From positions 99,332,164 through 99,396,163 of the forward strand of contig CM067370.1 in the NCBI GenBank assembly GCA_034401795.1: 64,000 nucleotides of DNA, in the 5' to 3' direction. The translations under genes and the position numbers were made by a program. The first letter of the stretch is position 1; the number at the start of each line of letters is the position of its first letter. Below the pieces are notes generated by a model that did not search any database, was not told the origin of the DNA, and saw only the letters and a list, made by a program, of their open reading frames with translations. Shown in pieces: positions 1 through 64,000 of the stretch. This stretch comes from Chaetoderma sp. LZ-2023a. Taxonomy: Eukaryota > Mollusca > Caudofoveata > Chaetodermatida > Chaetodermatidae.

Positions 1-2351
1 CCAGATGAACTTTTAAACGTGGGCTCCCGGAGGTACCACACAGACTCGTAGGTCCGCAGAGGTATCCCCGCAAGGGAGGCTCCCGTACATGAGACTTAGC
101 TAATTAACTGAATATAAGCTATTATACCTCTAAGCTGAAAGGAAAGAAAATTATCTCTGTAGTGACGAAAAATTATGTGCCTCACGCGGGCACTACACCT
201 AGTGCTAGTTTGGTTGAGGAGTATTATCCTCGCGTGGACCGTCGTCGCTGAATCCTTGCGAGAGGCAAGTGCCTCACGTGGGCCTCCGTCACGGGAAGGT
301 GTCGCCACTGCTTAAAGCGGGAGAAGAGTAGTAGGCAAAAATGGGCCCCCACTAATATTTAACCAAAATGCTGAAAAGAAAAGACCATACCTAATGAGAT
401 TATGACTATAAGGTTGCGTGCTATTTTACGTGACGACGGGATGAATGATTCCTGAAGGATTCCCACATTATGTAATTCTTAGTAGGCTGAATTAGTAGTT
501 GCCGCTTTATTTATGCGGGCCTTCTTCTATGCTTATCTAACTTTCAGCTTTTAGAGACAAGAACCAGTTTAGGCCGCAAATGGCGGGTGTCTACCTAGCT
601 GTTAGATATGGCTGTCATTGAGAACGGATGTCCTAAGACATCAATACTGAAGACAGTGCTCATACATGTTATTTAGTAAGATCTCCGAACTGGATAAGAA
701 TCCAGACATCTCGCTCCGTAACCACATAAAACGTCACAAGACACTGGTTACTTTTCACAAAAGCATTTTAGGTAACTGATCTATCGTTATGGTGGGGGGT
801 AAGAGAGATGAATACCCACCATAAATGTCCTTCCCGTGAGGGCGTGGCACATCTGAATATCATGCCCAGACATTCTTATGGAATTTGGTGGGGATGCGCA
901 TCTCGCCCGCCACCAGGTCCTATGGAACTAACTTTTTAACCTGTCGTTAGGTTTAAATACAAGTTGCCCAGCTTTGCACTGCAGATGTGCCCTGTCAAAA
1001 ATAGCATCTAAGCGTGCGCATGCGCACTAGGTGCTTTAACGAACTTAGGTTTTTTTATAGCGCGATCTCTCTCATAGGCTGATATACGCTTATGGTTCTA
1101 CCCAGGGTGTGTGTTCAGGGAACGAATCCAGGATGGGCGGTGCGTACCCAGCATGGCTGGTACCGCCGGTACCCGCTCGGTCGATCTGAACTACACCACC
1201 CCCTCCTAGTTTGACATCTGTGGCAAATGATCGTGCATTGCGGATCGATGCACGGATGTACACTAGGTGGGAATTATAGACTTCCCGGGTAGGCGTGTGG
1301 CCGGAGAGGAGTACTGATGCATAGACGCATATTCAAGAGACAGAGCACATAGAGGTGCCAAAGAGGAGAGGGGATGCATACTTTTAGTTTTCAATTTTTT
1401 CGACCTGGAATTATTTTTCCAGGCCGTTTCTTTATTTTTTTTTGGTTTTAATATTTTGGCGCGTGCTGCAACTTTATTTAGTAAATGATCCTAAACAATA
1501 GCTCGCATGGGTGTTCTCTTTGGGTGGGGATAATTATTATCTCCGCAGAGAACACCCAAGCTCCAACGTACCACAATTTAAGTTTTAAATATATAATAAT
1601 ATAAAATATATATGTATATATAAAATATGATTTCCACGTAACATACTCTTACAGGGTATCTAGTATATTACTTCCTAATTACTTGCGCACCCCGGGTAAA
1701 TAAAGGGGTACGCAACACGTACATTTGATTAAAAATATATTTGCGGCCCATTATAGCGGGTCCGCAACGGGCAGCTCTCGCTGACCCCATAGCCGTCCTG
1801 ACATCTAAGACAGGAAGAAAAATAAGAAAAATGGAACATAATAATAATAACTCAAAAGCTAGTTTTATCAGGCAGCCCCAGCATAGCTGAGACTGCATGA
1901 CGGGATTATGACATTATTGCACTGCAGGATGTTGTATTCTTTACGTCGCATACGATGTTCTTACAACACCGGAGTCCACAGTGCTCATTTTGTGTGAGAC
2001 ACAGCTGGGCACTGAAGTGCGCGGCTGTGTCGGATAACCGTAGTCATCCTATGGATGAGATTCAATTGATCTAACACATATAATAAAAAGAAAAGTATTT
2101 CAAAAATAAACTAATAATTAATACCCTTCCATGAATCGCACCACTGATGTTCTGCTGTATCACAAATGATCACACCTCTGCTGCAAAATTTCCCCACTGA
2201 GTCTGGGTCCCGTGACTGACAGTGGTTGGTTGCGGTGGATGCACTATTAATGCTGAGATGCGTTCATTATCACTGGCACTGTCGGAAATGTCTGAAGTGA
2301 TGGTGGCGGAAATATGAGCGTCTATAATGTCTCTAACAGTTACTGCAGGTG
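1..2351. other. No identifiable gene; GC-richer segment beside a retroelement
   Basis: I see no convincing coding region here. Open frames are short and of low complexity. One minus-strand frame at 1,668-1,898 contains a hydrophobic run, but it has no recognisable domain. The segment is richer in G+C than the AT-rich DNA after about 6.5 kb, as is the retroelement DNA to its right, so it may be untranslated or LTR-like material of the same old insertion. A 14-bp palindrome (GTGCGCATGCGCAC) lies at 1,014-1,027 and a strong hairpin at 1,509-1,557. I found no matching LTR partner by eye. Confidence 0.4.
1509..1557. repeat. Hairpin with 11-bp perfect stem
   Basis: GGGTGTTCTCT at 1,509-1,519 is the exact reverse complement of AGAGAACACCC at 1,547-1,557. 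A 27-base loop separates them, with a further short GGGGAT/ATCTCC stem inside. Its function is unknown. It could be a terminal or regulatory structure of the adjacent retroelement. Confidence 0.6.
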
Positions 2352-3460
2352 CTAAAATATCTGTCCGTAAGGCAGCGGTGGTGCTAGTGTTGGCAAGGCG
2401 GGTGATGCTGTTGTCGTTGTGGTTGTCGTGGTGGCTGCGGTGGCTGTTGTGGTGATGGCGGTGTGATGAATTGTAGGCTGAGGCAATGATGTGGGAGCGG
2501 ATACGGCAGGAGATGACATCTTCCGAGACTTAGCATATTTCACCAAACGATTTGCGGTAACATTGGACACGGGCTGAATGTCCTGCGTGTGGGCGATACG
2601 TCTCTTTCCCGCGTATGGTCGTTCCATCGTGGTTCCCTTCCTGATGGCTGGGTCAGAAAGGCTAGGAGGCGGATGCTGGATAACACGAGTTGGAGTTATG
2701 CTAATCGACGCTGGCTGCGACGGTCCTGGTCCCTCGTCTATGGTCAGGTCTGGAGGAGATGGTGACTGCGGGTAACTTGGAATTTCCATTCCCGCAGGTG
2801 TCATGATGACTACCGATATCGGCTGACTGGCTGAAATTGCTTCAGACACAGGGTGCAGGTATAGTGACTAGTTTGATGGCTGATTACTGATGCAGGTGCT
2901 GCCGGACTGGATTCTGCAGAGGACTTTCGCTTCTTACTCCGCTTCAGGACCGGTGTAGATGTAGTGACTGGTAGTGGCATAGTGCTCCCCGACGTGGCTG
3001 CGGGTAGGGTTTCACGTCTTGCTGCCGGTACGTTGCTCACGATAGCTGCGGGAGGATGATGACTAATGGGATATCTATGGGTAGTGTTCTTCGTACAGGC
3101 CATCTTCTCGGTCGGGATTACTTTGACTGGAAACTGAGATTGGAAACGCGTGGTTAAAACTGCACGAATCTCATTTTCTTCCCCGGGAACTAATGTCACT
3201 TCTAACACACGATGATGATGATGGAGTGCATGGGTCACTCCGTAGCGAGTAGCAGTATAGAGATACTGACACGTCACGCAGAAGGCTGACTGGAGGAGAT
3301 GATCCTTGTTAACATGAAGTGTGCGGTCGGATTTTCTCGTAAACGTTCTGGTACAGGGTTCTCCGCTAGCTAATAACAAGTTGCACGGGAATCGTTTTGG
3401 AACTGGTACCGATTCTTCTTCAGACGAATCCTACAACGCTAAATCTTCGAGGAGTGACAT
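2352..3460 (-). pseudogene. C2H2 zinc-finger, proline-rich ORF (gag-like or host-like), broken
   Basis: A minus-strand frame starts with ATG at 3,460 and is interrupted by TAG at its tenth codon (3,431-3,433). It then stays open to 2,810. It encodes a finger-like stretch (RKSDRTLHVNKDH), a clear Cys-x2-Cys...His pair (FCVTC then HALHHHH), a basic patch (KRSKKRKSS) and a terminal YTCTLC half-finger. The reading then passes, out of frame, into a proline/serine/threonine-rich stretch down to 2,352 (SPSPPDL, runs of Thr). A frameshift or programmed slippage is needed near 2,830. A CRE/TATA promoter lies 210-230 bp upstream on the same strand. I do not recognise the family. It is either the gag of a retroelement or a captured zinc-finger gene. 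The early stop argues for decay. Confidence 0.45.
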
Positions 3461-3672
3461 CTCGTTCCCGTATGGTAGGTGGCTGCGGGAACCTTATTCA
3501 AAATCTAATTCCTATCTCTTCATTTTGTTAACTTTCCAGGCCAAGTATAACAATGAACTAATAATAAAAACAGCATAATTTGATTTCCGACACGAAAGAA
3601 GCCTAATGCTATCTGTTCTTCCCTGGTGTCCAGTTTTGATGGGAAGACGAAGTTTCAGAGTGCACTTCCTCC

Positions 3673-3695
3673 TTTTATACTATTTGGTGACGTCA
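3673..3695 (-). promoter_or_regulatory. CRE plus TATA promoter, minus strand
   Basis: Read on the minus strand, the full cAMP-response palindrome TGACGTCA (3,688-3,695) is followed about 10 bp later by TATAAAA (3,673-3,679). About 210 bp further is the ATG of the zinc-finger ORF at 3,460. The spacing is what a polymerase II promoter, including one inside an LTR, would show. Activity is inferred only. Confidence 0.5.
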
Positions 3696-3993
3696 TAGTC
3701 CGAGGATGACCACACCTGGAAGTTTTAACAGGTGATTCGGTCAGCCCTATATGGAAAGTTTTTCTTTCCTACTCTAGACGTCAAGGGATTAATTCTTCAC
3801 GTATATTCACTGTCGGATGCTGCCATAACTTTGATCAATCCATTATCGAATTCAACTTTTCGGTAGTAAAATCCTACTCGTGACTGACGACAATGCGGGC
3901 ATCTTGCTCTCTTAATAATATTGACTATTATTACATGTAAATGAAGTATGTAGATTTTGGCTGTTTCCGTATGACGTCGGGGAAAAGGGAGGG

Positions 3994-4020
3994 GGAGGAG
4001 CGTTGGACAAACGTTCCTCC
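3994..4020. repeat. Short hairpin beside a purine tract
   Basis: GGAGGAGCGTT (3,994-4,004) pairs with AACGTTCCTCC (4,010-4,020), with one G-T type mismatch and a 5-base loop. A 24-base purine-rich tract precedes it at 3,978-4,000. A purine tract followed by a repeat edge is what the 3' end of a plus-strand LTR element would look like, but no LTR pair was found. Confidence 0.4.
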
Positions 4021-5319
4021 CGTGACGCGTACTGTAGATGGGTGTAGTGCACTCTTTATATCCATATAATCATTTCTCCCGTAACTGGATAAGGTGTGTG
4101 CGGGAGATTTGTTGGCTGTTGTTTGTTGATGATAATGTTGTTGTCGGGATGTCCGGGCTGCTGTATGATGCCAATGTTATAAGCGAAGTGGGCGTATTCC
4201 AGTTTTCCATGCATGTGAACACCAAGTCTGTTGTTATTACGGGCGGTGGGGGTTTGCGGGAGATATTATTTCTCTCGCAGATTTTGCGGGTGGAACTGTT
4301 GCGGGGATTTTTGTGTTTCTACCGGGAATTAATTAATACCGGTAGGTGCTGCTAAATGATGTTGTTGCCGATGTTGAATGGCTCTGTTATGCTGAGTATA
4401 ACCGAGTATGTATGTGATGTACGCGCAATGACGAATTGACATATCCAGCCTTGAGGGCAGGTGTGATGACGCTCTGTCTGTTATGTGTTGTCCTGACTGC
4501 TCACGGGGGAGTATGGTAGGCCAAATGGATGGGGTGGCCTTTGGATAGGGGGAGGTGGTCATCTCCCATTACACGACGGTTGGTGTCCTGTCATAGTTTT
4601 CAGACATCGGGAAAATTCGAGCTGAGAGTCTGCTGAACAGGCTGCTTCCCTGCCCACCACGGGGGTAATGTTGGTCGGTGCGGTGCAGGATGCCACCTCC
4701 TCTGTTGCAGCAGTCTCTATCATATCTGAAGATTGATGGTCAACAGATGACGAGTGGAGTGTGAAATGGACTGGGCCGGTGATGTCCGAACTTGGTGTAT
4801 AGATGAGAGATGCCAGTTGGATTTGGGGTGGTGGTGCGGTGACGGATAAGGGTTCCGCCGCTTGAATGGGGATTGGTCTGGCACTTTGGGGGCGTGGTCG
4901 GGTACACCTTGTTGTACGGTTCTGCGGTTATAGACACGCCAAGGCTTCATCTAGCCTCTTCACTTCCATGCTATTCATCACATGTTCCACCCACGGGAAG
5001 CATGGCTTGTGTCAGCCTCAGCCGCCGCTTGTGGCAACTCTATGATAGGGGGCATAGCATGAAGTGGGTGGGAATGGGAAGAAATCGGAGGAACAACTTT
5101 TCCATCCGGTCCCTTGGACAAAACATACACAATGTTCTTCAGATACGAATTCCCAGATCGAGTAGACCCGCGCTGAGGAGGGAGAGGGCGAGTACGTATC
5201 TCGGCATCGTCGTCAGCGTTAGCCGCTTGTTCACCCGCGTTCTGGCTTGGTAGAAGTGGTACTGAACTGGCACCGCGGTGCTCTGCGCTAACCGTGGGAA
5301 TACTAATTTCCGTAGACAT
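4021..5319 (-). pseudogene. Proline-rich remnants, probably retroelement derived
   Basis: Several short minus-strand frames (5,337-4,978, 4,950-4,720 and 4,562-4,329) are rich in Pro, Ser, Gln and His. They carry no recognisable catalytic motif and are broken by stops. They follow directly after the point where the integrase of the Gypsy pol stops matching (about 5,320). The simplest reading is rearranged gag, spacer or 3' sequence of the same or a related element. Plus-strand frames in this stretch are shadows. Confidence 0.35.
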
Positions 5320-6515
5320 ATCTGTCTGGCAAAGCAAATGCTTCTACCCACTTCGCAAAGCAATCTTGTAATACGAGGATGTATTTATTTCCGTCATCCG
5401 TCGTATTCAAGGGTCCGCGCACGTCGATCGCCAGTCACTCCCACGGTGCACCAACAATCTTAATTTGAGATGGTGCGATATGGTGTTGGCCAACAGCGTG
5501 TTTTTGGCATGGGATACATTTGGCAACCCATGCCTTGACACTATCGCGAATCCCGATCCAGTGGAATCTCAATTTGATATGGGCAATAGTCCTTTCCATG
5601 GCCAGATGCCCGGCGTTATCATGCAGTTGTTTTAATATAAGATCACGATAACTTTCCGGGACTACCAGACGGTCATTAATATACAGAATGTTATTTATTA
5701 ATCGATGTTCTTCGAACCGTTGGTAATAATATTTTGCCATGGTGGAAATTGGTGTTACCGATTCCTTGGGAGGACGTACCCCCTCCTGGATCCACGTGTA
5801 TATATTTCGTGTCTGTACATCTGTTGTTTGGTGGTGTGCGATTTTCTCCGGATTCCACTCTGCGCACCTCAATTCGGGGAACTCTGGGGATGGCTGTGTT
5901 GACTGTGTCATGGTGGCAGCCTCTTCGTGTTCAGTCTCTGCGCCAATTCTACTGAGGGCGCCGGCATTCCCATGCAATTTGCCGGGATGGTAAATAACGT
6001 TGAAGTTATAGGCCTGCAGGGATTCCTGCCATCTCGCTACCTGGCCCTCCAGATTTTTCAGGTTCCTGAGCCAGCATAGTGAGGCATGGTCTGTACGGAG
6101 TGTAAAAGGGCGCCCGTACAGTGTTTATAGTACTTGACGAAATGTACCACCGCTAGTAGTTCTCGCTTGGTGGTTGCGTATCTTCTCTCCATTTTATTCA
6201 GAGTACGCGAACCATAACTCAATACATGCTCCGTTCCATCTTCTGTGACCTGAGATAGAACCGCGCCTATAGAGTAAGCTGATGCGTCAGTGTCTAAGAT
6301 GAAATCGAGGTTTGGATTAGGCCTTCACACTCACTCGTCCACTCAAATAGTCGATCTTTTTTGGTGATCTTGTAGAGGGGTGATGCAATCTCGCTGAAAT
6401 GTCGGATGTAACGGCGATAGTACTGGCATAGGCCAAGAAAACTTTGTGTCTCCGTAAGAGGACCACTCTGCTTCTGCCTTAGTTTTTGATGGCCGAGTAG
6501 CCACTCCATCACAGG
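5320..6515 (-). pseudogene. Ty3/Gypsy pol fragment: RT thumb, RNase H, integrase zinc finger
   Basis: On the minus strand, 6,512-6,294 encodes the end of a reverse transcriptase (TETQSFLGLCQYYRRYIRHF, then FSEIASPLYKIT), the connection region typical of Ty3/Gypsy. RNase H follows (LDTDAS, then RRYATTKRELLAVV, then RTDHASL in a shifted frame near 6,120). Next is the HHCC integrase zinc-binding domain (H...HLAMERT...C-x2-C in 5,700-5,500), and then the first 35-40 residues of the integrase core (KYILVLQDCFAKWVEAF), after which similarity stops near 5,320. The RT palm with its catalytic YxDD is absent because the fragment begins abruptly at about 6,515, and the integrase DDE residues are lost. 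At least one frameshift is present. The order RT-RNase H-IN fits Gypsy rather than Copia. It is non-functional. Confidence 0.85.
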
Positions 6516-6767
6516 CTGATCCTACAGTACATGAATTTATACTGCCTGCCATTTATATCATGTTTCCGTTCGTTTGTGGCATCTCCATAGCATTCTTGGC
6601 ACACTGTTTCCACGATTCAATGCAATTTTCTGGGATCATGATCATGATACTAAACTTAGTTTCCTTAATAGAATACCCTAGAGTACTCTGACTATACACG
6701 AATGTTGTGTTGTCTCTGTTGTTAAAAAACAGATACCATTTCAAATTAGTTTCAAAATATACACCAA
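6516..6767. other. No gene seen
   Basis: Base composition drops to AT-rich at about 6,520, marking the edge of the Gypsy fragment. No repeat or coding region is recognised in this stretch. Confidence 0.5.
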
Positions 6768-6906
6768 CTTAGCTGTATAATTTTCTGGAAATTGGTATTC
6801 AGAATGCAGAGATCGATTGATTCCAATATGGGCAAAGCATGGGTAGAGCTTAGCTAGAGATGAATGGGGCATAGCTAAAACTGGATTACTCCATTCATAC
6901 ACTCAT
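6768..6906 (-). repeat. P3 element fragment, reverse orientation
   Basis: Contains the P3 end in reverse: 'ttttctggaaattg', a 'gatcgattgatt' block, then the complement of the cyclic phrase 'agctaagctccaccca'. Only the outer end remains. The palindromic core is missing. Confidence 0.6.
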
Positions 6907-7002
6907 GGAATGGAACTGTCAACTAGAAAACCCACATTCACTGAAAATACCTTTCTCTATATAATAGGTAGCAATCTTATTCAAAGCCTTCATATTATAT
7001 AT

Positions 7003-8490
7003 AAAAAGAAACTTCCGTCCCAAATATTGGGATATTCAATAGTTACTCTAATCACTGCTACTATAAGCTTAGGCCTACTATGTTTGTTTTGGACGCCGAG
7101 GTAATGCGTATGGTTGTGTTTTAACGTGCTCAATGATGCATGTCCATGTGCGTGCACTGTTTGTGTGATTTGCACGTGCATGTCCCACTGGGGTATAACC
7201 ATGTTCTAGTGTCAGTGACTTTCTGCTGTTTTCATGTGTATCCAACTTGAAAGCAAGTTAATTTTGTTGTGACTAAGAATTCCACCAAGCTGGGATGCCG
7301 AGAATTCCTGCAAATCTGCGAGAACGAGCTGTTGGTCTTCTCCAGGCCGGTACAGTGACTGCAGAAGTGGCTCGTATTGTTGGTGTCTCTGCCAGGGCTG
7401 TGAGAAGTCTGAGGAACCGTTTCGAATACACTGGAACTGTTGCTGACCGTCCACGTAGTGGACGCCCACTTGTCACAACACGTGCCCAGGGCAGACACAT
7501 TACCCTGACACACTTACGAAACCGCTTTCAAATTGCCACCATGACTGCAGATAACATTGGCATTAGTGATCAGACAGTCCGTAGTCGTTTGCATAGTGAA
7601 GGCATCAGGTCACGTCGCCCATACGTAGGATGTGTTATGACAGATCGTCATCGCCGAAATCGTTTGGATTGGGCACATGAACATCAACACTGGCCCAGAT
7701 GGCAATGGAACACTGTCCTTTTCTCAGACGAATCTTGTTTTTCCCTGTCTGGAAGTGATGGGAGGGTACGAGTTTATCGCAGACGCAATGAGCGTTACGC
7801 CAACTGCTGTGTCCTGGAGCGGGATCGTTTCGGTGGAGGGCCATCAGTTATGGTGTGGGCAGGTACAGCACATGATTACAGGACTCTGTTGGTCATCATT
7901 CCTGGCAATCTGAGTGCTCATCGTTACAGAGAAGAAATCCTTGCACCATTCGTCGTTCCTCTTTTCCGTAATAATGGTCGTATTCAAATTTTGCAGCAAG
8001 ACAACGCCACTAGTCACACAGCTCGAGACACTGTGCGGTACATGCAAACAGAGAACATCAACTTTATCAATGACTGGCCTTCAAAAGGTCCTGATCTTAA
8101 CCCTATTGAACATTTGTGGGATAACATTGACAAGAGGATTCGACGCCGCCTAAACCCACCAGAAAAAGTGAATGAACTTCAACAGGCACTGTTACACGAG
8201 TGGAAACACATTCCACAAGCAGAAATCAACAGTCTTGTGAATTCCATGCGCAGATGTGTTTCTGTTGTCAGTGCACAAGGTGGTCACACAGGATATTGAG
8301 ATGTGAATTTGGAAAATGACCCCTTGCGTGTATCAGCTCTTTGTGAACGACCCTCTGATATGCCCTGCCGAAGTTGAAAGCTGATTGATAATTCCCATAC
8401 CACATTGAATTATTTATTGTCATTAATGAAATAATTTCACCCACAGCGAATAAATTTTAATGAGGTGAATTGGTGCGGAAGTTTCTTTTT
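7003..8490 (+). mobile_element. Tc1-like transposon (DD35E), about 1.49 kb
   Basis: AAAAAGAAACTTCCG at 7,003-7,017 and its exact reverse complement at 8,476-8,490 bound a complete transposase ORF. TA-rich flanks on both sides suit TA target duplication, although the exact TA is blurred by (TA)n DNA on the right. The inverted repeats seen are short (15 bp), so the true ends could extend by a few bases. The ORF is open throughout, so the copy is young or has been held intact. Confidence 0.85.
7295..8299 (+). CDS. Tc1-like transposase, DD35E, intact
   Basis: The protein has 334 residues, the normal size for a Tc1-family transposase, which cuts and pastes its own element at TA sites in the nucleus. 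Residues 1-45 form a helix-turn-helix (VTAEVARIVGVSARAVRSL) and 45-110 a second DNA-binding subdomain. The AT-hook-like RSGRP linker lies at 54-58. Catalytic residues are visible at D145 (LFSDES), D236 (QQDN) and E272 ([10 protein letters not shown]). Counting residues between D236 and E272 gives 35, not the 34 of classic Tc1, so this is a DD35E enzyme. The ATG at 7,295 begins MPRIPANLRERAV and fits the family start. No frameshift or stop was found. It sits alone between its own inverted repeats. Confidence 0.92.
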   Translation: MPRIPANLRERAVGLLQAGTVTAEVARIVGVSARAVRSLRNRFEYTGTVADRPRSGRPLVTTRAQGRHITLTHLRNRFQIATMTADNIGISDQTVRSRLHSEGIRSRRPYVGCVMTDRHRRNRLDWAHEHQHWPRWQWNTVLFSDESCFSLSGSDGRVRVYRRRNERYANCCVLERDRFGGGPSVMVWAGTAHDYRTLLVIIPGNLSAHRYREEILAPFVVPLFRNNGRIQILQQDNATSHTARDTVRYMQTENINFINDWPSKGPDLNPIEHLWDNIDKRIRRRLNPPEKVNELQQALLHEWKHIPQAEINSLVNSMRRCVSVVSAQGGHTGY

Positions 8491-8497
8491 TTGACTA

Positions 8498-8498
<1 letters not shown>

Positions 8499-8534
<36 letters not shown>
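8499..8534. repeat. (TA)n microsatellite
   Basis: About 18 TA units directly right of the Tc1-like element. It may have grown from the TA target site. Confidence 0.9.
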
Positions 8535-8537
<3 letters not shown>

Positions 8538-8544
8538 AAATAAG

Positions 8545-8840
8545 GAAATTGACAAAGCCCATTTTCACCCAAAATCCTGGACCTATAAACATGAATCCTC
8601 AAAAAGGCACTTCTATCCATCATTAAGAAGGTACCTGCTAAGTTTCATTAAATTATTTTAAGCGATTCAGTCGATTCAGTATGTTATGCTGTTTAAAAAA
8701 ACCAAATTTTCACCCAAAATTGTTTACCCATGGTGAAGGTGCATACTTTAAAAGGAACATCTACCCATCATAAAAAGCCACCTGCAAAGTTTCATTAAAT
8801 TATTTTAAGTGATTTCGTGTGATATGCCGTTTACGAGAAT
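8545..8840. repeat. Two diverged tandem units of about 145 bp
   Basis: The phrases 'ttcacccaaaat', 'catcataa/cattaa', 'acctgc(t/a)aagtttcatt' and 'aaattattttaag' occur twice in the same order, around 8,560-8,665 and 8,705-8,810. The wording is of the same general kind as the R4 repeats further right. Confidence 0.55.
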
Positions 8841-9885
8841 ATTGACAAAAATCATGAGTATCATCTAGAAATGGGCGTGGCACAGCTATAAATGGACCCC
8901 TCGATAGATATTGTCAAGAGGAACATAGATCTTCAAACGTTTAATTTGAACAAATCGGAAACCGGTCAAATAATGCCAACGCACAGACAATTTGGGCACA
9001 CGAGCTAAAACACAAGCAATGTTGCTTAATTTTGATATTTTATTGCATTGTTAGTAGACATAATATCCTTTATTGATCAAAATCACAGAATTTGATCATA
9101 AATCTGACATAGAGGTATTTATATATATATATTAGAACTATATTCAATTTATCCATTACCTTAGATCAGGTAAGTTATGATTATCGGTATGTTACAGTCA
9201 AGCTGTCATAAATATCAATCTTTCTCTGCTATTGATTTGATATGTACAGTCCAGAAATGCCAAATAATTATTCCTTTTAAGGTAACAATTATTTAGAAAA
9301 TAATTTAACTGCGAGCTGTTTCTGCTTATTCCAGTTAAAATATGTTCCAAATATTCAACCATTTTCCTGTACAGTTGTTTTAAAAGTGAGACACTGGAAT
9401 TTCAAGAATTAAAGGGTTATGAAGGGTTAGCACAGGCATTTGACATTGCAAAATTAATAGTTATTCATACCTTTCCATAACCAGATTATAAAATATCCTG
9501 AACTTGATAGCCAAACAAATGGTGTTCATATATGTTTTCTATAAATTACTCTCTTCATTGGAGGACATTTTGGATACAAAAGAAAAACTCAGTTGCCATT
9601 CCGCGAGAATAAATATGAAAGATTAATTTTTAATTTTATATTTTGAAGTTAATTTGACTGGGATCTGTTGCATCAGCTTACATGTATGGCTATTTTTAAA
9701 GAGATATGCAGGAACTTCCTGGTTCAGAGGAGTAGCTTTCACTTTCCCACACGACACGTGAACAAAAAATCGAGAGAAGACAACAATTCACAGAGGCTCC
9801 TCTGCATGTACCTTCAGAAAAACTAACAGCCGTAAGTAAGGATTGTATACTGACAAACCACACTCAACCAACCGCTTGATCATGT
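8841..9885. other. AT-rich intergenic DNA, nothing recognised
   Basis: No coding potential or repeat family was identified on either strand. A short (AT)n run lies at 9,121-9,131. Confidence 0.5.
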
Positions 9886-10105
9886 TTAACCCTTACCACT
9901 CTGATGTCAAAATTTAAAAATTTCACATTAATTTAAAAGATGAACGTAATTTAATTTAATGTTAATTTTTTAATAAATTTGGTGGATGATGGTTCTGTCG
10001 TAGACAGCAACGTCGTACACCAATATTGTTGAAAAATGTACACCAGTTTCTTCGCTAATGACCCGGGAAAAGACAAAATATTGACATCAGAGTGGTAGGA
10101 GTTAA
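9886..10105. repeat. P4 palindromic element, copy 1
   Basis: The ends are TTAACCCTTACCACTCTGATGTCA on the left and its near complement (GACATCAGAGTGGTAGGAGTTAA) on the right. Inside is a fold-back built on AATTTGGTGGATGATGG and the complement of 'gtacaccagtttctt'. Length is 220 bp. The TTAA outer bases suggest a TTAA target site. Confidence 0.75.
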
Positions 10106-10530
10106 ATCTCTTCAACCAAGCAACTGCTGTGTTCACCATCCTCAAGAACAGCCACATCCTTTTGAATTTTCCAACATGGATCGTTCGATGTCTAATCAGT
10201 CCATTAAAAAGAGAACCACTGTGGTTATTATAACATCAATATTGCCTACAAATGAACATAATCACTCTTAACAGATACTTCAGTATGGTCACAGGTTAAT
10301 TCTCCTCGACTAGAAACAAGCCAATGGCCTGGGTCTAGGCTGTATAAGTGGACCAAGATGGATGGACCATGTCCTCAGTTTTACATGCATCAGCAACCAC
10401 ATTGCACATATAAACCTTGCCATACCAAGATGAAATGAGACCACCATAAAGTTACACTGTGAATGGACCAACCACCTAGAAATCATGTAGAGATCGTTCA
10501 CTACTCAATGTAGGCATCCAGTTTATCCAT
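10106..10530. other. No gene seen
   Basis: Short open frames only. No recognised repeat. Confidence 0.45.
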
Positions 10531-10815
10531 CAATCATATGATGTCATAATCAAATATGTGACGTGTAGCATAATGCCATAATAAATTACATCATGAATGA
10601 CTAGATTTAGTCTGTCCTAGATGCTTAATAGTCTGTCAGGTTGTACGCATTGCATGTCTTTACTAGCAACAGCACCCAGTCAGATTAGTTTCAAGATATT
10701 CAACAGCTTACCAGTCTAGTTTTCTGGAAATTGAGATTCAGCGAGTGCAAGGATTGATTGATGCAAGGATCGATTAATCCCAACACTGGAAAAGCATGGG
10801 TGGTGCTTAGCTAGA
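10531..10815 (-). repeat. P3 element, reverse orientation, partial
   Basis: Read in reverse it shows the P3 order. The 'gatgtcataatcaa' tail comes first, then 'agtctgtc...atgtcttta', half of the P2-like core (agtcagattagtttcaagat, attcaacagc), and then 'agttttctggaaattgagat' and 'gcttagctagag'. One arm of the core palindrome is lost. Confidence 0.65.
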
Positions 10816-12580
10816 GAGTGGAGATATATATATATTTCAAACCTAAACCCAAGACCAACCATGGCCTCTCAAGACTACAACAATTAGACAAATTCACACT
10901 ACGCATATTTTAACATTAAAAACGAAAACATCAGTGAACTAACAAAGAACTGCAAGAAGACGCTGTGCCAAATCAGCAAACCATTGAAATTACTGGCTAT
11001 CAAAGTAGCAGATGACCTGGTAAATGAGATGACTTCCACCAATGATTATAATAAAAGTTTCAGAACAGACAAATATGTCAGAGATCAAATTGACAGATTC
11101 CTGGGCAGAGTGGCTTTAAAAAAGGATATTGTTGCAACATTATCACATGGGCACAATGTAGGCTAACATCGGTAGTTCTATCAACTCATTGATATTTCTA
11201 CAAGATCGTAATCGACAATGCAACATGCATTTCATACAATCAAGAGATTCAGTGATGTAGTGATGGGGATAGGGGGGGGGGGCAGTTGTCCCATGAGCAC
11301 CCAGTTCAGTGTACCGTTAGGGTATAGGGGAGCGGGCACTAAACGGGTGATTGGGACTGCTTTTGGAAATGCTGATTTGGCCCCGGGTGTCAAAGATCCT
11401 CACTACCGCACTGAAGAGATTACGAAATACGTCTAGCGAGACTCATACTGGCAAGCAAAATGTCAAATCACCATATCCGTCTCTTTCAATAGCGCCAAAA
11501 CAGCGTACCACCACTGAGTTCCTCTTAAATGAAGCAAAAGGTTCACACAAGCATACCTGTCTGAATATGGCCCATGCTTAAGGTACCTACTGCCAGGGCC
11601 AGGAGAAAGTACCCCACGAGCAAGTCATGTCAGTTACCTCTAAATATGAGGACAAGTATCAACAAAGCATTATCTTTTCTTATTGACTCCAAAACATTTT
11701 GTGTAAAGGCTATAACGATAACAAAATACTTTGGTATACCAATTAGGCATAAATTGATCAAGATTCTCTGGGAAAATTGACCTCTGACCTATATTATTTA
11801 CGAACCTACATCAAACTGACCTAGTGTCACCCACCAACCCACCCAACAAAATAGAAGTTAATACTTCTAAATATACACGTCACAAAAGTATAATTTTTCC
11901 AATTGGGACCAATATGTAGGACATCAGATAAAATAAATTTGCATAATGCAAATATTAGACGCCAAAACTGTCAAGAAACACCAACCTGTGCCAACATTGT
12001 CATTTATAAACAAACGATTGCCATAGTTCGAAAAATTCATTTGATTTAAATAGTTGCTGCTGTAGCACAAACATTCAGTCAAACTACTTTCAAAATACTC
12101 GTCAAGTGTCATAAGTATTAGTTCACTGGAAATTAGGTTTCTAATAGTGTAGAATGAAAGAGTTATCAGACTTAAAGATACATTTGAATCATATATACAA
12201 ATTGACCCCCGTACTCCCAAATTCTTGTCATGAATTATTGAGCATTCAACATTCTGAATGTTAACTACTATTCATTTTGAAAATTGTTTGCTGAAAGTTA
12301 ATTCTGAATAAGACAGCAAGCAGACTTTCAGCAATGCTATTTTCAAAATGGAGATGTCATCATTCAAACTTTAATATAAAATTTGGTTTGATTAAATATT
12401 CATGAATAAAATATTATGACCACGATCCACAACCAGGCATACATAGTATAACCTCCACCTATAAAACAACAGAATACATGAAATGAATCAGAAAATGTTA
12501 GTTGCTTAATGACATCATCGTCATTCATGTAAACCTAGCAGGCACACACACATAAAACAAAGCAGAATTTTGAGGATTTA
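10816..12580. other. No confident gene; short plus-strand frames
   Basis: Frames of 60-76 codons at 10,984-11,166, 11,218-11,436 and 11,351-11,581 encode nothing I recognise and do not join into one product. A run of nine or ten G lies at about 11,272-11,281. The stretch could be an old retroelement relic, but no motif supports that. Confidence 0.35.
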
Positions 12581-12783
12581 ATGCTTTCACCGATGATTTC
12601 CATATAGCTTATTTTCAAGGCAACCATACAGGAAGTGTTGAATATTTTGAAATTAATTTGACTGGAAGCCATTGCTGCCTATGGCAGCAATGACTTCCCG
12701 TCATATTAATTTTAATATAGTCAACAGAATATATTTTACATCATAAAGATAGTTTTTCTGGGATTTATCATTGAAATGGTTAA
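12581..12783. repeat. P2 long-form palindromic element
   Basis: The left end matches TTTCACYGATGATTTCC and the right end is its partner GGGATTTATCATTGAAATGG. The central hairpin has arms GTTGAATATTTTGAAATTAA and the complement, with CTGCCTATGGCAG at the loop. Length is about 200 bp. Confidence 0.75.
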
Positions 12784-13099
12784 TGCACTATACACAGTAA
12801 CAACAAATAAACCAAACCAGGGTCCACAAGACCCCCTAATTAATATCTGTTACAGAACACAACATCCAGCCCTAACAACAACATCTGCGGACAAATATAA
12901 ATGTATTTAAATATATTTAATTTAGACATTTAAATACATTTGTCAAGAATTTGATAGTATTTGCATTTGTAACGGATTTGAGACAAACATATTTCTACTT
13001 TTGCATTGTCCTTGAATAACTTAAAATACTTCTTCCATTTTTCTAACCTCATAGTCACCCATCCAGTCACAGGGTGTACATGACCAATTAATGCTAATT
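12784..13099. other. AT-rich spacer
   Basis: No gene seen. It contains a small tandem of 'atttaaata' phrases at 12,898-12,940. Confidence 0.4.
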
Positions 13100-13318
13100 T
13101 AACCCAGTACTTGTCAAATTTGGTCAAGAAAATTGATTTATTTTCTTATTGAATGTTCATTTACAGGAAAATAGAATACAATTTTTGAAAATTTATCACT
13201 AGAATGACTGGCTCGGTTATCGAGCCAGTCATTCTAGTGGTAAATTTTCAATAATTGTATTCTATTAGCCTGTAAATGGACATTCCAGAAGACCATAACA
13301 GAGGCCAGTTTTGGCCGT
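13100..13318. repeat. P1 palindromic element (subtype B)
   Basis: Near-perfect fold-back. CTAGAATGACTGGCTCGG meets CGAGCCAGTCATTCTAG at 13,199-13,240, and the arms reach out through AATTTTTGAAAATT, TAGAATACAATT and 'tgtccatttacagg' on both sides. The outer ends differ between arms ('caaatttggtcaag' on the left and 'aggccagttttggccg' on the right). Confidence 0.85.
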
Positions 13319-13494
13319 TGGTACATTTTCTGCATTTAGTATATTAACTAGTATTGATTTAAATTTTGTTTGTTATTGCTTTCTCTGAGTTTCTTACATG
13401 CTCCATAGACAATAGTACAGATCATAATTAAGTTAACATGTTTAAAAAAAAAACCTTACAGAAACATGTTAGTTAGTACAACACGCAATAAATG

Positions 13495-13577
13495 TTCTGT
13501 TGAATATTTTAAAAATAATTGGATTGGAAGACAGCAATGTGTTCCAATCCAATTATGTTCAAAATATTCAACAGTAT
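13495..13577. repeat. P2 short palindrome
   Basis: CTGTTGAATATTTTAAAAAT and ATGTTCAAAATATTCAACAG form the arms, joined by a short unpaired stretch around 'gacagcaatgtg'. It stands alone without the long-form ends. Confidence 0.75.
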
Positions 13578-13854
13578 GTTCTAAGTGATTTCTCAGCTGT
13601 ACTGACTCTATCAGATCAATAATACGGGTAGTTAACAAATGTCAACCCAACAAGATTTAAATCAGTAGTTTAAAAAAATGACAAACATGTCATTGTAGTG
13701 TAATTTTTCCCCTTTAAATACACTACAGTTTTTAAAATGCCTATAGTCCGATTCAGTTCTGACTCTCAAACGACCATCGCACAGTCATACAGATAGACAT
13801 AACAGGTCATCCCCGACTAAGACAAAATTTGCCCATAACTCTAGACTTGGACAT

Positions 13855-14433
13855 TTGAACAAAGTAATTTTTACATTACTGATATTAGGTGAGAGTACGG
13901 ACATTATTAGTCACAAATTGGAAAGTAAACATGTATCTATTACACTACGTCATGTATGTATTGTTGACAACACCCACGGACAGATGCATGCGCACAAACA
14001 AACAATGAATTTAGTCATAGTGGCGATAGACATAGCTCAGCCAACTAACAAACCACCTGAGTCGCCTAATAAACCACCTGAGTCACCTAATAAACCACCT
14101 GAGCCATCTAATAAACCACTTGCGCCACCTAATAAACCACATGAGCCATCTAATAAACCACCTGAGCCACCTAATAAACCACCTGAGCCATCTAATAAAC
14201 CACCTGAGCCATCTAATAAACCACCCGAGCCATCTAATAAACCACCTGAGCCATCTAATAAACCACCCGAGCCATCTAATAAACCACCTGAGCCACCTAA
14301 TAAACCACCTGAGCCATCTAATAAACCACCTGAGCCATCTAATAAACCACCCGAGCCATCTAATAAACCACCCGAGCCATCTAATAAACCGCCCGGGCCA
14401 CCTAATAAACCACATGATCAACATGAAGCCTAA
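13855..14433 (+). repeat. 21-bp minisatellite with an open 192-codon frame
   Basis: From about 14,041 to 14,415 a 21-bp unit (AATAAACCACCTGAGCCATCT) repeats about 18 times with few differences. Translated, this gives (NKPPEPS)n inside a 192-residue plus frame. Because 21 is a multiple of three and the unit lacks stops, a second plus frame (SHLINHL) and a minus frame (WFIRWLR) are also open. The 62 residues before the array show no domain and no signal peptide that I trust, so coding is unproven. I call it a repeat first. A secreted Pro-rich repetitive protein is the alternative. Confidence 0.8.
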
Positions 14434-14660
14434 TTATCATAATTTTAAAATATCACAATAATGCATAGTTATATTACATGCTCTCTTATTAAATACTACA
14501 TTAATGAATACAAATTTAATACCTTAAAATTTTTATACAATAAATATGTTGTGGTTCACAAAACGGTGGTCCAGTATTAATTAAGGCTGGTGGTTTCCTA
14601 ACATAACTAGTCTCAAGCATATTTGGATCTCTGTATTGTTAATAACAGAAACTATTCCAC
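14434..14660. other. No gene seen
   Basis: AT-rich DNA without a recognised repeat. Confidence 0.4.
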
Positions 14661-14767
14661 TTAACCATTAACCCTTTAATCCGCGAATTTACCACTGGCT
14701 CATTTATCGAGTCAGTCATTCCAGTGGTAAAATTTCAAAAATAGTCATCTCTTTGGTCTGCAAAATC
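14661..14767. repeat. P1 fragment (one arm)
   Basis: Begins TTAACCCTTTAA, then runs into 'accactggctca', 'atcgagtcagtcattccagt' and 'tctttggtctgcaaa'. The left arm is mostly deleted. Confidence 0.7.
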
Positions 14768-14823
14768 AAACAAGATAATTGTAAGAACTATTCAGTACAC
14801 CTCAGAAATAACATACAATTCCA

Positions 14824-14920
14824 TCCCCCCCCCCCCCCACACAAAAACGTACTGTTGCCTTTGACAACAATGGCTTCCAAACAAATTAAGTCTAAAATAT
14901 TCAACAGAACGTTTCTTATA
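14824..14920. repeat. Poly-C run followed by a P2 half-element
   Basis: About 15 C residues at 14,825-14,839, then 'gttgcctttgacaacaatgg' and 'aaatattcaacagaac', the right half of P2. Confidence 0.6.
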
Positions 14921-15551
14921 TCATGTTATTGTACTAACTAGCTTCTGTTACTATTTATGTTATTACTATGTTTGTTTTTGTATTGAAAACATGTTAACTT
15001 ATTATGAGCTGAACTATAGCCGCAACGGATAGATAGAAAGTGTCTTTCTGTAGTGCTTTTTTTAGTCATTTATCTGCCTCTTTTTCGAAAAGGCAGCTCC
15101 CATGTTTAAATATGCCAAAACTAATCAACGGCTTACCTGTATATCATTGGCTTACAATGGAGATTATAAGACTTCCCGCTTCAGTTGGTTACACTTGATG
15201 TACTGTAAACATTTCATAGAAATATGGGTATGTGTGCGCATGTATGCGTGTGTGATGTGTGCGTACACATTGCTATGTACAGGATTTCGATTTATCACAA
15301 AAACCAATGTTGCGTAATGCAGTTAAAATATAAATATCAAACATGAAAACAATCTTCGAAGACGTGGGTGGCAAAGAATGTCATGGTTGATCTTTCTAGA
15401 CACTCATCTATAGGATTAAAATTGAGTATCCAGGGAGACAATGGCACTGAATTATCTACCGTTTCATTCTATAAATATTTTCAAAAAGAATTAAATACAA
15501 TCACAGTTGCAATGATATGACTAAAAAATCCCAATTCTGCTATGTACAGGC
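14921..15551. other. No gene seen
   Basis: Nothing recognised on either strand. A TG-rich patch (gtgtgcgcatgtatgcgtgt) lies near 15,233. Confidence 0.4.
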
Positions 15552-15918
15552 TAATAGACCTTTCCAGTTTTAGCTATGCTCCGCCCATCTCTAGCTAAGC
15601 TCCACCCACACCTTGTTAGTGCTGGAATTGATCAATCCCTGAACTTTCTGACTATCAATTTCCACAAATCTATACAGGTAAGCTGTTGAATATTTTGAAA
15701 CTAATCTGACTGGGTGCAAGTCAAATTAGTTTCAAAATATTCAACAGAATGTTTATTAAATGGTAAAGACATACAATTCGTACAACGTGTCGGACAATTA
15801 AGTGTTAAAGACGGACTAAATCGAGTCATTCACGCCATAATTAATTGACATCATCCTACATGTCACTTAGTTGATTATGATGCCATATGATGGATGGATC
15901 AGCTGGAAAGGTCAATTG
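15552..15918 (+). repeat. P3 element, full length (367 bp)
   Basis: The ends are AATAGACCTTTCCAG and CTGGAAAGGTCAATT. In order it holds 'ctccgcccatctctagctaa', 'gattgatcaatccctgaa', a P2-like core palindrome (GCTGTTGAATATTTTGAAAC to AGTTTCAAAATATTCAACAG), 'atggtaaagacatacaattc', 'gactaaatcgagtcattcac' and a 'gatgccatatgatggatgga' tail. Confidence 0.8.
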
Positions 15919-16246
15919 TGGATATCAGTATCCAGTACTAGATAACATAGAAACTAGTTCCTATTTCGAAAACCTTGCTGAATGCTGTTGCTATCTAATA
16001 CAACATCTATCAGCAACACAATATTCACCAAGTTGCACACAAGGATTTTCTTCACCATTGGGTATGAAATATTGACCATTAAAATGCTGAGATTTTACAT
16101 ATATTAGGCACTATGACTATGTCGTAACGTTAAATTATGTATTTGAACAAGACGAGCACTAGTGAAAACGTATCTGTCACAGCAAAATGCTATAGAATGA
16201 TCTTATGATACAAAGACTAGCAAAGATATGGATAGGCTATTAGGAA

Positions 16247-16283
<37 letters not shown>

Positions 16284-16896
16284 CATGCATGTGACATGTG
16301 GGCATTTGTGTAGTAATCAGGTAATATAAGACAATTATTACATACTGGTAGGTAAAATATAATGCCATGGCCAATGGAGACAGGCTTAAATGATTTACTC
16401 TCAAATGAATAAAAAAAAAACTCACTTAATGAATTGCGGAAAGTTTAAATGGGAGGTTAAATGTATGCATAGATATAATTTCCAGGATATTGAAATAAAC
16501 TATAAATGTATTTAAATTCGCTAACCATATATATAGCAAAATAGACAAATAAATATATAAATAATTCCCGACATTTTTATCTAACTTCACCTATAGATAT
16601 TATTAGCACAATATCATCATTAATTGATTTCATTGGCTTCAAATGGCTTAATTAGTTAGAACTACAGTCATAGCAGGGTAAGGTAGGTAAATGAGAAAAT
16701 TATGTCATAAAAATATGACAATAATAACATAAGTGTATAGTTAGTAATACTTAAAATAACATATAAACACAAAAATATGCACTATTAATAACAACTGTTG
16801 ATTGATAAACTCTATCAATATACCATTTCACTCTTTCAAAATACGGTCAAACCTGTCTAGGTAACCACCTGCTGTTCAGGTAAAAAATGGTGTTTT
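15919..16896. other. AT-rich DNA with an (AT)n run
   Basis: A (TA)n microsatellite spans about 16,247-16,280. No gene or known repeat was seen elsewhere in this stretch. Confidence 0.45.
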
Positions 16897-17128
16897 CAAC
16901 CATTTAAATGGTCAAAATTTGCACACAAAAAAAATTAAATTTTTACTTAGTTAATGTCCATTTGTAGGTCACGAGAAAATAAACTTTTGATAATTGACTT
17001 CTGGAACAACTAGCTCAGTTATCGAGTCAGTCATTCCATGGAAAGAATTTTCAAAAGTAATCTTGTTGTGACTTGTAAATGGACTCCTCAATACAACCAC
17101 AGAGGTCAGTTTGACCTTTAAATGATGT
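16897..17128. repeat. P1 palindromic element (subtype B), diverged
   Basis: The core reads 'tagctcagttatcgagtcagtcattcc', and the arms carry 'gaatgtccatttgtagg'-like words on both sides. The left outer arm has lost some pairing. Confidence 0.7.
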
Positions 17129-17201
17129 AATCACCATTTTTTTGTTATCTAAAAAGGCAGATTCACTAGCACTAAGACACACTAAGAGATGATCCGTCAT
17201 T

Positions 17202-17413
17202 AACCCTTTCACTGTCAAATCCCTGAAAAATTTAATTATTTCCGATGCATAGGCCATATTCCGTTGAATAATTTGAAGTTAATATGACTGGAAGATGTTG
17301 CTGCCTAAGGCAGCAACAGCTTCCGGTCATATTAATTTCAAAATATTCAACAACATTCCTAAATTCTTGTCTTGAAATTGAGATATAAGGAATTCATCAC
17401 TGAAAGTGTCAAG
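17202..17413. repeat. P2 long-form palindromic element
   Basis: Starts TTAACCCTTTCACTGTCAAA and ends near 'ttcatcactgaaagtgtc'. The central hairpin has GTTGCTGCC TAA GGCAGCAAC at its tip and GTTGAATAATTTGAAGTTAA arms. Confidence 0.8.
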
Positions 17414-17749
17414 GAGCACCTTTTGATGCAAAAGAAGGCATAGAGGTAAGACATGTGTGCGTTATATGCTATAACAGTTGTAAAATTACGGATAAATAAG
17501 CTTTTTACTGGGTTAGAGCTGTACAAATATTAAATAAAAACATAGAAAATGGTTATTGCGTGGGTAATTAAGAAAAAACCCCAACCAGATTATGTCATCC
17601 AATAGGACAGAGAGTAAGCCCAGCTACTCCCGAGTTAATAGCTTGATGATAGCAACTGATGTTCATAACGTAATGACATTAGACACCAACATCACTGCAA
17701 GATCTCCCTGACACAGCTCCTATGGAAATTTTGTTAAAACAATACAAGG
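17414..17749. other. No gene seen
   Basis: No recognised repeat or coding region. Confidence 0.4.
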
Positions 17750-17955
17750 GTTAATCCGATAATGGTTAAGATTGGTCGAGAAAATTTAGATTTTTGCTTA
17801 GTGAATGTCCATTTACAGGCCAAGAGACTATTTTTTTTTAACAATTTACCCCTGGAATGACTGGCTTGGTTATCGGCCAGTAAAATACTAAATTAACATT
17901 CTTCACAAACAGTCCAAACACGATTTTTGGCTGGCTTGACCACTAAAGGGTTAAA
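17750..17955. repeat. P1 element (subtype B), right arm decayed
   Basis: The left arm reads 'gttaagattggtcgagaaaa', 'aatgtccatttacaggccaa' and 'tggaatgactggcttggtta'. After 'tcggcca' the pairing fails, but the right end 'ggctggcttgaccactaaag' with GGGTTAA is intact. Confidence 0.7.
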
Positions 17956-18134
17956 CGGTAATAGAAGGGTTAAGTTCATGATCATCAGTCCATGAGGTAA
18001 GTAAATCTTAGTGAAACAGACAGTATAAAGTTTGACCATATCTGGCCACAAACTAGTCTAATAAACAAGTGGTTTCTTAGACCTTTCACTGCTTCAATCC
18101 CAGCTAAACTCAATTTCAACACAACTGTATGATC

Positions 18135-18255
18135 GAACCACACAGGAAAACTGTTGAATATTTTGGTAATAATTTGACCCGAAGCAGTTGCTGATACATG
18201 CAGCAAAAAACACTTTCAGGCAAATAAATTCTAAAATACACAACAGAATATTTCC
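18135..18255. repeat. P2 palindromic element, diverged
   Basis: 'gttgaatattttggtaataa' and 'ttctaaaatacacaacagaa' form imperfect arms around 'gcagttgctgatacatgcag'. Confidence 0.6.
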
Positions 18256-18452
18256 TAACCCTTACTACTCTGATGTCTTCTATTGTGTCAATATCAAAGA
18301 AACTGGTGTTCATTTTTCAACAATTTTGGTGGACGATGTTGCTGTCTACAATGGCACCATCTCCTACCAAATTTGTTGAAAAATGAACACCAGTTCATCT
18401 TTTAATTTAATTTGAAAATTTGAAGCTTTGACACCAGAGTGGCAAGGGTTAA
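18256..18452. repeat. P4 palindromic element, copy 2
   Basis: TAACCCTTACTACTCTGATGTC on the left pairs with GACACCAGAGTGGCAAGGGTTAA on the right. The inner arms are CAACAATTTTGGTGGACGAT and the complement-like 'caccatctcctaccaaattt'. Confidence 0.75.
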
Positions 18453-18699
18453 CAAAGCAATCGGGAAAATTTTGCATCACACATACTCACCCTTTTTCAA
18501 TGATCCTGACCTTTCACTCCGACTCCCAAAATCAAGAAGCTGCATCATGATCATAAGAGCAACATCCAAAACCAAAATTCACAAACCATCATTCTACAAT
18601 AATAGCCGACCAAATCAAACCAGCTTATGCGGTAATCATTACACCGCCATGAAAGTCAGTGAAGTCCACAAGATGCATAGTTTGAGACACCAATCGGCT

Positions 18700-19290
18700 C
18701 CCCACAGGGAGATTGGCTATCCCCTGTGCTTTTCACTTGTTACCTTGCTCCTGCATTAAAATCTGTTCTGAAAAATTCCACAATACTGGGTATGACGCTA
18801 GAGATGGAATATGCCGATGATGTGGACGCCATAGACGAGGAAAAGAAACAAACCCCTTGAAGAACTCCCAAAAGCTGCAAGCAAACTAAAAATTGAGAAA
18901 CTCTTTATGAATGAATCCAAAACAGACTTCACCCACATATACCTATCTACAAAGTATGAAACTAAAGAAAATGGTGATCCACTTCATGGCGGTGAACCAT
19001 GGAGGAAAAGTAATATCCTGGGCTCACTGCTTTGTAGTACTGCTGACACTGCTGCGGGGAACTTAGCTTTCCAGTCCTTCTGGAAGCTATGGACACATAA
19101 ATCAAAGATGCCCATGCCAAAAAGGACTGTTTATACAATGCAACTTGTGTATCCTTGATGCTGTATAATTGTAACAGCTGGGCAGCTCCAAAGGTAGCTC
19201 TAGACACACTTGATGCCTGCCAATGACGCACCACACAAGATGTGTAATACATCGCCGCTGTCTGTAAAAGTCGCCGAGCAAAGATGGTCC
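18700..19290 (+). pseudogene. Non-LTR retrotransposon (LINE) reverse transcriptase relic
   Basis: Plus-strand frames carry the RT palm motif EYADDVD, with YADD at 18,810-18,821, preceded by LSPVLFTCYLAP. After a frame change comes the thumb-like stretch WRKSNILGSLLCS...AAGNLAFQSFWKLW (18,990-19,110), then a Leu-Tyr-Asn box (LMLYNCNSWAAP, 19,155-19,195). This order is typical of LINE-type RT. Stops and at least two frameshifts make it non-functional. The 5' part and endonuclease were not found. The preceding 18,453-18,700 may be its diverged upstream part. Confidence 0.75.
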
Positions 19291-19610
19291 ATGTTTAGCC
19301 GTTTGCTAAAGATGCCAGGGTACACACCAGCAGAGCCTTGAAATTCAAAGCCAGAAATACACAGCCAGGAGAGAACGTCATTGCATAAATTAAGCTAAGT
19401 GTGCTCTGAGGTGACCTCAAGATAGCAGGACTCGATACAGTCAAATCAAGAAGGACTGATTGCAGCTGTAGCATGTTTCTACTACTACAGGCGCAGAATA
19501 CAGTAATCATACATACGAGCCAGTACACTGATTGGGTATGTGATGAACAATTGCCTGGCCAAGCAACGTACCCTATTCGAGTGAGAGAGAACATCAAAGA
19601 AGCAACCGAT

Positions 19611-19616
<6 letters not shown>
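19291..19616. other. No gene seen; possible LINE 3' part
   Basis: Short frames on both strands, with nothing recognised. Confidence 0.35.

Positions 19617-19661
<45 letters not shown>
19617..19661. repeat. (GA)n microsatellite
   Basis: About 22 GA units. Confidence 0.95.
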
Positions 19662-19665
<4 letters not shown>

Positions 19666-19799
19666 GTTATAAGGTAGTTAAAAACTGCATGAAAGACAGA
19701 TCAACCACGCTAATCTGCAGGCATCCAACTGCCTATTGCTAGTATTCCGCCACAGCAATAATTGTCCCCCCCCATGCTAGCACAAGACCTTCAATATAC

Positions 19800-19862
19800 A
19801 TACTCACAGCATGATGTCACCGGTCGTCTTATGGATGGAAAAACTGGAAAGGTCCATTGAGA
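19800..19862. repeat. P3 right-end fragment
   Basis: Ends 'aactggaaaggtccattg', with 'agcatgatgtcacc' before it. Confidence 0.55.
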
Positions 19863-20388
19863 CATGGTATTTAAACGATTAAAACAATTCTATAACTCTC
19901 AGACTTAGATTTATAACATACATATATATGAAAATGTAAATTAAGAAATATTCTTACTTTTGAGCACTAACGACTAAATATTAATAACTATAACCAAAGT
20001 AAAAGCTTGATTGTTGAAAACTAAGAGGCAAGTCATGGCCCAAGCAATGACATGTGGGAACTAAGAACAAACATATGTAGGTGGGTTGAAAATAAAACTT
20101 ATAATCATGTTGCTAAGTAAGTTATAAACAAAATCGTGACATATATTGAGTCATGTCTGCAAGTATTTGAGTTTCTATTATGACAATTAGTACTAGTATC
20201 CGGTGGACATTTACTGGCAGCAGTGAAATGGTAAATATACAATAAAACCGAAAAAATATGTACACAAATTGCATATTTCAAACAAAAAGTTGAATACCAT
20301 ATATGACTGGGTTAACACATGCATGTATTTATACCTACTGAAGTGGTCTACGGAAATGTACAAACTTGCTAAACATCTGCCCCTTTTT
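19863..20388. other. No gene seen
   Basis: AT-rich DNA with nothing recognised. Confidence 0.4.
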
Positions 20389-20660
20389 AGTAATGATAAA
20401 CAGTTTCATGTCATTGTTCTAGTATTAACTGTCTCGCTGTTACAAGCCACCAAGACAATAATTTCAATGAGCAAAATCACATGACTTGGTGAATATTTTG
20501 AAAACAATTTGACTGAAAGTTCTTGGTGGCTTAGTCTGTCATCAATTATGCAATCGTGACGAACTTAGCTCCACCATAAATGACACAATTGCTGATGACG
20601 TCAGCCTACACATCACACGGTTAATTATGATGTTATATGAGTGACAGATAAACTGGAATC
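20389..20660. repeat. P2-variant arm fused to a P3 tail
   Basis: 20,389-20,525 matches the 'agtattaactgtctcgctg' to 'gaatattttgaaaacaattt' stretch also seen at 29,850 and 49,170. From about 20,530 the P3 tail follows ('acgtcagcctacacatcaca', 'gattatgatgttatatga'). Confidence 0.55.
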
Positions 20661-20802
20661 CTCCATTAGTAATAGATATATCTTCACATATTCATCTGAG
20701 CATTTTCCCAAAAAATACAATGCTCGCACAAACGAACATGCAGACAAAACTACCTTCAGAATAATCTAAATATTTGAGATAATTTATATCACTCTATATA
20801 TT

Positions 20803-21061
20803 CTATCTATCTACGGTATAGCAATCTGGAGCCCGAGCTGTCCACTCGATACCCTCATCTTCGAGGTAGAGGTTAACCACTTTTGCTCTGCGTCGTCGTG
20901 CATTATAATCCATCACATTGGATTGTTGATCTGTTGTACTAGCATAGGGCCAGACAAAGGGATGGAGAACTTTGTCCATATACTTCACACCAGTCTCAGT
21001 GCATTTCTGGATGCAGTAGAAATCTGTATGGTCAGCAGCACTAATGCTCACCACACCGTAA
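20803..21061 (-). CDS. Terminal exon of an unidentified host gene
   Basis: The minus-strand open frame is preceded at 21,062-21,067 by a plausible 3' splice site (gtttag) and ends in TAG at 20,803. It encodes about 86 residues. Notable stretches are GVVSISAADHTDFYCIQKCT, KYMDKVLHPFVWPYA, MDYNARRRRAKVVNLYLE and a C-terminal DEGIEWTARAPDCYTVDR. Composition is balanced and unlike the repeat-derived frames nearby: it is rich in Trp, Tyr and Asp, with no low complexity, which is why I take it as real coding sequence. The exon would begin with one base completing a split codon. Upstream exons must lie at higher coordinates, where a DIRS element is inserted from 21.7 kb, and I could not find them. 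I do not recognise the family. No membrane segment is evident. A retrocopy or gene remnant is possible. Confidence 0.5.
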
Positions 21062-21189
21062 CTAAACATTCAGTATAATGGTCAAATTCCACCACTTTGG
21101 CATCAGAAAATCTTTCATTTTGACACCAACTCATGGAAAGCGGAAGCAAGGCAGACCAACATTAACTTCTTTATTTACACGATACAAAT

Positions 21190-21338
21190 CATAGTTTGGT
21201 CAGGAGAATTTAATTTTTCTTACTGAGCCAGCCATTCTAGTGGTAATATTCCTTAAAAATATCTTGGTTTGCAAATGGACATTTCTCAAGAGCACTAAAA
21301 CATGTTTTTGGCAAACTGGTGCATTAAAGGGTTAAAAG
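21190..21338. repeat. P1 element, left half deleted
   Basis: Begins around 'tttggtcaggagaattt', keeps 'actgagccagccattctagt', 'ttggtttgcaaatggacatt' and 'tctcaagagcact', and ends at AAAGGGTTAA. Confidence 0.7.
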
Positions 21339-21737
21339 AAAATCAAAATTCAAATCAGAAAATGTTATCAAAGCGGATTATTTTGCAACCAATTTGACTG
21401 AAATTGTTGTCTATTCTGTTTTCAATATTTTAAACAGGTTTCTTATTTTTCTCCCATGAAAACCTCTTTCTGGAAATTCAAAAATATTGCAAATTCAAAC
21501 TGTTGTAAAGAGAAACTATGGAACATACATGCATAGATCCTATATTATTTACTTCCCGGCGCATCCCTGTATATTTATTTAAATAATTTGTTTTTTCACA
21601 TCATGTTAATGTGTTGTCGCTGCCATATTATTATCTCCTCAAGGGATAGTCTGCCGTGTCATGTAGACACAAATACAACACACTCTGTATTATCTAATAA
21701 TTACCATGTTGAATATTTTGAAACAAATTTGAATAGA

Positions 21738-21801
21738 ATACTGTGTCCGGGAATTACCATAGCCTCCAGGTACCGAGTGAATTCCCAACAACAGTCAGAT
21801 T
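21738..21801. repeat. DIRS terminal inverted repeat (3' end of element)
   Basis: Matches the reverse complement of 27,114-27,179 with about nine differences in 64 bases, including ATACTG, CCGGGAATTACCATA, CCTCCAGGTACCGAGT and CAACAACAGT-type words (AACAACAGTCAGATT). Confidence 0.9.
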
Positions 21802-21865
21802 CATCTTATATTTGCCTTGACAAACAGCGACAGCAGCTCAGCCTCACCTCAGCGGGGCGGCTGAG

Positions 21866-21972
21866 GGAGGCCATAGTACATCTGGTAAGTATTATTAATT
21901 CTCGTAGAAACAAAAGCGAATGTTTTTTTGATTCTACTTCGAATAATACTTACCCGATGTACTATTATGACA
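21866..21972. repeat. DIRS internal complementary region
   Basis: ATAGTACATCTGGTAAGTAT at 21,871 and ATACTTACCCGATGTACTAT at 21,947 form an inverted pair. The second, read in reverse complement with its flank, matches 27,250-27,287 (ACTACATCTGGTAAGCAT, then TTGAAGTAGAATA). In DIRS elements this region bridges the two ends during circle formation. Confidence 0.75.
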
Positions 21973-22109
21973 AACTCCAGATTTCTCCAGCCAAGAAACT
22001 GCGGTTGGAGGCTCGGCTCGGAACAGCTCTCAACTACCATCCAACAGAGAAGGTTGTGAAGAGACTGGGTCCCGCCATCTGACTCATAGAGTGCTAAACT
22101 TCCATGGTC

Positions 22110-22790
22110 TAGACCATGCTCCCCCAACCCCTCCCCCCACCCCTCAACCGTAACGACAAAACGGTCTTGTTCGGCAGAAAGCGCACATGAATTTCGCTTC
22201 TCCTTCTCGCCAATGCTTCTGCAACCAAGAAAACTGACTTAATAGTTAACAGTTTAATATCTATAGATCTAAAAAATTGGTTCAAAGGGAGCATGCCCTA
22301 AAACCTGTAGAACAAGAGATAGATTCCATGCTGGGGTAGGAATTGACTGTCTAGGCCGCAGATTGCTCATTCCTTTAATAACTTCATTTATAGTGCCATT
22401 CTCCGCTCCTACAGCGGCCAGACTGGGAACGACTGAAGCTAATGCAGACTTATATGCTGCTAGGGTTGAAGGTACAAGTTTGTCAACCTCGTATAAATAA
22501 CAGATAAAATCTGTTACGTGTTGAACAGATGCAGAAAAGATTAATATCTTTTCCCTTACACCACTCTGCAAATTTGTTGATTCTATAATTATATGTTCTG
22601 GTGGTTGACCCACTTCTGGCTGAAGCGACAAACAGAAAAGTCACCCTCAATTGCTCGCTGCTTGATAACATCCATGCAGTCAATTGGAAAATTTCCGGTC
22701 TGTCATGGAGATACAGACCTTTGTTCTGAAAAATCAGATCCCGTCTGTCTGGAAGAGGAATTGGATTGCAAACCAGAAGGTCCAGCAGAT
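22110..22790 (-). pseudogene. DIRS tyrosine recombinase, N-terminal and first catalytic Arg only
   Basis: Three minus frames join. The first is the SAM-like N-terminal domain start (RTYNYRINKFAEWCKG). The second runs through YLYEVDKLVPSTLAAYKSAL (22,500-22,440) and continues to about 22,270. The third is SIDIKLLTIKSVFLVAEALA followed by RRRSEIH (22,265-22,180), whose RRSE arginine corresponds to the first catalytic Arg of DIRS recombinases. The His-x-x-Arg and the nucleophilic Tyr that should follow are missing: sequence after about 22,150 is a C-rich spacer. So the integrase is truncated as well as frameshifted. Confidence 0.8.
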
Positions 22791-23607
22791 CCGTAAACCA
22801 TGATCGGGCTGGCCAATGAGGAGCGATCAGTAGTACTTGCCACATGTCCTCTCTTATCTTTGCCAGAACCTTTGGGATGAGAATCGTTGGAGGATAAGCA
22901 TACGCGTACATTCCTTTCCAACTTATCGCCAGTGCATCCACTGCTAGAGCTAGTCGGGCCGGGATCGGTGACACGTATGTGACCATCTTTGCGTTTCCTT
23001 TCATCGCAAATAGATCCACATTTGGCTTGCCCCAATGTGTGAATAGAACTGCTGCTACCGATTGGTTGAGCTGCCATTCTGTTGGACGACAAACCGTCCT
23101 GCGACTGAGAGTATCCGCTAGGATATTCAATCTAGAATGTGTGCTGCCCGAAGAATAACATTCCTCTCTTGGCACCACAGCAGAAGGTTCCATATCATCA
23201 TACACAACTCTGGTGATCTTGTCCCGCCGTGGCGGTTCAGATAAGACACCACTGTGGAGTTGTCTGTCCTTATTAAGACAATCTTGTCTCAGATTAAGGT
23301 CTCGAATGCTAATGCCACCGCTAATAATTTGAAGAAATTTATGTGTTTCTGTGCATTGGTCGGATCCCATTCCCCTGACACGGACAGATCGTCCAATACT
23401 GCTCCCCAACCCGTCGTCGACACATCTGTGAAGATTTACATCCGCGGTTGAGGTGGTTGTAGAGGAACACCTCGCAGGATATTCTGTTCTGATAACCACC
23501 ACTGAAGATGGAATATCAATGGTTCTTTTACTGAAATCCTCACTGATAACGGATACGTTCTCTGAGACCAGAATGACATTAAGTACATCTGAATCGGCCT
23601 GCCGCAT
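22700..23607 (-). pseudogene. DIRS RNase H and connection region
   Basis: Minus frame 23,607-22,483 contains NILADTLSR followed by EWQLN, then THWGKPNVDLFAMKGN and YVSPIP, the conserved run at the end of the DIRS polymerase. Further on are the Trp/Pro-rich LIAPHWPARSWF and LLDLLV motifs. It continues in a different frame from the upstream RT, which implies a frameshift near 23,610. The frame is open over 374 codons, so decay has been modest here. Confidence 0.8.
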
Positions 23608-23619
23608 AAAGAACCACCT

Positions 23620-24556
23620 TCTCCAGAGATACTAGTAAACCCAGTATTCTGAAAAATTAACGCGCCATCAGAAACGCTCCTAGAGAAACTGACTCCAGAA
23701 CTGCAATCAAGCTCTTGACTCTGCTCTCCGCCAGAAAAGCTAAGGCGTTCCCGAGATTGAAAAATATTCCCAGATACACAAACTACTGGGATGGAGTCAA
23801 TTCTGATTTCTCTAGATTCACAATCCATCCTAGGTCCTTTAGTAAGGCCAGGACTACCTGAAGATTGTTGCGCAGCATGACTGGATTTCCCGCCTTCAGT
23901 AGCCAGTCGTCTATGTAAGTATGAACAGCTATGTTTCTCCTGCGAAGATAAGAAGTCATGGCGAGAACCACTTTGGTGAAGACCCTCGGGGCCGTGGTCA
24001 GACTGAATGGTAATGCAATGAACTACCCGACATTGTCTTGGAACGCAAATCGAAGGTATTTCTGAAAAGGAATTGACATTGGAATATCTGTCATCACCGC
24101 TGCTACAGTCTCCATCTGAAATTTTGGTGAAAGAATGAATTTGTCCAGCGGTTTGAGGTTGAGAATTGGTCTCCAACCGCCAGTGCATTTCGGAACGAGG
24201 AAAATTATCGAATAGAAGGCCAAGGAGGACTGATTGTGGACTAAATGAATCGCATTCTTTCGTTGAAGATCTTTGATTTCTGAGCAAATGACATCTAGAC
24301 GATCGGATTCCCTTGGAACGGGAGTCCATACAGGAGTCGACGTTAACGGAACTAACGATTGACAGATGAGCCAGTCCGGTTCGTAGCGTTTCTTAACCAA
24401 TGAGACTAAACAATCTTGCACGACCTGTTCCCACTGGTTTGAGAATAGCTGAAGTCTGCCTCCGACGGAAGGAATCTGCACACAGCTCATGGTCGATGTT
24501 GCGTTAATTCGTTTTGGTGACTGGTGCCATCGGTACGGGTCTTGACGGAAGCCCAT
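23620..24556 (-). pseudogene. DIRS reverse transcriptase
   Basis: Minus frame. GGRLQLFSNQWEQVVQD opens the DIRS RT domain, followed by FLVPKCTGGWRPILNLKPLD (finger region) and KYLRFAFQD. The reading is then cut by a single TAG at about 24,024-24,026 and continues in the same frame with FIALPFSLTTAPRVFTKV and the catalytic HTYIDDWLL (YIDD at about 23,905-23,916). A second stop follows SELTPSQ at 23,783. The two stops and the later frameshift kill the enzyme. The palm motif itself is intact. Confidence 0.85.
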
Positions 24557-24579
24557 CAGGACCGTCCCCTACGGCCACC

Positions 24580-26521
24580 TCATGGCTTCTTGGAATATGA
24601 CGGCCCAGAACCGCCACCACGGCTATCCTTATGGTAGCCACTGAGTCCAGAGCTGCCACCCTTCATGTTGTCTTCATACGGCCTCTTATTAGAGGGCCTA
24701 TATGATGCCGAACGGCCAGGTCCCTGAGAACTGGATGCCCGATGGGCATCACGGCCAGACGAACTGAAGGGCGATCTTTGTCGTTGCCTCTGCTGCTCCT
24801 GATGGTGCTGCTTATAGGACTGCTGCGGCCAAGTCCTTTTCATCGACTTGCCAACGACCTTCTGCTCTGCAACCATGGAGAGCTGGTCTTGCTGATCCGC
24901 CAAACAAGCCCGGACCAATGAAGGGCGCAGAAGACAAAGCAGCCCTCATCTCTGGTCCTGGTTCTACACAATCGAGAACCATTCTCCACTCTGCCAATGA
25001 TCTAGTGATCACCCTGGCCAGGTAATCTTGGGATAAGCGCATAGTGTCCCGGATAACTCCGGGAGCAGTCCCATCTTACGCCACGTAGGTCAGCATCCCC
25101 TGCAAGACAGTAGCCATGGGACAGAGCAGCATAAACGCTCTCACCGCATCCTCAATAAGCATTAGCTCAGTGAAGGGATCTTTATTAGTCTGAGAAACCA
25201 AAGGTCAAGAACGACCCTTGGATTTCCCAGCTAATGGCCTATTCAGTGCTTCACGTTCTCCGACTGAAAGCCGAGGAACACAGGCATACTGAAGATAGGC
25301 CTGCTCTGGAAAGCGGACCTTACTACTAATCCCCTTAGGGGCCTTGGGTAATGTGTATGCCGGCTGAACCAGACGGTACGCCGCGACTTCCAACATGTCA
25401 GAAGTCTGAGTATCCAAGGGTAGAGTTGGCATGGCCGAAGAGCCAGTCAACAGAGCACAAGCTGCACGCTCTGACATCCGCTCCATCACCAGATTGCGCT
25501 GAGACCCTTGGTCAGATGTCAACCCAAGATGGTCGGACATCCTCCAAGAACCTGCACCATTCGGCTTCGGTGCAGAATGATGATTCGTCCATTAAAGGAC
25601 TACCATTTTCATCCTCCTCACCCATGCTGAGAACTACGGACCAAACTTCCAATTCGAATTCGGTCCGTGGCTCGACTACTTGCGGCTCCAGTATCTAGCA
25701 AATCACCAGATATGGAATCAGCACAATCCATCAGCTCCAGCACAGAAGCCGGGACTGCGGCCGCTAACACAGCAGGATATGGGACTCCGAGAGGAGCCGC
25801 CATACCCACATCTGCAATGCCGACGGGAGCCGTAAAACACAGCACTCCGAAAAGAGCGAACTTTGGATGGAAGATGCCAGACGGAAGGTCGACATCCCCA
25901 CTCGGCTGACAGATCTGAACAAAACCCGGGGGTGAGCCGCGGGAAACGCCGGAATCCGTTACCTGTGAAAGCTCTGGCATGCCAGTCTTCCATTAGGAGA
26001 ATATCCTCTTCCTCCGTCGTCGGCTCTTGAGCCGATGCGAGAGAAACGTCAGGTGCATGTTCCTCCGCAGAACTGGCCGGACCACCGATTGTTTGTCCTG
26101 TACCAGGCTGCATCAATGGAACCGTGGACTGGAATGACTCAAACATCGCCTCGAATTGGGTCATCCAAACACCCAAGGCCGAGTCCATCTGCTCATTCAG
26201 GCACTCCTCCAGACCTTTAACTGACGCCTGATCCATCCTGGGCACCTTGTCCCTCATGATTCTCTCCACACGCGTACGCCGATTGTGATCAAACTCCGCC
26301 ACTAAGTCCAACAACCACTTTATGCACACATCGCAAGGACTTCCAACCTTACACCTCGCACACGCAACACTGTGGTGCCCCGCAAACTTCTGCTTTATGA
26401 AGCAATTGCAGCGGGAACATAATGTATCCGGCGGGGCCTTGCCCTGCCCCTTCACCTTCTGCGAACACAGAATAAGAATTAAAACGCTGCACATGATAAG
26501 ATGATGACGAGCAATACGCAC
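24580..26521 (-). pseudogene. DIRS gag-like ORF1, broken into several frames
   Basis: At 26,440-26,330 a Cys-rich zinc-binding-like module is encoded (CSRCNCFIKQKF, then CARCKVGSPCDVC), followed by an acidic and Gln-rich stretch to about 25,970. Further frames at 25,980-25,618, 25,540-25,205 and 25,042-24,580 carry gag-like segments (MRLSQDYLARVITRSLAEW) and a basic Gln/Arg/Ser-rich tail (HQEQQRQRQRSPF) just before the RT. At least three frame changes are needed. A good splice acceptor (TGTGTTCGCAG) sits just before the Cys module at about 26,458-26,468, so an upstream leader could be spliced on. Placing this as ORF1 follows from position and composition. Confidence 0.65.
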
Positions 26522-27113
26522 AATTTACTTGATTGTAATTTTTAAATTACTTGAGACATTAACTTTCTCTTAAATTAATGATAATCAAGTTCTAGGCAGG
26601 AAATATTTGAATATTTTTAGAGTGAAAAATTTATAAACACGACTTGGTAATTAACTAACGTTTAAATAGCCTAGAAATTAAGACCGATCGCTACAAACAC
26701 CCTCGACGACAATGAAGCGAGAGCTAATGATCGGCTTAAAAGACACGCAAGCCAAAACAAAACAATAATCATGAGCACCGCAATCTTGGCTAAGGGTGCA
26801 TCCATCTTGGAAGGAAACCGAGTCCCAAGAGAAATTAACCGAGTACCCGGATAAGATAAAAAAGTTAAAGGGTATCGGAGCGACTATAACAATGGCTACC
26901 ATTTTAAAACAATGTGTCAATTTAAGGAAATTTCAAACAGTCATTATGGCACGAATGTATAAATTCTAGATTGATACAACCTGCCCCTGCGACGATTTCC
27001 CTTTTCCTTCCATGGTGCCACAAACGAGAGGTCCAACCAAGCACTAAACATGTAAATTTTAATCTAAATTGAGAGCTTTAGAAAACACGACTGAAAGGTC
27101 GAGCAAAATAGAC

Positions 27114-27290
27114 AAATCTGACTGTTGTTAGGAACTGACTCGGTACCTGGAGGTTATGGTAATTCCCGGATACAGTATGGGCAGGACAATGGAGAGTGCG
27201 GCGTTTTAATTGTTTATTTTGAGCTAGACTAGATAATAGACATTATCATAATACTACATCTGGTAAGCATTATTTGAAGTAGAATAGGTT
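27114..27290. repeat. DIRS terminal repeat (5' end of element)
   Basis: 27,114-27,179 is the inverted partner of 21,738-21,801. The outer part, 27,250-27,287, matches the internal complementary region. The true 5' terminus is therefore near 27,290. Confidence 0.8.
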
Positions 27291-27387
27291 TTCTCTGATC
27301 GATTGAAAACTAAATTATGGTAACCTTCAGACTGAAAAGATGCATCAACATTTACCTTTTACAACCTAAAAATTTTCTTTGGCCACA

Positions 27388-27622
27388 TGATTAACCCTTT
27401 AACACTCATATCAGCTAAAAATGGCTTCTGCAGTGCTCTTGAGAAATGTCCATTTGCAGCCCAAGAGAAGACTATTTTTGAAAATTTACTACTGAAATGA
27501 CTGGCTTAATAACCGAGCCTGTCATTCAGTGGTTAATTTTCAAAAATAGTGCTCTCTTGGTCTGTAAATGGACATTTTGAGAAAATTGAAATTTCTTTGA
27601 TCAAATTCGAGGTTTAAAAAGT
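27388..27622. repeat. P1 palindromic element (subtype A)
   Basis: TTAACCCTTTAACACTCATA start, 'gaaatgactggcttaataac' and its complement in the centre, and 'gatcaaattcgaggttta' end. Confidence 0.85.
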
Positions 27623-27696
27623 AAAAATGCCATTCATAGTTAATGCATGAAATATTGCATCAGCTGCATTACTAAAATAAGATGAGGTATTGTCCT

Positions 27697-27947
27697 TTAT
27701 CCATTTAATACCAAAGTTTGTTAAAAAAAATCAAGTTATTTTTCTTTTTCAATGTACATGCAGGCCAACAGAAGACTATTTTTGAAAATTTACCACTGAA
27801 ATGAATGGCTCGATAATCGACCCAGTCATTTCAATGGTGAATTTTCAAAAATAGTCTTCTCTTGGCCTGCAAATGCACATTCCTAAAGACCAATACAGAG
27901 GCCGGTTTTGGCCTGCTTGGTGGCTTTGCCACAAAAGGGCTAAAATA
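27697..27947. repeat. P1 palindromic element
   Basis: 'gaagactatttttgaaaatt' mirrors 'aattttcaaaaatagtcttc' on either side of 'gaatggctcgataatcgacc'. The right end is 'aaaagggctaa'. It is the second of a close pair. Confidence 0.85.
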
Positions 27948-28442
27948 AAGGTATATTAATAAAATACTAAATTTGCATAAAATATTCAATTAATATGACA
28001 AATAAAAGGAACAAAACTAAAAGAATTATTTTGTCAATACTAATAGATGATGTCATTATAGATACCGGTAGATGGCAACAACACTTGATATGTAAATACA
28101 GTATCTAATATATGTCAATGTTACTTTCAAATTGATTAGTATCCAAACATGGCATAAAATTAAAAGCAACGTTAGATATTAGCAAGGACAACTTTTCATT
28201 ATATACACAACATAATAAACGTTAGATATTTTATAAGGAACACTGATATAACTCACTTATAAAATTAAATCTAATAATATATTTCTGAATAAATTTCTGA
28301 AACAAGTACATGCACCTCTGCTACAGCCTTGACATAGGCATAAAAAATTGACTGAGAAACTGTTCGCCCGATATAGAAACGTATACATGCTGTGAGATGC
28401 AGCAAAAAATATATATTGATAAAACCTGGGGATGGTGTTGTT
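27948..28442. other. No gene seen
   Basis: AT-rich DNA. The word 'aacgttagatatt' appears twice (28,168 and 28,218). Confidence 0.4.
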
Positions 28443-28731
28443 AATGGAACTTTCCATTTTTAGCCATGCCCCGCCCATCTCTAGCTAAGCTCCACCCACA
28501 CTTCACCGTGTTGGGATCGATCGATCCCTGAATGCCCTAACTATTAATTTCCTGAAAACCATATAGGAAAGCTGTTGAATATTCTGTAACTTATTAGACT
28601 GGGCGCCGTTGCTGCCTTCAAATATGCGTTCGTGATGTAATTATCTATGGCATTCATGTTGACGTCATTCTACACGTCATGTAGTTGATTATGATGTCAT
28701 ATGATGGGTGGATACGCTGGAAAGCTGAATT
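28443..28731 (+). repeat. P3 element, core shortened
   Basis: The ends are AATGGAACTTTCCA and TGGAAAGCTGAATT. It carries 'ccccgcccatctctagctaa', half of the P2-like core and the 'ttgattatgatgtcatatga' tail with TGACGTCAT at 28,664. Confidence 0.75.
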
Positions 28732-28983
28732 ACAATAAAGATGTTTCTGTGCAACACAACCATACAGCTATGAATAGCAACACAACAACTCACAACAAAA
28801 TTACTGCAATTAGTCTTAGCGATACCTTCCACTTTCTAACGCCTAAATTGGTCAACGCATTATTTAGATTAGCAATAGCAAACTTGCTTGAACTGGCCAA
28901 TCAAATCTCTGTACAGAGGTTCTTTAGCCTACCACCCTAGTTTGATTCAAATTGCGCTAGGGCTTGATGAATTCACTTAGCTC
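28732..28983. other. No gene seen
   Basis: Nothing recognised. Confidence 0.4.
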
Positions 28984-29192
28984 TTTAACCCTCAAATTTG
29001 TTCATGAAAATTTAAATTTTCTCATGGAAAATGTCTATTTTCAGACCAGGAGAAGAAATTTTTGAAAGTTTATCCACTGGAATGATATTCCAGTGCTAAA
29101 TTTTCAAAAATAATCTCTTGGTCTGCAAAAGAACATTTCTCAAGAGCACTGCAGAAGCCGTCTTTGGCTGATATGAGGGTTAAAGGGTTAAA
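28984..29192. repeat. P1 palindromic element (subtype A), shortened centre
   Basis: Starts 'ttaaccctcaaatttgttca' and ends 'gctgatatgagggttaaagg'. The central loop has lost the 'gactggctcg' word, so the arms meet at 'ggaatgatattcc'. Confidence 0.8.
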
Positions 29193-29199
29193 GAAAGAG

Positions 29200-29275
29200 G
29201 TGATTGATGGTGGGTGATGGACAATGGATGGCTGCCAGGGCATAAGCTCACTTGGTCTTTTAAGACAGGTGAGAT
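29200..29275. repeat. R4 3' end fragment
   Basis: 'gccagggcataagctcactt' followed by the hairpin TTGGTCTTTTAAGACAGGTG and GAGATAA. Confidence 0.6.
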
Positions 29276-29647
29276 AATAATTTAGTGTTACCATGCATAT
29301 GAAATGAGATTTCTCAAGATACCGTGGTAGCAATGTGATTATGTTTGGATTACTATGGCTACGTCATGATAAAATATATTAGCTATCATGGTAGTAATGG
29401 GAGAATATTCCAGCTAACATTTTTACAACAAAAAAAAATGTTTACAATTTTCATGATTAAAACATTGGGAGTATTTACGTCACCGTATATACACAAATAA
29501 AAAGTGGAAAATACTGTGTATGTCATGAAAATCAATTAGTCACTATAGTTGTAAAATGCATGTATTTGAACCACGTTGAATAGTCTTCACAGATTAGACA
29601 AGAGTGATTGCGTGTAACACCAATCACAAGGGAATGTTGAGAGAAAT
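29276..29647. other. No gene seen
   Basis: Nothing recognised. Confidence 0.4.
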
Positions 29648-29815
29648 TAACAAGAGGCCCAATGGGCCTGTATCACTCACCTGGAACATTGGCATTTCAA
29701 CTAATCTTACATAAGTTTTACATCCATCGGTGTCACTTCCAATGACTTTCAGACAAATGGTTTAGTTTTCGAGATACTGACAACAATCTCTGGACTGTTT
29801 TTTTGCATTAGTTCT
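29648..29815. repeat. R4 5' end fragment
   Basis: Begins AACAAGAGGCCCAATGGGCC then 'tgtatcactcacctgg', the R4 left end. It breaks off near 'gttttcgagatactgaca'. Confidence 0.65.
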
Positions 29816-29839
29816 TTTGAACAATGTTTAAACGAAAAT

Positions 29840-30060
29840 AGATGCTATCAGTGCTAACTATGGCTAGTTTCTTAACTGTCTCACTGCTGCATGCAAGTGC
29901 ACCCAATAATTCTAATTTTCAAAAGCTCTTGACTTGTTGAATATTTTGAAAACAATTTGACTGAAAGTTGTTGGCGGCTTAGCCACCAACAATAAAATAT
30001 TTATCAGGTTCAGAGATATAACCTTTGGAATATGTCGTCTGCAAAAAGTCAGCAGTCAGA
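29840..30060. repeat. P2-variant hairpin repeat
   Basis: 'ttaactgtctcactgctgc' then 'gttgaatattttgaaaacaa' and a hairpin GTTGTTGGCGGCTTAGCCACCAACAA-type tip, here broken by the missing right arm. The same unit recurs at 20,400 and 49,150. Confidence 0.6.
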
Positions 30061-30214
30061 CGGTTACTAGAGGTTTAAATACAATTGAAGAAAATGGTCT
30101 CTAAAGGCAGGTAGGTGGTCTTTATAGCAGGTTATTCCCCACCACGCAATCCATTTTACACATGCGCATCTGGCTGAATCCCCAAGTTAGCAGCAGGGGT
30201 AGGGTGAGCTGGAG

Positions 30215-30328
30215 TTGATTTAGAAAATAATTTGACTGAAAGTCATTGCTGCCTTAGGCAGCAACAACTTTCATTGCTGCCTAAGGCAGCAACAACTTTC
30301 ACTCAAATACATTTCAAAATATTTTTAA
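30215..30328. repeat. P2 with internally duplicated loop
   Basis: The tip sequence 'tgctgcctaaggcagcaaca' with 'actttca' occurs twice in tandem, giving a double-headed hairpin. Confidence 0.7.
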
Positions 30329-30419
30329 GAGCATAGATGTCAGAGCACATAATACATATCTTAAATATTTCGGCAGTATTGGAAAGGTTAATCTGTTAAT
30401 TGGAGTTTAATATCTAATT

Positions 30420-31307
30420 TGGCAATAAAATCTGACATCGTGATAAATCAATGGATGGTGGGAACAAACCTGTATTTGCCCTATGAAAGTGAGACTGCAA
30501 ATATTTAAGGGGTGATAACTCTGGCATTTGACATCCTATCAGTTTCACTTTCACAACACAGATATTAGATGCCGACATTAAGTTTGTGACTAAGTTTGGT
30601 GTCAATCCGTCAAGAAATAACAAAATGAGCCGCCATTGTTGGTGACGGACAGACAGATGGATGGATGGACGGACATAAAGAAGACGGATGGAGCCATCGC
30701 TATGACAGCTGACTGACAAGTAAGCCGAGTTAAAAAAAACCAATTTCAGCTTCAAAATCCATCAAATAAAAAAAATGAATATGGCAGCCAAACATGCTAA
30801 AATTTGATTGGTCCACAGTGGCCATGTTTTTTACCTATCAACTTCCCATGAACAAACTTTAATGGCCCTTAGTCCATAATCATATCCCCAAAATTTCAGC
30901 CCGATCCATTCAGCGGTTCTGCAGGTCGTTTTCACGAAAACTAGGTCATCCAAGATGGCCGCCGAACCATTTGGCCAATCAAGTTCCTTTGAACAAACTT
31001 GGTTCAGCTCTTGCCCTATATGGTATTTCGTGAGTTTTGAATCAATCCACCAAGCGGTTTTGGAGAAGATTTTTAAAGACATTTCCTAAAATCGGCCAAA
31101 ATCCTAGATGGCTGCCGGCCAAATGGGCTTTGTTTGAACAAACTTGGATCCCTATGCTCTAAGGCTACTTCCTGCCAAATATGATTGAAATCGGCCGAGT
31201 GATTCTTGAGAAGAAGTTGTTTAAAGAAAAATGTTGATGGACAGATGGATGCCGGACAGACGACGGACGGTCGCCATGGCATAAGCTCACTTGGCCAGGT
31301 GAGCTAA
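30420..31307. repeat. R4 elements (a partial and a long copy)
   Basis: 30,420-30,700 resembles an R4 3' half ending in a 'gacggacagacagatggatg' run. From about 30,735 to 31,307 a second copy shows 'cgaaaactaggtcatccaag', 'atggccgccgaaccatttgg', 'cggttttggagaagattttt' and the end 'cataagctcacttggccagg' with GTGAGCTAA. Confidence 0.65.
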
Positions 31308-31346
31308 TAAATTATAACACTACAGCTATACCATAAGCTAAAACAT

Positions 31347-31535
31347 ATCAATCCCTTCACTGATGAATTCCCCATAAGTCATTTTCCTGGCAACCATACA
31401 GGAAAACAGGTTGAATATTTTGAAAATAATTTGACTGCAATCTTCCAGTCAGATTAATTTTAAAATATTCAACATAATAGGTTTTGTGTCGTAAAGAATA
31501 TCCTTTTTCCAGGATTGGTCTGTAAAAGGGTTAAT
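31347..31535. repeat. P2 long-form palindromic element
   Basis: 'aatcccttcactgatgaatt' on the left and 'ggtctgtaaaagggttaa' on the right. The central arms are GGTTGAATATTTTGAAAATA and 'attttaaaatattcaaca'. Confidence 0.75.
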
Positions 31536-31815
31536 AATTTGCTCCTGTAGCGATAACAGATTATAGTTAACACTTTAATGTTCAAGATGTTCTTTAAAAT
31601 AATACAAATATTTGCTCTGTGAACGTCCATTTGCAGGTCAAGATAAGACAAATGGACATTCCACAAGACTAGTGCAAAGACCAGTTTTGGCCGGCTTGAC
31701 CATTAAAGTGTTCATGTATATAGATAAAGCAATCATGCTTATTGCAAAAACAATTTGATTGACATTCATTGCTGTCCTAGGCAGCAAAAAATTAACTTTA
31801 GTCAAAATGTTTTCA
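31536..31815. repeat. P1 fragment plus P2 fragment
   Basis: 31,560-31,716 keeps 'tgaacgtccatttgcaggtc', 'gccggcttgaccattaaagt' and little of the centre. 31,740-31,815 keeps a degenerate P2 hairpin ('attgctgtcctaggcagcaa'). Confidence 0.6.
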
Positions 31816-31958
31816 ATGTATACAACTTTCAGATTTATCTCCATTCAAATTATTCTTCCAGGAGTTTAAGTGAAAATCTATACTGACATATTGAGATCTG
31901 TGAGGACAGGTGAAATGTCGTATTTAATTACCATATTTTTTATGAATGGTGGCCCATG

Positions 31959-32120
31959 TTAACTGCCCTTAAAGTCGATGTGGCGGTCATAGATCGACAT
32001 TAGTGCAATAATAGTGAAACCAGTCATAATACCGAGATTCTGCAGAATGAAGACACGTAAACTGAAAATTGTACCCAGCGCCTTCTCTTCCTCTTCAGCC
32101 GTGTTGTTCATCTCAGGAAC
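31959..32120 (-). CDS. ZIP gene exon g: TM8 and stop
   Basis: Acceptor TTGATCAG. It reads [17 protein letters not shown] (giving the ZIP 'DM-PEM' line with exon f), then [20 protein letters not shown] and [10 protein letters not shown] followed by TAA. A Tc1-like element ends only 47 bases upstream of this acceptor. No AATAAA signal was seen close downstream. Confidence 0.92.
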   Translation of the reverse strand, partial: VPEMNNTAEEEEKALGTIFSLRVFILQNLGIMTGFTIIALMSIYDRHIDFKGS

Positions 32121-35100
32121 CTGATCAAGAGAATACATCAATGCATTATTAGCCAGACAATGGCAACTAAACACCTAAAAAAAAGTAAGTTCCCCCCTAA
32201 ATATGAGCTAATATTTTCTAAGGTATATAACTGACTTCAATGCAATTTCTCACAGATCACCGGTCCCACTATAGCACCAATATGAGAAATTGATTATCTC
32301 ATAGACTTAGCCGTGGCTGACTGAGCGAGCACAAAAGGCAAGATTGACCCATTTCAAAAGTTGCGAAATCCAGTTTTATTAATTAACAATTCATTTCATT
32401 AAATGAGATTTCATTGAGCGTTAAGTCAAATCATAACAAAGATACAGTGAATCACTTGATCACAGATGTAACAAAGTCAATAACGAGTGTATCCTCCATG
32501 GCGCTGTATCACGTTACGACACCGATCCCTCAGTGTTAATGAGCCTGGTGATACAACGTTGTGGGATAGCCATCCACTCCTGCTGTAGCAAGCGATGCAT
32601 GTCACCAAGAATAGTGTCATCTGTAACTCTGCTGTAAACAGCCCGCTTCAACTGATCCCAAATGTGCTCTATGGGGTTGAGATCTGGAGAGTTAGACGGC
32701 CACTGAATTCTCTGAATACCGTTGTTTGTGAGAAACTCATTAACGATTCTTCCCCGGTGAGGACGCGCATTGTCATCCATGAGAAGAAATCCATTCCCCA
32801 TGGCAGCAGCATATGGTAACAGATGTGGCTCGATTATTTGAGTAACATAGCGATTTGCAGTCAGGTTACCATTGATAGGAATGAGGGCAGTCTTTATTCT
32901 TGCACTGATGCCTGCCCACACCATGACACTGCCTCCTCCAAATGCTGTCACAGGTTGCACACAGCATTCTGAATGCTGCTCACCCCGACGCCGCCATACA
33001 CGTTTCCGTCCATCAATGTGTCTGAGACAGGCCCGCATCTCATCAGTGAACATCACATTTGCCCATTGCTGCCTTGTCCAGCGTTCATGGTTTCTTGCCC
33101 ATTCCAGACGTGTTTGCTTATGGCGCAGTAACAGAACAGCCTTTTTTACCAATCGGCGAGGATACAGTCCAGCACCATGAAGCCGATTTCTCAGTTTGTT
33201 CACTGATGCGTCTGGCTCCAGCTCCAGCAGCTGCATGGAGCTGATCCCGGATCTCCCTTGCTGTGCATATTCTCCTTCGAAGTGTCAGGTTTGTGATCAG
33301 ACGATCTTGGCCCGGAGTTGTGACTTTTGGCCTGCCAATCCTCGCTCGATCTTTTACCTCACCTGTCTGCTGGAATTCTTGGCGCAGTTTTCTGATTGCA
33401 TTTGGGCTGACGCCCATTCTACGCGAAACCTGCTTCACTGGAAAATTGGCCTCCAAAAGACCAATGGCAATTGCCCTATTCTGGTTTGATAAACGTGCCA
33501 TTGTTTAAATACACAACTGTACACACAGCTAGTGCCTGAATGAGTGAAATTTCTCTAGCATAGGATATGTCTGATTTCGCAACTTTTGAAATGGCTCAAT
33601 TTTGCCTTTTGTGCTCGCTCAGTCAGCCACGGCTAAGTCTATGAGGTAATCAATTTCTCATATTGGTGCTATAGTGGGACCGGTGATCTGTGAGAAATTG
33701 CATTGCAGTCAGTTATATACCTTAGAAAATAGTAGCTCATATTTAGGGGGGAACTTACTTTTCTTGAGGTGTTTATTAAAAAGCTCTCATCAAGAAAACA
33801 AAAATCATAAGATAATTATTGCCTAGACAGAATTCCACGGAATTAAATGTCTCGCCTGTCTCCTGTTTGTCAGTGGCATTGACCTTTAACCTTGTGACCT
33901 GCCATGTTATCATCCTGCTTCCAAACATTATAGGCAACCATGTATTCAATTTTAGTTCCAATAGGATTAACCAATCCTGAAAGATAAAACGAGAAATTTT
34001 GCTAAACGAAAAAACTTGACATTGAAAAAAATGTTTTGTATTAAGGTCACAGTGACCTTGAACTTTGAGCTTGTGACGTCAGTATCAACATGCGGCTTCC
34101 TAACATTATAGGTAACAATGTATCCAAGTTTAGTTCCAATAGGATTAACCAATCCTGAAATATAAGCTGAACGCAAAAACTTAACATATATATATATATA
34201 TATATCAGGTTTCAGCTAGATATGTCCTTAAAAATTTTCAAATTATGGAATCTGACATATGTGACAATACAGAGCGAATCCTGAATTCCTTAACTCATTA
34301 ATGGTTCAAGCAGGTCAAAACTGGCCTCTGCAGTGGTCTTGAATACAGGGCAAGAAGGCTATTTTTGAAAATTTACCACTGGAATGACTGGCTCGATAAC
34401 TGAGCCAGCCATTCCAGTGCAAAAATAGTCCTCTCTTGGCCTGCAAATGGACATTTGAGAAGCAAATACTTAGATTTTCTTCACAAAATTTGACCATTCA
34501 AGGATTAAATATATTCTACGATTAAATGTACAAATACTGAACATACAGCTAAGCACTGTCTATGATGAACACTGCAGGCTGTGTTACAGTCGTTTGCTAT
34601 AAACAGGCGATCCTTCTTTAATGATCAGGGCATCAGAGTCTTCGCATAGTGAATGTCTAGTTTGCAGGTTAAGGTAATTATTGATTATCGAGCCAGTCAC
34701 TCCAGTGGTAAATTTCCAAAAATATTTTTCTCTTGATCTACAAATGGACATTTTACAAGGCCACTGCGATGGTCAGTTTTGGCCAGCTTGCCCATTAAAG
34801 CATTAAGGCGGTGTTTGTAGGATGGCACCTCTTAATCCTTTAGTGGTCAAATTTGGTCAAGAAAATCAAAATACTTCCTTATTCAATGTCCATTTGCAGG
34901 CCAAGACAGCATTTTTGAAAATTTACCACTGGAATGACTAGCTTGTTTATCGAGCTAGGCATTCCGGTGGTTAATTTTCAAAAAGAGTCTTCTTATGCCC
35001 TGCAAACGATCATTGCTCAAGACGACTGCAGAGGCGGGTTCTGGCTGGCTTGACAATTACAGGGTTAATGAATCAACATCTTGTGGACTCAAAGGCAGAT

Positions 35101-38100
35101 ATCCGCTATAGACACATTTGACTGTACAACCAAATTCACTTACCATATCCACCAGAGATATGTAGAGGAACATACCGCCAGCCATGGCAAAGATATAGAG
35201 AGTCGCTCCAGTGTTCTCTCCAAGGAGAATCCCAACTATCAAGCCAAGATAGCATGTTGTTGCAGACAGAAAGTTGTAGAACAATGCTTGCTTCAATGAC
35301 ATACCCGATTTCAACAAAATGGCAAAGTCACCTAAAAGTAGATATATTTAGATTATCTTTTACAAACAGATGCAAAAAAGAGAATGGCACTTAAGCAAAG
35401 AGGGTATGCTAAGTTGCAGTTGCTCTGCTGATGCTGTACATGGGTAAATCTATACTAATGTCGCTATTATTCTCCATTCAAATTTACCACTGGAATGTCG
35501 AGCCAAAAAACAATTTTCAAGATGGCTGTTGGTAGCTGGTGGCCATCTTGGATTTTCGGAACATTGTCGATTTTGATACGGTTCTTCCCCAGACCTAGTC
35601 CAACAAGAGGCCCAAGGGCCTGTGATGCTTAAATGAACCATTAACATTTGAACCATTTGCATTTAAATACACACGATGGATAATTTTCGGAAAATCCAAG
35701 CCCAAATAGACCAATCCAGATTCTCATTTGACATTTTGAAGCCTACCATTATAGAATCGTTCAACCCAAGTTTTATTAAAATCAGGCTATTGATTAAGGA
35801 GTACCATTTTTAAATGAGTCTGGATAATGTTGAGAAAATCAAAGTTGGTCACCAAAACAGTGACCTGCCAAAATTTGGAATAAAATGTTTAGAGGCTACG
35901 ACTATAGGATCCTTCCAGCCAAAATTGGTTTAAATTTCCAAAGGGGTTAATGAGGAATAGCATCTTAACCCTTTAATGGTCAAATTTGGTCAAGAAAATT
36001 TAAATATTTTCTTATTGAATGTCCATTTACAGGCCGATAGAATACAATTTTAGAAAATTTATCATTTAAAAAAACTGTATTCTCTCGGCCTGTAAATGGA
36101 CATTCCAGAAGACAATAGCAGAGACCAGTTGTGGCTGGTATGACCATTAAAAGGTTAATGAATTCCCATTTTCCGGAAAATCCAAGTTGGCCACCTAAAA
36201 AAATCAAACCAAAAAAATCAAGCAGTCAAAATTCTGTATAAAAGTTCTAAAGTGTACCAGACTAACTGAGTTTGGTTGAAATCGGCTAAGCGGTTAATGA
36301 GTAGCTTTTTAAATGATTTTCAAAATTTTCAGAAAATCCAAGATGGCCATTGGAAAATTTGACCAATCACAATTATGTACACATGTTCTGAATCCTACTA
36401 CCATATGGTCCCTTCCATCCAAGTCTGATTGAAATTGTCCAAGCAGTTAATGAGAAGCATTTTAAATGATTTCCAGCCATTGTTCGGAAAATATAAGATG
36501 GCCACCGAACAAATTGACCAATCAAAATTCTGCATACAAGCTCTGAAGCACGCACCACTATGGACCTTCTAGCCGTGTTTGCTTGAAATCCTTCAAGCGG
36601 TTGATGCATAGTAGCCTTTTAACTGATATCCTGAAATTTTCTAAACATCCTTCGAGCCAGGTGAGCTAACAACCATATGAAATTTCAAAGTGATCCGATA
36701 AACGGTAACAGAGTTATCATCCGGAAACCAATTTTCAAGATGGCCACCGGTGGATAGTGGCCATCTTGGATTTCAGATCATTGTCGATTTTGAGTTTTCT
36801 TCCCTAGACCTAGTCCAACCATGCTATGAAGTTTCAAAGCGGTCCGATAAATGGTAACAGTTATCATCCGGAAACCAATTTTCAAGATGGCCGCTCGTGG
36901 CTGGCGTCCATCTTGGATTTCGGATAATCGTCAATTTCGATAGATTTCTTCCCCAGACCTAGTCCAACCACCCTATGAAGTTTCAAAGATCCGACAGATG
37001 GTAACGGAGGCATCCATACATTTTCGATACATCTCCTGATGATTTATGACCATTATCTACATTTTATATGAATATTTCACACTGTTTCAAATCAATAAGG
37101 TAAAGCGTTAAAACGTCCATAGGTTTTAAGACCTGGAAAAGGGTTTCTTAAATATCAATATTATGTCTAGACTCAAAACTGCATGTGATCATGTCAACCT
37201 AAAGAAGAACAAGAGGCCCAAGGACCTGTGCCGCTCACCTGGACCATAGCATTTGAACCATTTGCATTTAAATAGATATAAATGGATAATTTTCGGAAAA
37301 TCCAAGCTGACCACCCCAAAAAATTTACCAATCAAAATTCTGAATAGAAATTCTAGCCTACCTTGATAGGGTCACTCTAGCCAAATTTGTTTGAATTATG
37401 TCAAGCATCTAAGGAGAAGTGTTTTGACAATTTCTGGTAAATTTTTCATAAAATCTAAGATTTTCACGCAAAAAATTCATGAATCAAAATTCTGAATAGA
37501 GCCTATCACAATAGAAACCTTTCACCCAAATTTGATTGAAATCGGTCAAACGGGTAAGGAGAAGAAGCAATTTGACAATTTCCGGTAAACTTTTAATAAA
37601 ATCTAGGATTTTCACTAAAAATATTTACGCAACAAAATTCTGAATGGAAGTTCCAGAGCGTATAACAATAGGATTCTTTCAGCCAAATTTGGTAGAAATT
37701 GGTCAAAATGGTAAGGAGAAGAATCAATTTGACAATTTCTGGTAAATTTTTAATAAAATCTAGGTTTTTCACCCAAAATATTTACGAATCAAAATTCTGA
37801 ATGCAATTTCTATAACCTATGACCGACCATAGGATCCTTTCAGCCAAATTTGATTGAAATCGGTCAAACGGGTAAGGAGAAGAAGCAATTTGACAATTTC
37901 CGGTAAACTTTTAATAAAATCTAGGATTTTCACTAAAAATATTTACGCAACAAAATTCTGAATGGAAGTTCTAGAGCCTATGACGATAGGATTCTTTCAG
38001 CCAAATTTGGTTGAAATCGGTCAAAATGGTAAGGAGAAGAAGCAATTTGACAATTTCCGGTAAATTTGTAATAATATCTAGGATTTTCACTCAAAATATT

Positions 38101-40945
38101 TATGCAACAAAATTCTGAATGGAAGTTCTAGAGCCTATAACAATAGGATTCTTTCAGCCAAATTTGGTTGAAATTGGTCAAAATGGTAAGGAGAAGAATC
38201 AATTTGACAATTTCCGGTAAATTTTTAATAAAATCTAGGTTTTTCACTCAAAATATTTATGAAGCAAAATTCTGAATGGAAGTTCTATAACCTATGACCA
38301 TAGGATCCTTTCAGCTAAATTTTATTGAAATCAGTCAAAAGGTTAAGGACAAGAAGCAATTTAACAATTTCCAATAAATTTTTTAATAACATCTAAGATT
38401 TTGACCCCAAAAATTTATGAATCAAAATTCCAAATGGAAGTTCTGGATCCGAGCACAATAGCATCCTTTGACCAAAATTTACCTAAGTTTCGGCTATTGG
38501 TTAAGGAGGAGTAGCGTTTTAAAGCAAAAGTTGACGGACGACGGATGGTCGCCACGGCATAAGCTCACTTGGCCTTTCAGGCTAGGTGAGCTAACAATAT
38601 GTCTTACCGAGTTCATGAGGAAGTTCTTCGCATATCACAGCTATAGAAACACTCACACCAGACATCAAGCTCTCTGTGAATGCTGCTCCGATCGACAAGC
38701 CATCGATAAAATTATGTAGAGCATCTCCAAATATAATCATCCACGCGAGCGATGCAATTTGCTGGCCATTGCCATGGGAATGTCCGTGTTTGTCAGTGTC
38801 TCCTCCTCCACCATGCTGAGCTGACAACACGCCGCCATTGCTATTTGTCTCACCGTTGCTTTTTGTTTTAGTGTCAATGTTTAATCGCTACAAGAAAAGA
38901 TAACATTTAGATTTATTACATGTTTACTAATGAGACACATGATCCAGCAGATCACACTTTAACACCTAGAGACACATTATTCTCAAAATTATTTTAAACT
39001 ACATTGAATTTTTTAATTTCTTAGGATTCAAGACGTAAATACAACTAATTACTAGCTTTGCATGCTATGAATGAATGAATGAATGAATACAACTATCAAC
39101 CAGAAATTTGGTGGCAGTGCACCAAGCCTGCATGATCTAATTTTAAATTTGACAATTAAGTCCAGTTAAATGCAAGTCTTAACCTGGATTGGCAAAGTCT
39201 CTATGCTGCAAAAGAAGCAAAAATTGTATGACTGGATTGTAGTACTGACATACACAGTAATAAAGCTAAACACAAACTGTAATCAAGATTGGATGCCGAT
39301 GCCGGCATACAACGCCGTGGGTATTCCATATGCTCATTTTATTTCATAAAGATGAGCAAAAAACGTAGCTGGGTAAATTTATCATACGTGGGTAAATTTA
39401 TCATACGTTAATGTGTTTCTAACAGTCATTCTCATGCATGCATATATTTAGTGACATCAATTCATCAAAACCTGTGCAGTCATTTAAAATAATTGTAGTT
39501 AGTAACGCTTCTTTTTTGTTTACTCACATGACAGTTCTATATGCTTTGGGAAAGAGGGTTGAGTGGGAGGGGGGTGGGGGGGGCTGATGTGTTCCTATTA
39601 AAATCTTGCCCTGTTGTAGAAGAACGAGTGCAATCATATCTGCCTATTTGTCATCTCTAGTGGCCTGCAAAATGTTTAATAGTTGGATCGACAAGAAGAG
39701 GGTCAAGGGGCCTGTATCACTCACCTGAAATTATTGGTCACTGGCACAACCCGGACAAAACGAATGATCAATTGAAAAATTTTCACTAAGAAAAAGTTTA
39801 CTTTGCAGATAACTGGACGCTAGTTAGCAACTAGTTTTCATCAAAGGAAAAACTGAGTGACAGGATTAACATAGCCTAGTGGCTAGATGTTAACCTGCTG
39901 CTAAGTGGTGGCATAATTAAAACTGAGTGGCTGGTTAACATGAACGACTATTTCTCACAAACTGAGCAGCTGGTTAACATGACAGACTATTTTCCCGCCT
40001 GCTATTTGCAATGGTATTGGTGAGGTAGTTTGGTGTAAAAATCTTTTGATCTCTAGCTCATTTGTTAGTAAGTATATATTATTGTTGGATAAGTGGATAG
40101 ATACATGTAGCAAGTTGCTCTGCTGCAACGCAAGCAGATCTTTCATGACCAAGTTTCTGACAGTAAAGTTGATTATTTTATAATGGTATACAAGTAATAG
40201 ATCATATTGGACATAATTTAATTGAAGCATTTAGAAACCTGTTGTCAGTCAATACTATGAAGATCAAAGACTACATATGGTTGTAGCATAAGGAAGATAA
40301 AGTCTTGAACCGCTAGTAAGTCATCACAGTTATTTATGTGCTTTAGAATGAATATATTGGCATATATACTGACTTAGTTTAACACGAAGAAGCAATGGCA
40401 TGAACGGTCGACATTTTCTTCTTAAAAATGGGTAAGAGTAGCGGCAAACTGAGCAGGTGGCTGGTTAGCGGCAAACTGAGCGGGTGGTTAGCGGCAAACT
40501 GAGTGGGTGGTTAGCGGCAAACTGAGTGGCTAGTTAGTGGCTTACTGAGTGGCGAGCATTGACTGAATCTTTCTTAACCCATCAGATTTCCAGTTGTCGC
40601 TACTTAGCGGTTAACCAATTTGCATGGTAAAATTTTAACCATCTGCTACATAGCGGCTAGTTAGCAGCAGCACCACTTAGTGGCAGTATTTTTTCTGTAG
40701 GGGTTACCAATCTAATTTCAGAAAATCCAAGATGGTCACCAAACACGCTATAGTTTGATTGATCCACTGTGGTCATGTTTTTTACATATCAACTTTCCAT
40801 GGACAACTTTTAATGGCCCTTAGTCGCCAATGATCATATCTAGCATATTTCAGCCTGATCTGTTTAGTGGTACTGGCATGACTAGTTAGTTTCGCAAAAA
40901 CTAGGTCATCCAAGACGGCTGCCTAACCATTTTGGCATACACGCA

Positions 40946-40991
<46 letters not shown>

Positions 40992-43900
40992 GCTCTTATG
41001 CCTATGTTATATCTGCTCACCAGTAACACATTGGAGTTGTTTAAACTCCCAGAATTGCCTCTATGAGGACAAGGAATAATTTAGAATACATGATTATTTG
41101 ATTGGATGACAAGGTCATTTGCATAAATCTTACATGGCCATCATATTAAGCACTCATGTCTGTGACACTCAAATGCATACACAATCTGTCAGAATTACAT
41201 GTAATTTAGATGCAATTTGGTGTCTGAAGACACTGTAAGAAGAAATGTCATCATGTAGGCACAAAAGCAGGTGCTTGTTATCAATCGGTTTGCCTGTAGA
41301 AAAATCCTGACATGAGAATTTGTCTAATATTTCACAAAAGTTGAATAGGTTAATAAGTATTTTTGAAATACAAGCTTATATGTAAAGATCTATGGGTATC
41401 TTTGAATATTAACTACGTTATTCTACATAGTAGTATTCTTGTTTCTATGTGAAAATGACTAAGGCAAAATCAATATGCTTAAATCATCTTCAATTTTGTA
41501 GTAGAACTCATTGACTGATTTACATCTGGCACTGATTAAAGTTTGGTTCGAGTCTACGACCTAGACTTGATCAGCATGAGATGTAAATTAGCCAATGAGT
41601 CCTAGTAGAAAAGTGAAGATGATTAATTCCCATAACTACAAGCAAGCATTGATGGAAACATGTCAGCATTTAGACATAGGATAGCAACGGTGGACACCAT
41701 ACCCTAGCTGTCACGATGTGTGGAGCACCACAGGATATCCTGAACAAAACATCTTAATGGGATTGGGAACCCAGTGTTAAATCTTACGCCATCAAACTGC
41801 TTCCACCAGATCCCTGCCATAAAGCTAACACAGCCTGTGGTAGTGGAAGAGCATTTTGGGGCAATCACAGAACCACTAGTACTTCCACATGATTCCCTGA
41901 AACAGCCAACGATTCTCGTGAAAATGTGAACCTCTGATCCATTTCCAATGGACCAAATTGGTATCATCCATGTTGACAGGCAACACCTTTGTATTACTGC
42001 AAGTCGCAGAATCAATATGCATGGATGCAGCTTTTGTTTTCTGAATCTGAAGGTTTTCGTTTAAGACTCTGATATCCGGCATACAATTTAATGAGGAAGA
42101 GAGTGTGCATGTAGTTGATCAGTCCATATTTAATTTGGCCCGGACATCACCCACTGTTGTTGCTTGGATTGTCTAGTCACCTAGATGGTTCCAATAAATG
42201 AGTGGTTGTATGAAGAATGAGTTCCTCTATACAGGGGTGGTGCTGGCGTCGACCACGAAACATTGTGAGTTGTTTGTGCATGAACGCTCAATAGGGTTTG
42301 AATAGGCTAAGCCTTCATACTGTCCTTTCCGTATCAGGAGCTTCCCCCCGATTTGAGTTAGTTAGTTGCTTGGAGGAATTGCAGGGACAGCGTCATTTAC
42401 GACTTGGTACAAAAATGCTAATCTGTTTTATCTTCTGCATTCCTGTAGGTTTTTAATTTCTAGTCTGTTCATCATTTGTTGGATACAGCCATGGTCCCAT
42501 GACTTGTAGCCATGGTAAATAAAGTGAACTCCGCCACGCTGGATCCGTTCATGAGTCAGCCCACGTAAAAAAATTCTCTAGGTCTTTCTGTAGTTGTGTA
42601 TAGTCTTTTGCTGATTTTATGAGATGATAAAGCAAGCAGTCATCTGCAAAACGTCTAAGTCTATGTTGAAACACAGGTTAAGAACGGATACTAACCATGT
42701 GATGCTTGGTGTGGCAGATGTAGATGAATTAATGGATTAAGCATTGCAATGATAGAACAATAATTGTTTGAAACTAGGTATAAATCACCATCTAATCATG
42801 CAGTTTGTCGATTGATCCAACCAAAATTGACTAAAGTTATAGCTTTATTAAGCTGCTAAATGCACAGTATCGAGTATGGACTTACTATAGTGACTATACA
42901 ATATATACACCTGTGCAAAAGTTAAGCACCACCCTATTTTTACGCACATGCGAGGGTATATTCATGTGCTATGAAGAAAGCAATAGCATAAACATTTATG
43001 TACCCATCCATCTTAGTGCAAGAGGTAATAATGCAACTAGAGGAATGCTGATTATGATGGTAGGGAAACACTGTATGTTTTTGTTTGAACTTGAAAACGA
43101 GGCCTGAATATGGTTACGTTGACACAACTGACAACTATTGCCCTACAGTTGACACACGTGGCTAGATTGTCATTAATGGTGTCTGAAAACGAAGTTTAAC
43201 ATCTGTGCACGAGTTTGAGACTGTCATTATTAATACCGGGTATATCCACCTTGTGCCTGGATGACGGCCTGGACACGATGTCTCATGCTGGTCACCAACC
43301 GACTGATACGCCATTGTGGTATTCGTTGCCATTCAAGATGGAGTGCGTCTGTTAATTCCTGTAGGTTCTGCACAGGAGGATCCCTCCTTCTCACCATGTT
43401 TCCCAGAATGTCCCAGATATGCTCAATAGGGTTCATGTCAGGGCTCCTTGCTGGCCATGGTAGGGTTTCGATGGCATTCTGGTGGAGGTATTCATGCACA
43501 GCTCTAGCACGATGTGGTCGGGCGTTGTCATCCATGAATATAGGGTGGGTTCCAGGTGCATGATTTACAAAATGAGGGACCACAACTCTATCCAGTATGG
43601 AATCTTGATATCTTTGTCCATTTAGTGTTCCAGGTACAGTCAACAGATCCAGCTTACAATCAAATGAGATGCACCCCCATATCATAACGGAACCTCCACC
43701 AAATGGAACTTCTTCCATGATGTTACGTTGGTCGTACGCCGTGCGTCTGGACCTCCAGACACGAGTTCGACCATCTGTGGCATGAAGCAGGAACCGACTT
43801 TCATCGGACCAGTGTACCCGTCTCCAGGATCTCATGTTCCAGTGTCTTCTTTCGTTGCACCACCTCAGACGCTCCTCTTTGTGGTGTGCAGTGAGGAGAG

Positions 43901-46900
43901 GACGTCTGACAGGTCTCCTAGCTTTCATGCCAGCAGCATACAGTCCCCTTTTGACGGTAGACATTGACACTCTATTGCGCGTTTCCCATTGCTGGCTGAG
44001 CACTCTGCTGTTGGTGAATGGAGATCTCCTAACAAGGCGTACTAGGGCTCGATCATCACGGGCAGTAGTCTTCTTCGGTCTTCCAGATCTAGGCCTGTCC
44101 TTCACCTCGTTAGTTTGCCCATGTTTTGCAATCAAACGACTGATTACAGTATGGTTAATGTTCAGCTGTCTGCCAATCTCTCTGCATGACATACCAGTGG
44201 TATGCATGCCTATGATTTGCCATTTCACACGATCACTTAACCTTCGTCTTGCCATAGCGGTTCACAATCAAGAGCTAATTCTCTCTGTACAAATAAACCA
44301 CGGTCATGAACACAAAATTCCTAATCTTGTCGCCTAAATCTGTATGTAATGTTCTACACCTCAAACTGGACTTTTACATAACTGAACACGTGTGCTGTTT
44401 CCCGCCACGCACGGACATCAAGCGGCGTGAAGTCATGCATGCATGTGCATTTCGTACTTGGAATTATGTCAGCTAACGCGGGGAGAAAAAGTATGGCAGC
44501 CTAGTTGTACCATCATGTTTCTACGTTCTATTGTTTTTGCTGGTGCTTAACTTTTGCACAGGTGTATATATTGGAAAGGAATGGAGGGAGACAATCCATC
44601 ATCAAAGTTTCTGATGTTACATTGAAATATGTCACATGCCATAGGCAGCAATAGCCCCAGTTAAATTAGTTTCTAAATATTCAGCAGCCCACCTGTATAG
44701 TTACCTTGAAATTTAGATTCTGGGAGTTCAAGTTTTTAAGTTTCCAATTGATTCCATCCCAAAAAAAAAAAATGGTTGGAACCTAGCGAGAAATGGACAG
44801 TGCATAGACAGAAATGGATCTCTGTAATCCGCTAGAGGCTGCTTAACAGCATTCAATCAAGCAAAGCCACGCACTGCAATATTTAATGGCAGGGAATGAT
44901 TTTTCTGACATAGCGCCTTCCCTTGAAAAAACTTTAATGGCACTCAGTGCCTAATCATATCTCCAAAATTTTGGCCCAATCCGCTCAGTGGTTCTGGAGT
45001 CATTTTGGCAAAGATTAGGTTATCGAAGATGGCCACCAAACCATTTTGGCCAATCAAGTTCCCGTGAAACAAACTTGGTGCAGCTCTTGCCCTAGATGAT
45101 ATTTCAAGCGTTTTGAATTGATCCCCCAAGCGGTTTTGGAGATTTTTAGATATTTTGTGGCCAGTTTTTTTGACGGATCAACTTCTCTTGAACAAACTTA
45201 CAAATTTTGGCCTGATCGCTTCAGCGGTTCTGGGAAGAAGTCGTTTTTGAGAAAACGAGGTCATCCAAGATTGCCGCTGAACCATTTAGTCAATTAAGTT
45301 CCCTTGAATAAACTTGGGTCAGCTCTTAGAATAGATTATATTTCATGAGGTCTGAATTGATCCCTCAAAAGCTTTTGGAGAAGATTTTTAGACATTTCTA
45401 AAAATCAGCCGAAATACAAGATGGCCACCAGCCAATTGGCCGATCGGCTTCGTTTGAACAAACTTGAATCTCTATGCCTTAAGGATGCTTCCTGCCAAAA
45501 TATAATTGAAATCGACCCAGTAGTTCTCGAAAAGAAGACATTTTAAATTTCCCATTGCTTTAGTATGGGAGCTTTTGGTGGGAAAATGACCCAAGATGGC
45601 CGCCAAACCATTTATCCAACAGTTTCGAAAGTTGCAGATTTCAAATCAGAATACCCAAAAACCTATATAAAAACAACTTCAGCCTCAAAGTCCATCAAAT
45701 AAAAAAATCCAATATGGCTGTCAAACACGCTATATTTTGATTGGCCCACGGCGGCCATGTTTTTTGACGGATCAACTTCTCTTGATCAAACTTTACTGGC
45801 CTTTAGTCCCTAATCATATCTGCCAAATTTTGACATTTCCCTTCAGGGGTTCTGGAGAATTCATTTTCGCTAAAACTAGGTCAACCAAGATGGCCGCTGA
45901 ACCATTTGACCAATCGAGTTGCCCTGAACAAACTTGGTTGAGCTCTTGCCCTGGATCATATTTCACAAGGTGTCCTTCAATCCGTCAAGCGGTTCTGGAT
46001 AAGATTTTTAAAGACGTTTCTAAAAATCGGCCACACACACAACACACACACACACACACACACCCTGCTCTTATGCCTATGTTATATCTGCTCACCAGTA
46101 ACACATTGGAGTTGTTTAAACTCCCAGAATTGACGGACGATCGCCACGACATAAGCTCACTTGGCCTTTCAGGCCAGGTGAGCTAATAATACTGCTACAA
46201 TTAATGTATACATGAAAAGAGGCGCTATCTCTGAGATATAAATAAACTTAGGAAATACTCATGCTTTTTGTTCTAATATAAGTTTGTACATTATTACTGC
46301 ATATTAATTGTCATACAGAAATCTCTGTCTGTCAACTATTATCATTATTGTTACCCTAGCCCCATTAGGGGAGGAGGGTACTGAATTCGGCTCTGTCTAT
46401 GTGTATGTCTGTCTGTGTGCATGTGAATAGGTGTCTGGAGCTGAATCTTTAAATATTTTTGAAATTGGGCTCTAATTTTATCACAACAAAGGAACTTACC
46501 GTGCAAGAGGATTTCCAGATGATAAATAACCTGGATCCAGATCGGATTAAATTCTGGATCTATGGATATCTTGGAAACTACCCATCCAATTTGGCCCAAA
46601 TGCTAACACATGATAGGGTGTTACTGTGCACTAGTATTCACAATTTTGGATGTGATAAAAAAAATTCTAGTGTTTGGTAGGTTTTGAAATCTCATGGGCA
46701 CACACCCCACCCAACCACAGTTCATTGGTGTGAACAAATATTCTATGGATGAAAGAAGCCAATTGGATCAAACTCTGAACAATCTTAACATTTACCACTC
46801 TGATGTCAATATTCTATCTTTTACTGTGTCAATGGCTAAGAAACTGGTGTATATTTTAAAACAATTTTGGTGGACGATGTTACTGTCTGTTACACTGGTT

Positions 46901-49900
46901 CATCTTTTAAATTTAATTTGAAAATTAAAGATTCTGACATCAGAGTGGTAAGGGTCAAATATATCCAGAGCTGGGTAGTATTTGTTAAAAGCCTTGCTGT
47001 GCTTAGAGGTGCAGTAATCATCAAAGCTTAGCCGTGCGGAGGATGAGTTCACACAACATTATAAATCAGATGGTGACATAGCTAGGTAGCAGATACAAAC
47101 ACACATGTATACACATCCACTAAATATAGTACACCTCAGAAATAACTTTGAAACATATTTCCAAAACATTACAAAATGTACTGTTCAATATTTTTAACTT
47201 AAATTGATTGAAAGCCATTGCTGCTTAAGGCAGCAATGCCTTCCAATCAAACTAAGTCCAAAACTTTCAACAGAACATTTCCTACATTGTGTTCAAAATT
47301 TTATTAATCAACATGTTTCTGTTTGTGTTTTGAAACATTTTAAGTTATTTATGAGCTGTACGTACTATACTCTATATTCTCTGTGAAACAATGTATACGT
47401 TCTAGGCTACAGCACTACAACAACACTACCATTACTTACTTGTAGTTCTTCCTATAGATGCATGCAAATAAATGGAAATTTACAGATTTTAAATGCAATA
47501 CTTTTTGAAAATCATAAGCTTATGCAATTATTCCAAATCTAACATGACACGCATGAGTTAAAGCTGATCAAAGAAAATAAAAGAAGCAGTCTTTAATGAC
47601 CACCATTAATATAGTGCGATCAATAAATTTATCTTTTCATTGACTCTGTTATGAATCCAGGTATTTATAGTTAAACAAAACCCGCCTAACCTTCTTCACA
47701 CGCTATAGAAGGATTTGCTCAGCACATAGAGCTAAGTCAGCCAGTAGGAGTTGGTGTAAGGGCTTGGCAGCTAGTAATACACAGGTAAAAGCTCTGCATA
47801 TCGCTACACTGTGTAGTGCTTACCTGTCAAATGCACACATACAGATTGACCTACCAATCTGAAATCTGATAGCCAGTAAATTAGTCTAGTTTGCGATTCT
47901 ATTAGCCAAATATTAACTCTTATCCAGTAAATTAAAATATTTTGGGATTTTATTAGCCAAATGTTAAAGGTATACTAATCTCCTCTCCAACATTGTATTG
48001 TAACGAGAGATTATATAGTGAATAGCTTCCATATAATTCATTTCCTGCCGAGTGCAGCATCAGCTTCCAGTCAAGGTAAAATATTCGATATCTTACTTGA
48101 ATCCTTTAACTCCTCTTGTGTCAACACTCAACAGTGCCTCAAAGCACTAAAATACTACTTATGTCAATTAAGCATTTTAATGGTCAATATTTTTCAAGAA
48201 ATTTCAACATTAGAAGACTATTTTTTTGCAAATTTATCTCTGAAATTTTTGACCGGCTTGACCATTAAAGAGGTAATGGTAAAGAAAATTCAAGCTTTGG
48301 TTTACCCAGTATCCATTTGCAGGTCGAGAGAAGAGTATTTTTGAACATTTACCACTGGAATGACTGGCTTGGTTACCGAGTCAGTCATTGCAGTGGTTAG
48401 TTTTAAAAAATACTCTTCTCTTGACCTGATAATAGACATAGCTCAAGACCACTGCAGAGTTGTTTTGGTCAGTTTGACCATTAAGAGGTTAAGTCGACGC
48501 AAGAGCGGTTAACTCTCTTTGCCACTAAGCTAGCCTATAAGGGGAGGCTATTAACCAAGCATGAGAATTATTCTCAAAAAGGTATTTCTGAGTGTCTAGA
48601 TCTGTTCCTGCACATCTAACACTCCTGATGCCTAACTCATAACTCCTGTACTGAGGGAATCCTTTTATAATGCCTGTGTGAGTCTTGTTTAGTTAATCAA
48701 TGGCTTAACTCATAATCGAGTTACAGAAAATAGAAATTTGTTGATAGAATTATGTTAATAGCAAAGCTTTATATACTACTTCTTTTAGCACCACATATCA
48801 GCTTTAATCATTTTAGACATAATTTGCTATATTAATATGCCCTGTTGGTTTATTACATGTATTAAAGGCTAAAAATGGCTTCTGCAGTGGCCTTAAGAAT
48901 TGACCATTTTCAATCCACTTGGACTATTTTTTTAAATTTAGCACTGGAATGATTGGCACATAAAACCAAGTTCTACTAACTAATTTGCAAACAATTTGAC
49001 TGTAATTTTGACAGTGGCATGTGACAAACTAAATTAAGTTAGTCTCAAAGGTACCATCTCTGAGTTGAATATGATACCAAGGCTACCACAGCTATTATCT
49101 TAACTCTGCGTCACTTCTCATATTAACTGCAAGTCGCCAAACTAAAATTGCAATGAGCAAAAACCGTCAACCTGCTTAATATTTTTTTTTTTAATTTGAC
49201 TGAAAGTTGTTGGTGGCTTAGTCACCAACAATTTTCAGGAAAATTGTTTTCTAAATATTTTGCATGTCCAGAGATGTAACACTTTAAATATGTCATCAAC
49301 AAAAACTCAGCAGTCGGACAGTTGAAGTAGATATGCATCTTATAATTTCTAGTGTCACTTGACATTTTTCTGATGCCTGCCATTCTGGAATGATTACAAT
49401 CCACATGTGCCATAATTCTAGATAACAGAATGACTACTAGATCCCAGAGTAAAAGCTGTCTATAATGGACACGGTATCGGACATGAACACTTTAATGGTC
49501 AAGGCAGCCAAAATCTGCCATATATAGTGGTCTTGAGGAATATCAATCTGCAGACCAACAGAAGACAATTTTTAAAAATTTACCACTGGAATACCTGGCT
49601 CGATAAGCGAGCCAGTCATTCCAGTGGTAAATTTTCAAAAATAGTCTTCTCTTGGCCTGCAATAATTTACATTCAATAAGCAGATGTTTAGATTTTGTTG
49701 ACTAAATTTGAACATTAACCTTTGACCGATGAATTCCCCATATCTCATTTTTGCGCCAACCATAAAGGAAAACTGTTGAATATTTTGAAATTCATTTGAC
49801 TGGAAGGCAGCAACGGCTTCCAGTCAAATTAATTTCAAAATATTCAACAAATTAAGTTTTATATTGTACAAAATTTACTTATTCAGGGATTCGTCAGTGA

Positions 49901-52770
49901 AATGGTTAAAGAACAACACACATTTGACACCAAACACAAATCTCAAACATAAACAGGTTTTGTTGCATAACTATCTTAGTACATTTGTATCTATCAAATA
50001 GGCTATTAAAACATCAACATATATAATTATTATGAATCATCCTGGGATCAGGATCAACATTTTTTGAAATATCAACATATAACTTACTGAATCACCCATT
50101 GAACTGGCACATGATGAACCGTTAATTATATTCGTCTCATCGCTCCGTTTCTGATAATGTGACAGATGCACACAGCTATCCTGTACTGAATCTGGTATCA
50201 TTGATGGATCTTTCATCTTTGTGAGATCCATGAGAGACTGTGGTGTTTTGTGAATGACAGAGCAGACTGGAACATCCTCATCAATATCGTGATTCTTCTC
50301 CACTTCATCGCTAGTCTCATTATTCCTTTTCTGTGTGGGAAGAATATGTATTACAAAATTTAGTACATGTACATATATAACAGAACAAGAAAATTTTCAC
50401 ATAATTTCACAACCACTCATCTTGACCATTGACTTAAACATTTAATGGTCAAGCCGGCCAATTCAGTGGTCTTGAGCAATGTCCATTTGCAGCCCAAGAA
50501 AATATTTCTAAAAATTTACCACCCACCCATTTCTAAACTCGGCCCACTTTTTACAATTTTAAACTTTGAAATCTGAATTCCCCAATCTGAATTTTAAGGC
50601 AATTAAACAGGGAACCAAAAGCATACTTTAAAACTAATTTTTCAACAACAGCAGTTTACAACGTAAATCATCCATTTATAGCCATGGTTATATAGGACAA
50701 GGGATTACATTATCTAACTCCAAATCTCTTGAGAATGCCAGCGAATTCTATTAGTTATATGTAAAAAAAAAAGTTGAAATCTATTAGATCTAAAATGGCA
50801 AAACAACAGTTATCAGAAGATAACATACAGCTCTCTTGTATATATTATCGCAGGATACAGTCTACTATCGGGGCCATCGCTGGACTCATTATTCAGTGAA
50901 AAAATATATGAAAGTCCTAGGAGCTAAATAGTACATTTAGTCAGTAGTCAATAGAGGAATCCATTTCGAGCTAAGCTCCACCCACTTTCTATGCACGATT
51001 GAATGGATCTTAACACTTACCACTTTGACCCATGCATTCGAATAACCTCAATTTCAAGGTAACAATACCAGTAAGTGTAGTCCTTTAACACTCATATCAG
51101 CAAAAAACGCCTGCTGCAGTTGCCCTGAGAAATGTCCATTAGCAGACCAAGAGAAGACTACTTTTGAAAATTTACCACTAGAATGACTGGCTCGACATCC
51201 GAGCCAGTCATTCCAGTGGTAAACTTTCAAAAATAGTCTTCTCTTGGTCTGCAAATGGAATGATTTCCATTTTCTTTAACAAATTCGAGGGTTAAAGAGC
51301 TAAGAATACTTTAAAACTAATTTGACTCAGAGCTGTTGCTGCATACGACAGCAATAGATCCCAGTCACATTAGTTTCAAAATATTCAACTGAATGTTTAT
51401 TAAATTGTGAATTCCAGCATCATCATACTATTCAGATGGTTACTGTCAGACATTTGCCCATTTCGTGTTGGACCTATGTAATTTGATTGTGACGTCAGCT
51501 AACAAGTGATGTATTTTTAAAATGATGCCAGATACTTAAAGATGTTGTAAGGACTAGATACCCGATCGCTCTGATTAACTTCACAATCATAATACAGATT
51601 CTCCTTTACTAGAAGAACAAAATGCTTTTAAAATTTTTGTAATCGGCCCAGCCAAAGCGGAGATAAGCATATAGCAACCACCTTGACAACCAAACATTTT
51701 TAGCTTTCGCGCTATAGAGTTGTGACGTCACACCGGGATGACACCAATTCCTATTAGTCTAGATTATTATCTCGAGGGGCATAGCTAGGTTCTCTACTGC
51801 TGCATGTATTAGGCACCTATTCTTTGACACTACATTGTTCGAGATACACAAAGGTTCAATAATATCGAAGTTGATGATATTTTTGTTGATTAAACTTAAA
51901 GGACAGACCTCATGGTCACAGTGCCTGACATAACAATTCTAATGTATAGGCCTGTTAGAGGTGCCAGTAACATCGGATTTCGTGTACATGAATTAGGCTA
52001 TATTTAATCAAACCCACCCACACACTTCTTGGAATACAATTCTACAGATGCATATATATCTTATCTTTCTGGATTGACTGCGGAGATTTTGCATAGATGA
52101 TAGGCATGCATGTACACATCTTTTTAAATGATAGTTAAGCAGGCCTACACCGCTCAGTGCACGTACGATTGTGTAGGCTTATGAATAAATTTATGATTGC
52201 AATATAGCAGTTACTCCTGTTATGTGTTTAAAGTTAACTGAAGTGCCGGGTAAATATAAATCTAATCTAAACTAATCTATTTGTGTATAGTCTACATTGA
52301 CATATTATTGACAGTACACGGTTTGTTTACAATTTAGGCAGCGGCCAAGGTGTGTAGCGAGGCTTTCACTGCTGTCCGCACGCTTATAGTACAACTTAAA
52401 TAACATATACTGTTGAATATTTTGAACACAATTGGGTTGGATTTCAACCCAAATTATGTTCAAAATATTCAACATAATGTTTCTTGTATCATGTTCATAT
52501 GGTTCTAACTACCATATTTGTGTTTTTGCTTTGGAAGCATTTAAACTTATTTATGAGCTGCACTGTAAGTAAAGATGATAGGCTAGCGACCTCTGAACAT
52601 CTGTCAGTTCACCTACCTATTTAAAATTTGTTCATCTGCTACAGTTTTGCTTTTTCATAACATTGAAATATGAGTGTATGCTACTTCCATACATGGAAGA
52701 GGTTAGTTTGAAAACGATATAGTTCATATGGTTGTCACAGGCGTGACGCCACCCCCACCCCACCCCACAC

Positions 52771-52802
<32 letters not shown>

Positions 52803-55800
52803 TACGTGCTGACCCGTACATGCCTCTACATTATTATTATACAAACACATTGCCAAAAGCTTATAGGTAAACAATTACATTCTAATCAGTAATCACGGGA
52901 AATTTCACATAGGTCACACTGACAGACTTATTGTACATTCGTAATCTTCAGAAAAAGTTGTAGCTGCACTCTGTAGCCTATACATCTAGACATGAATAAT
53001 AGTACAATTATAGCCATCGTCAACCTCTCCCACCCACCTCGATCATCACGCTCACATCCATCCATCCCAGATATTACATAGTACACCCAGTCCTTTCAAG
53101 AATGGTAATGGATCCACAATTAGGCCTACTAGACTATAGAGTATTTGTCACATGCATTGAAATATTGCCGATTTTCAGCATTGCCCATGGTTTACTGTAG
53201 TTATAGGCATATTATTATGCGAATATAGCTATCCATGAAATCATTAAAAATTAGTAAATATCAAAATAGATTTAAAAAAATCATGATTTTTTATTTCTTG
53301 AAGACTTAGATTCAACCTGACATAATTTATGTTATGGTAGGTAAAGTCTATCCTGTTAAACGTTTTAAAATATGTTACCTTTGTACTACAGAGAGAAATA
53401 TTGACCCAGCTCACAGCGCAGTTCCCGGTGTGACGTCGCAGCGAGTGGTGATGTGATTCAGATTGAAGCGTCATTTAATCTTGTTATTTGGGCTGTCTAA
53501 CATTTTTCTCACTACAAAGTGACGCTATTGTGTTTAAAAGGTGTAGTAGACCATAAAATTAATTAAAACTCGTTATCGACCGCAAGTCCCCACAAGACCT
53601 TTAAGTGAAAGATCAGATCCCTCCACTGAGGAATGGATGAATTCAGCTTTAGTGATGCCCTGCCCATCTCTAACTAAGCTCCACCTATGCTTTGCCTGCG
53701 TTGGCATCGATTGATCCCTGCTCACTGAATCTCAATTTCGAGAAAACTATACAGGTAAGCTGTTGAATATTTTGAAACTAATTTCACTCGGTGCTTATGG
53801 TAGCAACAGTACCCAGTCAAATTACTTTCAAAATATTCAACAGAATGCTTATTAAATAATAAAGACATACAATTCATACAACTTGATTGACTATTAAGTG
53901 TTTATTACGGACTAAATCGTGTCATTCACGACGTAATTGACTATGACTTCAGCCTACATGTGACGTCATTGATTGATGGATGAACTGGACTCCTCTATTA
54001 CGGAGCCACTGCCATTTGACAAAGAAAAGTTCATAGTACAACTGCTTAAAGCTCTCGTGTTCCATTAAATAGAGACACTTTTGCATGAGATATAAGATGC
54101 CTGTTCAATTTACCCAGCATGCAATGCTATCGGCGTGCAATACTACCCAGCATGCAATTCCCTGACTCCATAATCGTTGTAACTATTGGACGCCATATTT
54201 GTTTAGTCTATTGGCTGCACAAGCCAGCATTTCTCAAACAAAACCAACCTGCTTGCATGTGCAAACAGTCATTTGTCCTCCAGCTCTGGAAACGTAAGCA
54301 TGCACGTAAGGCGTATTCACGGCAGTACATTCGACAGTCTGTATTTCAACACTGTTCAGAGAAAGCGCGTCAATGTCCAGGTGAAAATAGGAGAAAGCTT
54401 TTATATACAATGACACGAATTTGCATGAAAGTTGATGCTATCAGTGACAGCACCAACATTCAGTCAAATTGTTGTCAAAATAATTAGTATGTAATGCAAT
54501 TACTACCTGCTATATATTTGATACAAATTTTATTGAAGTTTTGCTGCAACAGCTTTCAGTCCATGTGTTCTAAAATAATGATCATAAATTTCAACACGGA
54601 TTTGAAGAGCAATTTGACTGTAAGGCACCAACAACGTTATCAAATTTTGTCCATAGAATCCCATGGCGATCAGTATTACTATACTAATAAGTATGTACGT
54701 AAGTACAGTGAGTATATGGCCAAAATATGCTTTGCCTGCACGAAATAAATATTTCGCCCAGCTACAATGTACCGTGTGTACGTCTCTGTTCAACCAATGC
54801 ATTTCAAAGAGATGCACAAATCTGCCAACGAAACATACACGCCATTTGCTAAGCATTCATTCTTGGCGAGAAAGCGTATATAGGCCTACACTCACTTTAC
54901 ATAAATAGTAATATACTGATTGCATGTGTGTGGATAAAAAATCGACAATGTTGTTGGTGCCTTAGAAACCAACAACTTACAGTCAAATTGCTATTCAAAT
55001 CCGTAGCGAGGGTGGACTAAAAATTATGATGATTATTTTAGAATGTAGCGACTGAAAGCTGCTGTAGCAACAATTTTCATTCAAATTAGTATTAAATCTG
55101 TACCAGGTAGTAATCGCATTACCTAATAATTATTTGACAATTTTACTGAATGTTGTTGCTGTCATTGATAGCAATAACTTTCACACAAATTATTGTCAAA
55201 ATATATACGTTTTCTTTAATTTTCTTCTGGAAATTGACACAGTTACACTGAACAGTATTGAAATGCAAGCCGTCGAATGTACTGCCATGAATAGTCCGCC
55301 CTACTGTACGTGCATGCTTACGCTTCCAGATCAGGAAGAGAAATGACTATTTACATGTGCAGGCGGATTGGTTTTGTTTGAGAAATCCTGGCCTATACAG
55401 ACAACAGACTTAAACGAATATGGCGTCCAATAGTCACACCGATTAAGGAGTCAGGAAATTGCATGCTAGGTAGCATAGCATGCTGGGTAAATTCAACATA
55501 AATCAGCAGGCATCTGATATCTCGTGCAAAAGGATCTATATTTAATGGTCTGTTCTCATTGCTTTGGCAATAACATACCTGACATGTTGTTCAGCATTCA
55601 GTCAGTGCTAACGTCAGGTCAGCCGTAACAATGAAGTTGTACAGACACACGGTACATCTTTATATACCGCCTGAGTTCGTGACACTACATAAATTATATA
55701 ATACTACTGACCTTACGAACTTCCATTATAAGTCTGAGAAAGCGCTCAAGAAGGAAGAACAGATAGATGCCTCCAAATACTGTTACACTCATAATAACTC

Positions 55801-58800
55801 TGGGTACTGGGTCTGCTTCAGGATCGTCATCCACCAAACCCCATGCCTAGAAAGTCGAAAGCACAATATTAATCGCAGTAAATGAACCGGCATTGTAATA
55901 TTTTAATATCAAAATATTCAACAAAATAAGTTTTATATCGTAAAGAATTTACTTTTCACGGATTTGTCAGTGAAAAAAATAGTCTTCTGTTGGTCTGCAA
56001 ATGGACATTTTCTAAGAGAAAATTGAAATATTCTTGAACAAATTTGAGGTTTAAAGGACAAATCTGGTCAAGAAATTATCAATTTTCTCACAGAAAATAT
56101 CAAATTGCAGACAAAGGGAAGACTATCTTTGAAAACTATCACTGAAATGACTGCCAATGAGCCAGCTGTCGTCAACTGAGTCAACCTACCAAGTGACAAA
56201 TTGTCAAAAAATATTCTTTTGGTCTACAAGTGAACATTTCTTAAAACTAAACAATGGTCTGTGATCATTAACCCATTAACCCTCGAATTTCTTCAAGAAA
56301 ATATAAATTTTCTCATAGAAAATGTCCATTTGAAGAACAACAGAAGAGTATTTTTGAATAATTATCACTGGAATGAGTGGTAAATCCTATAGCAAAATTT
56401 TTCAAAATACTATTCTCTTCGTCTGCGAATGTTCCCTTCTCAAGACCACTGCAGAAGGCATTTTTGGCTGATATGAGTGTTAAAGGGTTAAAAGGTTAAT
56501 CCACATAGAGATTGAAATTAGAATTACCTTAGGAATGAGTACAATTAATCCTGTTGCCGCAAGACTGCCGACAGCCAGACCAACCAGTGTCATGAGAACT
56601 TGCTTATATATCTTCTTTTTCATAACAGGCAGAACAATCACACCAACCAAAGAACAGATGTTGATGATGGTCACGAACAGGAAGCCATATCCCCATGCTG
56701 TGATGAAAGAGGGATCAACATTGTTACATTCCACGTGATTATTGAGGTCAGGTGAGCTAATATTTTAGGAACTGTGACATGGTGAGTCTCCAGATATGAA
56801 CTGTGACAGGAAGCTAGATTGTTATCAATATTTTTAATGTTAAGCTTTCTTCAAATAATACAGTCACAACCAGATTTGCGTGATTACATGATTACATCGA
56901 AAATCACAATTATTTTTTAAATCGCGAATTTATATGATTAAAGATTAAATAATTGAATAATCGTGAAAAATATCTATTGCATAAATGTTTTTGAAATCTA
57001 CATTTTAAATTACTCTAATGCGATATGTCAAGAAAAGTATCATTTTTCTCAACAAATGTATGTCCATTCGGAGGCCAAGAAGAAACTGTTTTTGAAAATG
57101 TATCACTGGAATGACTGGATCTATCCAGGCATTCCAGTGATACATTTTCAAAAATAGTTTCTCTTGGCCTGCAAATGCACATTTCTGAATACCATTGCGG
57201 CGTTAGTCATTGATATGCTTTTGTATGCGGATTAATCGAGTAATCACGATTATTCTAAAATAATCACGATTATTCTTAAATAATCGATTGCGGTCACTGA
57301 AATCAATAATCATGCAAGCCTAGTCACAACTATTGATATAATGTTTTATTTTTCAATTAACATCCAATCTCTATCTTAATACATAATTAATATGAATTTA
57401 TGGAATGCATTAACAGGTTTAAGGGGGAATGTGTGTGTCCCTGTGTGCGCATGCATGTGTGTGCGTGCTCAAGCCCAAAATGTAAGGTGTGTATATTAAC
57501 CCTTTAACAAACACTCATATCAGCCACAAACACGTTCTGCAATGGTCTTGAGAAATGTCCATTTGCAGACCAAGAGAACTGTTTTTGAAAATTTACCACT
57601 GGAATGACTGGCTCGATAACCGAGCTCGTCATTTCAGTGGTAAATTTCAAAAATAGTCTTCTCTTGGTCTGAAAATGGACATTTTCTCTGAGAAAATTTA
57701 AATTTTCTTGAACAAATTCGAGGGTTAAAAGGTTAATATGCAAATGTGATGATGTCACAAAAGCTCATTTTACTGCCTCATCAATACCACTGATACTATC
57801 ATAGCATACCACTAGTGAGCCCTAATACACTACTTACAATACATTTTTTGGGTGTGTCTATTTATTGAATCTTGAACAAGCCTCTACATGTAGGTCTACA
57901 ACAAAATTCATCATCCTTTAGCAGAAATCCTGTTTCAGATGGAATCATAGTTCGCCTCTATATATTGTCACCGGACACCAGGCTATGTGGCTTGCCCTGT
58001 ACTACATATTCATGATTATATTCATTGAAGTGCAAATATATCCAAACCATGTAAATATTATTGCGAAGAAAGAGGAAATACAATGGACCTTTCCAGTTTT
58101 TGCTATGCCCCACCCATCACTAACTAAGCTCCACCCACACTTCGCCGTGTTGGGATTGATGGATCCCCGAGTGCCCTAACTATCAATTTCCTAAAAACTA
58201 TACAGTTACGTTGTTTAATATTTTGTAACTAATTTGACTGTCTGCTGTTGCTGCCATAGCCATAGGCAGCAACAGCGCCCAGTCAAATAATTTCAAAATA
58301 TTAAACAGGATATTTATTAAATAGTAAAGACCTACAATTCGTACACCAATGCATAGTCCGTTTTCAACTATGAGCTTGCGACATACTTATCTACGTCATT
58401 CATGATGTCATTGATAGTGATGTCATTCTATACGTCACATAGTTGATTATGATGTCATATGATGGATTGATACAGTGGAAAGGTCCATTGCTTTACCTCA
58501 GCAATTCAATCCTGTCAGTGGAGGGATCTGATCAGTTACTCAATAGTGTGATGTCATAATCAATTACGTTACATATTACCTGATGTCACAATCAAAATGA
58601 AGTACTCTCAGTCATGAATCTCGAAGTCAGTCAAGTATACAAAATGTATGTCCTTTAACACTTACAATTTAATAAACATGCTGTTGAATATTTTGAAACT
58701 AATTTGCCTGGGAGCTGTTGCTGCCATAGGCTTCCAGTCAAATTAGTGTCAAAATGTCCAACAACTTATATGCATAGTTAGCTTGAAATTGGGATTCTGG

Positions 58801-61800
58801 TAATTTAGGGTTCAAAGTATATAAATCAATCCAACACCTCGATAAAGTGAGTGGAGCTTAGCTAGAAATAGGCAGGGCATAGCTAACAAGTTTTAGTGAA
58901 ACTCAACATACGCCCGCAGGCATACTTGTTTGAGGAATGCTAAATGTGAACAGTTAGTATTTGATAATTCTCTGAGAAAGGTGGGGGGGGGGGGGCGTTG
59001 ACTTCTATTAAGTACACAATTGGAATTCACGGCAAAGATATCACTAAAAATATTGAGTCTTCACAGCTGCATTGATCGTTACAATTACAAGACAATTTTG
59101 ATGAATTTTAGTCTTTCAAGGGAGATAATTCTGGCGAATATGGGTGGATTTTGCAGAAACGAAACTATCACACTTCGCCTATCCTTAAAACATCTGCTGA
59201 AAAAATTGTCAGTGTAGCTTCAAAACCCTTCGAGATCTGGACCGGACAAGAAAATATTGACGAATTTGAGCTTTTCAAGGGAGATAACTCTGGCGAATAT
59301 AGGCAGATTTTGCCGAAACAAAATCATGACATTTTGTCCATCCATAGCACATCTGCTGACAAAAAATTGTGAGTGTAGGTTCAAAACTCTTCGAGATTAT
59401 GGCTCAGACAAGAAAATTTTGACGACTTTTCAATGAAGTTACGGCTGGCAAATATGGGTGGATTTTGCCGAAACGAAATCATGACACTTCGTTTATCACT
59501 AACACATCTGCCGAAAAAAAATTGTGAGTGTAGGTTCAACACTCTTCAAGATATAGCCCGGACAAGAAAATTTTAACAAATTTAGCTTTTCAAGGGGGAT
59601 AACTCTGCAAAATATGGGCAGATTTTGCCGACATGAAATCATGACACTTCGGCTATCCATACCACACCTGCTGAAAAAAATTTGTGAGGGTAGGTTCAAA
59701 ACTCTTCGAGATCTGGTGTGAACAAGAATTCGGATAAATTTGAGCATTTCAAGGACGATAACTCTGGCGAATATAAGCAGATTTTGCCGAAACGAAATCA
59801 TGACACTTCATCCATCCCTAACACATCTGCTGGAAAAAAATTGTGAGTGTAGGTGCAAAACCCTTCGAGATCTGGACCGGACAAGAAAATAGTGACGAAT
59901 TTGAGCTTTTCAAGGGAGATAACTCTGGCGAATATAGGCAGATTTTGCCGAAACAAAATCATGACATTTTGTCCATCCATAGCACATCTGCTGACAAAAA
60001 ATTGTGAGTGTAGGTTCAAAACTTTTCGAGATTATGGCTCAGACAAGAAAATTTTGACGACTTTTCAATGGAGTTACGGCTGGCAAATATGGGTGGATTT
60101 TGCCGAAACGAAATCATGACACTTCGTTTATCACTAACACATCTGCCGAAAAAAAATTGTGACTGTAGGTTCAACACTCTTCAAGATATAGCCCGGACAA
60201 GAAAATTTTAACAGATTTAGCTTTTCAAGGGGGATAACTCTGCAAAATATGGGCAGATTTTGCCGACATGAAATCATGACACTTCGGCTATCCATACCAC
60301 ACCTGCTGAATTTTGTGAAAAAATTGTGAGGGTAGGTTCAAAACTCTTCGAGATCTGGTCTGAACAAGAATTTGGATAACTTTGAGCATTTCAAGGACGA
60401 TAACTCTGGCGAATATAAGCAGATTTTGCCGAAACGAAATCATGACACTTCATCCATCCCTAACACATCTGCTGGAAAAAAATTGTGAGTGTAGGTGCAA
60501 AACCCTTCAAGATATGGCCCGGACAGGAAAATTGTGACAAATTTTAGCTTTTCAGGAGAGATAACTCAGACAAATATTGACAGATTTTACCAAAACGAAA
60601 TCATGACACTTAGTCTATCCATAACACATCTGCTGAAAAAAAATTGTTAGTTTAGGTTCAAAACTCATCGAGATCTGGTCCGGACAAGAAAGCAGACGGA
60701 CGGATGGATGGCGAGTGCCATCATATAATACCCGCTTTACGTGGGCGTATAAAATGGACCCCCCCCCTCTATCATGAGAGAGAACTGGCAAGTTAAGCTA
60801 AGGTTCTTTAACCTGGAGTTGTGTCCCTTAGGCTGGAGTGTCTGAATGATTTGTTTCTCTGAGGTAATTTAATGTGTGGTGTTTGAAGAACTGGTGCATC
60901 TGGCGCACGCAGTTAATTACGAATGACATCATTGACATAATTAAAGGAAATTAATGGATAAATTAGCTTTGTCCGGGGTCTGGCATAGTTCATAGATTTA
61001 AAAAGCGTAATACCATTCAGATTTATACTAAAGAAATTGGAATCCATTTATGTCCATGCTCACTGTGTTTATTTTCTACCACGTTGTACAGGTTGATTAA
61101 GTAATAATCACAACACCATGTTCTGTGATTTATAACATTATAAATATAAGACTATTTTTGACAATTTACCAGTCGGCTCAGTAATCGAGCCAGTTATTCC
61201 AGTTGTAAATTGTCAAAAATAGTGTTCACTTGGCCTGCAAATAGACATTCAATAAGGAAATATTTTGATTTTCTTGACCAAATTTCATCATTAAAGGGTT
61301 AAAACCGTTGCTCTTTATATAGAAAGCAATTTGACTAAAAGTATTAACGCACCAAGATCTTTCAGACAACTAATTATATACTGCAATAGTTAATAACTTC
61401 CACAAACCGATGCAGTCCATATTCTGCGAATTCAGAACGAAATAGCCTCATTATTCACTATTTTATGAGACAGTCTCGAGGCTAATTACATAGACAATCT
61501 GTTATTATGGACCACCTGATGCCCGTATTAATTGTAGGTGTGAATTTATCTTCTGCTGAATTAAAAATATTCCACAAAATGTTTATTAAATAGTACAGAC
61601 ATACAATTTGTACAACTGACAGACTATTCCAGGCTCATGACGAGTATTTCTGTCAATTATAATTGTGACGTAATTGATTATGATGTCATATACGATATAT
61701 TTGAGTGACAGATAGGATCTATCAATTATCTAATTGTAAAGTAAATACTTTGTTCACTGGGAGGGCTTTCATGATTTTTCTCCTCATGTAAGTGACAGAT

Positions 61801-61914
61801 GTCTTTCTGAGCTTCAAACAGCAACATTGGACCAAGATCATGAAGATGAGATCGGTTTAACGTCTCGTTTCTCTCCACATCTTGCACAGCAAACATATCA
61901 TCAGCTGATAGACA
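31959..61914 (-). CDS. ZIP metal transporter, SLC39A8/A14 type, seven exons read, 5' end outside window
   Basis: ZIP proteins move divalent metals (Zn, and in the A8/A14 clade also Fe, Mn and Cd) into the cytosol across the plasma or organelle membrane. Seven minus-strand exons (61,914-61,749; 56,697-56,528; 55,846-55,712; 50,330-50,088; 38,887-38,608; 35,331-35,144; 32,120-31,959) have matching phases and sum to 1,344 nt, which is 447 residues plus stop. They read, in order, a Cys-rich extracellular part, [19 protein letters not shown] (TM1), TM2 and TM3, a variable cytosolic loop with a short His stretch (HGHSHG), HNFIDG (TM4), [10 protein letters not shown] (TM5), and TM6 to TM8 ending DFKGS. 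The EE-x-PHELGD form, in place of His-Glu, places it with SLC39A8/A14. Signal-peptide exon(s) are expected beyond 64,000. There is no stop or frameshift, so I take it as functional. I leave the symbol blank because A8 and A14 cannot be told apart here. Confidence 0.92.
32168..33775 (-). mobile_element. Tc1-like transposon with 203-bp inverted repeats
   Basis: 32,168-32,370 and 33,573-33,775 are inverted repeats with few differences (for example 'gctcgctcagtcagccacgg' and its complement on the other side). The outermost TAAACACCT may include the TA target. Length is 1,608 bp. The inverted repeats are far longer than the 20-30 bp of classic Tc1 and may contain subterminal transposase sites. It lies in the last ZIP intron. 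Confidence 0.88.
32477..33501 (-). pseudogene. Tc1-like transposase, DD34E, frameshifted
   Basis: The start [20 protein letters not shown], a helix-turn-helix, RARIGRP and a second DNA-binding domain are followed by a frame change at about 33,190-33,240. The catalytic half contains FTDEMR (the usual DES is altered to DEM), FLLMDDN and [12 protein letters not shown], with 34 residues between the second Asp and the Glu. A second frameshift near 32,535 makes the last frame end early as NTEGSVS, while the proper C-terminus (HGGYTRY) is encoded in the next frame up to 32,477. Two frameshifts and the altered first-Asp box mean it is inactive. Confidence 0.88.
33776..34200. repeat. Two direct units of about 185 bp
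   Basis: 'cattataggcaaccatgtat' with 'tttagttccaataggattaa' and 'ccaatcctgaaa' at 33,925-33,985 recur at 34,108-34,165. Both are preceded by 'gaccttgaac'/'gacctttaac' and 'cttgtgac'. The unit ends in an (AT)n run at 34,187-34,204. Confidence 0.65.
34294..34508. repeat. P1 palindromic element (subtype B)
   Basis: 'ttaatggttcaagcaggtca' on the left, the central CTGGCTCGATAACTGAGCCA and the right end 'aatttgaccattcaaggatt'. Confidence 0.85.
34620..34808. repeat. P1 element with deleted left arm
   Basis: 'gtgaatgtctagtttgcagg', 'tatcgagccagtcactccag' and 'ggccagcttgcccattaaag' remain in order. Confidence 0.75.
34835..35068. repeat. P1 palindromic element (subtype B), full
   Basis: 'cctttagtggtcaaatttgg' on the left, 'ggaatgactagcttgtttat' with its complement in the centre, and 'ggcttgacaattacagggtt' on the right. 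It ends 75 bases from the exon f donor. Confidence 0.85.
35144..35331 (-). CDS. ZIP gene exon f: TM6 and TM7
   Basis: The acceptor is CTTTTAG. The split Gly codon completes [14 protein letters not shown]. It continues [40 protein letters not shown] and DM. The donor is ATG|GTAAGT. It is one of the best-conserved parts of ZIP8/14. Confidence 0.92.
35460..35601. repeat. Tandem-unit DNA left of an R4 insertion
   Basis: 'caattttcaagatggc', 'tggccatcttggatttt' and 'agacctagtccaac' match the units at 36,700-37,010, so this is the severed left part of that array. Confidence 0.65.
35602..36669. repeat. R4 element, carrying a nested P1
   Basis: Begins AACAAGAGGCCCAAGGGCC and ends CCAGGTGAGCTAA at 36,669. 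The body is made of repeated clauses such as 'aaaatccaagatggccac' and 'gatgattgaaat'-type units. A P1 copy is inserted at 35,964-36,158. Confidence 0.7.
35964..36158. repeat. P1 element nested in R4
   Basis: CCCTTTAATGGTCAAATTTG on the left, an A-rich shortened centre and 'gaccattaaaaggttaa' on the right. The host R4 text reads through on both sides ('aatgaggaatagcatctt' and 'aatgaattcccattttccgg'). Confidence 0.75.
36670..37030. repeat. Tandem units of about 141 bp
   Basis: 'gaaaccaattttcaagatgg' occurs at 36,722 and 36,863, and 'gacctagtccaaccaccct/atgct' with 'atgaagtttcaaag' recurs at the same spacing. Two and a half units. Confidence 0.75.
37207..38594. repeat. R4 element with internal array of about 158-bp units
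   Basis: Left end 'aacaagaggcccaaggacct', right end 'ggctaggtgagctaa'. Between about 37,400 and 38,420 the clause 'gacaatttccggtaaa' recurs at about 37,430, 37,573, 37,731, 37,892, 38,050 and 38,206, then in diverged form near 38,365, giving units close to 158 bp. Each contains 'aaaattctgaatggaagttc' and 'ggattctttcagccaaattt'. Confidence 0.8.
38608..38887 (-). CDS. ZIP gene exon e: His motif, TM4 and TM5
   Basis: Acceptor TTTCTTGTAG. It starts [12 protein letters not shown], then a Gly/His loop ([15 protein letters not shown]), [20 protein letters not shown] and [16 protein letters not shown]. The metal-binding signatures HNFIDG and EELPHEL of the A8/A14 clade are both complete. The donor is CTCG|GTAAGA. 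An R4 repeat begins only 13 bases inside the intron. Confidence 0.93.
38888..39694. other. Intron DNA without recognised repeat
   Basis: A short (GAAT)n run lies at about 39,070-39,088 and a G-rich patch at 39,568-39,582. No gene was seen apart from the flanking ZIP exons. Confidence 0.45.
39695..39760. repeat. R4 5' end fragment
   Basis: 'acaagaagagggtcaagggg' then 'cctgtatcactcacctga'. Confidence 0.5.
39850..40700. repeat. Degenerate 'gagtggctggttagcggcaaact' repeats
   Basis: A 20-25 bp phrase (AAACTGAGTGGCTGGTTA with variants) occurs singly near 39,920 and 39,960, and in tandem at 40,440-40,555. Confidence 0.65.
40715..41060. repeat. R4 fragment with (CA)n and a shared 70-bp tail
   Basis: 'agaaaatccaagatggtcac', 'aaactaggtcatccaagacg', then (CA)n at about 40,950-40,987, then a 70-bp segment ending 'gtttaaactcccagaatt' that is identical to 46,062-46,131. 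Confidence 0.75.
41061..41700. other. No gene seen
   Basis: Nothing recognised on either strand. Confidence 0.4.
41701..42300 (-). other. Unidentified minus-strand frames, possible LINE 3' part
   Basis: Frames at 42,015-41,704 (103 codons) and 42,082-41,876 overlap. Neither shows a motif I know (one includes [20 protein letters not shown]). Their position downstream of the RT relic on the same strand makes a retroelement origin likely but unproven. Confidence 0.35.
42301..42690 (-). pseudogene. LINE reverse transcriptase relic with FADD box
   Basis: On the minus strand, [20 protein letters not shown] is encoded at about 42,600-42,660 (FADD at 42,639-42,650), followed by [17 protein letters not shown] and a stop, then continued similarity-like sequence to about 42,450. 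FADD plus a downstream 'LQxDL...W' line is characteristic of jockey/CR1/RTE-like RTs. Only the palm fragment remains. Confidence 0.75.
42899..44573 (-). mobile_element. Tc1-like transposon (DD34E) with 33-bp perfect inverted repeats
   Basis: 42,899-42,931 and 44,541-44,573 are perfect inverted repeats (CACCTGTGCAAAAGTTAAGC core). The ends lie in TATATA, so TA duplication is plausible but its exact position is ambiguous. Length is 1,675 bp. It encloses one intact transposase ORF on the minus strand. It sits in the ZIP intron between exons d and e, opposite neither in coding nor splice sites. Confidence 0.93.
43230..44255 (-). CDS. Tc1-like transposase, DD34E, intact
   Basis: 341 residues, start [20 protein letters not shown], end GGYTRY then TAA. 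Two N-terminal helix-turn-helix units ([20 protein letters not shown] at about 21-40, and around 86-110) flank the RSGRPKKTT linker at 57-65. Catalytic residues are D151 (HWSDES), D243 (IFMDDN) and E278 ([11 protein letters not shown]), with 34 residues between the last two. The usual [12 protein letters not shown] box is present at about 186-196. No frameshift or stop was found, and all three catalytic residues are kept. With perfect terminal repeats, this is the most plausibly mobile element in the window. Confidence 0.95.
   Translation of the reverse strand: MARRRLSDRVKWQIIGMHTTGMSCREIGRQLNINHTVISRLIAKHGQTNEVKDRPRSGRPKKTTARDDRALVRLVRRSPFTNSRVLSQQWETRNRVSMSTVKRGLYAAGMKARRPVRRPLLTAHHKEERLRWCNERRHWNMRSWRRVHWSDESRFLLHATDGRTRVWRSRRTAYDQRNIMEEVPFGGGSVMIWGCISFDCKLDLLTVPGTLNGQRYQDSILDRVVVPHFVNHAPGTHPIFMDDNARPHRARAVHEYLHQNAIETLPWPARSPDMNPIEHIWDILGNMVRRRDPPVQNLQELTDALHLEWQRIPQWRISRLVTSMRHRVQAVIQAQGGYTRY
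44600..44815 (-). repeat. P3 fragment, reverse orientation
   Basis: 'ccataggcagcaatagcccc', 'agttaaattagtttctaaat' and 'attcagcagcccacctgtat', then the 'gaaatttagattctgggagt' block. Confidence 0.6.
44890..46186. repeat. R4 element, long copy
   Basis: It repeats clauses 'aacttggttgagctcttgcc', 'gatggccgctgaaccatttg' and 'tcaagcggttctggataaga'. It holds a (CA)n run at about 46,024-46,061, the 70-bp segment shared with 40,987-41,056, and the complete 3' end (cataagctcacttggccttt, hairpin, GTGAGCTAA at 46,186). The left end is not clear. Confidence 0.7.
46187..46783. other. Intron DNA, possible unknown repeat
   Basis: A stretch starting 'ccctagccccattaggggag' (about 46,352) contains a CCCC-ATTA-GGGG inverted pair and 'gcatgtgaataggtg'. 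It looks like the left end of a repeat but has no second copy here. No gene was seen. Confidence 0.35.
46784..46959. repeat. P4 palindromic element, copy 3
   Basis: TTAACATTTACCACTCTGATGTCA on the left and GACATCAGAGTGGTAAGGGTC on the right. The inner AACAATTTTGGTGGACGATG arm keeps little of its partner. Confidence 0.72.
47178..47278. repeat. P2 palindrome
   Basis: 'ctgttcaatatttttaactt' and 'aagtccaaaactttcaacag' with CATTGCTGCTTAAGGCAGCAATG at the tip. Confidence 0.75.
47279..48160. other. Intron DNA, nothing recognised
   Basis: No gene or known repeat. The phrase 'gattttattagccaaat' with 'gtta' occurs twice near 47,895-47,965. Confidence 0.4.
48165..48492. repeat. Two P1 elements side by side
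   Basis: A shortened copy (48,165-48,270: 'aagcattttaatggtcaata' to 'gaccggcttgaccattaaag') abuts a full copy (48,271-48,492) with the centre TGACTGGCTTGGTTACCGAG and right end 'gaccattaagaggttaa'. Confidence 0.75.
48493..48864. other. Intron DNA, nothing recognised
   Basis: No gene or known repeat. Confidence 0.4.
48865..49330. repeat. P1 fragment followed by a P2-variant hairpin
   Basis: 48,867-48,965 is a P1 left arm ('aaaaatggcttctgcagtgg'). From 49,160 a P2 variant reads 'acctgcttaatatt', a hairpin GTTGTTGGTGGCTTAGTCAC with the complement CACCAACAAT, and 'ttctaaatattttgcatgtc'. Confidence 0.6.
49487..49722. repeat. P1 palindromic element (subtype B), full
   Basis: 'actttaatggtcaaggcagc' start, centre GGCTCGATAAGCGAGCC, end 'ttgactaaatttgaacatta'. 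The central 60 bp are an almost perfect palindrome. Confidence 0.88.
49723..49910. repeat. P2 long-form palindromic element
   Basis: TTAACCTTTGACCGATGAATTCC start and 'gggattcgtcagtgaaatgg' with TTAA end. The arms GTTGAATATTTTGAAATTCA and TTAATTTCAAAATATTCAAC are nearly perfect. Confidence 0.85.
50088..50330 (-). CDS. ZIP gene exon d: variable cytosolic loop
   Basis: Acceptor TCCCACACAG, 81 codons, phase 0 to 0, donor TCA|GTAAGT. It encodes an acidic, low-hydrophobicity segment ([20 protein letters not shown]...[10 protein letters not shown]) with several Ser/Thr and no membrane span. Position and phase make it the TM3-TM4 loop, which is poorly conserved in the family. Because phase is kept on both sides it could be skipped without breaking the frame. 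Confidence 0.78.
50435..50530. repeat. P1 left arm
   Basis: 'acatttaatggtcaagccgg', 'gtccatttgcagcccaagaa' and 'aaatttaccac', then the pairing stops. It lies just upstream (gene sense) of exon d. Confidence 0.65.
51069..51300. repeat. P1 palindromic element (subtype A), full
   Basis: Centre ACTGGCTCGACATCCGAGCCAGT, arms 'agactacttttgaaaattta' and 'aaactttcaaaaatagtctt', end 'aacaaattcgagggttaa'. Confidence 0.88.
51305..51560. repeat. P3 internal part
   Basis: The P2-like core half 'ctttaaaactaatttgactc', 'gctgttgctgcata', 'agtttcaaaatattcaactg', 'gtttattaaattgtgaattc' and then a 'gattgtgacgtcagctaaca' tail with TGACGTCA at about 51,489. Confidence 0.6.
51561..52405. other. Intron DNA, nothing recognised
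   Basis: No gene or known repeat. Composition is slightly less AT-rich than the flanks. Confidence 0.4.
52408..52478. repeat. P2 short palindrome, near perfect
   Basis: CTGTTGAATATTTTGAACACAA and the complement TTATGTTCAAAATATTCAACA enclose GGGTTGGATTTCAACCC. Confidence 0.85.
52479..53620. other. Intron DNA with (CA)n
   Basis: A (CA)n run lies at about 52,767-52,798. No gene was seen. Confidence 0.45.
53625..53996 (+). repeat. P3 element, full length, diverged ends
   Basis: 'ctgcccatctctaactaagc', 'ggcatcgattgatccctgct', core palindrome GCTGTTGAATATTTTGAAAC to TTTCAAAATATTCAACAG, 'aaatcgtgtcattcacgacg', TGACGTCA at 53,961 and 'gatggatgaactgg'. Confidence 0.75.
54062..55549. mobile_element. 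Large fold-back element with arms of about 550 bp
   Basis: The left arm from 54,062 and the right arm ending about 55,549 are inverted copies with some insertions. CCATTAAATAGAGACACTTT pairs with the complement of 55,530-55,549, and 'ttacccagcatgca', 'ctattggacgccatat', 'tttctcaaacaaaaccaa', 'cgtaagcatgcacgta', 'ggcagtacattcgac' and 'actgttcag' all recur in mirror order at 55,180-55,500. Farther in, 'gatttgaagagcaatttgac' with 'ggcaccaacaac' (about 54,598-54,638) mirrors 'ttggtgccttag' and 'tcaaattgctattcaaatcc' (54,950-55,010). The unpaired middle is about 290 bp and carries no transposase. Non-autonomous; family unknown. Confidence 0.82.
55712..55846 (-). CDS. ZIP gene exon c: TM3
   Basis: Acceptor TTTCTAG, 45 codons, phase 0 to 0. 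It reads [20 protein letters not shown] then [20 protein letters not shown]. The donor is AAG|GTCAGT. It matches the FGGxYLxFxxER line of ZIP TM3. Confidence 0.9.
55900..56240. repeat. P2 half and two P1 copies in a row
   Basis: 'aatatcaaaatattcaacaa' with 'gatttgtcagtgaaa' is a P2 right half. 55,975-56,055 is a P1 right arm, and 56,056-56,240 a P1 copy with much of its pairing lost. Confidence 0.6.
56276..56492. repeat. P1 element (subtype A)
   Basis: 'ccctcgaatttcttcaagaa' on the left and 'ggctgatatgagtgttaaag' with GGTTAA on the right. The centre is decayed. It ends 35 bases from the exon b donor. Confidence 0.75.
56528..56697 (-). CDS. ZIP gene exon b: TM1 and TM2
   Basis: The acceptor CTCTTTCATCACAG has a good pyrimidine tract. 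The exon begins with two bases completing a codon and reads [27 protein letters not shown], then [20 protein letters not shown], ending AAG|GTAATT. Phase 1 from exon a fits exactly. The loss of a His at the usual end of TM2 is a feature to compare with relatives. Confidence 0.9.
56740..56765. repeat. R4 terminal scrap
   Basis: 'gaggtcaggtgagctaa' matches the R4 3' end and lies about 45 bases upstream (gene sense) of the exon b acceptor. Confidence 0.45.
57010..57200. repeat. P1 element, shortened loop
   Basis: 'aactgtttttgaaaatgtat', then CACTGGAATGACTGGATC, 'tatccaggcattccagtgat' and 'acattttcaaaaatagtttc'. Confidence 0.78.
57201..57495. other. Intron DNA
   Basis: 'atcacgattattct' occurs twice (57,242-57,275). 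No gene was seen. Confidence 0.4.
57496..57738. repeat. P1 palindromic element (subtype A), full
   Basis: TTAACCCTTTAACAAACACT start, centre GGCTCGATAACCGAGC, end 'aacaaattcgagggttaaaa'. Confidence 0.88.
57739..58081. other. Intron DNA, nothing recognised
   Basis: No gene or known repeat. Confidence 0.4.
58082..58489 (+). repeat. P3 element, best-preserved copy (408 bp)
   Basis: AATGGACCTTTCCA and TGGAAAGGTCCATT are 14-bp perfect inverted ends. The core hairpin carries 'gctgttgctgccatag' and 'aggcagcaacagc'. The TGACGTCAT-like words 'gtgatgtcattctatacgtc' lie near 58,420. Confidence 0.88.
58540..58900 (-). repeat. P3 element, reverse orientation
   Basis: 'gtgatgtcataatcaattac' first, then the P2-like core (GCTGTTGAATATTTTGAAAC to 'agtgtcaaaatgtccaacaa') and 'gcttagctagaaataggcag' last. 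Confidence 0.65.
58981..58994. repeat. Poly-G run
   Basis: About 13 G residues. Confidence 0.9.
59030..60720. repeat. Tandem array of about 159-bp units with a 635-bp higher-order repeat
   Basis: The clause 'gggagataactctggcgaat' with 'gattttgccgaaacgaaatc' and 'atgacacttcg' recurs about every 159 bp for ten or more units. Diagnostic variants show a four-unit period: 'ggctcagacaagaaaatttt' starts at 59,401 and 60,036, and 'caagggggataactctgcaa' at 59,591 and 60,226, both 635 bp apart. It ends in 'gacggacggatggatggcga' and 'cgctttacgtgggcgtataa'. Open frames inside are by-products of the repeats. Confidence 0.88.
60721..61139. other. Intron DNA, nothing recognised
   Basis: Contains a C-run at 60,758-60,768. 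No gene was seen. Confidence 0.4.
61140..61305. repeat. P1 element, left end deleted
   Basis: Centre GGCTCAGTAATCGAGCC, right end 'gaccaaatttcatcattaaa' with GGGTTAA. Confidence 0.78.
61555..61725. repeat. P3 tail fragment
   Basis: 'aaatattccacaaaatgttt', 'attaaatagtacagacatac', 'tgattatgatgtcatata'. It ends about 20 bases from exon a. Confidence 0.55.
61749..61914 (-). CDS. ZIP gene exon a: Cys-rich extracellular domain
   Basis: The acceptor is AAATTTCAG just upstream. The exon starts in phase 0 with [11 protein letters not shown] and contains [20 protein letters not shown], matching the ectodomain segment of A8/A14-type ZIPs in which a 'CxSxxDxF' start leads to a leucine-rich line. NETLNRS contains two N-glycosylation sequons. 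The donor is AAA|GTATTT at 61,748. An alternative donor, CCA|GTGAAC, 9 bases earlier keeps the same phase and would drop three residues. Confidence 0.82.
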
Positions 61915-61929
61915 CTGAAATTTAAACAA

Positions 61930-62362
61930 GAAAAGTAATCCTTTAACGGTCAAATTTAATTTGATCCCAGTTATTCTGCAATTTGCCTGAATATTGTGTC
62001 TTGAAACAAGAAAGCCAGAGACTTGTTTTAACCGTCTGTTGCCATAACATTTATAGCATAGAGGTCAAATCAGAAATCTATGCCAATAGATTTCTTTTAT
62101 TTTGCATTATTAGCATTTTCCAAGACTTTTCCATGACCTATGCTAAAAAATGCGGATTTTCCATGACTTTCCAGGCCTGGAATTTAAATTGTCATATTCC
62201 ATGACTTTCCAGGATTTCTATGACCAGTATGAACCCTGATACACATAGAGCATACTGGCTACTCTAACCGATATTATAATGTATGTAAAACAATTCTGAT
62301 AGAAAGGCATTGCTGCTTAACATAGCAATATTAATTAACTTCTTGTGTCAAACTGTTTTAAA
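61930..62362. other. Intron DNA, P1 scrap and short repeats
   Basis: 'tcctttaacggtcaaattta' beside exon a is a P1 end. 'ttttccatgactttccagg' phrases recur at 62,110-62,210. No further exon was found here. Confidence 0.4.
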
Positions 62363-62602
62363 CCTTTAACCCTCTCGAATTTGTTAAAAAAGATTTAATT
62401 TTTCTCAAAGAAAATGTCCATTTGTAGACCAAGAGAAGAGTATTTTTGAAAATTTACCACTGGAATCAATGGCTCGGTTATCGAGCCAGTTACTCAAGTG
62501 GTAAATTTTAAAAAATAGTCCTCTCTTGGTCTGCAAATGGGCATTTCTCAAGAGCACTGCAGAAGCCGCTTATGGCTGATATGAGTGTTAAATGGTTAAA
62601 CA
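62363..62602. repeat. P1 palindromic element (subtype A), full
   Basis: 'ccctctcgaatttgttaaaa' on the left, centre TGGCTCGGTTATCGAGCCA, right end 'ggctgatatgagtgttaaat' with GGTTAA. Confidence 0.86.
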
Positions 62603-63029
62603 AGTGCACACCATAGTTATTATTTAGGCAGTTTGGTAAACAGACCCGAGACCAATACTAAATTTGTGAGTCGCAAATAACGATCTTCAGCCATTTTCAT
62701 GTGCCCCTAGTGCTATTTATGGGAATCTAAATTTTCTATCGAGCAATACAAACTCAATCAGAGAGAAAATAAAGATAATTTTATGTGTTTACATGATGCA
62801 ATTTCTCCTTGTATTGGACTCATTAGTTTGTTGCGTGAGTTTTCTGATGCCATGATTCAATTGTTTTAGATGAGGCATTCCTTCATTAAGTTAGCCACAT
62901 GGCCCATCCCAATATATCGCGTGTGTCTTGCGAGAACACCTTCGATACAAGATCTCCAAAAATATCTCATTGGTAATGCGTGGGCATTGGCATAATTTCT
63001 TCCCGAATATGGGGACAAAAAGAATTGAA
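62603..63029. other. No gene seen
   Basis: The missing 5' exon(s) of the ZIP gene were not recognised here. Confidence 0.4.
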
Positions 63030-63243
63030 TCTTTAATCCTTTCACAGCTGAATTCCCATATCTTATTTTCAAGGCAGCCATACATGAAAACTGTTGAAAA
63101 TGTGTACAATACTTTGACTGAACGCTGTTTCTGCCTTAGGAAGCAATGGCTTCCAGTCAAAATTAATTTGAAAATATTCAACAGAATAAGTTTTATATCC
63201 TAAAGAATATATATTTTCAGAGATTTGTCTGTGAAAGGGCTAA
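63030..63243. repeat. P2 long-form palindromic element
   Basis: 'aatcctttcacagctgaatt' on the left and 'gatttgtctgtgaaagggct' on the right. Imperfect central hairpin with CTGCCTTAGGAAG. Confidence 0.75.
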
Positions 63244-63479
63244 TTAGACAGAACTACCAATACCACATTCAATATAATATGGACATGTAGCCTGAAACAA
63301 GATAATAGCTCATAGTCTTCTTCTGTAGGAAAAATATCAGAAAATAAAAATCCCTCTTAAAATTCAAAATCAATACACCCACAAAAAGTATCATATGTGG
63401 ACAAGAAATTGCACATTGGGTAAATGCGCCAAATGAGCCACTGGATGGATTGGGCCAATTTTAATGTCAGTATCAAGCA

Positions 63480-63675
63480 ATTCACCATTGGCATAGGCAG
63501 CAACAGCGGCCAGCCAAATTAGTTCCAAAATATTCATTAGCTTACCTGTATAGTTTTCTGGAACTTGATAGTCAGGGAGTTCAGAGATCGATCGATCACA
63601 AAACGAGCAAGGTGTGAGTGGAGCTTAGTTAGAGATTGGCGGGGCATCGCTAAAAATGGAAACGTTCATTGTGAC
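63480..63675 (-). repeat. P3 left half, reverse orientation
   Basis: Read in reverse: core half 'caaattagttccaaaatatt', then 'tagttttctggaacttgata', 'gtgagtggagcttagttaga' and 'aaaaatggaaacgttcatt' at the end. Confidence 0.7.
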
Positions 63676-63679
63676 ACGG

Positions 63680-64000
63680 GTAAGATGACATAGGAGCTAA
63701 GGAGATGCACAGGCTAAGATGACTGTATCATGGCACAGGGGCTAAGATGACACAGGGGCTAAGATGACACAGGAATTAAGATGACACAGGGGCTAAGATG
63801 ACACAGGAGCTAAGATGTCACAAGAGTTAAGATGACAGGAGCCAAGTTGACACCGGGACTAAGATGACACAGGGCTAAGATGACACCGGGGCTAAGATGA
63901 TACAGAAGTTAAGATGATACAGGGGCTAAGATGATACAGGGGCTAAGATGATACAGGGGCTAAGATGATACAGGAGTTAAGATGACACAGGAATTAAGAT
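63680..64000. repeat. 18-bp minisatellite, runs off the window
   Basis: GCTAAGATGACACAGGGG and close variants (gttaagatgatacaggag) repeat about 17 times to the right edge. Confidence 0.92.

Follow-up and report, generated by a model that had tools for sequence, protein, structure and literature searches.

P1, an old and very abundant family of short palindromic elements in a Chaetoderma genome, probably piggyBac-type MITEs

P1, a 240-bp palindromic element of the mollusc Chaetoderma sp. LZ-2023a, is very probably an old, extremely abundant MITE of the piggyBac/TTAA type, whose ends have changed together and whose hairpin core has been held by correction between its arms and/or by selection. 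The kind of element is ordinary; what is unusual is the scale of P1 and the frozen hairpin that lies between its changing ends. We analyzed it in a 64-kb stretch of contig CM067370.1 (positions 99,332,164 to 99,396,163; here called the window, with coordinates counted from its first base), in a sample from elsewhere in the genome, and in further loci selected by their loop sequence or by their piggyBac genes. The copies fall into at least three subfamilies, A, B, and C.

Copies of P1 in the window and in the genome

To count the copies, we recognized 13 of those in the window by eye, derived a profile from them, and accepted matches at E ≤ 1e-3. The 46 raw matches in the window resolved into 25 nonoverlapping copies, 13 of which cover nearly the whole element, and the reversed window gave no match to the profile. 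This bears out a first-pass annotation of the stretch, which had claimed about 25 palindromic copies. The 17-base P1 loop, allowing up to 3 mismatches, occurs at 17 strand-places in the window (0.05 expected from shuffles).

Copies with A-type sequence at both ends lie at 27391..27619 (minus strand, 216 bits), 28982..29191 (plus, 174 bits), 51079..51298 (minus, 213 bits), 56273..56491 (plus, 179 bits), 57496..57731 (minus, 228 bits), and 62364..62599 (plus, 228 bits). The third of these is nested in another repeat, as the annotation had reported for one copy, and an empty-site alignment places its outer limits at 51077-51303. An A-type left end was found at 56051..56248 (plus, 83 bits) and 57027..57201 (plus, 109 bits). 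Both ends are B type at 17760..17954 (plus, 100 bits), 34290..34503 (minus, 185 bits), 34837..35068 (plus, 222 bits), and 49485..49718 (minus, 211 bits), as well as at 35969..36158 (plus, 140 bits), a copy without the inner core. A B-type left end marks the near-full copy at 13104..13334 (plus, 204 bits) and the copy at 61110..61298 (minus, 139 bits); a B-type right end marks those at 16907..17119 (plus, 103 bits), 27706..27919 (plus, 173 bits), 34632..34806 (plus, 90 bits), and 48277..48492 (plus, 179 bits). The rest are partial: a core at 14687..14765 (plus, 56 bits), a right end at 31649..31713 (plus, 36 bits) with the remnant of a B-type left TIR at 31567 (TIR match), and fragments at 21220..21335 (plus, 56 bits), 48864..48964 (minus, 52 bits), 50435..50522 (minus, 50 bits), and 55975..56057 (minus, 63 bits).

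Of the clusters named in the annotation, those at 27.4-27.9 kb (two copies), 34.3-35.1 kb (three), and 55.9-56.5 kb (three, with one pair of matches overlapping by 7 bp) were recovered. The supposed pair at 48.2-48.5 kb contains a single copy by profile; its second member is just a B-type end, which suggests a second, core-poor copy before position 48,276. Over the window and the sample together, close spacing is mildly above chance: of 52 gaps between adjacent copies, 5 measure ≤30 bp, against an expectation of 0.71 and a maximum of 5 in 2,000 placements, and 8 measure ≤100 bp, against an expectation of 2.30 and a maximum of 10. P1 ends supply TTAA targets; judging from this spacing, further copies may insert at the TTAA brought by an earlier one and so pile up side by side. 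At locus L004 (1389-2022), three consecutive copies with common border sites form a compact self-insertion array.

As a check on the bias of the profile toward the core, we also started from end matches in the window and sample. Profile matches coincided with 17 of the 20 B-type and 19 of the 22 A-type end matches, and five of the remaining six lay within 90 bp of a profile match.

For density, we sampled contigs C1-C12 in 19 ten-kilobase stretches (190 kb in total), which were placed by hand at round coordinates rather than generated at random. The profile found 41 copies in this sample and none in its reversed sequence. The resulting density of 2.16 copies per 10 kb corresponds to an estimated ∼526,000 copies in the 2.44-Gb genome (bootstrap over stretches, 321,000 to 757,000). 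P1 makes up 3.7% (2.2 to 5.3%) of the sampled bases, so that this one 240-bp family is a major force in a 2.4-Gb genome. Eight loci chosen for a perfect loop match (L001-L008; 35 copies in 24 kb) were excluded from the density and included in the consensus and arm tests. An independent count agrees with the abundance estimated from the sample: the 17-base loop with ≤2 mismatches matches 79,028 and 79,371 times on the two strands of the whole genome (reversed control, 22 and 19), which predicts 12.3 loops in the sample, where 13 were found, all 13 inside profile matches. Genome-wide matches to TTAA plus the B end number 43,786 and 43,775 (reversed control, 16 and 19), and those to a 26-base A end number 18,164 and 18,010 (control, 0 and 0).

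These counts rule out a local swarm: the copies had been described as confined to a single locus, and P1 is instead genome wide. The window is about twofold richer than average. It has nine loops (≤2 mismatches) in 64 kb, ∼2.2 times the genome mean, and its 25 copies compare with ∼14 expected; when stretches are resampled, 1.9% of draws reach 25 copies per 64 kb. The load is uneven among the sampled stretches themselves (6 of the 19 are empty, and one carries 7 copies in its 10 kb), which makes the window rich, not special.

The same description had called the family young. The median Kimura (K2P) distances to the subfamily consensus are 0.24 for A, 0.29 for B, and 0.20 for C (the last from six copies), and with window and sample copies alone they are 0.22 (A, 23 copies), 0.29 (B, 20 copies), and 0.26 (C, 2 copies). 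On these distances we reject a young burst; the P1 family is old and decayed.

Anatomy of P1 and its hairpin core

All loci together gave 105 profile matches, of which we used the 74 spanning at least 150 profile positions and dropped 31. The 74 copies come from the sample (28), the loop-selected loci (23), the window (19), and the surroundings of piggyBac genes (4). Consensuses were derived for A (38 copies), B (25 copies), and C (6 copies), with 5 of the 74 left out. Each consensus is 240 bp long including both TTAA sites, and the three align without gaps. The order is TTAA, TIR, a left flank of ∼33 bp, the palindrome, a right flank of ∼33 bp, TIR, and TTAA; the palindrome has 65-bp arms around the 5-nt loop GTTAT, centered at position 120, with one arm mismatch in C (k=62). 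The TIRs start with CCCTTTAACCCTC... in A, CCCTTTAATGGTCAA in B, and CCCTTTAATGACTAA in C. All three subfamilies have CCCT...AGGG tips, with inverted ends beginning CCCTTT, and the two TIRs match over 15 (B), 13 (A), and 12 (C) of their first 15 bases. Each A end contains a second, inner TTAA (TTAACCCTTTAAC...). The A end first annotated, AATTCGAGGGTTAA, was too short because it stopped at this inner TTAA; the true end continues to AAAGGG plus TTAA.

The consensuses have stop-free frames of 70 to 79 codons, the longest in A. A frame of 79 codons was reached by 42 of 3,000 palindrome-keeping shuffles, and the A/B differences fall evenly on the codon positions (10, 9, and 6); we thus set a coding function aside, and since those differences have no codon-position bias, the open frame of A is probably due to chance. 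We likewise set aside a structured RNA or microRNA, as an Rfam scan of the window at the gathering threshold gave no matches.

The core is nearly frozen between subfamilies. The A and B consensuses differ at none of the 101 positions within 50 bases of the center (1 of 101 without one base set by hand in B) and at 25 of the 131 outside (P = 3e-7 by Fisher's test). Inside the palindrome, their four differences are two complementary pairs, at k=51 and k=67. Among copies, double arm changes that keep pairing number 70, against 36.8 ± 5.3 expected and a maximum of 56 in 2,000 permutations of right-arm letters among copies of one subfamily, a comparison that overstates independence because many compensatory pairs are common to related copies. 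Slid-register controls gave 14 to 25 such changes. Pairing-breaking double changes number 38 (46.5 expected), and one-sided changes number 772. The excess of compensatory pairs found in single copies is weak (30 versus 19.1 expected; maximum, 30). One B subgroup illustrates the sharing by descent: the window copies starting at 13104 and 35969 and the copies L027:947 and L017:9497 have common paired changes at k=38, 41, and 55, and L024:9134 has two of them. This relatedness, together with the weak single-copy excess, suggests that the paired-change effect arose mainly in the P1 sources.

Within individual copies, the core is less diverged than the ends in 64 of 72 cases (59 of 69 when the end sites are those common to A, B, and C). 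We considered protection of the core after insertion and do not claim it, as the regression (slope, 0.56; intercept, 0.11) better fits hidden subfamily structure or end-alignment noise. The hairpin core seems rather to have stayed nearly fixed in the P1 sources, where its changes would largely have been matched pairs on both arms. Such a core may have come from arm-on-arm correction, by template switching or hairpin repair, and/or from selection on the hairpin, both of which fit the observations presented here.

The core may also be active, aiding transposition or replication-coupled amplification (for example, by hairpin or cruciform extrusion), so that selection on source copies keeps it perfect and leaves the TIRs free to follow new transposases. 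We consider this a tentative possibility. The frozen core and the complementary pair changes are both consistent with it, and the excerpted account of the coral MITEs called CMITEs likewise describes a conserved interior with variable TIRs, its authors proposing a role in transposition (PMC2872659). However, the pair changes would follow equally well from passive correction of the arms, and the window copy at 35969-36158, a form that may or may not itself have moved, has no inner core. A bolder version, in which the hairpin is a functional unit and P1 a piggyBac-type MITE of a new style, with arms corrected pairwise and ends retuned to successive transposases, enabling about half a million copies, is speculative and rather doubtful. 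The P1 subfamilies lend themselves naturally to testing whether a MITE spreads better with an internal hairpin, as the coral CMITEs led others to ask in 2010, and they also bear on whether palindromes in mobile DNA self-correct arm by arm.

Subfamilies and their ends

P1 had been described as two subtypes that share an inner palindrome and have had their ends swapped onto a common hairpin core. The common core stands, and so does the observation behind the swap, a frozen core between diverged ends. The ends themselves are related, and a third type, C, exists. Outside the palindrome and tips, A and B are identical at 68 of 89 positions, whereas shuffles average 24 and never exceed 39, which makes their ends homologous relatives. 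Of the 74 copies, 32 have at least one unclassed end; the 42 classed at both ends comprise 25 AA, 10 BB, 4 CC, 2 BC, and 1 AC, and hence 3 of 42 with mixed ends and none joining an A end to a B end. Given the end-to-end alignment of A, B, and C, we rejected the swap in the form first proposed.

Such a modular exchange, in which recombination or template switching put differing end modules onto one hairpin core, would account for the contrast between identical inner and differing outer positions of A and B. The end homology, the gap-free alignment in the same order, and the lack of AB mosaics among the 42 copies argue against it. So do the diagnostic sites in the left arm, whose states accompany the end type: AA copies have the A state at both sites in 20 of 25 cases, and BB copies have G at k=-51 in 9 of 10 and the B state at both sites in 6 of 10. 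On a core-only tree of 37 labeled copies (24 A, 9 B, and 4 C), the A/B label switches twice, compared with at least 4 times in 300 shuffles. When the four diagnostic sites are removed, A/B changes rise to 7 (shuffled mean, 8.0) and label changes number 11 (shuffled mean, 11.8), with no label signal; the linkage of core and ends therefore rests solely on the two diagnostic pairs (k=51 and k=67), and the rest of the core is independent of end type, as an exchange of modules would predict. Taken together, these results favor descent with a frozen core and allow exchange between P1 relatives with breakpoints inside the arms, which is possible; we regard modular exchange as improbable. Under descent with a frozen core, the P1 source lineages would have split into at least three subfamilies in which both ends changed together, and these ends probably followed different transposases.

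Target site, candidate partners, and relatives

To establish the target site, we compared occupied sites with relatives of the host repeat that have no P1. The copy at L024:9129-9368 is inserted in a dispersed repeat, and 31 relatives of this repeat in the fetched DNA cross the site without P1. TTAA is present exactly once in 23 of the 31; the other eight have variants (TTAC twice, ATAA, TTGA, CTAA, TCAA, and two with a gap or insert). The single TTAA in the empty relatives shows that this copy inserted with TTAA duplication. For the nested window copy at 51,077-51,303, 24 host-repeat relatives without P1 resume at the outer boundary. At the empty site, TGTT stands in 15 of these 24. The occupied copy carries GTAG (or, depending on the alignment, TGTA) and CTAA, so that the duplicated letters of this old copy cannot be read clearly. 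Its host repeat carries the GTTGCTGCC/GGCAGCAAC motif and recurs in the window and in 16 of the 45 loci fetched. The same motif centers a second dispersed palindromic repeat, grouped by eye, at 12636-12726, 17263-17351, 30218-30320, and 47174-47280 of the window.

The TTAA duplication at the insertion site points to a piggyBac-type MITE, and a noncoding element of 240 bp with ∼0.53 million copies fits this class, supporting the earlier view of one very successful nonautonomous family. Most likely, P1 was moved in trans by piggyBac transposases, which would cut at its ends and reinsert it at TTAA.

The genome has at least 119 matches to the piggyBac domain PF13843, several in open frames of more than 500 aa. 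We fetched 19 of them and resolved at least one end in 14 and none in 5 (L038, L039, L041, L042, and L044). An autonomous partner with the ends of P1, which the first-pass annotation had envisaged, did not appear among the 14 end-resolved elements, none of which has the P1 TIR. Nine belong to one family with TTAA plus CACGTTGACTGCCAACTACG. The others end in TTAA plus CCCTTAGCACTC (L035 and L045), TTAA plus CCCTTATCCTGC (L034), CCTTCAAGTGACC on the left and CCCACAAGCGACC on the right (L043), and, at the right end, CCCTCAAACGACC (L048). The nineteenth match, added after the first 18, is of the same family as L043. The TIR nearest to that of P1-A is the CCCTTAGCACTC of L035, compared with CCCTTTAACACTC, a short similarity that may be due to chance; the inner TTAACCCTCAAA in the left end of P1-A is identical to the 12 letters that open the right end of L048, again perhaps by chance. 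Both may serve as leads for P1-A rather than as partners. One P1 copy lies directly beside the L043 piggyBac element (382-3702), and at its other end two more are no farther than 0.6 kb away.

TTAA duplication is also known from the superfamilies Kolobok and Sola3. That P1 belongs to one of these instead would agree with a TTAA that by itself is not unique to piggyBac and with the missing partner among the 14 resolved elements, but it is highly improbable given two piggyBac families with TTAA plus CCCTT ends in the same genome and the CCCT tips and TIRs of A, B, and C, which agree with the piggyBac hallmark of CC[C/T]T tips and TIRs of about 12 to 19 bp as stated in the coral excerpt (PMC2872659).

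The closest precedent that we found for a piggyBac-type P1 is the CMITEs of Acropora corals, which in the excerpted account have TTAA duplication, mostly CCCTTT-type TIRs, and an inferred dependence on piggyBac (PMC2872659). P1 shares these traits, as well as adjoining elements, families with differing TIRs, and an interior that varies less than the TIRs do. It differs in size and number, with 240 bp and about half a million copies against the CMITEs' ∼100 bp and, for A. millepora, an estimate of 1,600 copies, and in its palindromic interior, a feature that the excerpted CMITE account does not mention (PMC2872659). The 60-base CMITE interior printed there has no likeness to P1 (score, 8 to 9; shuffled mean, 8.1 to 8.2) (PMC2872659).

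Compared with general piggyBac/TTAA MITEs, P1 adds a long central palindrome and a very high copy number. Human examples are MER75 and MER85, which are short and noncoding, with TTAA duplication and CCC...GGG ends. Made1 is a mariner-type element. In the excerpted report on Made1 and hsa-mir-548, it is a short MITE that can fold into an RNA hairpin (PMC1784062); P1 is likewise short and hairpin capable, its hairpin being predicted from DNA. A full-text literature search with TTAACCCTTTAA and with P1 core and tip strings returned no relevant paper, and a repeat library (Repbase or Dfam) may possibly already hold an entry naming P1.

The window also contains other elements. Three Tc1/mariner-like transposase frames (DDE_3 plus HTH) lie at 7277-8299 (plus strand), 43230-44261 (minus), and 32514-33504 (minus); two are stop free over ∼340 aa, and one is split over two overlapping frames. 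Adjoining frames at 22269-24568 (minus) appear retroelement-like by eye, of the tyrosine-recombinase type, and the three frames tested there gave no Pfam match. A tandem array at 13747-14461 produces long repetitive reading frames (NKPPEPS and others) in several frames, and a gypsy-like fragment at 5435-6124 (minus) has RNase H and integrase zinc-binding domains.
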